Shown: positions 1 to 46,748 of the stretch, piece by piece
Layout of the letters: every line of letters begins with the position of its first letter
Position numbering within the stretch: position 1 is the first letter of the stretch
Source: a bacterium
Lineage (GTDB): Bacteria; Bdellovibrionota_C; UBA2361; RFPC01
Direction of reading: 5' to 3'
DNA: 46,748 nt
Assembly (NCBI GenBank): GCA_030428205.1
Contig: JAUIBK010000007.1
Location: 1 to 46,748 of the forward strand
Notes under the pieces: generated by a model
What the model was told of the DNA's origin: nothing
Seen by the model: only the letters and a program-made list of their open reading frames with translations
The model's database searches: none
Position numbers and translations under genes: made by a program

Positions 1-666
1 AAGCTCTGCGTGCGGCACTGGGCTTGGATATTCACCAGCAGCAACGAGGCCAGCATAGTGTGCAATATCAGCTAAGACGACAGCTCCTACTTCATCTGCT
101 GCTTTGCGAAAGAGCTCAAAGTTAATCCTTCTTGCATATGCAGAAGCACCGCATATGATGAGCTTAGGTTTATGCTCCTTGGCAAGATCCATCACCTCTT
201 GCTCATCAATGAGGCCATCAGACTCGCGTACTCCGTAGGCAACTACATTGTAGTGCTTTCCAGAGAAATTAACTTTCAGTCCGTGTGTCAGGTGACCGCC
301 GTGGTCAAGCTTCATACCCATAATGGTATCGCCTGGCATCACGGTTGCTTCAAAAGCTGCTTGGTTTGCAGTCGCACCAGAGTGTGGCTGCACGTTGACA
401 AACTCAGCACCAAAAAGCTCCTTTGCTCGCTGGATGGCGATCTCTTCAACTTTATCGACAACTTCGCACCCACCGTAGTAACGCTTTCCAGGAAGCCCCT
501 CCGCGTACTTATTCGTGAGCACCGAGCTATTGGCTTCAAGGATAGCTTCACTCACAAAGTTCTCACTTGGAATCATCTCAAGCCCGAACTCCTGGCGCTG
601 GGTTTCCTCTTGGATAAGGTTAAAAATAGCGGGATCTGCTTCGCGAAGCGAGGTGGTGCAAACCAT
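1..666 (-). CDS. glyA: Serine hydroxymethyltransferase, N-terminal part (cut by window edge)
   Basis: PLP enzyme that converts serine and tetrahydrofolate to glycine and methylene-tetrahydrofolate in the cytoplasm. The reverse-strand reading from an ATG at 664-666 gives 222 codons without a stop and runs off position 1. It begins [12 protein letters not shown] and contains family landmarks: [13 protein letters not shown] near the N-terminus, [36 protein letters not shown], and [12 protein letters not shown] close to the window edge. The PLP lysine lies beyond the window. It is the most downstream member of a minus-strand run rpmF-fabG-acpP-glyA, but two hairpins separate it from acpP, so it probably has its own promoter. 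Family assignment is secure. Confidence 0.96.
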
Positions 667-824
667 GATTAGACTCCTGAATTGAAGAACGCTTTTGGGG
701 CTGTAATTATAGGGGAAATGGGAGGGGAATACTAGTAAAGGAAGGATTTCAGGGGAATCTGATCTCTCGATCCCAGCCCCTCAAGCCCCCCTTCCTTCTC
801 CTCTTCCTCGTCCTCATCCATATT

Positions 825-904
825 CCTCATCCTGCACCTGCACCAAGATCCTCATCTCTATCCATTGAGGAAGATGAGGATCTTGGTGCAGGTGCAGGAT
901 GAGG
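825..904. repeat. 33-bp perfect inverted repeat built of CCTGCA/CTCATC phrases
   Basis: Positions 825-857 are the exact reverse complement of 872-904, with a 14-nt loop. Each arm is itself repetitive (CCTCAT, CCTGCA, CCTGCA, CCAAGATC, CTCATC). The low-complexity flanks 790-820 and 905-930 are roughly complementary as well and would lengthen the stem. There is no run of T directly after either arm. It lies between two co-directional minus-strand genes. Confidence 0.9.
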
Positions 905-1014
905 ATGAAGAAAAAGAGGAGGAAAAAAGGACTAGACTAGGCGTAGAGCTGCCCCAGGGGCAATCACCCACCAAAAAAACTGTATATGTTCTTGGAAAGA
1001 AAAAAGGAAGGAAC

Positions 1015-1044
1015 GAGAGATGCACAAATATCTATGCATCTCTC
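1015..1044 (-). terminator. Probable intrinsic terminator after acpP
   Basis: Ten-base perfect stem (1015-1024 with 1035-1044, GAGAGATGCA/TGCATCTCTC) and a 10-nt A+T-rich loop. On the minus strand it is followed by a T-rich tract that includes six consecutive T around 1001-1006. It starts 13 nt after the acpP stop codon. Confidence 0.6.
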
Positions 1045-1046
1045 CT

Positions 1047-1066
1047 CAAGCGTAGGACTACGCTTG
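1047..1066 (-). other. Hairpin containing the acpP stop codon
   Basis: CAAGCGTA pairs with TACGCTTG around a 4-nt loop. The acpP stop (1058-1060) lies inside the structure, directly next to the terminator-like hairpin at 1015-1044. It may protect the 3' end of the acpP mRNA; that role is inferred. Confidence 0.5.
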
Positions 1067-1303
1067 TGTGTTCTGTACGTATGTTACTACGTCCTTCACT
1101 GTTTGGATCTTTTCAGCATCCTCATCAGGAATTTCAATATCATACTCTTCTTCGAGAGCCATGATAAGCTCAACGATGTCGAGTGAATCGGCACCAAGAT
1201 CTTCGATGAATGAAGCTTCAGGAGTCACTTCTTCCATGCTAACAGCGAGCTGCTCAACGATAATACTCTTGATCCGCTCTTCAATCTCCTCAGCTGTTGC
1301 CAT
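1058..1303 (-). CDS. acpP: Acyl carrier protein
   Basis: Small acidic carrier of growing fatty acyl chains in type II fatty acid synthesis. The 81-residue product has the usual ACP length and the phosphopantetheine attachment motif [26 protein letters not shown], in which the Ser of DSL is the modified residue. The ATG at 1301-1303 is preceded by GGAG about nine bases upstream on the minus strand. It lies 327 bp downstream of fabG in the same direction. A terminator-like hairpin follows. plsX, fabH, fabD and fabF, often close by in other bacteria, are not in this window. Assignment is secure. Confidence 0.97.
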
Positions 1304-1630
1304 TGATTAATCTCCAAAGTTACTAAACAACCAGTATTCAATTCCTGGCTTACACATTTCGCTAAACTAGTGGCTCAACGTGACTATACTCTCGGGAACG
1401 AATAAAGGGGAATGGATACCTCCCTCTTCCTCCGATTGCTCTTCGAACGTCAACCATCCTTAACTATTGAAGATCAAAACGTATAGAAAAGTGAGGGAAA
1501 AGGCAAGTTACTGAGTAAAGAATAACCACCTTAAATCATATGGGATTTTAGAATATGGGACGACAAGAAGGAATGGGGGCCAAAAAAGGCTGGTCAGGGG
1601 CAAAGCTAAGATAAGGGTCAGTAGAGAATG
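1304..1630. other. fabG-acpP spacer
   Basis: A 327-bp gap between two co-directional fatty-acid genes. I see no gene, no strong hairpin and no -35/-10 pair that I would defend. Its length suggests that acpP has its own promoter here. Confidence 0.5.
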
Positions 1631-2380
1631 CTACATATACATCCCGCCATTCACCCCTAGAACTTGACCAGTGATGTATTTGGCATCTGGGGAGGCGAGA
1701 AAAGAGACAGCTCCTGCAATCTCTTCTGGCTTGCCGTAACGAGAGAGCGGGATGGCTTTGAGATGCTCTTCCTGTAGTTTTTCATCGAGAGCAGCAGTCA
1801 TATCTGTTTCGATAAAGCCAGGAGTAATAGCGTTCACTGTGATCCCACGAGAGGCAAGTTCACGGGCGAGAGATTTGGTGAGACCTATGAGTCCAGCCTT
1901 TGAGGAGACATAAGGAGCTTGCCCGGCATTGCCCATCTCACCAACAACAGAGCTGATATTAATGATAGTTCCTGTGCGCGCTTTCATCATAAGCTTTGCA
2001 GCAGCACGAGCGACGTAAAAAGAACCGTTAAGGTTAATATTAAGTGTAGTATGCCAATCTTCATCTTTCATACGGATAAAGAGGCCATCTTTTGAGATCC
2101 CTGCATTGTTCACAAGAATATCAATTTTACCTTTCTCACTTTTTATCTGCGCAACCGCCTCATCAACGGATTCGGATGAGCCGACATCGAAACCGAGTGC
2201 TTGTCCATCACCACCTGCCGCCTGACACGCAGCAACAGTTTCCTTAGCAGCTTCTTCTCCAGAGCGGTAATTAACGTAAACAAAGGCACCCTGCTCGGCG
2301 AGTCTCACGCTGATAGCACGACCAATACCACGAGAACCACCAGTTACAAGAGCAACCTGCCCTTCAAGATTTATTGTCAT
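1631..2380 (-). CDS. fabG: 3-oxoacyl-[acyl-carrier-protein] reductase
   Basis: NADPH-dependent reduction of 3-oxoacyl-ACP in fatty acid elongation; a classical short-chain dehydrogenase. Visible motifs: the nucleotide-binding TGGSRGIGRAI near the N-terminus, the NNAG strand, INISSVVGEMGNAGQ with the catalytic Ser, YVSSK with the catalytic Tyr and Lys, and the C-terminal ITGQVLGVNGGMYM. From the ATG at 2378-2380 (MTINLEGQ) the protein is 249 residues, the family's usual size. An in-frame TTG at 2390-2392 would add four residues (MVVA), but GGTGG lies just upstream of the ATG, so I prefer the ATG. It lies between rpmF and acpP, which supports a FabG role over another SDR function. Confidence 0.94.
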   Translation of the reverse strand: MTINLEGQVALVTGGSRGIGRAISVRLAEQGAFVYVNYRSGEEAAKETVAACQAAGGDGQALGFDVGSSESVDEAVAQIKSEKGKIDILVNNAGISKDGLFIRMKDEDWHTTLNINLNGSFYVARAAAKLMMKARTGTIINISSVVGEMGNAGQAPYVSSKAGLIGLTKSLARELASRGITVNAITPGFIETDMTAALDEKLQEEHLKAIPLSRYGKPEEIAGAVSFLASPDAKYITGQVLGVNGGMYM

Positions 2381-2453
2381 AGCTACCACCAATCAGACTC
2401 AGCAAAGCTGAAAAAGTAAGAATCAGGATAAACAGAAGGGGGCGTGAGAAAGA

Positions 2454-2639
2454 CTATAGGTCGTCAGAGACTTCAAGAACTTTACGTCCGCGATACTCAC
2501 CACACTCAGTACATGCTCTATGGCGAAGCTTAGCCTCTCCACATCCAGCACAAACAACAGCAAATGTTCGAGAAACAGCGTGATGGGATCGTCTCATATC
2601 CCGCTTTGATTTTGAGGTTCGTTTCTTTGGGACTGGCAT
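2454..2639 (-). CDS. rpmF: 50S ribosomal protein L32
   Basis: Component of the large ribosomal subunit. The 61-residue product starts MPVPKKRTSKSKRDMRRSHH, the typical basic L32 N-terminus, and carries two cysteine pairs (CAGC and CTEC) of a zinc ribbon. It is the first gene of the minus-strand run leading to fabG. In many bacteria rpmF follows yceD (DUF177) and precedes plsX-fabH. Here yceD lies about 34 kb away (36481-37005) and fabG follows directly. Assignment is secure. Confidence 0.96.
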   Translation of the reverse strand: MPVPKKRTSKSKRDMRRSHHAVSRTFAVVCAGCGEAKLRHRACTECGEYRGRKVLEVSDDL

Positions 2640-2954
2640 ATCTTTCCCCGCATATCCAAAGGTAAGGCAATAGCCCTACCTAAAGCAAATGAATAGTAAA
2701 ATCAATAAGTTACGGTAAATAAACGTCTTATTTACCCTCCTCGCGGGAATTTTCCCTATACGAGGCTGGGAACATTATCATATTTGGAGGAAACAGGCAA
2801 AATCCCCACAAAAAAAGAGCCGACCTCAACTCCCTCTTAGTCCTAGGCTTCTTAGACCAAGACTAAGACTAGGACTAAGAGGGGGGGGGGCTCTTAAAAC
2901 TTGCGGCTGTAAGAAAAGTACCCCCTTCCTCCACAATATGTAAAAATACCTCCC
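2640..2954. other. Divergent spacer rpmF / vanY-like gene
   Basis: A 315-bp divergent intergenic region that should hold promoters for both genes. The only clear structure is the phrase hairpin and G10 tract at 2815-2895. I could not fix a promoter with confidence. Confidence 0.5.
2815..2895 (-). repeat. CTTAGTCCTAG-phrase hairpin with G10 tract; terminator-like on the minus strand
   Basis: Positions 2832-2846 pair exactly with 2869-2883 (15 bp), and a short inner stem is possible (2851-2855 with 2863-2867). An outer pairing joins 2815-2821 (AAGAGCC) to 2889-2895 (GGCTCTT). On the minus strand the outer stem runs into seven T, as in an intrinsic terminator, although no minus-strand gene lies just upstream. 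A run of ten G fills 2881-2890. The phrase resembles the hairpin at 29225-29305. Confidence 0.75.
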
Positions 2955-3476
2955 ATGTCTTCCATCTGCCGCATATTCTCCGATCTCGGAATCAGCCCCA
3001 CATACGCAGAAGACCGTGGTCTCATCCTCCACAAAGAAGCTCCACTATCAGAGCTCGTTATTCACTCCATCGACTCTGAGGGGCGACCTTTTGTTCTGCA
3101 TAAAAGTGCTGCCTGCGCCTGGAGTTCGCTTACCGAAGCTGCATCACAAGACGGCGCAACTCTCCTTCCACTTTCAGGATTTCGCTCTTACCTCTACCAA
3201 CAGAGACTGCTTGAGCGTGGACTCAAACACGGCAAAACTATTGATGAACTTTTAAAAAGTCAGGCAGCACCAGGATACAGCGAACACCACACAGGATGCG
3301 CCATCGATATCATAAGCCCTGAGTGCCTCGCCCTATCAGAAGATTTTGAAAAGACCGATGCCTACCTCTGGCTTTCGCAACATGCTGCACAATTTGGTTT
3401 TACGATGAGTTTTCCTCGAGGAAACCCGCACGGATATATCTATGAGCCTTGGCATTGGTGTTTTAAGCCAGAATAG
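2955..3476 (+). CDS. VanY-type (M15B) D-Ala-D-Ala / LD-carboxypeptidase family protein
   Basis: Zinc carboxypeptidase family that trims peptidoglycan peptides. The 173-residue product has the fold's landmarks in order: LPLSGFRSYLYQQRLLE, then S109-E-H111-H-T-G114-C-A116-I-D118 matching the SxHxxGxAxD zinc motif, and EPWHW (164-168), whose His167 is the third ligand. No signal peptide or membrane anchor is visible, although these enzymes normally act outside the cytoplasm. Either export is by another route or the true start lies elsewhere; I kept the ATG at 2955. Substrate (D-Ala-D-Ala or L,D-linked tetrapeptide) cannot be told from sequence. It is a single plus-strand gene with its own hairpin after the stop. 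Confidence 0.85.
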   Translation: MSSICRIFSDLGISPTYAEDRGLILHKEAPLSELVIHSIDSEGRPFVLHKSAACAWSSLTEAASQDGATLLPLSGFRSYLYQQRLLERGLKHGKTIDELLKSQAAPGYSEHHTGCAIDIISPECLALSEDFEKTDAYLWLSQHAAQFGFTMSFPRGNPHGYIYEPWHWCFKPE

Positions 3477-3552
3477 AATCCTGACAAAGAAGTGAGCTCT
3501 GATAAGAGAAGCTGCTTGAACATTCAAAACAACCTCAGAGTAAAGGAAGCGA

Positions 3553-3582
3553 GCGAGGAGTGAGTGGACGCTCACTCCTCGC
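3553..3582 (+). terminator. 12-bp hairpin after the VanY-like gene
   Basis: GCGAGGAGTGAG (3553-3564) pairs perfectly with CTCACTCCTCGC (3571-3582) across a 6-nt loop, 76 nt after the stop codon. No T-run follows, so it may act with Rho or as a 3'-end stabiliser; termination is inferred. Confidence 0.45.
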
Positions 3583-3780
3583 ATCGCACATCCTCAGGCG
3601 ATGGCCAAATCGCCAAGGTTAGTGAGTAGATATTTGGCTGATAGCGGAGCAACGTCACACTTTTTCGATGCAACGCCTGGATTCTGCTCAGATCTCGTCC
3701 AAGATCTTGGGCGCTTGCTGGAGGGAGGGGATAGACACCCAACGCTTTACAACCAATCTACTCGGGGGGGGAGGGCAAAA

Positions 3781-3825
3781 CTCGTATTCTTCATGAGTAC
3801 AAAAAATACACATGAAAAATACGAG
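3781..3825. other. Interrupted hairpin
   Basis: CTCGTATT (3781-3788) pairs with AATACGAG (3818-3825), and inner TCATG (3791-3795) pairs with CATGA (3811-3815). The loop is A-rich. Function unknown. Confidence 0.4.
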
Positions 3826-4033
3826 CCAAGCACCTCTTGAAACCCTTTTGCGCTTCTCTTATGCAGAGTGGCTGAAATTGTAAGGGACGGTGACTTCTTA
3901 ATCAAATTTCATTTCATACGAAGATGAGATCTGCTACATTCCCCTAACTATGGTCCACAAACCCTCTACCACACCCCTAGTAACCATGATGGTTGTTTGT
4001 ATGTATTACCTTTGTATGTGCCGTATTGTAGTC

Positions 4034-4107
4034 TATCGAGAGTAGAGAGCGCCGTTACAGATTTTTCCGTAAGGCCCCTTTATCTCTCGATAAAGGGGCC
4101 TTTTTTT
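4034..4107 (+). terminator. Intrinsic terminator before the GCS2 gene, with a possible competing strand
   Basis: A 13-bp G+C-rich stem (4071-4083 with 4090-4102) closes a 6-nt loop and ends in seven T (4101-4107), 32 nt before the next ATG. There is no plus-strand gene within 590 bp upstream, so this is either the end of a small RNA or a leader attenuator. The 9-mer 4034-4042 (TATCGAGAG) is exactly complementary to 4084-4092, which is the loop plus the first bases of the 3' arm. This is the geometry of an antiterminator. Confidence 0.8.
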
Positions 4108-4138
4108 ATGCATTTTTTCAATTCCTCTAAAAGTAGTT

Positions 4139-5695
4139 ATGAACACATTTGAAGTAAGACAACCTGAAGATGACAGAGCAAGAAGCGCCCCTAACCCAAG
4201 CCATCCAACTCCCTCCCCTGCTTCAAGTTACAACGGCAGAGCTCTCACAGACCACGAGGCATCACGTGTTTTGCGCCTTGTTGCTCAAGGCATTGATATC
4301 CTTGATAGGAAACTTACCCAAAGCCCCAATCTCTTTATCAAACCATCAATGGGTGGCCATGAGCTCGAATACGTACTGATGGACTCACTTGGGAGGCCTA
4401 GCCCCTCAGCCCGCGGGCTTATCGCAGCCCACGAGGAGCTCAAAGCTGAACTTTCAGCCTTTAATCTTGAAACAGACTCAAGCCCACTCCCTGTTAACGA
4501 AGACTTTCTTTCAGCTTTTACCAAGCAACTTGGAGAGAAGTTTGATTACGTGCTCGACATAGCTCAACAAGATGGAAGCCGCGCAGCAGTTGTTGGAATT
4601 CTTCCCGGATATACCCTTGCTGACTTTGGCAGAGAAAATTTTATTAATACTCGCTACCGAAATCTCGATGCAGCCATAAAAGCGTTGGCCCCATCACCTC
4701 CACACCGCATTACTCTAGATGGCCCAGAAGGAATCACAGCGCAAGGTGAGAGCTTGCTCTTTGAAGCGATGAATACCAGCTTACAACTCCACCTCTCTGT
4801 TACACCTGATGAGATGGTTGAGATGTATAATACCGTACAAGCCATCACAGCCCCGGTTCTTGCTGCCTGTACAAACTCATCAATTGTGCTTGGGAAAAAG
4901 TGTTGGATGGAATCACGAATTCCTATCTGGAAACAAGCAACGCTACCAGAACAGGTGCCGTTCGGTGTTAAGTGGATTACAGATCCCATCGAACCACTGC
5001 GAGAGCTTGTGCACTTTCACCCCATCTTGATGGATACTGAAACGGTGTACGGAGAAGCTTCAGATAGCCCTCAAATGCAAGAGGCTCGGGCACTTAAAGC
5101 TCTTGCGCTGCAAAATGGAGTGGTATGGAGGTGGAACCGAATCTGCTTTAGCGCTGATGAGGGAGTAGAACATATTCGCATAGAAAATCGAACACTTCCC
5201 GCAGGCCCCACCACGCTTGATATGGCAGCTAATGCTGCGCTTTTCTACGGGCTTACCTATGGTTTTCAAAGAGAAGATATCAAACCCCACAAGGTTCTCG
5301 CGTTCGACGATGTAAAATCGAACTTCTACCACTCTGCTCGGCTTGGGCTTGATGCTGATCTCACTTGGTACAACCAAGACGGTAATCCGATCACCATAGG
5401 AGCAAAAGAGCTAACTCTAGAGCTCCTTGATGTCGCAGACAGAGGCCTCACTCACCTTGGCATCCCAAAGACGGAGAGAGACTTTTATTTAAGAGAGATT
5501 CTGCAAAAGAGAATAGAGAACGAGGCTACCGGGGCACACTGGATGAACCGCTCGCTTGATAGCCTAGAGCAAAAAGGAATCTCAAGAGAAGAAGCTTTAC
5601 AGACCATTGCTCACGAAATGCAACATCGACAAACCACTCCTTCCACAAAGTGGAAAGGGTATGCTGCCCCTGTGCATACTTGGGAAATGCTATAA
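4139..5695 (+). CDS. GCS2-family carboxylate-amine ligase (glutamate-cysteine ligase-like)
   Basis: ATP-dependent ligase of the GCS2 (YbdK/plant-type gamma-glutamylcysteine synthetase) superfamily. Supporting segments: GGHELEYVLMD near residue 72, where the family has an acidic metal-binding strand; the central substrate region with AACTNSSIVLGKKCWMESRIPIW; and about residues 345-370, HIRIENRTLPAGPTTLDMAANAALFYGL, which is the family's RIENR.LPAGPT block. The product is 518 residues, longer than YbdK (about 370), with an acidic Pro/Ser-rich N-terminal stretch of roughly 30 residues. No glutathione synthetase gene lies nearby, so the real product (gamma-glutamylcysteine or another gamma-glutamyl amide) is open. 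It is a single gene, probably controlled by the terminator at 4071-4107, and it converges on actF. Confidence 0.8.
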   Translation: MNTFEVRQPEDDRARSAPNPSHPTPSPASSYNGRALTDHEASRVLRLVAQGIDILDRKLTQSPNLFIKPSMGGHELEYVLMDSLGRPSPSARGLIAAHEELKAELSAFNLETDSSPLPVNEDFLSAFTKQLGEKFDYVLDIAQQDGSRAAVVGILPGYTLADFGRENFINTRYRNLDAAIKALAPSPPHRITLDGPEGITAQGESLLFEAMNTSLQLHLSVTPDEMVEMYNTVQAITAPVLAACTNSSIVLGKKCWMESRIPIWKQATLPEQVPFGVKWITDPIEPLRELVHFHPILMDTETVYGEASDSPQMQEARALKALALQNGVVWRWNRICFSADEGVEHIRIENRTLPAGPTTLDMAANAALFYGLTYGFQREDIKPHKVLAFDDVKSNFYHSARLGLDADLTWYNQDGNPITIGAKELTLELLDVADRGLTHLGIPKTERDFYLREILQKRIENEATGAHWMNRSLDSLEQKGISREEALQTIAHEMQHRQTTPSTKWKGYAAPVHTWEML

Positions 5696-5806
5696 CTCTC
5701 TATAAGTCTTTTAGAACGAGAGAAGTCTCAACCTACCACACCACCTTTCAAGGGGAAGGCTCTTAGTCTTCACCATTCCTGTTAAGCCGACAGCCTCATT
5801 ACGTAT

Positions 5807-5867
5807 TTATAACGCGAAGTACGCGAAGATCTCTTCCTTCGCGTACTTCGCGGCCTTCGCGTTATAA
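5807..5867. repeat. CGCGAAG-phrase hairpin downstream of actF (2 + 3 units)
   Basis: The left arm 5807-5828 reads TTATAA followed by two CGCGAAG units. The right arm 5837-5867 has three CTTCGCG units and then TTATAA. It lies between the convergent GCS2 gene and actF and could end transcription from both sides. It is nearly the reverse complement of the element at 13994-14055 on the other side of the act operon. Confidence 0.9.
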
Positions 5868-5891
5868 TAAAAGCCGAACCGATGAAAAGCC

Positions 5892-7172
5892 CTACCAGCT
5901 CTTCGTCTCGTTCTGCGCCTGCGGATGAGACACAGTGATCATCGGAAAGCGCGCCATAAACCACAAAATACTCAAAATATACATTCCGAGCATGGCAACA
6001 AAGATACCGATATCAACAAGCCCAAACGGAATAGCATCAGGGCTTATCTGAGGCATAACAATAACGTACTTCTCAAACCAAACCCCAACAAAAATAATGA
6101 GCGCAACAAAGCTCATAGTCCAAGGGTTCTTTTTCACATCTTCACTGAGCAGGGTGATAAATGGAATGACAAAAGCGCAACAGAAAGCAACATAACCAAA
6201 CGTCTTCCACGGAACCTCTCGGGTACGAATAAAGAGCCACTGGGTTTCTTCAGGCATATTGGAGTACCACTGTGGGAGAAACTGAGAGAAGAAGGTATAG
6301 CCCCAAAGCATACAGAAGCCAAAACAGAGCATTCCGAGATCCCACCGAACTTGTCGACGGAGGAGCTTAGCAAAGGTTCCATTCTTCGATGCGTAGTAAA
6401 AAGAAAAGAGAGCAAGCGCGGCCCAACCCATGTAGATGTTCCCGAGGAATTGAAAGCCACCAAACATGTTAGAGAACCAGATCTTATCCATGCCAACGAT
6501 CATTTCTGTGGCAAAAAGCGTCCAGACAATGGCATAACAAGCAACGACAACTGGTGCTAACACACTCATCTTCCATTGCGATGAGAGAATTTCCTTTTCG
6601 CCACCCCAACCGAGTGAGAGCTTCTGGTACAAACCACCCTTCCACATCTCTTTATCCGTAGCTTTCTCGCGAACCATTGCAATGTCACTTCGAAGCGAGA
6701 TACGAGTAAATCGGTAGAGAAAATAGAAAAACAAAAGAAAGAGCACAGCAAACCGAAGGTACACAAAGTTTGGCTGCATCCACCATTCTCTTCCTGGCAT
6801 AGGCTCAGTAGCCCACGGAAAGAGGTAGTCTTTACCGAGGTAAGAACCGAGGAAAAGAAAAAAAGCAACGGGAAGAAAAGCAATATGAGCTTCAGCAATT
6901 CGGCGAATAGGAACACACCACGTGGCACGAACAATCTGTACGATGGGGGTAGTCATGACAGCACCAACCGATATCCCCATAAAGAAGAGGAAGCTCGTAT
7001 AGTATGATCCCCAGACGACCCCAGGAGTATTCCCAGAGAAAAGTGACCAGGCAAAAACGACCACACCAAAGGCGATCATCAGATAACAAAGTGTATGAAT
7101 GCCACTTGTCACCTTCATCGGTGGTGTATCTATCGTTTCTTGAATATCAATGTTGAGTGCTTCTGCGTGCAT
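5892..7172 (-). CDS. actF: Alternative complex III subunit ActF (NrfD-like membrane protein)
   Basis: Polytopic membrane subunit of ACIII, the quinol:cytochrome c/HiPIP oxidoreductase that replaces the bc1 complex in several phyla. The 426-residue product has about ten hydrophobic segments, starting with HTLCYLMIAFGVVVFAWSLFSG, and the NrfD-type pattern seen also in ActC. It is the last gene of actABCDEF, 38 nt after actE, and is followed by a phrase hairpin. In many genomes cytochrome c oxidase genes follow actF; here the next gene is convergent and unrelated. The ATG at 7170-7172 gives an N-terminus rich in acidic residues before the first helix, as usual. Confidence 0.92.
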   Translation of the reverse strand: MHAEALNIDIQETIDTPPMKVTSGIHTLCYLMIAFGVVVFAWSLFSGNTPGVVWGSYYTSFLFFMGISVGAVMTTPIVQIVRATWCVPIRRIAEAHIAFLPVAFFLFLGSYLGKDYLFPWATEPMPGREWWMQPNFVYLRFAVLFLLFFYFLYRFTRISLRSDIAMVREKATDKEMWKGGLYQKLSLGWGGEKEILSSQWKMSVLAPVVVACYAIVWTLFATEMIVGMDKIWFSNMFGGFQFLGNIYMGWAALALFSFYYASKNGTFAKLLRRQVRWDLGMLCFGFCMLWGYTFFSQFLPQWYSNMPEETQWLFIRTREVPWKTFGYVAFCCAFVIPFITLLSEDVKKNPWTMSFVALIIFVGVWFEKYVIVMPQISPDAIPFGLVDIGIFVAMLGMYILSILWFMARFPMITVSHPQAQNETKSW

Positions 7173-7210
7173 ACTACATCTCTTTCGTTTATATACTAAA
7201 GCTCAATCGA

Positions 7211-7723
7211 TTATTTTCCGTTTTGAAGGTGACGCACGTAGTTAACAATATCCCAGTGCTCCTTCGGGGAAAGCTTCCAACCGTATCGTGGCATAACAGC
7301 TAAACCACCAAACTGAATAGCTGCGTACAACTCACCATCAGATTTTCCTTTGTAAAAATCAGCAGTAAGATCTGGCCCCAGCATAAGCCCTGTCTCCAAA
7401 GGGATAGCTCGCTCAAAGCCAGCTCCGGTCCACAGACCGTGACATGCAGAACAGTTAACATCCCACAGTCGTTTTCCGTTCTTGGTCGACTGCTCATCTC
7501 CCGAGATTGGATTTTTGAGCTCTGCTGCAGCAGCCTTATCCTTTACGTAGTGCTCGTTGGCACCAAGTGGGATACTCCCCTTAGGAGCCGATCGCATAAC
7601 CTCACCAACAGAGAGCTGGTCATGCACCATATCGTCATTGAATGGCAAAGCAGAAACCCCAGTAGCTCCCGCAAAGAGTATCGCGCAGAGCAAACTTATA
7701 TAGTATTTTTGCGTTACAAACAT
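7211..7723 (-). CDS. actE: Alternative complex III subunit ActE (mono-haem cytochrome c)
   Basis: Exported c-type cytochrome subunit of ACIII that carries electrons towards the terminal acceptor. It has an N-terminal signal segment (QKYYISLLCAILFAGATGVSA), a single haem-binding CSACH motif in RLWDVNCSACHGLWTGAG, and a Met in GGLAVMPRYGW that suits the sixth haem ligand. I chose the ATG at 7721-7723 because AGGAG lies six bases upstream on the minus strand. A TTG two codons earlier (7729) would overlap that ribosome binding site. The actD stop codon TAG is embedded in the same AGGAG, so actD and actE are probably translationally coupled. No clear lipobox Cys at a cleavage site, unlike some homologues. 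Confidence 0.92.
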   Translation of the reverse strand: MFVTQKYYISLLCAILFAGATGVSALPFNDDMVHDQLSVGEVMRSAPKGSIPLGANEHYVKDKAAAAELKNPISGDEQSTKNGKRLWDVNCSACHGLWTGAGFERAIPLETGLMLGPDLTADFYKGKSDGELYAAIQFGGLAVMPRYGWKLSPKEHWDIVNYVRHLQNGK

Positions 7724-7732
7724 CTCCAACTC

Positions 7733-8251
7733 CTACAGACCGTTTTCCACGTTGACCTCTTCTGCGCCTGAGTCTTCGACGCCTTTTGAAACGGCATCAA
7801 CATCAGAAGAGGGGCAACTGACGACCACTCCAAACTTGTCATAAGAAAAACGAGGATCGTACCCAAGCTTACGAAAGATATTCGGCGTACGCGTTAAGTG
7901 GCATAAGCCAGTCAGCGTTGCGATAGCACCAAAGAGAATCGTACATTCGTATCCGATCACAACAAATCCAGGGATAGAAACGATATCTTTTGCACTTACC
8001 CGTAGTGGGTAGTCGAGCGAGCACATAATCGCGAGAGTAAATCCGGCCGTAATGCCGAAAAGCGCCCCAGCCAGAGTAAACATTCGCACAGGACTTCTTG
8101 AGTCACAGGTAGCGTGTTCAAGGTGGTGGTTTGGCACAGGTGAATACACTTTGTACTCATACCCACTCCCTTTGGCGAACTCTACGGCTGACAGCGCATC
8201 ATCTAAATACGAAAAAACGCCAACTACTGCTTTATCCTTATCACCTTTCAT
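7733..8251 (-). CDS. actD: Alternative complex III subunit ActD (DUF3341)
   Basis: Small membrane subunit of ACIII. The 172-residue product has an N-terminal soluble domain (VVGVFSYLDDALSAVEFAKGSGYEYKVYSPVPNHHLEH), two hydrophobic segments at about 57-77 and 95-115 (FTLAGALFGITAGFTLAIMC and FVVIGYECTILFGAIATLTG), and a C-terminal soluble tail ending in a PSSDVDAV region. This is the DUF3341 layout. It sits between actC and actE in the canonical order, 49 nt after actC. No cofactor motif is expected or seen. Confidence 0.92.
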   Translation of the reverse strand: MKGDKDKAVVGVFSYLDDALSAVEFAKGSGYEYKVYSPVPNHHLEHATCDSRSPVRMFTLAGALFGITAGFTLAIMCSLDYPLRVSAKDIVSIPGFVVIGYECTILFGAIATLTGLCHLTRTPNIFRKLGYDPRFSYDKFGVVVSCPSSDVDAVSKGVEDSGAEEVNVENGL

Positions 8252-8300
8252 AAGCTTATTACGTCCTCTTCGTTCAGCTTCCTTTCGAAATCCACACTTC

Positions 8301-9647
8301 CTAATGATGGCCAGCTGCAGGCTTACGCATTGGGGCAGGCATGATCATCTTAATCTCCGTTATGGCTACTGCAGGGAAGAACTTCAAAAAGAGTGTCATC
8401 CACATACCAAACCAACAAAAAGCACCGATGGTAATTCCTGTCTCAACCCATGAGAAGTTATACCCACCCCACGCCGCCGGGATAAACTCTCGCGAAAGTG
8501 AAGTGAAAATAATATTGAACCGCTCAAGCCACATACCAATATTGATAATGATTGAGAGAATAAAGAGATACGTGATGTTCGTTCGCAGTGGCTTCCACCA
8601 GAGAGACAGTGGCGCGATACAGTTACAAAATGTCATACCCCAAAAAGCTGCTTTAAACTCTCCGAAAGGACGAAACCAGAACTGGTACCGCTCAAAAAGG
8701 TTATTACTATACCAAGCAGTATAAAACTCAGTCACATAGGCATACGTGACGATCCCACTCGTAAGCATAATGAGCTTACTCATGCACTCAAAGTGATCCT
8801 TTGTAACAAGTTTTTCGAGGCCGAAAATAGAACGGAGGGGTATAATGAGCGTGACCACCATAGCCACCCCAGAGAAGATCGCCCCCGCCACGAAGTACGG
8901 CGGAAAGATCGTCGCATGCCACCCAGGCACGTTCCCAACAGCAAAGTCCCAAGATACCACACTGTGAACTGAAACAACGAGCGGAGTAGCAAGAGCGGCA
9001 AAGAGAAGATACGCCGCCTCATAGTGGCTCCAGTTTTTATGGCCACCCGTCCATCCAAGAGAAGTGATCGTATAGAGAAACTTACGGAACTTTGTCTTAG
9101 CAGCATCTCGAGCCGCTGCAATGTCTGGAACAAGTCCAACGATAAAAAATAACGCCGAAACCGTAAAATAAGTTGATACAGCAAAAACGTCCCAAAGAAG
9201 TGGCGACCGGAAGTTTGGCCAGAGCGCCCGCTCGTTTGGATACGGCATCAGCCAGTAAGCAAACCAAGGTCGACCGACGTGAATGAGCGGAAAGAGCCCG
9301 GCTGTCATTACCGCAAAAACTGTCATAGCTTCTGCAAGGCGGTAAATCGGCATACGAAACTTTGCTCGAAAGAGATAAAGAACCGCGGAGATCAACGTTC
9401 CCGAGTGAGCAATACCAACCCAGAATACAAAGTTTGTAATATACACACCCCACATGATCGGGTGTGCGATACCGGCCATCCCCATACCGTGGAGAAGTTG
9501 CTGGCTGAAGCAAAATGCTCCTATAGCTACTCCACTGATACAAAGACCAAGCAGGACGTACCAGCCAACCGTAGGCGGCTCTAACATCTTGAGCACGATA
9601 TCGTTTACATCTTTATACGTTACGTTGTTTTCTTCGGCGCTTTCCAT
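8301..9647 (-). CDS. actC: Alternative complex III subunit ActC (NrfD-like quinol-binding membrane protein)
   Basis: Polytopic membrane subunit of ACIII, related to NrfD/PsrC, and thought in this family to form the quinol site next to ActB. The 448 residues contain roughly ten hydrophobic helices, beginning [21 protein letters not shown]. They include conserved-looking polar stretches such as [33 protein letters not shown] and [38 protein letters not shown] (the latter read from WDFAVG onward in this protein). The start ATG at 9645-9647 is 55 nt after the actB stop. The product ends in a short basic, His-containing tail (RKPAAGHH). Confidence 0.93.
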   Translation of the reverse strand: [448 protein letters not shown]

Positions 9648-9702
9648 AGATCCACTACAAATTGATTACCGGCAAATATCCTTCGTTAAACTCCCTTCCC
9701 CT

Positions 9703-12700
9703 CTATACCTCTCGATAACGCTTACGCTCGAGGTACTGAACAGATGGTTGAGTGTTAATGTGATGGTCTAACACCTTGTACATGCGCTTATCATGCGAGA
9801 GGTGACTTACCGTACTATCCTTATCGTTTAAGTTACCAAACGAAAGCGCTTGGGTAGGACAACCTTGCACACACGCAGGCTGCACTTCACCATCTCTTAC
9901 GAGCCGACCTTCATCCTTGGCCAGATCTTTAGCTTCATTGATGCGCTGAACACAGAAGGTACACTTCTCCATTACCCCAGCAGAACGCTTCGTCACATCG
10001 GGGTTAAGTTGAAGGTTCAACGGCTCAGGGAAGTCGAACTCATACCAGTTATAACGACGCACTTTGTATGTACAGTTATTCGAACAGTAACGAGTTCCCA
10101 CACAACGGTTATATACCATCGCATTGAGCCCCTCTTCATTGTGATACGTCGCGAAAACGGGACACACTGGCTCACAAGGCGCGTTGTTACAGTGCTGACA
10201 CATCATCGGCAAGAAATTCACCTTAAGCTCTTCAGAAGGACCTTCTTCAAAGTAACGCTCAATTCGGAGCCAAGGCATTTCACGCCCTTCGTTCCAAACA
10301 TCTTTTCCTGCCGCCGGAATATTGTTCTCTGCGTAACACGCTGTAATACACGCTGAGCAACCTGTACACGCAGCAAGATCAATCGTGAGAGTCCACTCAT
10401 AAAGTGGGTGCTCGCGCTGCTCGTACATCTGCTTTGGCTCGTGATGACCGTGGTGTCCACCGTGACCGTGATCATCGCCGTGATGGTCGTCAACATACGT
10501 TGAACGAGCCAACTCACGGTCTCCCTGAAAATCAGATCCCTGCACTTTCACAAGTTCTGGGTCACCCCTTCCACGCATGACCTCAACAAGGGCACCTTTG
10601 AGAAGTGCTCCGCCACCAGCATCATGCTCGGCAGAGATAAGGCTCATGACGTTTCCAGCGTGCGCCACCTGGTCAGCATACCGCCCAAGGTGTGCGTGTC
10701 CGTACCCAAGAGGCACCGCAACAACGCCAGGGTGTACGTGATCTGTAACATAAGCAGGAACATTCACTTCCCCGTAGTGGTTTCGCACCACAACAAAGTC
10801 TCCTTGCTTGATACCACGCGACTTTGCCGTATCAGGATGAATCTCAGCCCAAGAATCCCAAACAATCTGTGTTACAGGATCTGGAATCTCGTGAAGCCAC
10901 GGTCTATTTGCAGCTCGTCCATCAAAGCTCTTCACGGACGGGAACGGAAGTAGCATAAGGCCATCTTTAGCGCCCTTGTCACTGACGGCATCTCCATCAA
11001 GAGAGATCTTGTACGCCGCAGAGCTCACCTTTACTCGAGCTCGCTCTTCAAGCTTTGAAGTGTCGTAATACCCACCAGCTTCAAGGGTCTTTCTCCACCA
11101 GTTTTCAAAGGACCCACCAGCAGAAGCTTCATTGTAGATATCTTGCCAACTCGCTTTGACGTACGCCTCATACGAATCAGTACCAAGAGCAGATCCAGCA
11201 CCTTGAGAAAGTGTAAGGAGCGAATCTCCAAACGCACGAGTATCAAACACAGGGGTCATCACCGGCTGAATGAGAGTATTCACTCCTTCATACGGTCGGC
11301 TATCTCCCCAACTCTCTAACGAGTGATGAGAAGGAAGGATAAGATCTGCTAACTGACTTGTTTCATCAAGCAGAGAGGAGAAGCTCACAAGGTAGGGATT
11401 GCCCGACTCAGCGTTTTTCGCCTTCCCTTCTTTTACCGCATAATCAAAGCCATAATCTTTTGGCAGGGTAAAAGATGGGTTTGAGCCGTCAACGAGGACA
11501 AGAGAGAGGTCTCCCTTTTTCATCTTCTTAATAGCAGCACGCACCTTCTTCATTGAAGTCTTCGGCTTGCGCATTGAGGAGATGTTGACCGTGCTTCCAA
11601 CGTTAGAAAGGATAAGGTTCATGAAGTGCGTTACTGCCATAAGTGAAACTGCACTTGAGCCACTCGCAGCACTTCCACCAGCAACAACAAGAGAGTGCTT
11701 AGCTTTGCTGAGGCGCTCTGCAACGAGCAGGATTTTCTCCTCTGGCACCTCTGAATCCTTTGAAGCTTCAGCAAGCGAAACACCTCGAACCATGCTCTTA
11801 ATATTGGAGAGCACGTCACCAGCAAGGTTCTTTCCAAGCCCCCTATCAACAAGCGCTTTGAGCACACCTAGTGCAAGCGCAAGCTCTGAGCCTGGCTTAT
11901 TTCGTAGCCATGCATCTGCATTCGCTGCAGTGAGCGACAATCGTGGTTCGACATGAAAGACTTTGACTGGATGCTCGCGACGACGCCCGTCGGCCCAACC
12001 GCGCGCAAATTCTACAGGGGAGACCCAGGTCTCAAGAAAATCTGCACCAAAGTTTAAGACCACATCAGCTTTATCAAAACGGTAACGTGGAATTCCGTAC
12101 GTTCCAAAAACAAGCTCGGATGCTTCAGCCAACGCAACAGGCTGCAAAGAGTCATACGTTACATGATCAGCTCGAAAGCTTTTTGAGAATTCACCGAGAA
12201 GCTCGTCCATGGCACCAGTGTGTTCACCAGTAACAACGCCAACTTTTCCTTTGGAGGCTTTCAGGGCTGTGGCCACACGTTTATACGCTTCTTCCCACGA
12301 GATCGGTCGGAACTTTGATTCGCCTGCTACCCTCTCAAGTGGCTGGCGGACGCGATCGGGGTCATACAACCCTTGAAGCGCTGATTGACCAAGCGAACAC
12401 AAACCACCGCGGTTAAGCGGATTCTCGCCGTTACCTTCAATCTTGACAGCTCGACCTTCACGAGTACGAACAGAAATACCGCACCCTGCAGAACACTCCG
12501 TGCACGTTGACCGGTACCATACAGCGGTGCCGGGGATGGCGTCGTCTTGCCCCTTAACGTTGGGATAAACTTTCTGCTTTACGTTATCGGCACAACCAGC
12601 AACCCCAGCAGCAGACGCTGCTCCAAGCACCTTGAGAAACGATCGCCGGCTCATCGAACCATCGGCAGACTTATTTGAATTAATTTGGACTAAACCGCTA

Positions 12701-12717
12701 TCCATCAACTCGCTCAT
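9703..12717 (-). CDS. actB: Alternative complex III subunit ActB (Tat-exported iron-sulfur protein)
   Basis: The 1004-residue periplasm-facing electron-transfer subunit of ACIII. It starts with a Tat signal (SRRSFLK, residues 23-29) and lipobox-like VAGC (Cys42), so it may be a Tat lipoprotein. The first two thirds resemble molybdopterin oxidoreductases, with an N-terminal C-x2-C-x3-C cluster motif and a later Cys in GGLCSLGQ. The C-terminal third is a four-cluster ferredoxin domain: CTGCSACITACYAENN, CQHCNNAPCEPVCPV, CVGTRYCSNNC, CTFCVQRI and CVQGCP. Between them, about residues 741-759, is a His-rich linker (HHGDDHGHGGHHGHH). ATG with AGGAG six bases upstream. In studied ACIII the first domain lacks molybdenum; whether its Cys motif holds a cluster here is open. 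Confidence 0.95.
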   Translation of the reverse strand: MSELMDSGLVQINSNKSADGSMSRRSFLKVLGAASAAGVAGCADNVKQKVYPNVKGQDDAIPGTAVWYRSTCTECSAGCGISVRTREGRAVKIEGNGENPLNRGGLCSLGQSALQGLYDPDRVRQPLERVAGESKFRPISWEEAYKRVATALKASKGKVGVVTGEHTGAMDELLGEFSKSFRADHVTYDSLQPVALAEASELVFGTYGIPRYRFDKADVVLNFGADFLETWVSPVEFARGWADGRRREHPVKVFHVEPRLSLTAANADAWLRNKPGSELALALGVLKALVDRGLGKNLAGDVLSNIKSMVRGVSLAEASKDSEVPEEKILLVAERLSKAKHSLVVAGGSAASGSSAVSLMAVTHFMNLILSNVGSTVNISSMRKPKTSMKKVRAAIKKMKKGDLSLVLVDGSNPSFTLPKDYGFDYAVKEGKAKNAESGNPYLVSFSSLLDETSQLADLILPSHHSLESWGDSRPYEGVNTLIQPVMTPVFDTRAFGDSLLTLSQGAGSALGTDSYEAYVKASWQDIYNEASAGGSFENWWRKTLEAGGYYDTSKLEERARVKVSSAAYKISLDGDAVSDKGAKDGLMLLPFPSVKSFDGRAANRPWLHEIPDPVTQIVWDSWAEIHPDTAKSRGIKQGDFVVVRNHYGEVNVPAYVTDHVHPGVVAVPLGYGHAHLGRYADQVAHAGNVMSLISAEHDAGGGALLKGALVEVMRGRGDPELVKVQGSDFQGDRELARSTYVDDHHGDDHGHGGHHGHHEPKQMYEQREHPLYEWTLTIDLAACTGCSACITACYAENNIPAAGKDVWNEGREMPWLRIERYFEEGPSEELKVNFLPMMCQHCNNAPCEPVCPVFATYHNEEGLNAMVYNRCVGTRYCSNNCTYKVRRYNWYEFDFPEPLNLQLNPDVTKRSAGVMEKCTFCVQRINEAKDLAKDEGRLVRDGEVQPACVQGCPTQALSFGNLNDKDSTVSHLSHDKRMYKVLDHHINTQPSVQYLERKRYREV
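10441..10496 (-). other. His/Asp/Gly-rich linker within actB
   Basis: This coding segment specifies a run of about 18 residues made almost only of His, Asp and Gly, placed between the molybdopterin-like domain and the ferredoxin-like domain of ActB. It could bind metal or be a flexible hinge; the sequence cannot decide. Confidence 0.75.
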
Positions 12718-12782
12718 GAGACTCCTTCAACTTGAGTAGTGACCACACGTGGCACAATTCATTAGCAGCGTAAAACAGGCAC

Positions 12783-13463
12783 CTAATAGTGGCAGGTTAA
12801 ACAATCTATGCTCGTTCCTTCCTCTCGGTGACAACTTAAACACCACCCCATCTTCATTGATGAAACTCTTTCAACTTTTTCCATCTCGGGCACTTGACCG
12901 TGACAAGAGTGACAACTCACTCCCGCTTTTACGTGCCGTTTGTGATTAAACTTCACATGATTTGGCATAACGTGAACTCGTTCCCACGGAATCGGCTCAC
13001 CGCTTTCCCAATACTCAGAGAGTTTCGCTATCTCTTTTTGCTGCCACTCCTCACGCCCCTTTACGAGTGTGCCGTGACACCCCATGCACGTTTCCACTTC
13101 AGGAATCGCCGCAAAACTCGACTTGGTGACAGACCAGTGACAATACTGACACTCCATGCGATTCCCCTGCACATGAGTCACATGACTAAATGCAATAGGT
13201 TGTTCGGGAGTGTAGCCCTTGGCCCGCTCCTCGGGTCCAAAGTAATGAAAGTGATCGATGAGGTTGAGGTCCCACAACGCAGCCTGGCCGTCATTCCAGA
13301 CACCAGTACGCTTTCCTACTTCCGGGTATTCAGCAAAAACTGACGAACCACTTTTTGCGTTACCTGATTCGGCAAGTAAGCGGCTGTCGCTACTTGTACC
13401 GTTGAGAAGGAAGAAAAATGAGAGCCCAACAAACAACAGAAGAATGAATGCCTTACGAACCAC
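12783..13463 (-). CDS. actA: Alternative complex III subunit ActA (pentahaem cytochrome c)
   Basis: Membrane-anchored multihaem cytochrome of ACIII. The 226-residue product has an N-terminal hydrophobic anchor (KAFILLLFVGLSFFFLLNG) and exactly five CXXCH motifs (CQYCH, CMGCH, CHSCH, CLSCH, CLTCH), the last at the extreme C-terminus. Extra histidines (FSHVTHVQ, FNHKRHVKAG) suit bis-His ligation. The start is GTG at 13461-13463 with an AGAGAG-type ribosome binding site; no nearby ATG fits. First gene of the act operon, preceded by 707 bp that should contain its promoter, and followed by actB after 65 nt. Confidence 0.94.
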   Translation of the reverse strand: MVRKAFILLLFVGLSFFFLLNGTSSDSRLLAESGNAKSGSSVFAEYPEVGKRTGVWNDGQAALWDLNLIDHFHYFGPEERAKGYTPEQPIAFSHVTHVQGNRMECQYCHWSVTKSSFAAIPEVETCMGCHGTLVKGREEWQQKEIAKLSEYWESGEPIPWERVHVMPNHVKFNHKRHVKAGVSCHSCHGQVPEMEKVERVSSMKMGWCLSCHREEGTSIDCLTCHY

Positions 13464-13816
13464 TGATTAACTCTCTTAAATGTATAGATATCCGCATGAA
13501 AAAATTTCACGCAGCAAACACATATATATGCGGTCTGTGTCCGGTTTCGAACGAGCTTCAAACGACACTAAAAATAGAGGTTTGATGAAGAAACAAACAA
13601 GACACCGCTTTTTTTCTATACGAATGGAGGCCGTTCTTCAAGGTAGGAGGTAGGATAGGTGAGTTAAATAACTATGTTTTACTAGGCAAGATTAGGGCCG
13701 AGCTGTGGATAACTTTTGGAGTGAGTTGGAAAGGGCGTAAAAGATAGGAGCTTGCATTTAGCATTGTATTGCTTGATATGCAATGCAATCACATGTCACC
13801 CCAAACCTACCGCCCT

Positions 13817-14147
13817 CTCTTGCACTTGCTCTTCATCTTGCTCTTGCTCTTACGACGCTAAAGGTTGGAGCAGATCTAGGCCTATAAGAAGAGAAAGCAG
13901 CTTGAGACCCATAAGGTGATGTTTGTTAAACACAGGAACCCTATCCAGGATTTAAGCTTCTCCTTCTTGATCTGACTCCGCCTGGGTACACATTTATAAC
14001 GCGAAGTACGCGAGGTACGCGAAGATCGACTCTCTTCGCGTACTTCGCGTTATAAAACTTTACCGTGATATCTGCATAAACTATGAGATTGCCCCTTACC
14101 CGCATCCTGCTCCAAGTCTTGAGCAAGATGAAGAGCAAGTGCAAGAG
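13817..14147. repeat. 27-bp inverted repeat enclosing about 280 bp
   Basis: Positions 13817-13843 are the exact reverse complement of 14121-14147. The left copy continues as six degenerate tandem hexamers (CTCTTG, CACTTG, CTCTTC, ATCTTG, CTCTTG, CTCTTA). The enclosed DNA has no gene but contains a second palindrome. I see no flanking target duplication. Confidence 0.85.
13994..14055. repeat. CGCGAAG-phrase hairpin upstream of the act operon (3 + 2 units)
   Basis: The left arm has TTATAA and three units (CGCGAAG, CGCGAGG, CGCGAAG) joined by TA. The right arm 14034-14055 has two CTTCGCG units and TTATAA. The right arm is the exact reverse complement of the left arm at 5807-5828, so the two elements are inverted copies on either side of actABCDEF. 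It lies downstream of nadB and may end the aromatic operon. Confidence 0.9.
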
Positions 14148-14170
14148 TAAGAGTTATTTTGAGGGGGATA

Positions 14171-15757
14171 TTATTTGGGGGTGGATGGAGACATAATCGT
14201 ATCAACCACCTCCTGAGCCAACTCAGGATGATCAATAGTATAATGCAACCCTCGGCTCTCTTTACGAGCCATTGCAGAACGGATTACAAGTTTAGCAACA
14301 AGATTAAGATTTCTTAATTCGAGAAGATCTGTCGTAACAATAAAGTTCCAGTAATACTCTTCAATCTCATCTTCAATAACTTTATTACGACGCACTGCAC
14401 GCTCAAGCCTACGATCGCTTCGCACAATACCTACATAGTTCCACATCAGCCGACGGATCTCATCCCAGTTTTGTGTGATAACAACCTGCTCATCACTATT
14501 GACGGCTGAGCCTGAGTCCCACTCAGCTGGTTGGACTTCAGGCACCTCTTTCATAAAGTTCTTTAACGAATCTTCCGCCGCACGCTTTGCAAACACCAAC
14601 CCCTCAACAAGAGAATTTGAAGCAAGCCTATTTGCTCCATGAAGCCCCGTACATGCGACTTCGCCTGCAACATAGAGGTCTTCAATTTTCGTTCGTCCAA
14701 ATTCGTCAGAAACAACCCCCCCACAACAATAATGAGCGGCAGGAACGACTGGTATAGGCTCTCGACTAACATCATAGCCATACTCCAAGCACCGCTTATA
14801 TATAGAGGGAAAATGCTCTTGGACAAACTCAGGAGATTTATGCGTCATATCGAGCATGACATACTCTTCCCCGTGCTTTTTCATTTCATAGTCTATCGCA
14901 CGGGCAACAATATCACGTGGAGCAAGCTCAGCTTTGTCGTGATAATTCGGCATAAAACGTTCACCATTTGTACGGTGAAGCGTTGCTCCTTCACCTCTCA
15001 TAGCTTCAGTAATAAGGAAGTTCTTTGCCTTTGGATGAAAGAGGCATGTGGGATGAAACTGGTAAAATTCCATATTCGCTACTGGCACTCCTGCTCGGTA
15101 GCACATCGCTATGCCGTCACCAGTAGCCACATCTGGATTTGAGGTGTAGAGATACACCTTTCCGGCTCCACCAGTAGCAACAAGCACCTTGCCTGCAAGG
15201 TACGGTACAATCTTTCCACTTTGATCGAGCACATAGGCTCCAAGCACTCTATTAGGCTTGTTCTCGCCAACACCACACTTATGAGTAGTGAGAAGATCAA
15301 TAGCAAAGCAATGAGGAATAAAATGGATATTGGGGTGCGCCTCCGCTCGTTCAAGGAGCGCTTGTAAGATAGCCATCCCTGTTGCATCCGCTGCGTGGTA
15401 AATACGTCGGTGAGAGTGTCCGCCCTCTTGGTGGAGATGGTACGCAGCACCATCTCGGTCGAACTCAGTTCCCCTTTCAATCAAGCGGTAGATACACCCT
15501 GGCCCTTCAGTTACTACAAGCTCAACGATATCTCGTTTACAGAGACCGGCTCCAGCAATGAGGGTGTCTTCTATATGCTCTCGATAAGAGTCTGTCTCTT
15601 CGCTTACTGCTGCTATACCACCTTGAGCTCTCGCTGTAGATGAGGTTAGCACGTCTTTTTTAAAGAGAACGGCGACCTCCCCTCGGTCTGCGACCTCTAG
15701 GGCGTACGAGAGCCCAGCAATTCCACCGCCAATCACAAGGAAATCAAAACGCTCCAT
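14171..15757 (-). CDS. nadB: L-aspartate oxidase
   Basis: FAD enzyme that oxidises aspartate to iminoaspartate, the first step of de novo NAD synthesis. The 528-residue product starts [33 protein letters not shown] (Rossmann FAD site) and carries the succinate-dehydrogenase/NadB blocks STARAQGGIAAV, HLHQEGGHSHRRIYHAADATGMAI, EFYQFHPTCL, EAMRGEGA, PRDIVARAIDYEMK and GLHGANRLASNSLVEGLVF. It is the last gene of the aromatic cluster: its ATG shares the A of the aroC stop (TAATG), so it is translationally coupled to chorismate synthase. nadA and nadC are not in the window. NAD(P)H supports AroE, but the reason for the linkage is only a guess. Confidence 0.96.
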   Translation of the reverse strand: MERFDFLVIGGGIAGLSYALEVADRGEVAVLFKKDVLTSSTARAQGGIAAVSEETDSYREHIEDTLIAGAGLCKRDIVELVVTEGPGCIYRLIERGTEFDRDGAAYHLHQEGGHSHRRIYHAADATGMAILQALLERAEAHPNIHFIPHCFAIDLLTTHKCGVGENKPNRVLGAYVLDQSGKIVPYLAGKVLVATGGAGKVYLYTSNPDVATGDGIAMCYRAGVPVANMEFYQFHPTCLFHPKAKNFLITEAMRGEGATLHRTNGERFMPNYHDKAELAPRDIVARAIDYEMKKHGEEYVMLDMTHKSPEFVQEHFPSIYKRCLEYGYDVSREPIPVVPAAHYCCGGVVSDEFGRTKIEDLYVAGEVACTGLHGANRLASNSLVEGLVFAKRAAEDSLKNFMKEVPEVQPAEWDSGSAVNSDEQVVITQNWDEIRRLMWNYVGIVRSDRRLERAVRRNKVIEDEIEEYYWNFIVTTDLLELRNLNLVAKLVIRSAMARKESRGLHYTIDHPELAQEVVDTIMSPSTPK

Positions 15758-16848
15758 TATCCGTCTCCTGTTTGACCACGGTGACGGAGGTAGTGGTCCA
15801 TAAGCACGAGCGCTGTCATCGCTTCAACAATAGGCACAGCACGAGGAAGCACACACGGATCGTGCCGACCTTTTGCCGCAAGGGTAGTCTTCTTTTTCGT
15901 TGAGGTAACAGTCGATTGCTCTTTTTGGATAGTAGAAGTCGGCTTAAAGGCCACGCGAAAATAAATGGTCTCCCCTGAAGAGATTCCTCCAAGCACTCCT
16001 CCTGCATTATTCGTAGAGGCTCGCACATCTCCTTTATCATCAAGTTCAAAAGGATCGTTATGTTCACTTCCCTTGAGAGACACTCCTGAGAAACCAGAGC
16101 CAATTTCAAACCCTTTAACCGCATTAATACTCACCATAGCTTTAGCAAGATCGGCGTGAAGCTTATCAAAAACAGGCTCTCCGAGACCGACAGGTACACC
16201 ACGCGCAGTACACAACACCACTCCACCAAGGGAGTCTCCCTCGTCGCGCACTGCATCGATAAGGGAGATCATCTCCTTGGCCTTCGTCTTGTCAGGACAA
16301 CGAATAGGTGTGGCTTCGACCTCCGCCCGCGTAAATGTATCTGGGCAAATCTCTGCTGTAAGAGTCCCAACCTGCGAAACACATCCGACGATATCAACAC
16401 CAAGCTTTTCCCGGAGAAACTTACGTGCGACAGCCCCTGCCGCAACACGAGCAAGCGTTTCACGAGCCGAAGAGCGCCCTCCCCCTCTCCAATCACGCAG
16501 CCCGTATTTTTGCTCATACGTATAATCAGCGTGCGAAGGACGGTACGTATCTTTCATCTCTTCGTAATCCGCAGAGCGCGCATCTTTGTTATTCGCCATT
16601 AAGGCAATCGGCGTCCCCGTTGTTTGCCCTTCAAAAACTCCAGAGAGGATTTCAATCGTGTCACTCTCCTTTCGAGGCGTTGTAATATCACTCTGGCCCG
16701 GACGGCGTCTATCGAGTTCTTCTTGAATATCTTTTTCAGTAATCTCAAGGCCTGGAGGACACCCGTCAATCACACACCCAACGGCACCACCGTGTGATTC
16801 ACCGAACGAAGTTATCCGAAACTGTTTACCAAAACTATTTCCTGGCAT
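15757..16848 (-). CDS. aroC: Chorismate synthase
   Basis: Last step of the shikimate pathway: 5-enolpyruvylshikimate-3-phosphate to chorismate, needing reduced FMN. The 363-residue product begins [36 protein letters not shown], the family signature, and contains [38 protein letters not shown] and [16 protein letters not shown]. The C-terminus has [17 protein letters not shown]. It is separated from aroD by 166 bp holding a 30-bp hairpin, the largest gap in the aromatic cluster, and it overlaps nadB by one base. Confidence 0.97.
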
Positions 16849-16908
16849 GGGCTTAACTCTAACTTAATAAAATGATGTAGTTCAGAGAAACACTTGAGCT
16901 TTCCGTTG

Positions 16909-16996
16909 CCATTTTCTTAAACTTTTTTCTCCGTGGCATAGCTATTTGACATAAAGTACAGAACTTTGCCACGGAGAAAAAAGTTCAAGAAAATGG
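16909..16996. repeat. 30-bp near-perfect hairpin between aroD and aroC
   Basis: Arms 16909-16938 and 16967-16996 match at 29 of 30 positions around a 28-nt loop. The core is CCACGGAG with an A7/T7 neighbour. It fits the CACGGAG form of the phrase family, although with a single unit per arm. It is 18 nt after the aroD stop, inside the operon. Confidence 0.9.
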
Positions 16997-17014
16997 TTGT
17001 TCACCACTCATACT

Positions 17015-17683
17015 TCAACGACTCTCAAGTACACCTCGTACAATTTCAAGTTCTTTCCTTGTTAACTGCCCAGGAGCGGAAGCTTTCTCTTTTGTTTGTG
17101 CTGCAAATTGTATCTCGTTTCCCCATTGAGGGCCAAAAATACGGGTCGGCAAGCCAAATTCTCCCATTCCAAGCACCACCACACGATCAAATCTCTCCCG
17201 TAGCTCAAGAAGGAACTCTAAGAGCAACACCGCGTCTCTCTCACGCTCACAAAATGTCGCAAATTTGATAATATCAGGTTGAAACTCGAGCATGCTTTCA
17301 AATACTTTGCTGAGCTCATCGTGCGAAGGCGTTCGCTCATAGTTGTGGTATGAAGTAAGAAGCGTTGCTTTTCTCTCTCCAATCCGCTCAAGCTCTTCAC
17401 GTTGCGTGGTAATATCGAGGTCAACAACAACGTCGAGATCTAAGAGCAGATCAAGCAAGACCCCACGCTCTTCAAATTTTTTCTTTGGGCTCTCAAGATT
17501 GAGTCGTCGAAAGAGACACAGAAGCTTTGAGCCGTACTCCTCACACAGAGCTGTGATCTCTTTGTCGTTCCAATCGCTTAAGTAATCAAGCCACACCTCA
17601 TAGAGGTCATACTCCGGCGCAGATGCAATCTGTTCTCTTGCTTCTTGAATACTTTCAACGAGGAGAGGAAGGCAGTACTTCAT
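17015..17683 (-). CDS. aroD: 3-dehydroquinate dehydratase, type I
   Basis: Schiff-base enzyme for 3-dehydroquinate to 3-dehydroshikimate. The 222-residue length fits the type I (AroD) family, not the smaller type II. Visible landmarks: an acidic strand EVWLDYLSDW near the N-terminus, TSYHNYERTPSHDEL with the catalytic His at about residue 114, DIIKFATFCERERD with the Schiff-base Lys near 139, and MGEFGLPTRIFGPQWGNEIQFA before the C-terminus. Its start overlaps the aroKE stop by 4 nt. A 30-bp hairpin follows before aroC. Confidence 0.93.
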   Translation of the reverse strand: MKYCLPLLVESIQEAREQIASAPEYDLYEVWLDYLSDWNDKEITALCEEYGSKLLCLFRRLNLESPKKKFEERGVLLDLLLDLDVVVDLDITTQREELERIGERKATLLTSYHNYERTPSHDELSKVFESMLEFQPDIIKFATFCERERDAVLLLEFLLELRERFDRVVVLGMGEFGLPTRIFGPQWGNEIQFAAQTKEKASAPGQLTRKELEIVRGVLESR

Positions 17684-19005
17684 AGACTAAGCGCTCTTTT
17701 CATAACTTCGACAGGAGCTTTGCCACCAGAGAAGATCTCCGACTGGCGGACTCCCTGCCAGAGAAACACCCGATCACCATATATTACCTTGGCACCAGCA
17801 CTCTTAGCAAACAAAAGAAAACGTGTTTCTTTTGGAACATACACTAAGTCGAGTACAACTTGCCCAGCACGAAAACACTCCGCTGGGACAACACTGTGTT
17901 CCTCATTGGGCTTCATTCCCACAGAGGTTGTTTGAATAAGAATGTCACAGGAACGGATGCCATCTTCGTCAGAGAGAGCGCCCGAAGTCCCGCCAAACTG
18001 CTCTGCTAACTTCTGGGCCTTTTCTTGCGTACGATTAAAAATATAAAGCGCCCCACCTTTTTCTTTCACGGCATACGCCGCAGCCCGCGCCGTTCCTCCA
18101 GCGCCAAGAACTCCCACTTTTTTTCCTACCAGCGGAGTCTGCTCTTCAATCGATCGAACGATACCAGACCAGTCAGTATTGTCTCCAACAACTTTTCCTT
18201 CTTGGAGGTATAACGTATTGAGAGCACCGATTGCTTGTGCCGAATCTGTCAATTCATCAACTTGCTCGAGGAGCATCTCTTTCAGCGGCATCGTTACCGA
18301 TGCTCCAGCAAGAGCTCCGCTTCGAAGGAGACGGCATAGCTTCTTACAGTCGTCTCCAGTTAACCGCCACGCAAAGTAGTATTTTGTAGTCTCAAACGCT
18401 TCAAATGCAGCATTGTGAATAAGAGGAGAGCGGGAGTGGCAGATAGGATCTCCTACAACACTATAAAGACTCTCTTTCTTTTCCTCTTCTTTGGATGATG
18501 ACAGCAGCTGCATAAGGATATGAGCAATCGATGAAGCCGATTGCTCTCCTACAGGAAGAATAAGATCAGCACACTCCCTGTAGAGTGCTTCACGCTCTCC
18601 ATAAAGCTGCCTTGCTTTTTCCTTATCGTAAAAGAGTGGCCGAGAAGGATCCCCTCCAACTCTTTCACACAAGAGCTCAAATGGAGCATCAAGATAGACA
18701 ATACGATATCCGTGCTCTTTGAGAAGTTGTACATTCTCGTCTTGAGTAACAACTCCCCCACCACACGAGATCACATCCACATTTTCTTGGACAATCAAAC
18801 GGAGTACTTCAGACTCCTTTGAACGAAAGAAGCCCTCTCCTTCGTCCTTAAAAATCTCCGGGATACTCTTTCCGTTACATAACTCTACAATACGCTCATC
18901 ACACTCAAGGACACGCATATCATTCCTACTTGCAAGAGCAGCAGCTACAGAGCTCTTTCCAGCTCCCATAAAACCAATCAGGGCTATCTTCATACCATCA
19001 TACAT
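17680..19005 (-). CDS. aroKE: Bifunctional shikimate kinase / shikimate dehydrogenase (AroK-AroE fusion)
   Basis: One 441-residue protein combining two consecutive pathway steps. Residues 1 to about 170 are a shikimate kinase: P-loop GFMGAGKS (11-18), RSKESEVLR, CGGGVV, and GDPSRPLF before the lid. Residues from about 180 to the end are an NADP-dependent shikimate dehydrogenase: YSVVGDPICHSRSPLIHNAAFEAF, SVTMPLKE, GDNTDWSGIV, the dinucleotide site LGAGGTARAAAYAV (near 303) and the NRTQEKAQ segment. The pathway order is dehydrogenase then kinase, so the domain order is reversed relative to chemistry. A second start at 18993 (MKIALIGFMG) is the conventional AroK beginning; neither has a clear ribosome binding site. 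It lies 11 nt after aroA and overlaps aroD by 4 nt. Confidence 0.94.
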   Translation of the reverse strand: MYDGMKIALIGFMGAGKSSVAAALASRNDMRVLECDERIVELCNGKSIPEIFKDEGEGFFRSKESEVLRLIVQENVDVISCGGGVVTQDENVQLLKEHGYRIVYLDAPFELLCERVGGDPSRPLFYDKEKARQLYGEREALYRECADLILPVGEQSASSIAHILMQLLSSSKEEEKKESLYSVVGDPICHSRSPLIHNAAFEAFETTKYYFAWRLTGDDCKKLCRLLRSGALAGASVTMPLKEMLLEQVDELTDSAQAIGALNTLYLQEGKVVGDNTDWSGIVRSIEEQTPLVGKKVGVLGAGGTARAAAYAVKEKGGALYIFNRTQEKAQKLAEQFGGTSGALSDEDGIRSCDILIQTTSVGMKPNEEHSVVPAECFRAGQVVLDLVYVPKETRFLLFAKSAGAKVIYGDRVFLWQGVRQSEIFSGGKAPVEVMKRALSL

Positions 19006-19016
19006 TCAAAGAAGAA

Positions 19017-20342
19017 TCATTCATCAGAACCAATAGAGATTTTCATAGTCATCCCAAGCAACTGAAGCATCTCCCAATAGCTTGGAAACGACTTCGAAAC
19101 CACTCCCGCATCTCGTATCTCTATTCCACTATGGCGAAAAGCAAGAAGCGCAAAAGACATCGCCATTCGGTGATCATCATACGTTTCAATAGGAGCAAGA
19201 GTTACGTCGTTTGCTCCCTCAACTTCGAGCCAGTCATCTCCAGCCTCCGTCTTCACTCCGAGTCGTGCGAGCTCAGTGACCAGAGCATGAATCCTGTCGG
19301 TTTCTTTGTGGCGAAGCGTACCAAGTCCTGTAAGGCGCGTTCTTCCTTTTGCTTGTGACGCAATAACAGCAAGTGTTTGGGCTGTATCAGGCATAAGACT
19401 CATATCAGCTTCTAGAGCATGAAGTTCTTGTGGTCCAACCACCTCAACCCAAGGGACACCATTTTCTTCACCTTCTGTTACGCTTGCTCCCATTTTCTCA
19501 AGGAGCTTTGGAAAGGAAGCATCCCCTTGCAGTGAGTGCATAGAGAAGTGATTGATACGAACTCGACCTTCAGGAGAAAGCGCCGCAGCCCCAAAGAAAT
19601 ATGATGCCCCTGAGGCATCACACTCACAGGTATAAGTATGAATTTGGTTCAGCGAATCTCGAGGAGTGACGTGATACGCCATATCGTTTTCAACACGAAC
19701 CTCGCGTTTAAAATCTCGGAGCACCGCTTGTGTCATGGCGATATACGAACGTGACACTGGAAGACCATCTAAGACGAGTGTGAGCCCCTGTTCAAATTCT
19801 CCGCCAACAAGGAGAAGAGAAGTTACGTACTGGCTACTTAGAGATGCAGAAAGGGTTACCTCTCCACCAGGCAAACTCTTTCCACGAATACGTAGAGGTG
19901 GGCAGCCTTTCGTTCCTTCATAAGAAATATCTGCACCAAGTGAAGTAAGCGCATCAACAAGATCCCCAATTGGCCGTTCGTGCATACGTTCACTCCCAGA
20001 GAGCACAACATCAGCTCCTGGGAGCACAGAGAAAAAAGAGGTAAGAAACCGCATTGTAGTTCCAGCAGGGCCAACATCAATGACACCTTCATACGGAGCA
20101 AGATCGGAGCTATCAATTCGAATAGTATCCTTTGATACGAGAACCGAAACTCTGCACTTCTCTAACGCAGAGAGAAGTGCTTTGGAGTCATCACTGAGCG
20201 AACAGCAAGAAAGAGTTGCGTTCGTACGAGACAGCGCGGCAAGAATCAGAGCTCTATTCGTATAGCTCTTTGAGCCAGGAATAGAGAGCGTCGATTCGAC
20301 AGGAGCTACAGGTGAATGAAGGAGAATCGAACTGGCAACCAT
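19017..20342 (-). CDS. aroA: 3-phosphoshikimate 1-carboxyvinyltransferase (EPSP synthase)
   Basis: Transfers enolpyruvate from PEP to shikimate-3-phosphate. The 441-residue product contains IPGSKSYTNRALILAAL (substrate-binding Lys/Ser), the VGPAGTTMRFLTSFFS block in place of the more common GNAGTAMR, LRIRGKSLPGGEV, SLSSQYVTSLLL, CDASGASYFFGAAAL, and the C-terminal ETYDDHRMAMSFALLAFR. It lies 12 nt after aroB and 11 nt before aroKE. Full length, no odd features apart from the variant PEP-binding block, which also occurs in some other phyla. Confidence 0.95.
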   Translation of the reverse strand: MVASSILLHSPVAPVESTLSIPGSKSYTNRALILAALSRTNATLSCCSLSDDSKALLSALEKCRVSVLVSKDTIRIDSSDLAPYEGVIDVGPAGTTMRFLTSFFSVLPGADVVLSGSERMHERPIGDLVDALTSLGADISYEGTKGCPPLRIRGKSLPGGEVTLSASLSSQYVTSLLLVGGEFEQGLTLVLDGLPVSRSYIAMTQAVLRDFKREVRVENDMAYHVTPRDSLNQIHTYTCECDASGASYFFGAAALSPEGRVRINHFSMHSLQGDASFPKLLEKMGASVTEGEENGVPWVEVVGPQELHALEADMSLMPDTAQTLAVIASQAKGRTRLTGLGTLRHKETDRIHALVTELARLGVKTEAGDDWLEVEGANDVTLAPIETYDDHRMAMSFALLAFRHSGIEIRDAGVVSKSFPSYWEMLQLLGMTMKISIGSDE

Positions 20343-20354
20343 ACACTAAGGAGC

Positions 20355-21443
20355 TCAAGAAATATATTGAAGTGCTTTCGCCAAAACTTCTTGGGAGACT
20401 TCTCGATCAAACACCGCCTCTCCTAACTGGGCAAGGAGCACCCACCGTACTCCATCAGCAGTAGATTTCTTATCTTGCCTGAGGAGGGCCAGCAACTCGT
20501 CTTTCCGGTGTTTTGCTGGTGAAAAGCGACTTGGTAAGTTTTGTTCTGAGAAACATGTCTCAATTCGATTAACGTCTTCTTTGGCAAGATAGCCTTCAAG
20601 GTGCGAGAGATACGCCGCAAAGACACATCCAATTGCCACAGCTTCTCCGTGCAAGAGCGGATTGTCTGTAGTATGAGAGTACGCCTCTACCGCATGACCA
20701 AAAGTATGTCCTAAGTTGAGCAGCTTTCTCTTACCACTTTCTCTTTCATCTTCAAGCACTATCTCTGATTTTATTTCAATCGAACGCAAGATAACGTCAC
20801 GCAGAGACTCTGATGTTGGAGAAAGAGGAACTTCCTTTTCAATCTGCTCAAAGTAAGAACTATCTGCAAGGAGTCCGTGTTTGATGATCTCAGCTACTCC
20901 AGCATGAAAAACTCTTGAAGGAAGAGACTCAAAGAGAGTTGTATCAATACAGACACACCGAGGATGGGAAAAAGTGCCCAGGATGTTTTTTACTCCTCCA
21001 AGATTTACACCTGTTTTTCCACCCAAACTTGCATCAACGGCAGCTAAGAGCGTCGTTGGAACATAGAGACAATCAACACCGCGCATAAAGAGGCTTGCGA
21101 CAAGACCGCCAAAATCTGTCGCAGCTCCTCCCCCAAGCACAACAATAAGAGAGCTACGCTTACACCCAAACTCTAAGAGCTTAAGGCTTACCTCTTTAAG
21201 AGACTCTAACGTTTTTACCTCTTCACCAGATGAGATTGAAATCTGCGAGCACGAGGGAAGTGCTTGAGAAACATGACGCACAAGGAGCTCAGGGAGAGAC
21301 TCATCGAAGAGAAGGAAAATGCCTGCCTTACTGTAAGGCTCTACATAGCTGCGAAGCTTCGCACAGGCACCTTGCCCAACAAACAGATCCGTTGAATTAC
21401 CACTTTCAAAAGAAAGGACTTGATGAAACACCGCATCACTCAT
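20355..21443 (-). CDS. aroB: 3-dehydroquinate synthase
   Basis: NAD- and metal-dependent cyclisation of DAHP to 3-dehydroquinate. The 362-residue product has SSGEEVKTLESL, the core VLGGGAATDFGGLVASLFMRGVDCLYVPTTLLAAVDASLGGKTGVNLGGVKNILGTF, and the metal-ligand segment LNLGHTFGHAVEAYSH with LLHGEAVAIG (read from the protein; His residues of both fit the zinc site). The ATG overlaps the aroF stop by 4 nt. It converts the product of the upstream aroF, so gene order follows pathway order here. Confidence 0.96.
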   Translation of the reverse strand: MSDAVFHQVLSFESGNSTDLFVGQGACAKLRSYVEPYSKAGIFLLFDESLPELLVRHVSQALPSCSQISISSGEEVKTLESLKEVSLKLLEFGCKRSSLIVVLGGGAATDFGGLVASLFMRGVDCLYVPTTLLAAVDASLGGKTGVNLGGVKNILGTFSHPRCVCIDTTLFESLPSRVFHAGVAEIIKHGLLADSSYFEQIEKEVPLSPTSESLRDVILRSIEIKSEIVLEDERESGKRKLLNLGHTFGHAVEAYSHTTDNPLLHGEAVAIGCVFAAYLSHLEGYLAKEDVNRIETCFSEQNLPSRFSPAKHRKDELLALLRQDKKSTADGVRWVLLAQLGEAVFDREVSQEVLAKALQYIS

Positions 21444-22444
21444 AGCGCAATCTCCTTAAGCGCTCTTGTTTTACGGATGAGATCAGCTGATTCTTTAAAA
21501 TCAAGAGTTTGCTGCGCATCAGAATAGGCTTTTTCAGGAACTTCACCAATTTCAAAAATAAGTCCGTCACACCCCGCAACAACGCCAGCTAATGCCATGG
21601 GCTCTACAAAACGCCTTACGCCAATCCCGTGTGAAGGATCGACAATGACCGGAAGGTGAGATTTTTCTTTCAGCACTGGTACAGCATTCAGGTCGAGAGT
21701 GTTTCGGTAAGATTTCTCAAAGGTACGAATGCCCCGCTCACAGAGCAAAAGCCGCTCGTTTCCACTTGAAAAAATATACTCAGCAGATTGTAAGAGCTCT
21801 TCTAACGTCCCTGACATTCCACGTTTAAGTAATACCGGCTTATTCACTCTTCCAAGCTCAAGTAGTAAGCTAAAGTTCTGAGCATTTCGTGCTCCGACTT
21901 GATACATATCCACGTAATCGTGCATGGTTTCAATTTGATCGACGGCGAGAACTTCGGAGACAATTTTAATACCTGCTTCACGAGCAAGCGTGTGCCACAT
22001 CTTCAAGCCTTCAATCCCTACACCTTGAAAAGAGTAGGGTGAGGTTCTCGGCTTAAACACCCCTCCACGCATAATCTGTATGCCATTTTCAACGAGATGC
22101 GCGAGGATTTTTCTTACCTGCTCTTCACTTTCAATCGCACACGGGCCTGCCATCAGCGAGAGACCCCCGGTGCGAATGGTTACACCATCGCCGAGATCGA
22201 CACTTGTCGGATCCACCTTCCACTTATTTGATACAAGCTTGTAAGCATCAGAAACACGGTGTACATCACTTACACCAGCAAGTTGACCAACGGACCGGAT
22301 ATCAAAATCTTTTGTGCCAATAGCAACAATGTATCGCCCTTGCTGGGTTTTTACTTCCGTAGCTTTATAGCCAATGGCTCGTACGACTTCAGCTACCTCA
22401 AGGTAGTCTTTCTCAGAGATTTTTTCTTCTAATTGAATGATCAC
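21440..22444 (-). CDS. aroF: DAHP synthase, type I-beta with N-terminal ferredoxin-like regulatory domain
   Basis: Entry enzyme of the shikimate pathway (PEP + erythrose-4-phosphate to DAHP). The 334-residue product has an N-terminal domain of about 70 residues (MIIQLEEKISEKDYLEVAEV through VSDVHRVSDAYK), like the ACT-like regulatory domain of the Thermotoga enzyme. The catalytic barrel follows: LMAGPCAIESEEQV, MRGGVFKPRTSPYSFQGVG, SEVLAVDQIETM, QVGARNAQNFSLL, KRGMSGTLEELL, and LPVIVDPSHGIG. In that family the extra domain mediates tyrosine or phenylalanine feedback; I infer feedback control here, ligand unknown. It overlaps trpA upstream and aroB downstream by 4 nt each. Confidence 0.94.
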   Translation of the reverse strand: MIIQLEEKISEKDYLEVAEVVRAIGYKATEVKTQQGRYIVAIGTKDFDIRSVGQLAGVSDVHRVSDAYKLVSNKWKVDPTSVDLGDGVTIRTGGLSLMAGPCAIESEEQVRKILAHLVENGIQIMRGGVFKPRTSPYSFQGVGIEGLKMWHTLAREAGIKIVSEVLAVDQIETMHDYVDMYQVGARNAQNFSLLLELGRVNKPVLLKRGMSGTLEELLQSAEYIFSSGNERLLLCERGIRTFEKSYRNTLDLNAVPVLKEKSHLPVIVDPSHGIGVRRFVEPMALAGVVAGCDGLIFEIGEVPEKAYSDAQQTLDFKESADLIRKTRALKEIAL

Positions 22445-23229
22445 TTCTCATCTCCTCGAATAGAACAAACAAAACGACGTGCTGCTGCAACATAATCCTC
22501 TTCTTGCTGAAGCGCGCGGATAAAGGCACTGCCTATAATGCCTCCTGCAAAATGCTCCGTGGCACTCTCAAAACTCTCTTTGTCAGAGATTCCAAATCCT
22601 ATCTGAACAGGAGTATCAAGCCCTGCTTGCTCAATGCGGTGGTAATACGCTCTTTGCGCATCTCCAATAGAGAGCTTTCCACCTGTGGTAGATGGGTTTG
22701 ATACCGCATAAATAAAATCAGTACAGAGACGGTCTATCAGCTTGAGCCGCTCTGGTGGTGTTTGGGGGAGAACAAGGAATGTAATACCAACGTCATACTT
22801 CTTAAAGAGCTCTTCGTACTTCTCTTCGTATTCATCAAGAGGAATATCAGGAACAATAAGTCCATCTATCCCTACGCGCTGACACTCAGCCAAGAACTTT
22901 TCAACACCAAATTGAAGCATCGGGTTAAAATATCCCATGAGATAAACGGGGATCTCCGACTTGGGGCGAAGCTCTTCGAGCTGCTCAAAGAGAAGCGAGA
23001 GAGTCATGCCATTTTGAAGGGCTGCGGCACTTGTTTGCTGAATAAGCGGTCCATCTGCTAAAGGATCTGAATACGGCATCCCAATCTCAATAAGATCAGC
23101 ACCGGCCTCTTCAACCGCTCGAACGAGGGCAAGGGTATCATAGAGAGATGGATATCCTGCGGTAAAAAAGATGGTGAGAAGTTTTTGGCCTCCTTGTTTT
23201 TCTTGTTGAATGTGAAATCTACGTGTCAT
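22441..23229 (-). CDS. trpA: Tryptophan synthase alpha chain
   Basis: Cleaves indole-3-glycerol phosphate to indole, which is channelled to TrpB. From ATG 23227-23229 (MTRRFHIQQEKQ) it has 262 residues, the normal TrpA length. An in-frame ATG at 23307 would add 26 atypical residues encoded partly by the hairpin 23281-23354, so I reject it. Motifs: TAGYPSLYDTLALV, DLIEIGMPYSDPLADGPLIQ with the catalytic Glu, LMGYFNPML, GLIVPDIPLDE with the catalytic Asp, and VQIGFGISDKES. It is the only trp gene not closely abutting its upstream neighbour; it overlaps aroF by 4 nt. Confidence 0.95.
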   Translation of the reverse strand: MTRRFHIQQEKQGGQKLLTIFFTAGYPSLYDTLALVRAVEEAGADLIEIGMPYSDPLADGPLIQQTSAAALQNGMTLSLLFEQLEELRPKSEIPVYLMGYFNPMLQFGVEKFLAECQRVGIDGLIVPDIPLDEYEEKYEELFKKYDVGITFLVLPQTPPERLKLIDRLCTDFIYAVSNPSTTGGKLSIGDAQRAYYHRIEQAGLDTPVQIGFGISDKESFESATEHFAGGIIGSAFIRALQQEEDYVAAARRFVCSIRGDEK

Positions 23230-23280
23230 AATTTTCCCGCGAACTCCCTTGTTCACAAACCCGTACGAAGGATGAAAATG

Positions 23281-23354
23281 TTTAACCGCAAAGACGCTAA
23301 AGCGCAAAGAAAAATAGACACGCTCCTTTGCGTCTTAGCGTCTTTGCGGTTAAA
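23281..23354. repeat. CGCAAAG-phrase hairpin between trpB and trpA
   Basis: The left arm reads TTTAACCGCAAAG and continues with GCTAAAG and CGCAAAG units. The right arm is its reverse complement and ends CTTTGCGGTTAAA. Arms are about 28 nt and nearly perfect. It lies inside the trp-aro operon, 33 nt after the trpB stop and 51 nt before the trpA start, so full termination here would cut off nine downstream genes. Confidence 0.92.
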
Positions 23355-23387
23355 TCCAAGTGAACGAAGATCCCTCCCTTGAAACAT

Positions 23388-24569
23388 CTAGCTCACCTCC
23401 TCAAGGTATGTTGCCATATCTTTATCCCCCCGCCCCGAAAGACAGAGCACGACTACCTCTCCTTCCTGAAATTCACCTTTCTTTAAATATGCCAACGCAT
23501 GCGCAGATTCTAATGCCGGAATAATTCCTTCCTTCTGACTTAACCACTGCGCAGCTTCTAATGCTTCACTATCGGTTACGCTTACATACAGCGCGCGTTT
23601 AGTCGTAGCCAAATGTGCGTGCTGTGGCCCAACGCCTGGATAATCAAGGCCAGCTGAGAGTGAATATGCCTCTTGGACTTGCCCATCTTCTGTTTGGAGA
23701 AGGAGTGTTCGACTTCCGTGTAAGATACCTTCGGTTCCAGATGCTATGGTAGCAGCTGTTTTGCCGGTTCCTACACCCTCTCCGGCAGCTTCAACACCAA
23801 TGAGCTTTACGTTCTCTTCATCTAAGAAATGATAGAATGTGCCAATAGCATTACTTCCACCACCAATACAGGCAATTGCCGTATCAGGATATTCACGTCC
23901 TTCGTGTTCCTTGAGTTGCAAGCGAATCTCTTCGCTTATGATAGATTGAAAGTAGGCTACCATCTCAGGAAAAGGGTGTGGGCCAACAGCAGAACCTAAA
24001 AGATAGTGCGTATCTTCTGGGTGAGCGATCCAATCTCGGATAGCTTCATTAGCGGCATCTTTTAAAACCTTGCTTCCAGAGGTCGCTGGAACAACGTCTG
24101 CCCCAAGATATTTCATCCGTTTAACGTTAGGAGCTTGGCGCCCCATATCGATTTCTCCCATGTACACAATACATGGGAGATCGACGAGCGCACACGCTGT
24201 TGCAGTCGCAACGCCGTGTTGCCCTGCACCTGTTTCAGCAATAATACGAGTTTTACCAAGTCTTTTTGCCAACAACGCCTGGCCTAGAGCATTGTTGATC
24301 TTGTGAGAGCCGGTGTGATTGAGATCTTCACGCTTAAGGTAAAGCTTTATACCGATCTCTTTACTTATCTTCTGAGAGAAATAAAGTGGGCTTGGCCGTC
24401 CTACATAATCGCGGAGCAAGGACTTCCACTCTGTAACAAAGCTTTCATCTTCAACGATACTGCGATAACGGGTTTGGAGCTCATGGATATTGGCATAGAG
24501 AAGCTCGGGAACATACGCACCGCCAAAGTCTCCAAAGAAACCTTTTGAGTCAGCATCTGGTGATGTCAT
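23388..24569 (-). CDS. trpB: Tryptophan synthase beta chain
   Basis: PLP enzyme joining indole and serine to form tryptophan. The 393-residue product has [58 protein letters not shown] (the Lys of HK binds PLP), [29 protein letters not shown] (phosphate loop) and the C-terminal CLSGRGDKD. It is the canonical TrpB1 type. Its ATG overlaps the trpF stop by 4 nt. The 158-nt gap to trpA contains a strong hairpin, unusual because trpB and trpA are normally translationally coupled. Confidence 0.97.
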
Positions 24570-25198
24570 GTGCGAAACTCCTCTAAAAAAGTCGAAAGAA
24601 GCGCCACATCTTTTCTTCCTGGCTCGCTCTCAAACTTACTATTGAGATCTACACCACAAAGTTGATGATAACACTGAAAAAGATCAAGAATACTTGAGGC
24701 GTCTTCAGAAGATATTCCTCCTGCAAGAAAGAACGGAGAAGCACTCTCCTCAGGGAGAAGGCTCCAAGAGAATTTTTCTCCACTTCCCCCGCCCTGCTTT
24801 GTGTGAGTATCAAAAAGAAGTTTGTCACACACCTCTTCATACTGGGAAAAAGAAGGTGTCGAGTCTTTTACAGAAAGAGCCTTCCATACTTCTCCAGAAA
24901 ATCCCTTTCTTAGCTCACCGATATACTCTACCGACTCACTCCCATGAAGCTGAACAACATCAAAGCCCCCCTGGCTGGCGAGATCGAGGACTCTCTCTAC
25001 TTCCTCATCAACAAAAACACCAACTGTCTTGACCTGAGAGAGATTTGCGATTGTTTCACTTACAATATCACCATCACCAACATAACGTGGCGAATACGAA
25101 GCAAAAATAAAACCAACATAATCAGGCGAGAGCTCAAGCACCGCCTCAAGATTCTCCTGAAACTTTAGCCCACAAATTTTCACAAGGGGGCGAGTCAT
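24566..25198 (-). CDS. trpF: Phosphoribosylanthranilate isomerase
   Basis: Amadori isomerisation of phosphoribosylanthranilate. The 210-residue barrel protein starts [21 protein letters not shown] with the catalytic Cys in KICGL, and has [65 protein letters not shown] with the catalytic Asp, [12 protein letters not shown], and [17 protein letters not shown]. It overlaps trpC and trpB by 4 nt each. Separate from TrpC, unlike the fused enzyme of enteric bacteria. Confidence 0.95.
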
Positions 25199-26010
25199 GT
25201 CTCTTTACCCTCTAAGAGTTCCGTCACCTGTGAGATAAATGTCCTACACGCGGCCTCAGGTCTTGGAGTTTTCATGAAATTTTCCCCAATGAGAAATCCT
25301 CGAAAACCCGCCTCACGAAGCTTAACGACATCCTCTGGTGTACTGATACCGCTCTCTGAGATCTTCGTCATTTTCGCTGGAATCGCGTTAGCCAGCTCAA
25401 GGGAACGATCAAGGGAAACAGTAAAGGTATCAAGATCTCGGTTATTCACACCAACGATGTCGACTGCATCACAGAGGTGCTGCTCAAGTTCGTCTTTTGT
25501 ATGCACCTCAAGGAGAACCTCAAGCCCAAACTCTTTTGCTCGCGTAGCAAGCGCTTGTGTTTTTTGAGGGTCAAGGGCGGCGGCAATAAGCAAGATAACA
25601 TCTGCACCAATCGAACGAGCTTCAACAATTTGGTAATCGTCAATGATAAAATCCTTTCGTAAAATCGGACAAAAGTTAAACTTTCGCGCCTCTTGCAAGT
25701 CTTCGTGAGAACCACCAAAGAAGTATGAATCTGTTAGCACCGAGAGAGCTGATGCTCCAGCTTGCATATAGCCTATAGAAAGCTCTTCGACAGAGATATA
25801 CTTATTCATCACACCCTTTGACGGTGACTGACGCTTAATTTCCGCAATCACACCGATACGATCCTCTCGAGCTAAGTACTTCGTAAGAGGCACTGGGGTT
25901 TCATGAAAATAGACGCTCTTCTCAAGAAGCTTGACGGGAAAAAGCTCTCGCGTTTCTGCTACTTCTTTTTCTTTATGAGCGAGAATTTTTTTGAGGATAT
26001 TTTCTGCCAT
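25195..26010 (-). CDS. trpC: Indole-3-glycerol phosphate synthase
   Basis: Ring closure of CdRP to indole-3-glycerol phosphate. The 271-residue barrel has IAEIKRQSPSKGVM (substrate-binding Lys), GASALSVLTDSYFFGGSHEDL, FCPILRKDFIIDDYQIVEARSIGADVILLIAAAL, LEVLLEVHTKDEL, VDIVGVNNRDLDTFTV and SESGISTPEDV followed by FLIGENFMKTP. All catalytic Lys/Glu/Asn positions expected for the family are visible. It lies 12 nt after trpD and overlaps trpF by 4 nt. Confidence 0.96.
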   Translation of the reverse strand: MAENILKKILAHKEKEVAETRELFPVKLLEKSVYFHETPVPLTKYLAREDRIGVIAEIKRQSPSKGVMNKYISVEELSIGYMQAGASALSVLTDSYFFGGSHEDLQEARKFNFCPILRKDFIIDDYQIVEARSIGADVILLIAAALDPQKTQALATRAKEFGLEVLLEVHTKDELEQHLCDAVDIVGVNNRDLDTFTVSLDRSLELANAIPAKMTKISESGISTPEDVVKLREAGFRGFLIGENFMKTPRPEAACRTFISQVTELLEGKET

Positions 26011-26022
26011 TACCTACTCTGT

Positions 26023-27042
26023 TTACGACTCACAATATGCTGAAAATGTTTGTTGTACCTTTCCCGATGCAATGGCATCTTTTGCTTGAGCCACTCCATC
26101 TTCAAGCGAAAGGCTCGGATCGATACACTTTAATCCTAGGGCAGTATTTGCTGCCACTACGTTCACCTGCTCCTGGGTACCCTCCCCAGAGAGGACTGCT
26201 CGAAAAATTCGAGCGCCATCTTGAGGAGAATCTCCACCCATAATAGCCTCAGGAACGACATCGTTTAAGCCAAAATCTTGCGGAGAGAGTATCCGATCAA
26301 AGCCCACGCTGCTCTCACTGAGAGACAATCCATGAGAAAGTGAGACACGACAAGGGCCCGTAAGCGATACTTCGTCGTATCCATCCGTTGAATGACACAC
26401 CAAGGCTCGACAGTCTGATTGTTCAAGTAGATATCGAAAGAGTCTCGCTATCTCTAAACTAAAAACTCCAACAAGCTGATACTTTGGACGGCTCGGGTTC
26501 ACAAGTGGGCCAAGGAGGTTAAAAAAAGTCCGCAATCCCAACTCTCGTCGAATAGGAGCAACATGCTTCATGGCGGGGTGAAAGAGAGGAGCGTGCAAAC
26601 AAGCAATTCCAATCGAGTCCATCTGACGATGAAGTGTGTCATAATCGCTTGTAAACTTCACACCGAGCTCTTCGAGCACATTCGAAGACCCACACCCAGA
26701 TGACACCCCGTAGTTTCCATGCTTCGTAACTTTGGCACCACACGCAGCAAGAGTAAACGCGGTAAGCGTTGAGATATTAAAAGTATTCTTACCATCTCCA
26801 CCTGTGCCACACACATCAATAGCATCGTACTGCGCAAAATCAACCGGCACACACAGATCTAACATTGCATCACGAAATCCTGAGAGCTCTTCAACTGTCA
26901 CGCTACGCATTCGAAAAACAGTTAGAAATGAAGCAACTTGAGTGGGTGGATACTGTTCAGCAGCGATACCAAGAAGTGTTGCTTTCGCCTCTTGGCGAGT
27001 AATTGTTTTATGTTGGAAGAGATTTTCGAGTACGTTCTTCAT
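26023..27042 (-). CDS. trpD: Anthranilate phosphoribosyltransferase
   Basis: Transfers the phosphoribosyl group from PRPP to anthranilate. The 339-residue product has the PRPP loop DVCGTGGDGKNTFNISTL, KHGNYGVSSGCGSSNVLEELG, HPAMKHVAPIRRELGLRTFFNLLGPLVNP, and a C-terminal GEGTQEQVNVVAANTAL segment. The short N-terminal helical domain (KTITRQEAKATLLGIA) is complete. Its start overlaps trpG by 4 nt. It is not fused to TrpG. Confidence 0.96.
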   Translation of the reverse strand: MKNVLENLFQHKTITRQEAKATLLGIAAEQYPPTQVASFLTVFRMRSVTVEELSGFRDAMLDLCVPVDFAQYDAIDVCGTGGDGKNTFNISTLTAFTLAACGAKVTKHGNYGVSSGCGSSNVLEELGVKFTSDYDTLHRQMDSIGIACLHAPLFHPAMKHVAPIRRELGLRTFFNLLGPLVNPSRPKYQLVGVFSLEIARLFRYLLEQSDCRALVCHSTDGYDEVSLTGPCRVSLSHGLSLSESSVGFDRILSPQDFGLNDVVPEAIMGGDSPQDGARIFRAVLSGEGTQEQVNVVAANTALGLKCIDPSLSLEDGVAQAKDAIASGKVQQTFSAYCES

Positions 27043-27626
27043 GCTCTCCTCCCATCAACCCAGTGGCGAAGCATAGTGTTTCCATCTGGGGTCATCACTG
27101 ATTCGGGATGAAATTGAAAACCGACAAGGTCATATTCCTTGTGGCGAAGCGCCATAATTTGGCCATCATCATCTCGAGCAGTAACCCTAAGACACTCTGG
27201 GACATGATCTTCAGCAACCACCCAGGAGTGATACCGCCCGACAGATATACGAGGTAAAAGCCCTTGAAAAAGAGGTTCGCTTTCATTGTCGATCTCAATC
27301 TCTGTCTCTTTTCCGTGCATGACATGAGGGAGGTTAAATAGCTCTCCTCCATACGCCTCAGCAATTGCTTGATGACCGAGACAAATACCAAGAATCGGCT
27401 TCTCACCGGCTAGCTCTGTTATAAGCTGAGGCATAATACCCGCTTCACACGGAATTCCAGGCCCAGGAGAAAGAAGGATGCGGTCGTAACTGCGCGCCTG
27501 GTCAATATTAATCTTATCGTTTCGAAACACATCAATTGACGCGACACCTACTTGCTTTAAGGCATGAAAGAGGTTGTATGTAAACGAGTCGTAATTATCG
27601 ATGAGGAGGATCTTTGGAGAGGTCAT
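27039..27626 (-). CDS. trpG: Anthranilate synthase component II (glutamine amidotransferase)
   Basis: Supplies ammonia from glutamine to TrpE. The 195-residue class I amidotransferase begins ILLIDNYDSFTYNLFHALKQVG, has ILLSPGPGIPCEAGI, the nucleophile Cys in LGICLGHQAIAEAYGG, VGRYHSWVV, and the His-Glu pair in GFQFHPESVMTP. It could equally serve para-aminobenzoate synthase (PabA), as in many bacteria with a single copy, but its place between trpE and trpD (4-nt overlaps on both sides) fixes the main role. Confidence 0.95.
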   Translation of the reverse strand: MTSPKILLIDNYDSFTYNLFHALKQVGVASIDVFRNDKINIDQARSYDRILLSPGPGIPCEAGIMPQLITELAGEKPILGICLGHQAIAEAYGGELFNLPHVMHGKETEIEIDNESEPLFQGLLPRISVGRYHSWVVAEDHVPECLRVTARDDDGQIMALRHKEYDLVGFQFHPESVMTPDGNTMLRHWVDGRRA

Positions 27627-29038
27627 AGGAGCTCCTCCCCTGCTTTCAGCGAAGCATGCAGCGCGGCAAGCTTATCTTTGACTTCAAGAAGCTCACGTTC
27701 TGGTACGGAATCATCAACAATACCCGCGCCCGCTTGAAGATAGAGAACGTTATCTTGCGAGAGAAACGTACGAATCATGATGGCAAGGGTACAACTCCCA
27801 TCAAAACCGAGATATCCGATAGCACCACCGTAATTTCTTCTTGGCCCTTTCTCATAATCATTTATGAGTTGCATGGCGCGATGCTTGGGAGCCCCTGAGA
27901 GGGTGCCCATAGGAAAAGTATCTTTTAAGAGCTGCACTGCTGTTTTTGACTGATGGACTGTTCCTGTTACACGAGAGGTAATGTGAACCACGTGAGAGAA
28001 AGCTTGAATCTCCTTATAGTCAGCAACATGAACGTCTTCACAGCTCTTTGAAAGATCGTTTCGAGCGAGATCCACTAACATAACATGCTCTGCGTTCTCC
28101 TTTGGATCATTTTTCATGAGGCGAATGGCTGCCGCATCAATCTCTGCGTCTCCCGTACGCGCGCACGTTCCCGCAATCGGATACAGAGAGGCTTTACCGT
28201 CTTGAACAACAACTTGGGCTTCAGGAGAGGAGCCAAAGATTCGAAAATTCGAATAATCAAAGTAGAAGAGAAATGGTGCTGGGTTTACACTTCTCAGTGA
28301 GCGATAGACTTGAAAATCGTCACCTTGATACGACTGTTGGTATCTCCGCGAGGGAACAACTTGAAAAATATCACCGCGCGCAATGTGTTCTTTCATTCGA
28401 GAGACCATCGTAAGAAACTCTTCGTCGTTCATGTTTGAACTTTCAGAACCGGAGCAAGAAAATGGATACGTGCCGTAATCACGGTGTTGGAGGAGATACG
28501 AGAGCTCATCAAGCGAGAGTTTTCCAGGCTCAAGACCGTTGATAAGATTCTCTGTGAGGAACATTTCGCTCTTGTAGTGGTCAATTTTGACGATATAACG
28601 AAACATCTGAAAGAGAATGTCTGGTTGCTCTCTATCAGACTCAGTTCCAAGGTCTATTTCAATATCTTCAAGATAACGTATCGCATCGTACCCAACATAC
28701 CCGAACAGACCATTGATGAGGTCTGGGTATTTGCCTCCTGCTTGGAGATCAAAACTGGCAAGATACTCCTCAAGCGCTTGTTCAACTTCGAGCCGATCCT
28801 TTATCTCTGTTTCCTGAACTTCTTCTCCTGGAAAACTCTGATAGATCATCTCTGACTGAACTCGAAATGAGCCGATTGGATCAAAGCAGATGTAAGACGA
28901 GCTAACATCTCCAAGTCGCGCATCCGCACTTTCAAGCAATATTGAGCCTGGAAATTCATCGCGAATACGCAAGTAGACTGAGACTGGAGTAATCGTATCT
29001 GAGAGGACCCGCTTGGTCCGGGGAATAACGGTAAACAT
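27623..29038 (-). CDS. trpE: Anthranilate synthase component I
   Basis: Chorismate to anthranilate, first committed step of tryptophan synthesis. The 471-residue product keeps the N-terminal feedback motif LLES (residues 34-37), where tryptophan binds in studied TrpE proteins, and SSYICFDP. The catalytic half has FQVVPSRRYQQ, RSVNPAPFLFYFDY, SSPEAQVVV, YPIAGTCARTGD, MLVDLARNDLSK, SHVVHITSRVTG, and FPMGTLSGAPKHRAMQLI. ATG at 29036-29038; no good Shine-Dalgarno is visible before it. First structural gene of the aromatic operon, preceded by a 90-nt stretch following the candidate leader peptide. Confidence 0.96.
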   Translation of the reverse strand: MFTVIPRTKRVLSDTITPVSVYLRIRDEFPGSILLESADARLGDVSSSYICFDPIGSFRVQSEMIYQSFPGEEVQETEIKDRLEVEQALEEYLASFDLQAGGKYPDLINGLFGYVGYDAIRYLEDIEIDLGTESDREQPDILFQMFRYIVKIDHYKSEMFLTENLINGLEPGKLSLDELSYLLQHRDYGTYPFSCSGSESSNMNDEEFLTMVSRMKEHIARGDIFQVVPSRRYQQSYQGDDFQVYRSLRSVNPAPFLFYFDYSNFRIFGSSPEAQVVVQDGKASLYPIAGTCARTGDAEIDAAAIRLMKNDPKENAEHVMLVDLARNDLSKSCEDVHVADYKEIQAFSHVVHITSRVTGTVHQSKTAVQLLKDTFPMGTLSGAPKHRAMQLINDYEKGPRRNYGGAIGYLGFDGSCTLAIMIRTFLSQDNVLYLQAGAGIVDDSVPERELLEVKDKLAALHASLKAGEELL

Positions 29039-29057
29039 AGGCGAATTGTACTTAGGT

Positions 29058-29136
29058 GCCCACTATTAGCAAGGGAGACATAAAAGGAACAATAAATATT
29101 GGAGGACAGGGGAATCTATGTGGGGCTTACGCCCAC
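29058..29136 (-). promoter_or_regulatory. Candidate trp attenuation region with competing arms
   Basis: On the minus strand the tandem Trp codons (29133-29138) overlap arm 1 (29131-29136, GTGGGC). Arm 1 pairs with arm 2 just after the leader stop (29120-29126). An identical copy of arm 1 occurs at 29058-29063, 20 nt before the trpE ATG, and can pair with arm 2 instead. A ribosome stalled at the Trp codons would block arm 1 and free arm 2. I see no classical G+C stem with a U-tract, so the output could act on translation or on Rho; the mechanism is unresolved. Confidence 0.5.
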
Positions 29137-29177
29137 CAGAGGAGAGATGAAACGGGATGTTGGAACGATTGCTTCAT
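29127..29177 (-). CDS. trpL: Candidate trp leader peptide with tandem Trp codons
   Basis: A short frame on the minus strand ending 88 nt before trpE. From the ATG at 29175-29177 it reads MKQSFQHPVSSLLWWA and then stops, so two Trp codons lie next to the end, as in known trp leader peptides. From an upstream in-frame ATG (29202-29204) it would be 25 residues with a third Trp at position 2. The -10-like TACAAT at 29184-29189 places the transcript start at or near the shorter ATG, so I prefer the short, leaderless form. Too short for standard gene calling; supported by position, Trp codons and the pairing arms that overlap them. Confidence 0.65.
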   Translation of the reverse strand: MKQSFQHPVSSLLWWA

Positions 29178-29183
29178 AACGGT

Positions 29184-29212
29184 ATTGTAACAGGTTTGCC
29201 ACATGATAGCAA
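29184..29212 (-). promoter_or_regulatory. Probable trp operon promoter
   Basis: On the minus strand, TTGCTA (29207-29212, four of six matches to the sigma70 -35 box), a 17-nt spacer, and TACAAT (29184-29189, five of six to the -10 box). The predicted start falls about seven bases on, at the ATG of the leader frame. I recognise no operator. Confidence 0.5.
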
Positions 29213-29224
29213 CGAACACCACCT

Positions 29225-29305
29225 CTCCTAGTCTTAGGCCTAGTCCTTGTCCTGCTCTCATCTTTTTCTTTAGAGCAAGACAAGGACTAGGCCTAAGACT
29301 AGGAG
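29225..29305. repeat. 27-bp perfect hairpin of CTAGTC/CTTAGG phrases between trp and ribD
   Basis: 29225-29251 is the exact reverse complement of 29279-29305. Pairing can go on inward (TGCTCT with AGAGCA) after one mismatch, leaving a T-rich loop. It lies between the divergent trp promoter and ribD, so it is not at a gene end. The phrase is shared with the hairpin at 2832-2883. Confidence 0.9.
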
Positions 29306-29334
29306 CACTGAAGGAATCTGCTATACTCTCAACT

Positions 29335-30375
29335 ATGAACAACCACCAACACGAACACTACATGTCCCGCTGCCTAGAGCTTGCCTCTCAAGGCCTCGGA
29401 CACGTCGCTCCAAATCCCATGGTCGGCTCCGTGATTGTTCATAACGATCACATTATCGCTGAAGGCTACCACGAGAAATATAGCGGACCTCACGCAGAGC
29501 GAAACGCACTACAAAACATCTCTCAACCTTCCCTTCTCTCTGAATCAACTCTCTACGTAAACCTTGAGCCGTGCAGCCACCATGGAAAAACTCCCCCGTG
29601 TGCTGACGCTATTTTAGAGGCAAAGATTCCACATGTTGTTGTTGGTATAACCGATCCAAACCCTCTTGTCTCAGGCTCTGGTATTCAAAGGCTCCGCGAA
29701 TACGGAGTAAACGTCACTGAAGGTGTGCTAGAAAAAGAAAGTAAAGAGCTCAACCGTCGCTTTCTTACCTATCAAACGAAGAAGCGCCCCTATATCATTC
29801 TCAAATGGGCTGAAACAAGCGATCGCTTTCTTGGCCCTCTCGATGGACAACGAGTTCCAATAAGCTGCAAAGAATCTCAGCTCCTCTCTCACAAGTGGCG
29901 TACTCAAGAAGCAGCTATTCTTGTGGGGACCAATACAGCTGAACTCGACAATCCTCAGCTGACAGCACGGCTCGCTACCGGGAACAATCCTCTACGCATC
30001 GTTCTTGATCGCTCAGCAAGGCTCAGCCAAAACCTAGCCCTCTTCGATGGATCTACTCCAACTCTTGTCGTGACTGAAAGAGAACGCTCTTCCTTGCAAG
30101 GCGTCGAAACTCTCTCGCTACCATTTAATAGCTCTCTTCTTCCACAACTTCTCACTCATCTTTATGAAATGAATATTGCTTCGCTTATCGTTGAAGGTGG
30201 TGGATACACACTAGAGCAGTTTGTGGAGCAAGATCTTTGGGATGAGGCACGTATATTTCGGAGCTCGAGTGAGCTTGGAGAGGGAACGAGAGCTCCTCTC
30301 CTTTCAACTAAGCTCCTCACTAGCTCAACTTCCTCTGGAACTGATACATTAGCTCACTTTCGAAACAAGCTATAA
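29335..30375 (+). CDS. ribD: Bifunctional riboflavin biosynthesis deaminase/reductase
   Basis: Deaminates and then reduces the pyrimidine intermediate derived from GTP in riboflavin synthesis. The N-terminal half is a cytidine-deaminase-like zinc domain: HVAPNPMVGSVIV, GPHAERNAL (His and catalytic Glu) and EPCSHHGKTPPCADAI (two zinc Cys). The C-terminal half is the NADPH reductase: RPYIILKWAETSDRFLG, AILVGTNTAELDNPQLTAR, NPLRIVLD and a final SLIVEGGGYTLEQFVE. I use ATG 29335 (MNNHQHEHYMSRCLEL, 346 residues). An in-frame ATG at 29203 would translate through the hairpin and adds no RibD-like sequence. No ribE, ribBA or ribH and no FMN riboswitch are seen nearby. Confidence 0.93.
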   Translation: MNNHQHEHYMSRCLELASQGLGHVAPNPMVGSVIVHNDHIIAEGYHEKYSGPHAERNALQNISQPSLLSESTLYVNLEPCSHHGKTPPCADAILEAKIPHVVVGITDPNPLVSGSGIQRLREYGVNVTEGVLEKESKELNRRFLTYQTKKRPYIILKWAETSDRFLGPLDGQRVPISCKESQLLSHKWRTQEAAILVGTNTAELDNPQLTARLATGNNPLRIVLDRSARLSQNLALFDGSTPTLVVTERERSSLQGVETLSLPFNSSLLPQLLTHLYEMNIASLIVEGGGYTLEQFVEQDLWDEARIFRSSSELGEGTRAPLLSTKLLTSSTSSGTDTLAHFRNKL

Positions 30376-30471
30376 GCTTTTCTTCCGGTTACTTCTCGAT
30401 TATTTGAGTAGCGCCTCGAATCCGCTTACACTCTACCGTAGCGTATTAAATGGAATTTGCTGGGGATAGTC

Positions 30472-31989
30472 GTGGGAAACCACTCTGATTTGGGCAACAG
30501 CCCCGAAATACCAGACCAACCTAAGGTCGACGAACCATTCTCGTTTGGAGAGCTCGCCGAGCTAGCTCAAGCCGAACAATTTCTCGACAGCTGTAGCAGA
30601 GAGCAATTAGAGGAGCTCAAAGACGCTCTCTCTGGGCAAACTGAGGTACTCAAAGTTCTCAATAGTGAAAGAGGCGCTCTGTTTAAGCGTTTAAAAGTCG
30701 CTGACGACGGAACTGTAGAGCTATACATTCCTGAACCAGACGAGCAATTCATACTCGCAGAGTCCGGAAAAGCATACGCGCAGGACTTCCTGCTAGCAGA
30801 TCTTCCTCGACTACAGCAGTTTGCGTCAACGATCCCCCCAATGACGGAGACAACGCAGCTCTCCATCTGTATCCCTGCTGCAGCTTTTGATGAGCGTGAA
30901 ACAATCTATCAAGCGCTCTCTTCTTTTACGACACAGACTGCAAATCCAAAGAGCTTTGAAATCGTTGTCTTTGCCAACAATCCGATAACAGAAGCGCCTA
31001 ATGATCGTGAACGTGCGATGGGAACGATCTTAGAAGTACAACGTTTTCAGCAAGAGCATCCTGAAATGCAGACAAACCTCCTTGTTGGTGAATGCGATCG
31101 CTCCTTTATGACCATCGGACTCGTTCGCAAAACGCTCACTGACACTGTTTTGCTTCGAGCCCTTGAGAAAGTACAAGGAGACGAGGACCACATCATCGTA
31201 AGTTGTGACGCTGATACTTGCGGTGTTCACCGACAGTTTGTTGAAAATTATATCAATCGATTTCGTGATAATCCAAAAACGGACGCATTCTCAGGGATGC
31301 TTGACTACGATCCACGCTCTTATGTAAACAATCCACTCGTTTATGTTGGGTCCAGGGTTTGGATGATGCTTGATGCAGCATCGAGAGTATACGAGAAGAA
31401 CATTCTCGGTCCTGGAGCAAACTTTGCTTTTCGTGCAAGCTCCTATGCCGCTGTCAACGGATACATCGAGACTCCAATTGCTGAAGATGTAAACTTAAGA
31501 AGGAAGTTTATTTTTTTACGAGAAGGCGCAGAAGAATTCACACCCGTTCAATTTGCACACGCTTCCTCTCGACTCTTTACATCGAGTAGACGCTCTGTTC
31601 GAGCTGTCGAGGCTGGCTATGCTCCAATTGAACAGTGGGCCATACCAGAAACAAAGTTCAGTGAAACCGATGAAGATATTCGAGTAGAGGCTCACCGCTA
31701 TATCGACTGCGTTGATGAGCAACTCTCAAGTCCCACATTTCAACAAGATCTGCAAAACGTTATTAATCGCACTCTTGCAATCAAAGGGTGTTTCGGCGAA
31801 AAGAGCAACGTTCCAGAGGCAGCTCTCGAGCGGATTCTTACTGATCGTTTAGGAATTTCATTTGTCCGCAAAGGAGATAACGAGGTAGAAATCACAAGCA
31901 TCGAAGGATTTCTAGAGCATTATCGAGAGTATCAAAGCAAAGGGCTTCACAACTTCGCTCGAACAACCGGGCTTCCTCCCTTCACCTAA
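30472..31989 (+). CDS. Family 2-like glycosyltransferase with an unknown N-terminal extension
   Basis: GT-A fold glycosyltransferase: LSICIPAAAFDERETIYQALSSFTTQT starts the nucleotide-binding domain and is followed by FEIVVFANNPI, and HIIVSCDADTCGVHRQFVENYI carries a D-A-D metal motif at 246-248. NILGPGANFAFRASSYAAVNGY and PIAEDVNLRRKFIFLREG match the acceptor-loop region. The first 125 or so residues are acidic and helical-looking with no recognisable domain, and the last 130 are likewise unassigned. No membrane segments. I chose GTG 30472 (GGGGA six bases upstream) over TTG 30457. Sugar and acceptor are unknown. It lies 96 nt after ribD and may be cotranscribed; a phrase hairpin follows it. 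Confidence 0.75.
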   Translation: MGNHSDLGNSPEIPDQPKVDEPFSFGELAELAQAEQFLDSCSREQLEELKDALSGQTEVLKVLNSERGALFKRLKVADDGTVELYIPEPDEQFILAESGKAYAQDFLLADLPRLQQFASTIPPMTETTQLSICIPAAAFDERETIYQALSSFTTQTANPKSFEIVVFANNPITEAPNDRERAMGTILEVQRFQQEHPEMQTNLLVGECDRSFMTIGLVRKTLTDTVLLRALEKVQGDEDHIIVSCDADTCGVHRQFVENYINRFRDNPKTDAFSGMLDYDPRSYVNNPLVYVGSRVWMMLDAASRVYEKNILGPGANFAFRASSYAAVNGYIETPIAEDVNLRRKFIFLREGAEEFTPVQFAHASSRLFTSSRRSVRAVEAGYAPIEQWAIPETKFSETDEDIRVEAHRYIDCVDEQLSSPTFQQDLQNVINRTLAIKGCFGEKSNVPEAALERILTDRLGISFVRKGDNEVEITSIEGFLEHYREYQSKGLHNFARTTGLPPFT

Positions 31990-32001
31990 TATGAATTCTT
32001 T

Positions 32002-32071
32002 TGAACCACGGAGGGGAATTATAACACTCTCCGTGAAATCCTCCGCGGGCTCCGAGCTCTCCGTGGTTAAA
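32002..32071. repeat. CACGGAG-phrase hairpin after the glycosyltransferase gene (1 + 4 units)
   Basis: The left arm has AACCACGGAG. The right side has four units (CTCCGTG, CTCCGCG, CTCCGAG, CTCCGTGG) and then TTAAA. Only the outermost pairing is perfect; the inner units offer alternative partners for the single left unit. It lies 12 nt after the stop, so termination is a plausible use. Confidence 0.85.
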
Positions 32072-32168
32072 AAATCATATCAGAGGGGCGACACAAAGAG
32101 ATAGGGATTGCCTTTAACTCTCTAGCACCTCACAATACGTTAAGACAGCAGTAAACAGGAGCCCTACG

Positions 32169-32723
32169 GTGAAAAACATTCTCTTCCTCCTTCTCCTCTT
32201 CATTCCCTTCGGCCAAGCTCAAGCTGACATGAAACCGATCCTCCATGAATTCTTCGCCAAAACACTCATGGGAAAGACTATTCAATTTTCTGATTATGCT
32301 GGCAAAGTAGTCCTCATTACCAACATTGCACTAAAATGTGGAACGACTCCTCAGCTAGGAGCGCTTCAAGAGCTCTACGAAGATTATAATGAAAAAGGCC
32401 TCATCGTCCTCGGCTTTCCTTCAAGAGATTTTGCCGGAAAAATGGAACCAACTGATCCCGTCGAAATAGGCGAGATGTGTAAAAAAGATTTTGGCGTGTC
32501 GTTTCCTATTTTTACCCCTGGTCACGTTCGAGGCCAGAAGAGCCAACCTGTCTTTAAATTTCTTACTTCAACATCACACGACGACCATCAAGGAGAGGTC
32601 CACTTCAATTTCGAAAAGTTTCTTATAGACAAAGAAGGAAGGGTTCGCCACCGTTTTGGCCCGTTTACGAGCGCAAAGAGCAACAAGCTCCGTCGTGAAA
32701 TTGAGTCGTTGTTAGAGCAATAA
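32169..32723 (+). CDS. Exported glutathione-peroxidase-family protein with altered catalytic tetrad
   Basis: Thioredoxin-fold peroxidase family. A signal peptide (KNILFLLLLFIPFGQAQA) implies periplasmic location. The family core is present: VVLITNIALKCGTTPQLGALQELYEDY with the peroxidatic Cys57, then LIVLGFPSRDFAGKMEP, FGVSFPIF, and VHFNFEKFLIDKEGRVRHRFGP. The usual Cys-Gln-Trp-Asn tetrad is only half kept: the Gln position in FPxNQF is Asp87, and the Trp of WNF is Phe146, while Asn147 stays. Start GTG 32169 with AGGAG eight bases upstream. The lipoprotein gene follows after 3 nt. Thiol peroxidase activity is inferred and may be changed by the substitutions. Confidence 0.85.
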   Translation: MKNILFLLLLFIPFGQAQADMKPILHEFFAKTLMGKTIQFSDYAGKVVLITNIALKCGTTPQLGALQELYEDYNEKGLIVLGFPSRDFAGKMEPTDPVEIGEMCKKDFGVSFPIFTPGHVRGQKSQPVFKFLTSTSHDDHQGEVHFNFEKFLIDKEGRVRHRFGPFTSAKSNKLRREIESLLEQ

Positions 32724-32726
32724 ATC

Positions 32727-33485
32727 ATGAAACACCTCTCATTCTTCCGTTTCCTCCTCTTTCTCCTACTCCTAGCCTTTTCAGGCTGTAGCGTGCTCCG
32801 TTCAGCCCCTGCAATGCTCACTTCCTTTCTCCCTAAAAGAGACCTTGTCAAAGAAGACCGGGAACGTGCTCCGTTTCACGGCTATTGGGTTTACGACGCC
32901 AAAGGGTACGAGCAACTACGACATGACTATAAAAAAATCTATGTTGCTCCAATTGATATTAGCAATGTAGTTCATCAGTATGAAAAACGGTTCGGCAACC
33001 CCGAGCGAAGAGAGGACCGCATAGGAGAGGCTGAGGAGCTTGCTCAATATTTTCAACAAAAACTCATCCTCGAACTCCAATCAGATCGTGGTAAGTTTTT
33101 AGAAGTTGTTGACACTCCTGGTCCCGAGACACTCTCCCTTCGACTCGCCTTGACTCATATCGTTCCTACTAGCCCAGGAGTGAATATCATCGGTACCGTA
33201 GCAGGATTCCTTGTTCCTGGTGGCGGGTTAGTGAAACTTGCTGGAGAAGGAAGTATTGCAATGGAAGGGTATGTTACAGAAGAGCCTTCTCCTCTTTTTC
33301 CTCTCGAGCAATTTAACGATCGCGAGGGTCAAAAGGTTTCGGCCTTTAGCCTCAAAGACTACCAACTCTACGCTCACATCAGACTGGCAATTGATGAATG
33401 GGCAATGCAACTGACTGAACTTCTTTCGACTCCAGCGGAGCAGACCATTGAAGACTCAGACCTTCTCTCTCTTGATCCGCTTTAG
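32727..33485 (+). CDS. Outer-membrane-type lipoprotein, DUF3313-like
   Basis: A 252-residue protein with a lipoprotein signal (SFFRFLLFLLLLAFSGC; Cys in the lipobox). The body has YKKIYVAPIDIS, a charged helical stretch around EDRIGEAEELAQYFQQKLILELQ, LSLRLALTHIVPTSPGVNIIGTVAGFLVPGGGLVKLAGEGSIAMEGYV, and a helical C-terminal end. This layout resembles DUF3313 lipoproteins, whose function is unknown. It starts 3 nt after the peroxidase-like gene, so the two are almost certainly cotranscribed, and it ends 3 nt before the convergent thrS stop with no terminator between. Confidence 0.75.
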   Translation: MKHLSFFRFLLFLLLLAFSGCSVLRSAPAMLTSFLPKRDLVKEDRERAPFHGYWVYDAKGYEQLRHDYKKIYVAPIDISNVVHQYEKRFGNPERREDRIGEAEELAQYFQQKLILELQSDRGKFLEVVDTPGPETLSLRLALTHIVPTSPGVNIIGTVAGFLVPGGGLVKLAGEGSIAMEGYVTEEPSPLFPLEQFNDREGQKVSAFSLKDYQLYAHIRLAIDEWAMQLTELLSTPAEQTIEDSDLLSLDPL

Positions 33486-33488
33486 AAG

Positions 33489-35267
33489 TTAAATCTCAAC
33501 CTCCGGATCGCAGTCCATTAACCGCTCATCACGAAGACGTTGCATACGTGCATAAAATTCTTCGCGAGGCATGGTGAGCTGTTCTTTCACACAGTAACGG
33601 CGCAGAGTAATCGTTCCGTTTTCTACTTCATTACCACCAACAATGATAATGTTTGGGATTTTGCTCGTGACTGCTTCGCGAATTTTCTTATTAAAAGACT
33701 TATCGCTTGTGTCAACTTGAACGCGGAAGAGATCACTTTCAAGTTGGTCCTTAATATCATTTACATAATCACCGAACTTATCAGCAACAGGAATAAGGGC
33801 TACCTGCACTGGGGCAAGCCATGTTGGAAAAGCTCCCCCAAGGTGCTCAACAAGCACGGCAAAGAAACGCTCCATCGAACCACATAGTGCACGGTGAATC
33901 ATGTATGGACGTTTATGCTCGCCATCAGCATCAACGTATTTAAGATCGAAACGCTCAGGGAGATTAAAATCAAATTGTATCGTGCTGAGCTGCCACTCTC
34001 TATCAAGGGCATCGTTCACACAAATATCAATCTTTGGACCATAAAACGCCCCGTCTCCTTCGTTCAGCGAAAAAGGGAGCCCGCTTCGTTCTAAGGCTTC
34101 TCGCAGAGCTTTTTCTGAGGCCTCCCATTTCTCCTCCTCTCCCACACGCTTTTCAGGGCGAGTACTGAGGTAGAGGTGAAAATTCTTTAAGCCAAAATCA
34201 CGGAGTAGCCCCACGCTAAAGTCGAGCACTTTGTCGATCTCTTCTGGCATCTGGTCTTCGCGGCAAAAGAGGTGCGCATCGTCTTGGGTAAAACCTCGCA
34301 CACGAGTAAGGCCTGAGAGAGTTCCGCTTCTCTCAAATCGGTACACGGTGCCCCACTCAGCAAAACGAAGAGGAAGATCGCGATACGAGCGAATGGAGCT
34401 GGCAAAGATTTTACAGTGGAAGGGGCAGTTCATCGGCTTGAGGTAGTAGGGCTGTCCCTCAACCTCAATCGGAGCAAACATGCCATCTTTATAAAAAGAG
34501 AGGTGCCCACTCGTCTCCCAAAGACTTGCTTTTCCGATATGTGGCGAATACACAAACTCATACCCACCTTCGATATGCATATTACGAGCGTGCTCTTCAA
34601 TTCGGTGGCGAATCAGCCCACCTTTTGGATGCCAAAGAATAAGCCCTGAGCCGACTCCATCGTGATCGATGCTATAGAGATCCAACTCTGTACCAAGCTT
34701 TCTGTGGTCGCGCTCTTTAGCAAGTTCGCGTTTCTTTATGTAAGCTTTAAGATCTTTTTTGTTCTTAAATGCAAGTGTATAAATACGAGTCAGTTGAGGG
34801 TTATTTTCATCGCCTCTCCAATAGGCACCAGCAAGAGAGTCGACCTTAAAGCAATCAGCAGGAATTTGTCCTGTATGCTCAACGTGTGGGCCACCGCACA
34901 TATCAGTAAAGGGACCGTTGGTATAAAAACCGATTTCTGCCTCGCCACCTTCGTGAAGCTCCTTACAATACTCTACTTTGTACTGTTCGCCTTGCTCATC
35001 AAGAAAGGTAATGGCGTCTTGTGCTTTCCTCGATTCATGCACAAATTCCTGCTTCTCAGAGATAATGCGCCGCATACGCTTTTCGATGTCAGCAAAGTCA
35101 TCGTCAGAGAGAGGCTCTTCGAGATCAAAATCGTAGTAGCATCCCGTATCAATCGGTGGGCCAAAGGCGAGCTTAGCCTTGGGGCGGATTTCAAGAACCG
35201 CTTGGGCGAGAACATGTGCCAGAGAGTGGCGAATCTTATAAAGGGGGTCGTCTTGTACTTTTTCCAT
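33489..35267 (-). CDS. thrS: Threonyl-tRNA synthetase lacking the TGS domain
   Basis: Charges tRNA-Thr. The 592-residue product starts directly at the editing domain (YKIRHSLAHVLAQAVLEIRP with the HxxxH motif, then CGGPHVEHTGQIPADCFKV), whereas the enteric enzyme has about 60 more N-terminal residues forming a TGS domain. The class II catalytic core is intact: GSGLILWHPKGGLIRHRIEEH, motif 2 FAEWGTVYRFERSGTLSGLTRVRGFTQDDAHLFC, PMNCPFHCKIF, motif 3 with LCGSMERFFAVLVEH, and a C-terminal anticodon-binding domain (VQVALIPVADKFGDYV). No in-frame start further upstream would restore a TGS domain, because the hairpin region intervenes. Single gene. Confidence 0.95.
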   Translation of the reverse strand: MEKVQDDPLYKIRHSLAHVLAQAVLEIRPKAKLAFGPPIDTGCYYDFDLEEPLSDDDFADIEKRMRRIISEKQEFVHESRKAQDAITFLDEQGEQYKVEYCKELHEGGEAEIGFYTNGPFTDMCGGPHVEHTGQIPADCFKVDSLAGAYWRGDENNPQLTRIYTLAFKNKKDLKAYIKKRELAKERDHRKLGTELDLYSIDHDGVGSGLILWHPKGGLIRHRIEEHARNMHIEGGYEFVYSPHIGKASLWETSGHLSFYKDGMFAPIEVEGQPYYLKPMNCPFHCKIFASSIRSYRDLPLRFAEWGTVYRFERSGTLSGLTRVRGFTQDDAHLFCREDQMPEEIDKVLDFSVGLLRDFGLKNFHLYLSTRPEKRVGEEEKWEASEKALREALERSGLPFSLNEGDGAFYGPKIDICVNDALDREWQLSTIQFDFNLPERFDLKYVDADGEHKRPYMIHRALCGSMERFFAVLVEHLGGAFPTWLAPVQVALIPVADKFGDYVNDIKDQLESDLFRVQVDTSDKSFNKKIREAVTSKIPNIIIVGGNEVENGTITLRRYCVKEQLTMPREEFYARMQRLRDERLMDCDPEVEI

Positions 35268-35342
35268 TCCGTACTCCGAGATTAAGTACAGGAAAAGATA
35301 ACGAATCTAAGAGAGAAAGGGAAGGCGAGAACATTTCCCTCG

Positions 35343-35432
35343 GTGTTCCTCTGTGATGATTTGAAAATCTATGCGCCTCTGTGTTGAAAAGAAAATCACA
35401 GAGGCGCTAGTCCGGGCTAGAGGAACACAGAG
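35343..35432. repeat. CACAGAG-phrase compound hairpin upstream of thrS
   Basis: Inner stem: 35373-35383 (GCGCCTCTGTG) pairs with 35397-35407 (CACAGAGGCGC). The outer GTGTTCCT near 35344 pairs with AGGAACAC near 35421. Phrases are CCTCTGTG on the left and CACAGAGG on the right. It is directly after the small coiled-coil gene and 76 nt or more before thrS, both on the minus strand. Confidence 0.85.
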
Positions 35433-35437
35433 GGGCG

Positions 35438-35671
35438 TTAGGCACACTTCTTTTCAAGCACGTCAACACGGCCTTCCAACCTGGCTGACTGCTCAGTCAA
35501 AACAAGATACTCCTGCTCTCGCTTTTCATTCTCTCGATAGAGCCCATCAAGCTGCACAGCAACCTCGTCAAAGCGCTTGTTCATTTCGCTTCGAAGTGGC
35601 TCAATCTCTTGTTGCAGCTCTTGCTGAAGGAGGACTTGAAGAGCCTTTAAATCTGCGTCATTAAGAGGCAT
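35438..35671 (-). CDS. Small coiled-coil protein downstream of ssb
   Basis: A 77-residue frame starting 12 nt after the ssb stop on the same strand. After the first ten residues it is nearly all helix-forming, with hydrophobic residues spaced as in a coiled coil (LKALQVLLQQELQQEIEPLRSEMNKRF and EYLVLTEQSARLEGRVDVLEKK). A G-rich GGGG lies about ten bases before its ATG. Proteins of this RFDEV...L style are common and unassigned. I judge it real from its position, coding-like composition and the hairpin directly after its stop. Function unknown; a structural or adaptor role is only a guess. Confidence 0.65.
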   Translation of the reverse strand: MPLNDADLKALQVLLQQELQQEIEPLRSEMNKRFDEVAVQLDGLYRENEKREQEYLVLTEQSARLEGRVDVLEKKCA

Positions 35672-35683
35672 CTGAAAATGCCC

Positions 35684-36154
35684 CTAGAACGGAATATCGT
35701 CGTCGTCGAATGTGACCTCGTCAGCAGAGACCGTTCCACCGTTTGCAGCAACGAGTGAGTCGGCAGGTTTGGCGAAGGAACTCGGTTGAGGTGCTGGACC
35801 ACTTGAGGAGTACGAGCTATCGCCTCTTCCTCCAACAAACTGAACCGTATTGCCAACAACTTCAGTTGTCCAGCGGTCCTTTCCTTCTTTGTCTTGCCAC
35901 TTACGTGTCTGAATGCGGCCTTCTATGAAAGCTTCGCTTCCCTTCTTAAGATAGTTAGAAACATTTTCAGCGGTTTTTCCAAAAACAACCACATTGTGCC
36001 ACTCGGTATGCTCTGTCCAGTTACCGCTCTGCGGATCTTTGCGGCGCTCACCAGTGGCAAAACTAAAATTTGCTACCGGTGTTTGGCTCTGTGTGTAACG
36101 AAGCTCTGGATCTTTTCCGAGGCGACCTAACAATATGACTTTATTTACTCCCAT
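35684..36154 (-). CDS. ssb: Single-stranded DNA-binding protein
   Basis: Binds single-stranded DNA in replication and repair. The 156-residue product begins MGVNKVILLGRLGKDPELRYTQSQTPVANFSFAT, has the OB-fold core TEWHNVVVFGKTAENVSNYLKKGSEAFIEGRIQTRKWQDKEGKDRW, a Ser/Pro/Gly-rich linker, and the conserved acidic tip DDDDIPF that recruits partner proteins. It is divergent from yceD across a 326-bp region and is followed by the small coiled-coil gene. Confidence 0.97.
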   Translation of the reverse strand: MGVNKVILLGRLGKDPELRYTQSQTPVANFSFATGERRKDPQSGNWTEHTEWHNVVVFGKTAENVSNYLKKGSEAFIEGRIQTRKWQDKEGKDRWTTEVVGNTVQFVGGRGDSSYSSSGPAPQPSSFAKPADSLVAANGGTVSADEVTFDDDDIPF

Positions 36155-36480
36155 ACTTACTTACTCCTTGCGTGTGTGTGATATACTTCATGAGACGTCA
36201 AAACGACGTCTTCCAATAGGAAGTCGTGGAATCATACTCAAAGTTGCTTGAAAATTACAGAGGAAGTGCATTTTATAGAAAGAAATGCAGTCTCTGTTTG
36301 TCCCCTATCTAACGCGAAGAACACGAAGAACGCGAAGTTGAAGTAATAACAGCTCGTTACCCTTCGCAGTCTTCGCGTTAAACACCCCCCGAAACCGAAA
36401 GAACACAGACCGGGAGGTGACTAAGTGCCTAGAAGAAGGTATCATCTTAAGCATCACCAGTAGTTCATACAGGAGGTCTC
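36155..36480. other. Divergent ssb / yceD spacer
   Basis: A 326-bp divergent region, which should hold both promoters. The only structure I can support is the CGCGAAG hairpin at 36310-36381. No gene. Confidence 0.55.
36310..36381. repeat. CGCGAAG-phrase hairpin between ssb and yceD (3 + 2 units)
   Basis: Left arm: TAACGCGAAG, then CACGAAG and CGCGAAG units at 9-nt spacing joined by AA. Right arm: CTTCGCA, CTTCGCG, TTA. The loop is about 24 nt. The genes on either side diverge, so a simple terminator role does not fit this copy. Confidence 0.85.
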
Positions 36481-37005
36481 ATGCAGGGCAATCTTCAAGT
36501 CCGCCTCTCAGATATCCCCCAGGAAGGTATAAAGATTAATGATACCATCCCCTTAGAGACTCTCAATGCACGCATGAACGAGGGGCCTGGAAATGACGTT
36601 ACGTTTCTTGCTCCCCCATCAGTTTCACTCACTATCTCACCTCAAAAAGGAAGCGCTGAGCTCACTGGCACTATCACCACTACCTACCGCCAGAGCTGCC
36701 CCCGCTGCCTTGAGATGATTGAGCACTCCATCTCCCAGGAAGTCAATATCCTGCTCAAAGCAAAAGAATCACATCCAGGCCGCGACCGAAAACTCTCAGC
36801 TGAAGAGTGGGACGATGATATCGGCATCATCTACTTTGACGGCGAGCACATCGACTTAGAGGACATCCTTCAAGAAACACTTATCTTAGCCATCGATCCG
36901 CTTGGCGCTCCACACGATGGGTGCGCCACTATGGAATGGAAAGATGATGCTGATGATGAGAAGAATACCCTGGGGAAACTGTTTCAGAAGGTGGGGCTTA
37001 ATTAA
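36481..37005 (+). CDS. yceD: YceD / DUF177 family protein
   Basis: Conserved cytoplasmic protein linked in several bacteria to 23S rRNA accumulation; precise function uncertain. The 174-residue product has the DUF177 layout: VSLTISPQKGSAELTGTITTTYRQSCPRCLEMIEHSISQEVNILLKA in the first half, with the C-x2-C pair, and an acidic DIGIIYFDGEHIDLEDILQETLILAIDP block in the second. ATG with an excellent AGGAGG upstream. Usually the next gene is rpmF; here rpmF lies far away and the gene converges on the HEXXH protein, the two stop codons overlapping in TTAA. Confidence 0.88.
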   Translation: MQGNLQVRLSDIPQEGIKINDTIPLETLNARMNEGPGNDVTFLAPPSVSLTISPQKGSAELTGTITTTYRQSCPRCLEMIEHSISQEVNILLKAKESHPGRDRKLSAEEWDDDIGIIYFDGEHIDLEDILQETLILAIDPLGAPHDGCATMEWKDDADDEKNTLGKLFQKVGLN

Positions 37006-38000
37006 CGCAAGAGCTTCAGAGCTCTCTCCTCAAGCTTCTCTTGTGACCACCCAAGGGTCTTTTTTACTGCCGGGTAAAACGTAAGCCTCTCCTCACGAAG
37101 CGTTTCGTAGACACGCATGAGGCCACGAACCCCCTTAGCCTTCACTATCGCATGAAAAAGAAGCGAACGAGTAGCATACCCTCCAGCAGAACCATCAAAG
37201 GGAGGCATACCACTTTTTCCTCGAAGATAAGCCTTAGCAGTTGCAAAGTGCTCATTACGTATTTTTCCGCGCCTAATAACTGAGGACTCATCCGAAGCAT
37301 TCGCTTCAAACCATGTTGCAAACCCTTCAGCACGAAAGCGTTCACCACCAAAACTGCCTGCGAGGAGAGCAGCTTCCACGGCGTGTCCAATCTCATGGAT
37401 AAGTACCTCAGCGAGTCGCGCATCTGCTTCACTCTTTCTCACCTGTGAGCCACCACACCCAGCGGCTGCTCGCTGAGCAACGATATAAATATTAGCCGGA
37501 GCAGTCATCCAACCTGGATGACAGTTTGAAACTAAGTTTCCAGGGATTTCAGCCGACGAGAGCTCGGCATCCATAAACACAACATTAAAATCGAGATCAA
37601 GTCTCCGTATTTCCGTTGGCCAACCGGGTTTCTTAATGTAGCGACTGGCAGCTCGAGCAGCATCAGCCATCGCTTTTGTCGGTGTGCGCCCAAAAAGAGT
37701 TTCCACGACACGTGGCCATCTGAGCTGAATTCGGCCGAGCGAAGACGGCATATTCTCCTCGCGCGTTGTGCCTTTGAGTGTAATATCCTTAGGCGCAGCA
37801 AGGCGCGTGTTTTGCTTGGCGGCAAAACACTTCATCGTACCCCGAAACTCTACGGGCACTTTTCTCTCCCCCATGACTTGCTGAATAGCACCGTTTTGAT
37901 CGCGGTACATACACACATCCTCCGGAGAGGAGTCTGCATGCGCACGAAGACTCACCAGACAAAGAGAGAGAAAAAAAGAAAGAGAGATGCACCTAGACAC
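37002..38000 (-). CDS. Exported HEXXH putative zinc metalloprotein
   Basis: From GTG 37998-38000 the product (332 residues) begins with a signal peptide, SRCISLSFFLSLCLVSLRAHA, so the protein is periplasmic or secreted. An N-terminal DUF4124-like start (SPEDVCMYRDQNGAIQQV) is followed by an unassigned middle. VLIHEIGHAVEAALLAG then gives H202-E203-x-x-H206, and AEGFATWFEAN gives Glu225, a gluzincin-like spacing. A longer frame from 38081 would overlap lon by 89 nt and bury the signal peptide, so I reject it. AGGAAAGG precedes the GTG, and the gene overlaps the end of lon by 8 nt, so it is coupled to lon. Substrate unknown; peptidase activity is inferred. Confidence 0.72.
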   Translation of the reverse strand: MSRCISLSFFLSLCLVSLRAHADSSPEDVCMYRDQNGAIQQVMGERKVPVEFRGTMKCFAAKQNTRLAAPKDITLKGTTREENMPSSLGRIQLRWPRVVETLFGRTPTKAMADAARAASRYIKKPGWPTEIRRLDLDFNVVFMDAELSSAEIPGNLVSNCHPGWMTAPANIYIVAQRAAAGCGGSQVRKSEADARLAEVLIHEIGHAVEAALLAGSFGGERFRAEGFATWFEANASDESSVIRRGKIRNEHFATAKAYLRGKSGMPPFDGSAGGYATRSLLFHAIVKAKGVRGLMRVYETLREERLTFYPAVKKTLGWSQEKLEERALKLLR

Positions 38001-40428
38001 GGATAACCTTTCCTTTCTTTGAAGATTTCGCTTTTGTTTTCCGACGTGTCTTCGGTTTTGTCTCAAGCAAAGCGATTTCAAGGACCTCAGCTACATGTTT
38101 TACGGGAATAAACTTAAGCTGGTCGCGTTGTTCCTTAGGAATATCCTCGAGATCTTTAATATTCTCAAACGGGATAATCACTTTTTTTGCACCGTAGCGA
38201 AGCGCAGCAAGCGCCTTCTCTTTTAATCCTCCAATCTGCATCACGGCACCCCGAAGAGTGATCTCTCCTGTCATCGCTACTTCGTGTGAAACTTTCTTGC
38301 CGGAAAGCGCGGAAACGAGAGCAGTGACAATGGCAATACCAGCAGAAGGACCATCTTTTGGCGTTGCTCCACCTGGAACATGAACATGGATATCAAACTT
38401 TTCATGGAAACGGGGATCGAGTCCAAGCGTGTCAGCATTTGCCCGTGCGTAGAACATCGCTGCCTTACCGGACTCTTGCATGACCTCACCAAGTCTCCCG
38501 GTCAAAGACAATTGACCTTTTCCTTTTGCCACAGAGGCTTCAATGGGCATCATCTCGCCGCCGTGCACAGTCCAAGCAAGCCCACGTACAAGACCCACTG
38601 CATCTTTTTGCTCATCCATTTCGGGGTCGTACCGAGTGGGTCCAAGGCTTTCGGTCACAAATGGGACGGTTATCTTCTTACGCGCCTTCTTCTTTTCAGC
38701 AACTTCTCGAGCCACTTTGCGGCAAAGCGACCCAACTTCTCGTTCGAGATTTCGCACTCCTGCCTCACGCGTATATCGCTCAATAACAAACTCCAATGCC
38801 GCTCTCTCAAAAGTGAGTCCTGCTGACTTGAGTCCATTCTTCTCAATTTGGCGTGGAACAAGATAACGCTGAGCGATAACTATCTTCTCCTCGGTTGTAT
38901 ATCCAGAGACATAGATAACTTCAAGCCTATCGAGGAGAGCATCAGGAATCGTGTCGAGCGTATTTGCTGTTGCAATAAACATAACGCTGGAGAGATCAAA
39001 ATCGACGTTTAAGTAGTGATCACGAAACTCTTTGTTCTGTTGAGGATCGAGCACTTCGAGAAGGGCTGCGGCAGGATCCCCTCGAAAATCTGCTCCTACC
39101 TTGTCGAGCTCATCGAGCATAAAGACCGGGTTATTACTCCCCGCTTGCTTTATCCCCTGAATAATTCGCCCAGGAAGAGCACCAACATACGTACGCCGGT
39201 GTCCACGAATCTCAGCTTCATCCCGCACCCCTCCTACAGACATGCGGTGAAATTTACGATTGAGCGACTTAGCAATAGATTGCCCAAGAGAGGTTTTCCC
39301 AACCCCTGGAGGTCCTACAAAACAGAGAATTGGTCCCTGGGAGTCCTTATTGAGTTTTCGAACACTTAAATACTCTAAGATGCGGTCTTTGATCTTATCG
39401 AGCCCATAGTGGTCTTCATCAAGAATCTTGCTTGCACGTTTAAGGTCTAGCCGCTCTCGTGTTTTTACCTTCCAAGGAAGATCTGCAATCCACTCAAGGT
39501 AGGTGCGAAGCATCGCATACTCACTTGACTCGGTGTGCATACGACGTAATCGACTCATCTGCCTGTCAGCCTCTTTTAATACTGCAGGTGGAAGCTTTGC
39601 TGCCTTGAGTGACTCTTTGAGCTCAGAGAGATCTTCTGTTTGTGAGTCTTCTTCGCCAAGTTCACGGCGGATAAGTTTAATCTGCTCGCGAAGATAGTAG
39701 TCCCTCTGATCCTTTGTCATCTCCTCACGGGCTTGTTCGCGTAGATTCTCAGAGATAAGAAACTGATTGAGATCGTCCGTAACAACTTCATCTGCAAGCC
39801 GAAGACGTTTTAAAGGATCAAGCTCTTCGAGCGCTTTTTGAGCAAGAGGTATCTCAAGCCGGTAATGGGCAAGAATCACATCTGCTAACATAGCAGGGTC
39901 GTCGATATCTTCCGTTACTACAAGCATCTCTTCTGCTACGTGTTCGTTTTCAACAAGAATACGTAGCCCTTCATGAATTCTGTTGATAAGAACTTCGTGC
40001 TCAGCAAGAAGCTCAATATCATCAGCTACGGGAAGAGGCTTATAAGCCGCCCTCAGAAATTTATTGGACGGGTGAAAATCGCTGACTTCACACCGAACAA
40101 TCCCTTGGAGAAGAACCTTAAAACGGTTATCTGGGAGTTTGAGCGTCTTTGAAACATTACAGATTACTCCAAGGCGGTAGAGCTGGTGAGGCTCAGGAAC
40201 TTCCACATCCAAATCCTCTTGCGCAACAACGATAACAGCTCTGTCGTTTTCCATTGCATGCTCTACCGCACGTACGCTTGATTCATGATCGATGTAGAGC
40301 GACATCATCACTGAGGGAAAAGCAACGATATCTTTTGCTGGGACAACAGGGAGTTCCCCCGGAAGCTCACTTTCAAACCCTTCAACGACGAACTTTTTTC
40401 GAGAGCTCTCTTTCTTACTATCACTCAT
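37993..40428 (-). CDS. lon: ATP-dependent protease La (Lon)
   Basis: Cytoplasmic AAA+ serine protease that removes damaged and regulatory proteins. The 811 residues run in the usual order: N-terminal substrate domain (LPVVPAKDIVAFPSVMMSLYI...), central AAA+ module with FVGPPGVGKTSLGQSIA (about residue 370) and VFMLDELDKVGADFRGDP, and C-terminal protease domain with KDGPSAGIAIVTALVSAL (catalytic Ser near 692) and the GGLKEKALAALRYGAKKVIIP segment carrying the Lys. A basic tail of about 20 residues (TKPKTRRKTKAKSSKKGK) extends the C-terminus. It lies 11 nt after the LpoA-like gene. No heat-shock promoter identified. Confidence 0.97.
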   Translation of the reverse strand: MSDSKKESSRKKFVVEGFESELPGELPVVPAKDIVAFPSVMMSLYIDHESSVRAVEHAMENDRAVIVVAQEDLDVEVPEPHQLYRLGVICNVSKTLKLPDNRFKVLLQGIVRCEVSDFHPSNKFLRAAYKPLPVADDIELLAEHEVLINRIHEGLRILVENEHVAEEMLVVTEDIDDPAMLADVILAHYRLEIPLAQKALEELDPLKRLRLADEVVTDDLNQFLISENLREQAREEMTKDQRDYYLREQIKLIRRELGEEDSQTEDLSELKESLKAAKLPPAVLKEADRQMSRLRRMHTESSEYAMLRTYLEWIADLPWKVKTRERLDLKRASKILDEDHYGLDKIKDRILEYLSVRKLNKDSQGPILCFVGPPGVGKTSLGQSIAKSLNRKFHRMSVGGVRDEAEIRGHRRTYVGALPGRIIQGIKQAGSNNPVFMLDELDKVGADFRGDPAAALLEVLDPQQNKEFRDHYLNVDFDLSSVMFIATANTLDTIPDALLDRLEVIYVSGYTTEEKIVIAQRYLVPRQIEKNGLKSAGLTFERAALEFVIERYTREAGVRNLEREVGSLCRKVAREVAEKKKARKKITVPFVTESLGPTRYDPEMDEQKDAVGLVRGLAWTVHGGEMMPIEASVAKGKGQLSLTGRLGEVMQESGKAAMFYARANADTLGLDPRFHEKFDIHVHVPGGATPKDGPSAGIAIVTALVSALSGKKVSHEVAMTGEITLRGAVMQIGGLKEKALAALRYGAKKVIIPFENIKDLEDIPKEQRDQLKFIPVKHVAEVLEIALLETKPKTRRKTKAKSSKKGKVIRV

Positions 40429-40439
40429 GCTCTCCTCCT

Positions 40440-42302
40440 TTACTTTATAACCGACATCGACCCTATTGCCGCTAAAGAGTTTTTCAAGGGAACCTCACGA
40501 AGGCGTCCTTGATGAAGCTCTACAACGGCAAAACGTCGACTCAACTCACCATCAGGACGAACAGTAATACTTCCTGTTAGTCCCTCATAAATATCTATCT
40601 CACTTAGCGCTTGCGAGAGCGGTATACCTTCACTTTGATGACGCCGCAACGCTGCTACGATCATCGTCACAGCATCAAAACTCTGCGCAGCAAGAAAATC
40701 TGGCCTGTGCCCAAACTTGTTCTTATAAGATGTCAAAAACTTCTGAATGATTTCACGGTCGCTCTGAGAAAAGAATGGGCTGACAAAAATAGAACCCTCC
40801 ATAACTGTGCGAGATTGCGCCAGCTCTTGCTCATTGTCCCACTGAGCAAGCCCCAAGAGAGGCATCTGCTCACGTTTCCATCGAGGAAAATTGCCAAAGA
40901 AACGACTCGCTTGGGTCAAAGAATCAGGAAAAAAGATGGCTTCAATCGGTGACTCTTCTAACTCAGCAGCAATCGCAGCAAGAGAAGTGTCATCTCCAGG
41001 TGTATAGCGGGTGTCATAGACTAGATCGAGATTGAGCTCTATCAACTTGTTTCGAAATACCTCTGCGTAGTGCTCTCCTGCTTCGGTTTGTGGGGCTACA
41101 ATTCCATACCGCAATATGTTCTTGCGGCGGTACACTGCTTCAACAAGCGAGTCTATCTGCGTCTCGACAGTTGGTCCTAAGCGATATACGCCGGCTCCTG
41201 TCTCAAAGTAGCTCCTTTTTGAAAAGGAAAGAAGGGGCACTCGTTGTTCTTTTGCTAAACGAGCAACCGACTGGGCCACATCAGAGAGAAGAGGTCCAAC
41301 AACAACTGGAAGCTCGCCAGCTGCAAGAAGTTCGCGCAAACCCGCATCAGCAATAACTTCATCTCCTGCAGTATCCTGGATGGAAGGGGTAAACTCTCCT
41401 TCTACTTGTTGTCCAAGTAAAGCGAGCTCAATACCTCGCTTTGCACTTGCGCCTAACTTTGCAAAGCGACCCGTTAGTGGGAGGAGTACACCGATTGGGG
41501 TGCCATCAGGTTGGCTAGAAGCGACCTGCCACTGTCTCAGATCCCCAGGCGCCAGCTCCCAAAATCGAACTGCGTAGTCTTGTGATGGCTCGCGGTAATC
41601 TGGAAGCGCACGGCGACGTGCTTCATTGCCGTGCAATTCACGAACAAAACTATCGGAGTTCCAAGATCGAGAAAGCGGATAGAACTTGTCATCAGGCAAT
41701 ACCCGTAGAAACAAACGCACCCCCTGCTCGGCCACAGTGCTTACCTCACCTCTGCCAGCACTTAAGCGATTCGCCCTCGAGAACCAAGCTAAACTTTGAT
41801 CGATCTCACCTTGGCGTCCAAAGGCATAGGCAAAGAGAAGTGAGAAGCGGCTATCAACGGAATCCTCACTCCGTTCAGTAGCTCGAAAATAATCACTGAG
41901 CATATCAAGTGATTTTCTCGGCTCATCAAGCTTGAGATACACACTAGCAATGCGAATCATAAGTGAATCACGCACAACGCCCGGCATACGATCCGCTCTA
42001 GCTGCAAGATAACGCTCTAAGCCTTCTTGGAGTCTTCCGGCCTCTACGAGACTGTCACCTTCGAGAATCAGCCCATTACGAATTGGGGCACCATCGAGAT
42101 CGCGGTGTAGTCCCCAACTCTCCCAAGGAGCCCTTCTCTTGATGCCCTCTCGGTCATAGCCACTTGGCGTGTCTGGAAAAGAGTGAAGCCGACCCTCAGA
42201 GTCTGGGGCACGGGGAGCAGGTGTGGTGGAGTTAAAACTCGACGAGGAGCACCCGCAGAGAAAAACGAGAGGAAGAACGAAAAACGAGAGATAACGCATC
42301 AT
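40440..42302 (-). CDS. LpoA-like lipoprotein: TPR-like N-terminus plus periplasmic-binding fold
   Basis: About 620 residues from ATG 42300-42302 (MMRYLSFFVLPLVFLCGC, lipobox Cys). The first third is helical and repeat-like (LVEAGRLQEGLERYLAARADR, VYLKLDEPRKSLDMLSDYF, LLFAYAFGRQGEIDQSLAWF), typical of TPR arrays. The rest is a type I periplasmic-binding fold: GTPIGVLLPLTGRFAKLGASAKRGIELAL, VVGPLLSDVAQSVARLAKEQRVPLLSFSKR, YGIVAPQTEAGEHYAEVFR, PIEAIFFPDSLTQAS and FLAAQSFDAVTMIVAAL. This pair of domains occurs in LpoA, the outer-membrane activator of a penicillin-binding protein, but also in amino-acid ABC binding proteins. No transporter genes are nearby, which favours LpoA. A frame extended to 42368 only adds residues before the signal. 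Confidence 0.78.
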   Translation of the reverse strand: MMRYLSFFVLPLVFLCGCSSSSFNSTTPAPRAPDSEGRLHSFPDTPSGYDREGIKRRAPWESWGLHRDLDGAPIRNGLILEGDSLVEAGRLQEGLERYLAARADRMPGVVRDSLMIRIASVYLKLDEPRKSLDMLSDYFRATERSEDSVDSRFSLLFAYAFGRQGEIDQSLAWFSRANRLSAGRGEVSTVAEQGVRLFLRVLPDDKFYPLSRSWNSDSFVRELHGNEARRRALPDYREPSQDYAVRFWELAPGDLRQWQVASSQPDGTPIGVLLPLTGRFAKLGASAKRGIELALLGQQVEGEFTPSIQDTAGDEVIADAGLRELLAAGELPVVVGPLLSDVAQSVARLAKEQRVPLLSFSKRSYFETGAGVYRLGPTVETQIDSLVEAVYRRKNILRYGIVAPQTEAGEHYAEVFRNKLIELNLDLVYDTRYTPGDDTSLAAIAAELEESPIEAIFFPDSLTQASRFFGNFPRWKREQMPLLGLAQWDNEQELAQSRTVMEGSIFVSPFFSQSDREIIQKFLTSYKNKFGHRPDFLAAQSFDAVTMIVAALRRHQSEGIPLSQALSEIDIYEGLTGSITVRPDGELSRRFAVVELHQGRLREVPLKNSLAAIGSMSVIK

Positions 42303-42481
42303 TACTCTATGTTGACCAAAATAAGCTGTTTGGACAATTCCCTTAACAGTATTCCTTGAGTACCTCACGAACTGCTCTGAATATCAAGTGGTTATCCCAC
42401 ATGAGTAGACTTTGTGTGGCTTGTTAAACCAAAATCTCTTAGGGTAAGGTTGTTCGAAATGTCTACATTAGGAATCTAGCC

Positions 42482-43270
42482 TTGAAACGCGCTCTTTTCT
42501 TCTTCCTCCTCTCTCTTCTTCTCACTCACTGTGGTGGCAGCTCAGATAGCGGCCCCTCTCTGTCTCAATCAGCGTGTGGCACCCTCGGACTAAACGAGAG
42601 AATTATCTCTGGCACTGCGTGCACTACTTCAAATTCTCCGATTGTTCGTATTACCCTAACCTTTGATGACGGCAGCACTGGGCTGTGCTCTGGCACCATG
42701 CTGACCTCTAACGACGTTCTCACTGCTGCCCACTGCTTTTTTGGCACAGTGCTTCAAGCCCAAGTCCAAGCTGGGGGACAATCAAGCTTTGGAAAAACAG
42801 TTTATGTTCACCCTGGAGCTCGAACGGAGCTCGCTACAAGTGCTGTCTTTAATGACGTTGCGATTCTTGAACTCAGCACTCCGCTTAATCTTCCGACATT
42901 ACCACTGCTCGGTTCACGTTCAATGAGTGCTGGAAATGTTATCTCTATATTCGGATATGGGCTCGATGAAAACGAAGAGTCAGGCTCGCTACGGAGTGGT
43001 GAGATGGAGGTTTCAAGTGTCACATCGAATCACATCTTCGCCTCCTTTAACGGCTCTGGAAGCAACACCTGTAACGGAGATTCTGGAGGCCCAGCTATTT
43101 ATTCCTTTACGACAAATAGTGGCCAAACGGTAAACGCCATTGCTGGAATCGTCTCTTCTGGCGAGCTTATTTCTTGTGGTTCGGGCGATGTAACACTCTT
43201 TGCCAACATTGATTCCGATTCAATCATGTCATTTATTACAAACAGAGTGCCTGATGCTCAAGTGAAGTAA
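42482..43270 (+). CDS. Trypsin-like (S1) serine protease lipoprotein
   Basis: Exported protease, 262 residues, with a lipobox-like LLTHCGGSS (Cys17). The chymotrypsin-fold triad is complete: His84 in TAAHC, Asp125 in FNDVAILEL, and Ser201 in NTCNGDSGGPA. The zymogen-like RIISGTACTTSNSPIVRI around residue 40 replaces the IVGG activation site, and six or more Cys suggest disulfides. The P1-specificity region before Ser has Asn/Thr, so trypsin-like (Arg/Lys) cleavage is not certain. Start TTG 42482 with AGGAA upstream. Single plus-strand gene that converges on dnaJ with no clear terminator. Confidence 0.9.
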   Translation: MKRALFFFLLSLLLTHCGGSSDSGPSLSQSACGTLGLNERIISGTACTTSNSPIVRITLTFDDGSTGLCSGTMLTSNDVLTAAHCFFGTVLQAQVQAGGQSSFGKTVYVHPGARTELATSAVFNDVAILELSTPLNLPTLPLLGSRSMSAGNVISIFGYGLDENEESGSLRSGEMEVSSVTSNHIFASFNGSGSNTCNGDSGGPAIYSFTTNSGQTVNAIAGIVSSGELISCGSGDVTLFANIDSDSIMSFITNRVPDAQVK

Positions 43271-43315
43271 GAAAAGCAACACCATAAGAACATCTTCAAT
43301 TTATTAGCAACTTGG

Positions 43316-44434
43316 CTAGGAGAAGAGGTGCTTCATCTTATCAAAGAAGCCTTGTTCATCTTCTCGAGGTATATCACCATCAAGAGTACGGAGTTTTTCT
43401 AGAAGCTCGCGTTGTTCTGCCGAAAGTTTGGTAGGGACATGTACATTCATACGAACGTGGAGATCCCCTCTTCTATCGCTGCCAAGCACAGGCACACCTT
43501 TACCCCGAAGGCGGAAAACTTTTCCTGAAGGGGTACCGGCAGCAACTTTAACCTTTGCTTTTCCCTCTAAGGTTGGAACCTCAACGTCGGCTCCAAGAGC
43601 AGCAGCAGCAAAGTTAATAGGAACTTCGCAGATCAGATCAAAATCCTGACGGTGGAAGATCCCGTGATCTTTCACAAGAACTTGTACGTAGAGATCTCCT
43701 GCAGGCCCACCTGCACTCCCTGGCTCACCTTCCCCACGCAGCTTGAGGCGTTGACCGTGATCGATACCAGCAGGCACTTTCACACTCAGCTTACTTTGCA
43801 CAGGGCGTGTCCCTCTCCCAGAACAATCACCACAAGGGTTACGAACAATCTTGCCTGCCCCGTTACAGACGGGACACGTTCGAGAGATCGTAAAAAAACC
43901 TTGCTGCATAGCAACCTGACCGCGTCCACCACACTGTTGACACGACTCAGGCTCGGAGCCTTTGGCTGCACCACTTCCAGAGCACGTTTCGCACTGTTGA
44001 TCTCTCTGGATAGTAATCTCTTTTTCTACACCAAAAACAGCTTCATTGAACTCGACCTGAAGGTCGTATTGGAGATCTCGTCCAGCACGCCCTCGCGTGC
44101 GTCCCCCTCCAAATGGAGATTGACCACCGAAGAAAGAGCTAAAAATATCACCGAAGAGATCCTCAAAACCGGTGAAATCTCCTCCACTAAAGCCACCAGC
44201 ACCAGCTCCCTCAAAGGCAGCGTGGCCAAACTGGTCATACTTCGCTCGATTATCTTTATCACTGAGAATTTGATACGCCTCAGTGGCTTCTTTGAACTTG
44301 TCTTCTGCTACTTTATCCCCAGGATTTCTATCGGGGTGATACTTCATCGCAGCCTTGCGATAGGCTCGCTTAATATCATCAGAAGATGCGCCTTTTTGTA
44401 CCCCAAGAACTTCGTAACAATCACGCTTACTCAA
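43316..44434 (-). CDS. dnaJ: Chaperone DnaJ
   Basis: Hsp40 co-chaperone that stimulates DnaK ATPase. The 372 residues have the J domain with HPDRNPGD, a Gly/Phe-rich linker (GAGAGGFSGGDFTGFEDLFGDIFSSFFGG), four zinc-binding CxxCxGxG repeats (CETCSGSGA, CQQCGGRGQ, CPVCNGAGK, CGDCSGRGT), and the C-terminal substrate domains ending KMKHLFS. Last gene of grpE-dnaK-dnaJ, 86 nt after dnaK with a hairpin in the gap. Confidence 0.97.
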   Translation of the reverse strand: MSKRDCYEVLGVQKGASSDDIKRAYRKAAMKYHPDRNPGDKVAEDKFKEATEAYQILSDKDNRAKYDQFGHAAFEGAGAGGFSGGDFTGFEDLFGDIFSSFFGGQSPFGGGRTRGRAGRDLQYDLQVEFNEAVFGVEKEITIQRDQQCETCSGSGAAKGSEPESCQQCGGRGQVAMQQGFFTISRTCPVCNGAGKIVRNPCGDCSGRGTRPVQSKLSVKVPAGIDHGQRLKLRGEGEPGSAGGPAGDLYVQVLVKDHGIFHRQDFDLICEVPINFAAAALGADVEVPTLEGKAKVKVAAGTPSGKVFRLRGKGVPVLGSDRRGDLHVRMNVHVPTKLSAEQRELLEKLRTLDGDIPREDEQGFFDKMKHLFS

Positions 44435-44480
44435 AACAACATATCCTTATTGGGGTGGATCACAAAGAGGAGGTTACGAG

Positions 44481-44505
44481 GAGCGGAGAGAAGGCCTCTC
44501 CGCTC
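44481..44505 (-). other. Hairpin between dnaK and dnaJ
   Basis: A 10-bp perfect stem (44481-44490 with 44496-44505, GAGCGGAGAG/CTCTCCGCTC) with a 5-nt loop, 16 nt after the dnaK stop. No T-run follows on the minus strand, so partial termination or mRNA stabilisation, which would set the DnaK:DnaJ ratio, is possible but only inferred. Confidence 0.55.
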
Positions 44506-44520
44506 GCTAACAGAGGATTA

Positions 44521-46461
44521 CTATTCGCGAACTTCTTCAAAGTCAGCATCAACGACATCGTCATCATCAGACTTTGCCGCTTCACCTTCACCAGAAGCTC
44601 CGTTTTCCGACGCAGACGCTCCGTTAGATGCACCGTCAGCAGAAGCATTTTCTTCAGCTGCCTTCTTGTACATCTCTTCAGAGAGTTTGTGAGTGGCTTT
44701 CGTAAGCTCTTCTGTCGCTTTTTCAACGGCAGCCTTATCGCCGTCTTCAAGCACCTTCTTACCCTCTTCAAGAGCTGTCTCGATCGCTTTCTTATCTTCT
44801 TCCCCAAGCTTATCACCAAGCTCAGAGAGAGATTTTTCCGTTGAGTACACAAGGGAATCGAGTTGGTTTCTGACCTCAACAAGCTCACGACGCTCTTTAT
44901 CTTCTTCTGCGTGCGCTTCTGCGTCTTTGACCATTTGATCAATCTCTTCTTCGCTTAAGCCGGAACTCGCCGTTATCTGGATAGACTGCTCTTTTCCAGT
45001 GCCAAGGTCTTTAGCAGAAACGTGAACAATGCCGTTTCCATCAATATCGAACGTTACTTCAATTTGAGGAACACCACGTGGAGCTGGTGGAATACCAACG
45101 AGCTCAAAACGGCCAAGCGTTTTATTGTCTTGAGCCATCTCACGCTCACCTTGCTGCACGTGGATTGAGACAGCAGGCTGATTATCAGACGCGGTAGAGA
45201 AAGTTTGCGACTTTCGCGTTGGAATCGTTGTGTTCTTTTCGATGAGCTTTGTAAACACCCCACCGTATGTTTCGATACCGAGGCTCAATGGAGTCACGTC
45301 AAGCAGGAGGACGTCTTTAACATCTCCCTGAAGGACACCAGCTTGAATCGCAGCACCAGAAGCAACAGCTTCATCAGGGTTTACGTTCTTTGAAGGATCT
45401 TTTCCGAAGATCTTCTTCACTCGCTCTTGCACCGCCGGCATACGGGTCATACCACCAACGAGAATCACATCATTGATCTCGCTCGCTTCAACACCAGCAT
45501 CTTTGAGAGCCGTGACACACGGAGCTTCAAGACGGTCAAGGAGATCTGAACAGAGTGACTCAAACTTCGCTCGCGAAATCTTCACATTCAAGTGCTTAGG
45601 CCCAGAGGAGTCAGCAGTGATAAACGGCAGATTTACATCTGTTTCCATAGCCGTTGAGAGCTCGTGCTTTGCTTTCTCAGACGCTTCTTTGAGTCGTTGA
45701 AGAGCAAGAGTGTCATCCCTAAGATCAATACCTTGCTCCTTCTTGAACTCACTAGCGAGGTAATCAACAAGAATGAGATCAAAGTCTTCACCACCGAGGA
45801 ACGTATCACCATTCGTAGACTTTACCTCAAAAACTCCTTCGCCAAGCTCAAGGATAGAGACATCAAATGTACCACCACCGAGATCGAACACGGCAAGCTT
45901 GCGGTCGCCCTCTTTGTCCATGCCATAGGCAAGCGAAGCAGCCGTTGGCTCGTTGATAATTCGCTTTACGTTGAGGCCGGCAATCTTCCCAGCGTCTTTT
46001 GTTGCTTGACGTTGAGCATCGTTAAAGTAGGCAGGGACGGTAATAACAGCATCTGTTACCGTTTCACCGAGATAGTCTTCAGCAGTCTGCTTCATCTTGG
46101 TGAGAATCATTGCTGAGATCTCTTGCGGACTCTTCTTTTCGCCAGAAAGCATTACCCATGCATCAGAGTTGTCAGCCTCTGTGATTTCATATGGAAGAAC
46201 TTTGAGTGCTTCCTTGACCTCTTTTGAGTCAAACTTACGTCCGATAAGACGCTTTACCGCAAAAATTGTATTTTTAGGGTTCGTCACCCCTTGGCGCTTA
46301 GCAACTTGTCCAACAAGCCGCTCCTTAGAATCATTCACCGCAACAACTGATGGTGTTGTACGTGCACCTTCACTGTTGGCGATAACCGTAGGAGAGCCAC
46401 CTTCCATGACTGCGACACATGAGTTCGTGGTTCCCAAATCGATACCAATAATTTTTCCCAT
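44521..46461 (-). CDS. dnaK: Chaperone protein DnaK (Hsp70)
   Basis: ATP-dependent folding chaperone. The 646-residue product has the three Hsp70 signatures: [17 protein letters not shown] at the N-terminus, [17 protein letters not shown], and [17 protein letters not shown]. The linker [16 protein letters not shown], the substrate domain, and an acidic C-terminus ending [17 protein letters not shown] follow. The tail before it is rich in Ala, Ser, Gly and Glu. ATG 46459-46461. It lies between grpE and dnaJ. Confidence 0.98.
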
Positions 46462-46662
46462 AACGTAATCCTTAGTTAGTTCAAAAAACTCTGTCTTGAA
46501 GTCTTATAAGCTTTCTCGTTAAAATCTCGCTCTTCGACCCGCCCCTAAGAAGTAAGCATCGAAAGGAAGGTTTTCAAGCTATCGCCATAAGATTTCCTGA
46601 AAAAATAGTAAGTTACTCGGCTCACATCCCGGGTAGGAGAAAAGACTCACAATATCAACTAC
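46462..46662. other. grpE-dnaK spacer
   Basis: About 200 bp. I see no gene, no CIRCE-type inverted repeat and no strong hairpin. A CIRCE element, if present, would be expected upstream of grpE or hrcA outside the window. Confidence 0.4.
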
Positions 46663-46748
46663 CTACTCACCACCCTCAGGCGGGGCTACTGACACAACCA
46701 CCTCACTCGGACGTAGGAGCTTGTCCTTATAGAAGTAGGCCTTCTTGA
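46663..46748 (-). CDS. grpE: Nucleotide exchange factor GrpE, C-terminal end (partial)
   Basis: The window ends inside a minus-strand frame whose last residues read KAYFYKDKLLRPSEVVVSV and then APPEGGE before a TAG at 46663-46665. This matches the beta-domain end of GrpE (pattern GYxxxDRLLRPAxVxVS). Its position directly upstream of dnaK agrees. The gap to dnaK is about 200 bp. Only 27 codons are visible. Confidence 0.8.
   Translation of the reverse strand, partial: KKAYFYKDKLLRPSEVVVSVAPPEGGE

What the first reader, a model, noticed from the sequence alone, without database searches (positions are those of the whole stretch)
5807..36381. A family of intergenic hairpins made of one degenerate 7-nt phrase, CRCRRAG
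Seven hairpins (5807-5867, 13994-14055, 16909-16996, 23281-23354, 32002-32071, 35343-35432, 36310-36381) differ in sequence, but their arms are mostly tandem copies of a unit that fits C-R-C-R-R-A-G: CGCGAAG, CACGAAG, CGCAAAG, CACGGAG, CACAGAG. The outer edge is usually (T)TAAC or TTATAAC, with the mirror image at the far end. Units repeat about every 7-9 nt. All are intergenic. Their gene contexts differ (convergent, co-directional, inside an operon, divergent), so terminator function alone does not explain them. A phrase that changes by coordinated substitution in every unit and in both arms implies concerted copying, slippage or strong selection on the stem. I have seen similar intergenic repeats in other bacterial genomes but know of no settled function.
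Basis: partly seen in the sequence, partly recalled or inferred. Interest (0 to 1): 0.8.

Follow-up and report, generated by a model that had tools for sequence, protein, structure and literature searches.

The report
Gene-less hairpins of a nuclease element
The short hairpins scattered between genes here have the same repeated-unit arms that enclose the only GxxExxY gene (a predicted nuclease) found in this genome, and they are likely stripped-down copies of a tiny mobile DNA element that would be spread by that nuclease; the same kind of arm turns up in at least a dozen bacterial phyla.

Summary
The hairpins are real: a two-unit CRCRRAG pattern occurs 147 times in the genome against 3 for the reversed control. 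Six of the seven listed hairpins belong to the phrase; 16909-16996 is a separate uniform repeat. They are intergenic without orientation bias, so termination alone does not explain them. The key find lies outside the window: the one PF13366 (GxxExxY) gene found in the genome sits in the loop of the same inverted repeat, 436 bp with identical arms. Inward-facing arrays flank 10 of 29 GxxExxY genes of an even 80-genome draw on both sides, and 0 of 800 control ORFs; 23 of 25 genomes with the phrase have the gene against 12 of 55 without. In another genus gene arms and at least two dozen solo hairpins share a different phrase. The protein is predicted to be a Cas4/RecB-like nuclease. Best reading: a one-gene nuclease element and its gene-less, MITE-like copies. 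No clean empty site or target duplication was found, and hairpin counts do not follow the gene in the own phylum, so movement by the nuclease is inferred.

The parts
5807..5867 (.). Solo hairpin, CGCGAAG units, period 9; left arm one unit shorter than right
13993..14056 (.). Solo hairpin, CGCGAAG/CGCGAGG units; left arm identical over 28 nt to the arms of the GxxExxY element
23281..23354 (.). Solo hairpin, CGCAAAG/CGCTAAAG units, period about 8, between a PALP-family (tryptophan synthase beta-like) gene and the tryptophan synthase alpha gene, both on the minus strand; it overlaps the called TTG start of the latter, whose Pfam match begins at residue 34
32002..32071 (.). Solo hairpin, AACCACGGAG type with imperfect interior
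35337..35434 (.). Solo hairpin, CACAGAG units in reverse polarity; by eye the same type as L049:17630-17686
36310..36380 (.). Solo hairpin, CGCGAAG/CACGAAG units, imperfect right arm
16909..16996 (.). Not of this family: copy of a uniform ~88-nt palindrome CCATTTTCTTGAACTTTTTTCTCCGTGGC; arm core at 7 other places in 6 held stretches
824..905 (.). Sister kind: hairpin with hexamer-type (CCTNNT) arms, the kind that encloses PF05635 genes
2832..2883. Probably sister kind, CCCTCTTAGTCCTAGGCTT (classed 'other' by the script; hexamer likeness read by eye)
29225..29305 (.). Sister kind, hexamer-array hairpin CTCCTAGTCTTAGGCCTAGTCCTTGTCCTGCTCT

Best explanation
The hairpins carry the same arms that enclose the one GxxExxY (predicted nuclease) gene found in the genome, in a 436-bp inverted repeat, and they are likely the gene-less (MITE-like) copies of that element, predicted to be copied in trans by the nuclease together with host replication and repair. 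Shown: shared arms; position of the gene exactly in the loop (start codon next to one arm, reading frame running on through the other); association of gene and arrays in many genomes; dispersed gene-bearing copies with unrelated flanks; purifying selection between some of them; conserved PD-(D/E)XK residues. Inferred: that the folded hairpin (lagging-strand or cruciform) is what the nuclease recognises and cuts, and that repair of the cut copies the hairpin into AT-rich intergenic sites. Slippage of the 8-9-nt units and copying of one arm from the other would then keep both arms alike while the phrase drifts.
Against: No clean empty site: two hairpins compared in a pair of Chryseolinea species were both occupied, and congeners of G035 gave no clean junction. 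No target-site duplication in 29 copies. Loops of 16 solo hairpins resemble the gene interior only weakly (z 3.0 against shuffled loops, but 9 of 300 random interiors do as well). In the own phylum the 9-nt pattern count does not differ between the 12 genomes with and the 33 without the gene (Mann-Whitney p = 0.37): G016 and G021 have 63 matches each without a detected gene; G005, G013, G020 have the gene and no match. Solo and best-gene phrases could be compared by eye in 8 genomes of the draw whose places were listed: alike in G069 and G108, partly in G124, different in G104, G134, G146, G166 and mostly in G145. G020's GTTTCTGG arms have no solo copy. The repeated unit in G018 and g15 extends about 100 nt beyond one arm. 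Facing arrays 151-2000 bp apart enclosed a GxxExxY gene in 2 of 10 cases in the 119 hairpin loci and 0 of 1 in G000's held stretches; a third GxxExxY ORF in those loci (L158) has arrays that are not a simple inward pair. dN/dS is 0.30, 0.61 and 1.02 (dS 0.01) for three other pairs. A shared nuclease fold shows no mobilising activity.
Confidence: 0.6

Rival explanations
1. The hairpins came first and are spread by something else; the GxxExxY gene is a homing-type gene that settles in hairpin loops, the arms being its target and its homology for repair.
For: The gene sits precisely between arms; solo hairpins greatly outnumber gene-bearing ones (66 solo pairs against 2 with the gene in 119 loci); solo loops do not look like clear deletion products; genomes with hairpins but no detected gene exist, and counts do not follow the gene in the own phylum.
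Against: It leaves the spread of the solo hairpins unexplained. In genus g15 the repeated unit of the gene-bearing copies extends beyond the arms, so there the arms moved with the gene.
Confidence: 0.21
2. REP/REPIN-type palindromes moved by a RAYT (Y1 tyrosine transposase).
For: Small intergenic palindromes in high copy; G000 has four Y1_Tnp matches, three over the cut-off.
Against: None of the four Y1_Tnp loci has a cluster of three or more units in the stretch fetched (up to 1.5 kb each side, less at a contig end); no GTAG or CGTC tag is evident in the listed copies (by eye); REPs favour co-directional and convergent gaps (PMC3733652, section read), these show no bias.
Confidence: 0.05
3. 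RNA or DNA elements kept by selection (terminators, mRNA 3' stabilisers, nucleoid sites), arms kept alike by compensatory change.
For: Linkers and units co-vary between arms; strong folds.
Against: No orientation bias; arms are often unequal, and one orthologous copy is much less regular in a sister species; the phrase differs by lineage together with GxxExxY arms; no Rfam match at gathering score in the window.
Confidence: 0.08
4. Local slippage and template switching makes such hairpins anew in many genomes, without any mobile element.
For: Unequal unit numbers between arms and between species at one site.
Against: Identical 28-nt arms at unrelated loci of one genome; the tie to one protein family over many genomes.
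Confidence: 0.06

Closest known systems
REP/REPIN sequences and RAYT transposases
   Same: Many small intergenic palindromes per genome, hypothesised to be moved by a single-gene enzyme whose gene is flanked by the repeat (PMC3733652: abstract and one section read)
   Different: Partner is a PD-(D/E)XK-type protein, not a Y1 transposase; arms are tandem 8-9-nt units; the gene lies inside one inverted repeat; no GTAG/CGTC tag seen; no orientation bias
Bacterial MITE-like repeats (RU-1, RU-2)
   Same: Small mobile sequences in many intergenic sites, likened to MITEs (PMC2759123 seen in the search listing only)
   Different: No target-site duplication found here; no parental transposase identified; arms made of a drifting short phrase
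23S rRNA intervening sequences with an S23/four-helix-bundle ORF (PF05635)
   Same: Selfish unit of similar size with one small ORF (Coxiella IVS 428 nt, PMC4990558, abstract read); the element here is 436 bp arm to arm
   Different: Not in rRNA; different protein; many intergenic gene-less copies. Several PF05635 genes in this phylum sit in their own hexamer-array inverted repeats
TAACTGA heptamer direct repeats (Beggiatoaceae, Cyanobacteria, Bacteroidetes)
   Same: Short intergenic heptamer arrays in distantly related phyla (PMC4679880, abstract and outline read)
   Different: Direct repeats rather than hairpins; the abstract reports no flanked gene family
Cas4 / RecB / lambda-exonuclease / Hjc nucleases
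   Same: Predicted fold and the E, D, ExK, QxxxY residues
   Different: Stand-alone ~120-aa domain whose gene lies in a hairpin; no PADLOC model matched the four tested proteins at E 0.001

Membership tests
REP/REPIN-RAYT | RAYT (Y1_Tnp) gene flanked by the same palindrome | tested here: not met
   four Y1_Tnp loci in G000, no cluster of three or more units in the fetched stretches
REP/REPIN-RAYT | GTAG or CGTC tag at the foot of the palindrome | tested here: not met
   aligned outer edges read TAAC...GTTA (by eye)
MITE | terminal inverted repeats without coding capacity, many dispersed copies | tested here: met
MITE | target-site duplication | tested here: inconclusive
   no consistent duplication in 29 copies; palindromic AT-rich edges could hide a 2-4-nt one
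MITE | a related full-length element with a mobilising enzyme in the same genome | tested here: inconclusive
   full-length arm-gene-arm copy found; that its enzyme mobilises is untested
GxxExxY (TIGR04256 / PF13366) | match above the curated cut-off | tested here: met
   L200 protein 140.2 bits against cut-off 35; 138.8 bits against Pfam cut-off 22
PD-(D/E)XK nuclease, Cas4/RecB branch | E, D, ExK and QxxxY residues in an alpha-beta core (motif recalled) | tested here: met
Intrinsic terminator | stem followed by a U tract, placed at gene ends | tested here: inconclusive
   no excess in convergent gaps; flanks are AT-rich, by eye mostly ATAAAATTT-like but a few have T runs; no terminator scan was run
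23S rRNA intervening sequence | located in 23S rRNA with a PF05635 ORF | tested here: not met
   no Rfam (rRNA) match in the window and the looped gene is PF13366

The most novel reading that the evidence does not exclude
A class of bacterial mobile DNA spread by a stand-alone Cas4-like nuclease instead of a transposase: a one-gene unit of about 440 bp whose arms are self-renewing arrays of an 8-9-nt phrase, with a large train of gene-less hairpins in at least a dozen phyla, lineages having their own phrases; and a parallel class with the same build that uses the four-helix-bundle (23S-IVS) protein and a hexamer phrase.
Probability: 0.48. Interest if true: 0.9.

Novelty: new variant of a known kind. 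Interest (0 to 1): 0.8.

Why it matters
It would give a cause to widespread unexplained intergenic hairpins of environmental bacteria and a role to GxxExxY proteins, of which one search alone scored 7980 relatives (a capped list). The PMC searches made here listed four different papers with these names or accessions, of which I read the passages in two; neither passage tests a function. It predicts that a nuclease without transposase chemistry can spread DNA, and it may put the 23S IVS protein family under the same plan. Both claims can be tested with a single small gene and a 60-nt hairpin.

Tried and rejected
RAYT association: no hairpin cluster near the four Y1_Tnp genes. PF05635 as the CRCRRAG partner: 0 of 21 loci with inward CRCNRAG arrays on both sides; it has its own hexamer arrays (2 of 21 with at least 3 hexamer pairs on both sides against 0 of 291 controls). 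Target-site duplication: not found. Solo hairpins as simple internal deletions of the gene-bearing copy: only weak support. Empty sites: Chryseolinea pair and the g15 genus, none clean. Phage or plasmid carriage: 0 of 50,697 phage records and 7 of 72,556 plasmid records hold a relative at E 1e-5; none in viral contigs, a search that reaches close relatives only. A solved-structure sequence search gave only weak matches (best E 0.013), and Foldseek none below E 0.001. Defence-system library: no match for four proteins. Remnants of GxxExxY in eight other wide loops: none. The de novo repeat script first timed out and was rewritten.

Selection effects: L267-L296 come from genomes chosen because they have the hairpin arm (50 of the 88 assemblies counted were submitted; the other 38, among them the MAGs titled Bordetella parapertussis, were left out). 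L345-L373 are the best match of each of 29 genomes out of 35 with a match. In one search, 3 of the 23 own-phylum loci lack a full flank and were dropped. Fisher's test is not corrected for kinship. Stretches were picked from hits.
Full report
What is there. The seven inverted repeats exist. Six are arrays of CRCRRAG-type units; 16909-16996 is a copy of another, almost invariant palindrome. The two-unit pattern occurs 147 times in the 3.76-Mb genome, 3 times when read backwards. In 839 kb of held DNA (window, L035-L054 taken without regard to hits, L055-L074 chosen partly for hits) there are 53 clusters against 3 for the control unit. 44 fold strongly; 41 lie between called ORFs, 2 in one, 1 unplaced. 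Gene orientation around them is as expected from the gaps alone (p = 0.36).

Anatomy. The main type is T(A)TAAC-GCGAAG-NN-CGCGAAG-NN-CGCGAAG-loop-mirror image (the C of TAAC is the first base of the first unit), period 9. The two-base linkers and unit variants agree between the two arms of one hairpin more than between hairpins (67% against 31% for the outer linker, 74% against 42% for the second unit, 27 hairpins; over all 28 nt 23.6 against 22.6 identical bases). Where arms differ it is often by one whole unit, as at 5807-5867. Among 29 copies the second base outside the arms is complementary in 69% against 37% when partners are shuffled; no target duplication is seen.

The gene in the loop. 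Looking for a partner, I tested Y1 transposases (no), PF05635 and PF13366. The one PF13366 gene found in the genome (G000:C32:25959-26309) is enclosed by the same arms, 28 nt identical on both sides to three solo hairpins, 436 bp from arm to arm. Its start codon abuts one arm and its frame runs out through the other, giving a tail RTSRTSRYNFQNE that the model leaves at low confidence. Pfam and NCBIfam name it PDDEXK_3 / GxxExxY.

How general it is. Among 29 GxxExxY loci from an even draw of 80 genomes of one phylum (centre: the genome of L104, an Acidobacteria record), 10 have at least two inward units on both sides and 18 on at least one; in 271 and 529 control ORFs the two-sided count is 0 and the one-sided 13 and 29. 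In the 80 genomes the three-unit pattern is in 25 and PF13366 in 35; 23 of 25 against 12 of 55. In the own phylum the picture is weaker: 2 of 20 genes have two-sided CRCNRAG arrays, partly because other phrases are used, and the 9-nt pattern count does not differ between genomes with and without the gene (p = 0.37). One scan found the 8-nt-period arm in at least 119 stretches, whose record titles name at least a dozen phyla or candidate phyla; 66 facing pairs within 150 bp lie in those loci, and 45 of 50 such genomes have the gene.

Phrase and gene. In genus g15 of the own phylum the GxxExxY arms are of another phrase, ACAAAGAGNGCNGCGAG...; a DNA search meant for empty sites instead gave 61 matches in G039, 58 of them in the arms, and 20 stretches picked from these gave 28 inverted repeats, 27 with that phrase (24 inward-facing, 3 between neighbouring hairpins). 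G042's AAACACAGGAG arms recur in a solo hairpin and G052's CACGGATT arms on seven other contigs. Against this, G020's second arm phrase has no solo copy, and among the 8 genomes of the draw whose places were listed and whose gene arms could be read, the main solo phrase differs from the best gene's arms in G104, G134, G146, G166 and mostly G145, agrees in G069 and G108 and partly in G124 (by eye). Genomes may hold several lineages; only the best gene per genome was read.

Is it mobile? Two copies in G035 and one in G032 are about 87-90% identical over about 570 bp and stop in unrelated flanks. dN/dS is 0.09 and 0.10 for two of the three pairs and 0.30 for the third; a pair of G018 copies gives 0.61 and an orthologous pair 1.02 on dS 0.01. 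The G032 copy has a stop. G018 has several near-identical pieces at contig ends. The repeated unit there and in g15 reaches about 100 nt past one arm. No empty site was found: in Chryseolinea both orthologous hairpins are present in the sister species, one much less regular, one with a different unit number.

How it would work. My preferred model: the arm array folds in single-stranded or cruciform DNA; the nuclease recognises and opens it, in cis or in trans; repair synthesis copies the hairpin into AT-rich intergenic DNA. Solo hairpins would be the majority because a 60-nt palindrome is the smallest unit that the enzyme can act on. Slippage by whole units and copying between arms would keep the arms alike and let the phrase drift by lineage. 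Everything in this paragraph is inference.

Relation to known things. It would work like REPIN-RAYT (gene-less palindromes, one enzyme gene) but fails the RAYT and tag tests; it has MITE-like form but no duplication was found. Its build resembles the 23S IVS. Several PF05635 genes here are themselves inside inverted hexamer arrays, and hairpins of that type are in this window (824-905, 29225-29305, probably 2832-2883). PMC searches for GxxExxY, PF13366, TIGR04256, for six repeat strings and for hairpin elements with nucleases showed, in their listings, no description of this association; subscription papers and preprints were not searchable.

Noticed in passing
window 824-905, 29225-29305 (probably 2832-2883); L221, L235, L236, L228: A second hairpin family with 6-nt-period arms (CCTNNT) that encloses PF05635 four-helix-bundle (23S-IVS) genes in inward polarity; mean hexamer pairs left/right 1.95/1.14 against about 0.13 in controls.
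   Followed up: partly
window 16909-16996; L042:5115, L047:16038, L052:5266, L054:4332, L055:18118, L071:4604 and 14189: Nearly invariant ~88-nt palindrome CCATTTTCTTGAACTTTTTTCTCCGTGGC, arm core in the window and 7 other places; no partner gene sought.
   Followed up: no
window 7736-13463: ActD, NrfD-like subunit, large molybdopterin/Fe-S protein and multihaem cytochrome side by side: looks like alternative complex III.
   Followed up: no
L099:4243-4523 and 6492-6776: In one acidobacterial genome, two wide hairpin loops (about 280 nt) share, by eye, an interior in opposite orientation, without GxxExxY remnants.
   Followed up: no
G021:C7, C2, C3, C12, C13: PF05635 matches in divergent inverted pairs a few hundred bases apart, repeated at several loci of one genome.
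   Followed up: no
L088, L106, L129, L133: Metagenome contigs titled Bordetella parapertussis carry the hairpin arm; the titles may be wrong (not tested).
   Followed up: no
L200:1435-1863, L207:1444-1863: The arms are read in frame into the protein ends (RTSRTSR, TTKDAKDTK), so such peptides in annotations may be read-through of hairpin arms.
   Followed up: no
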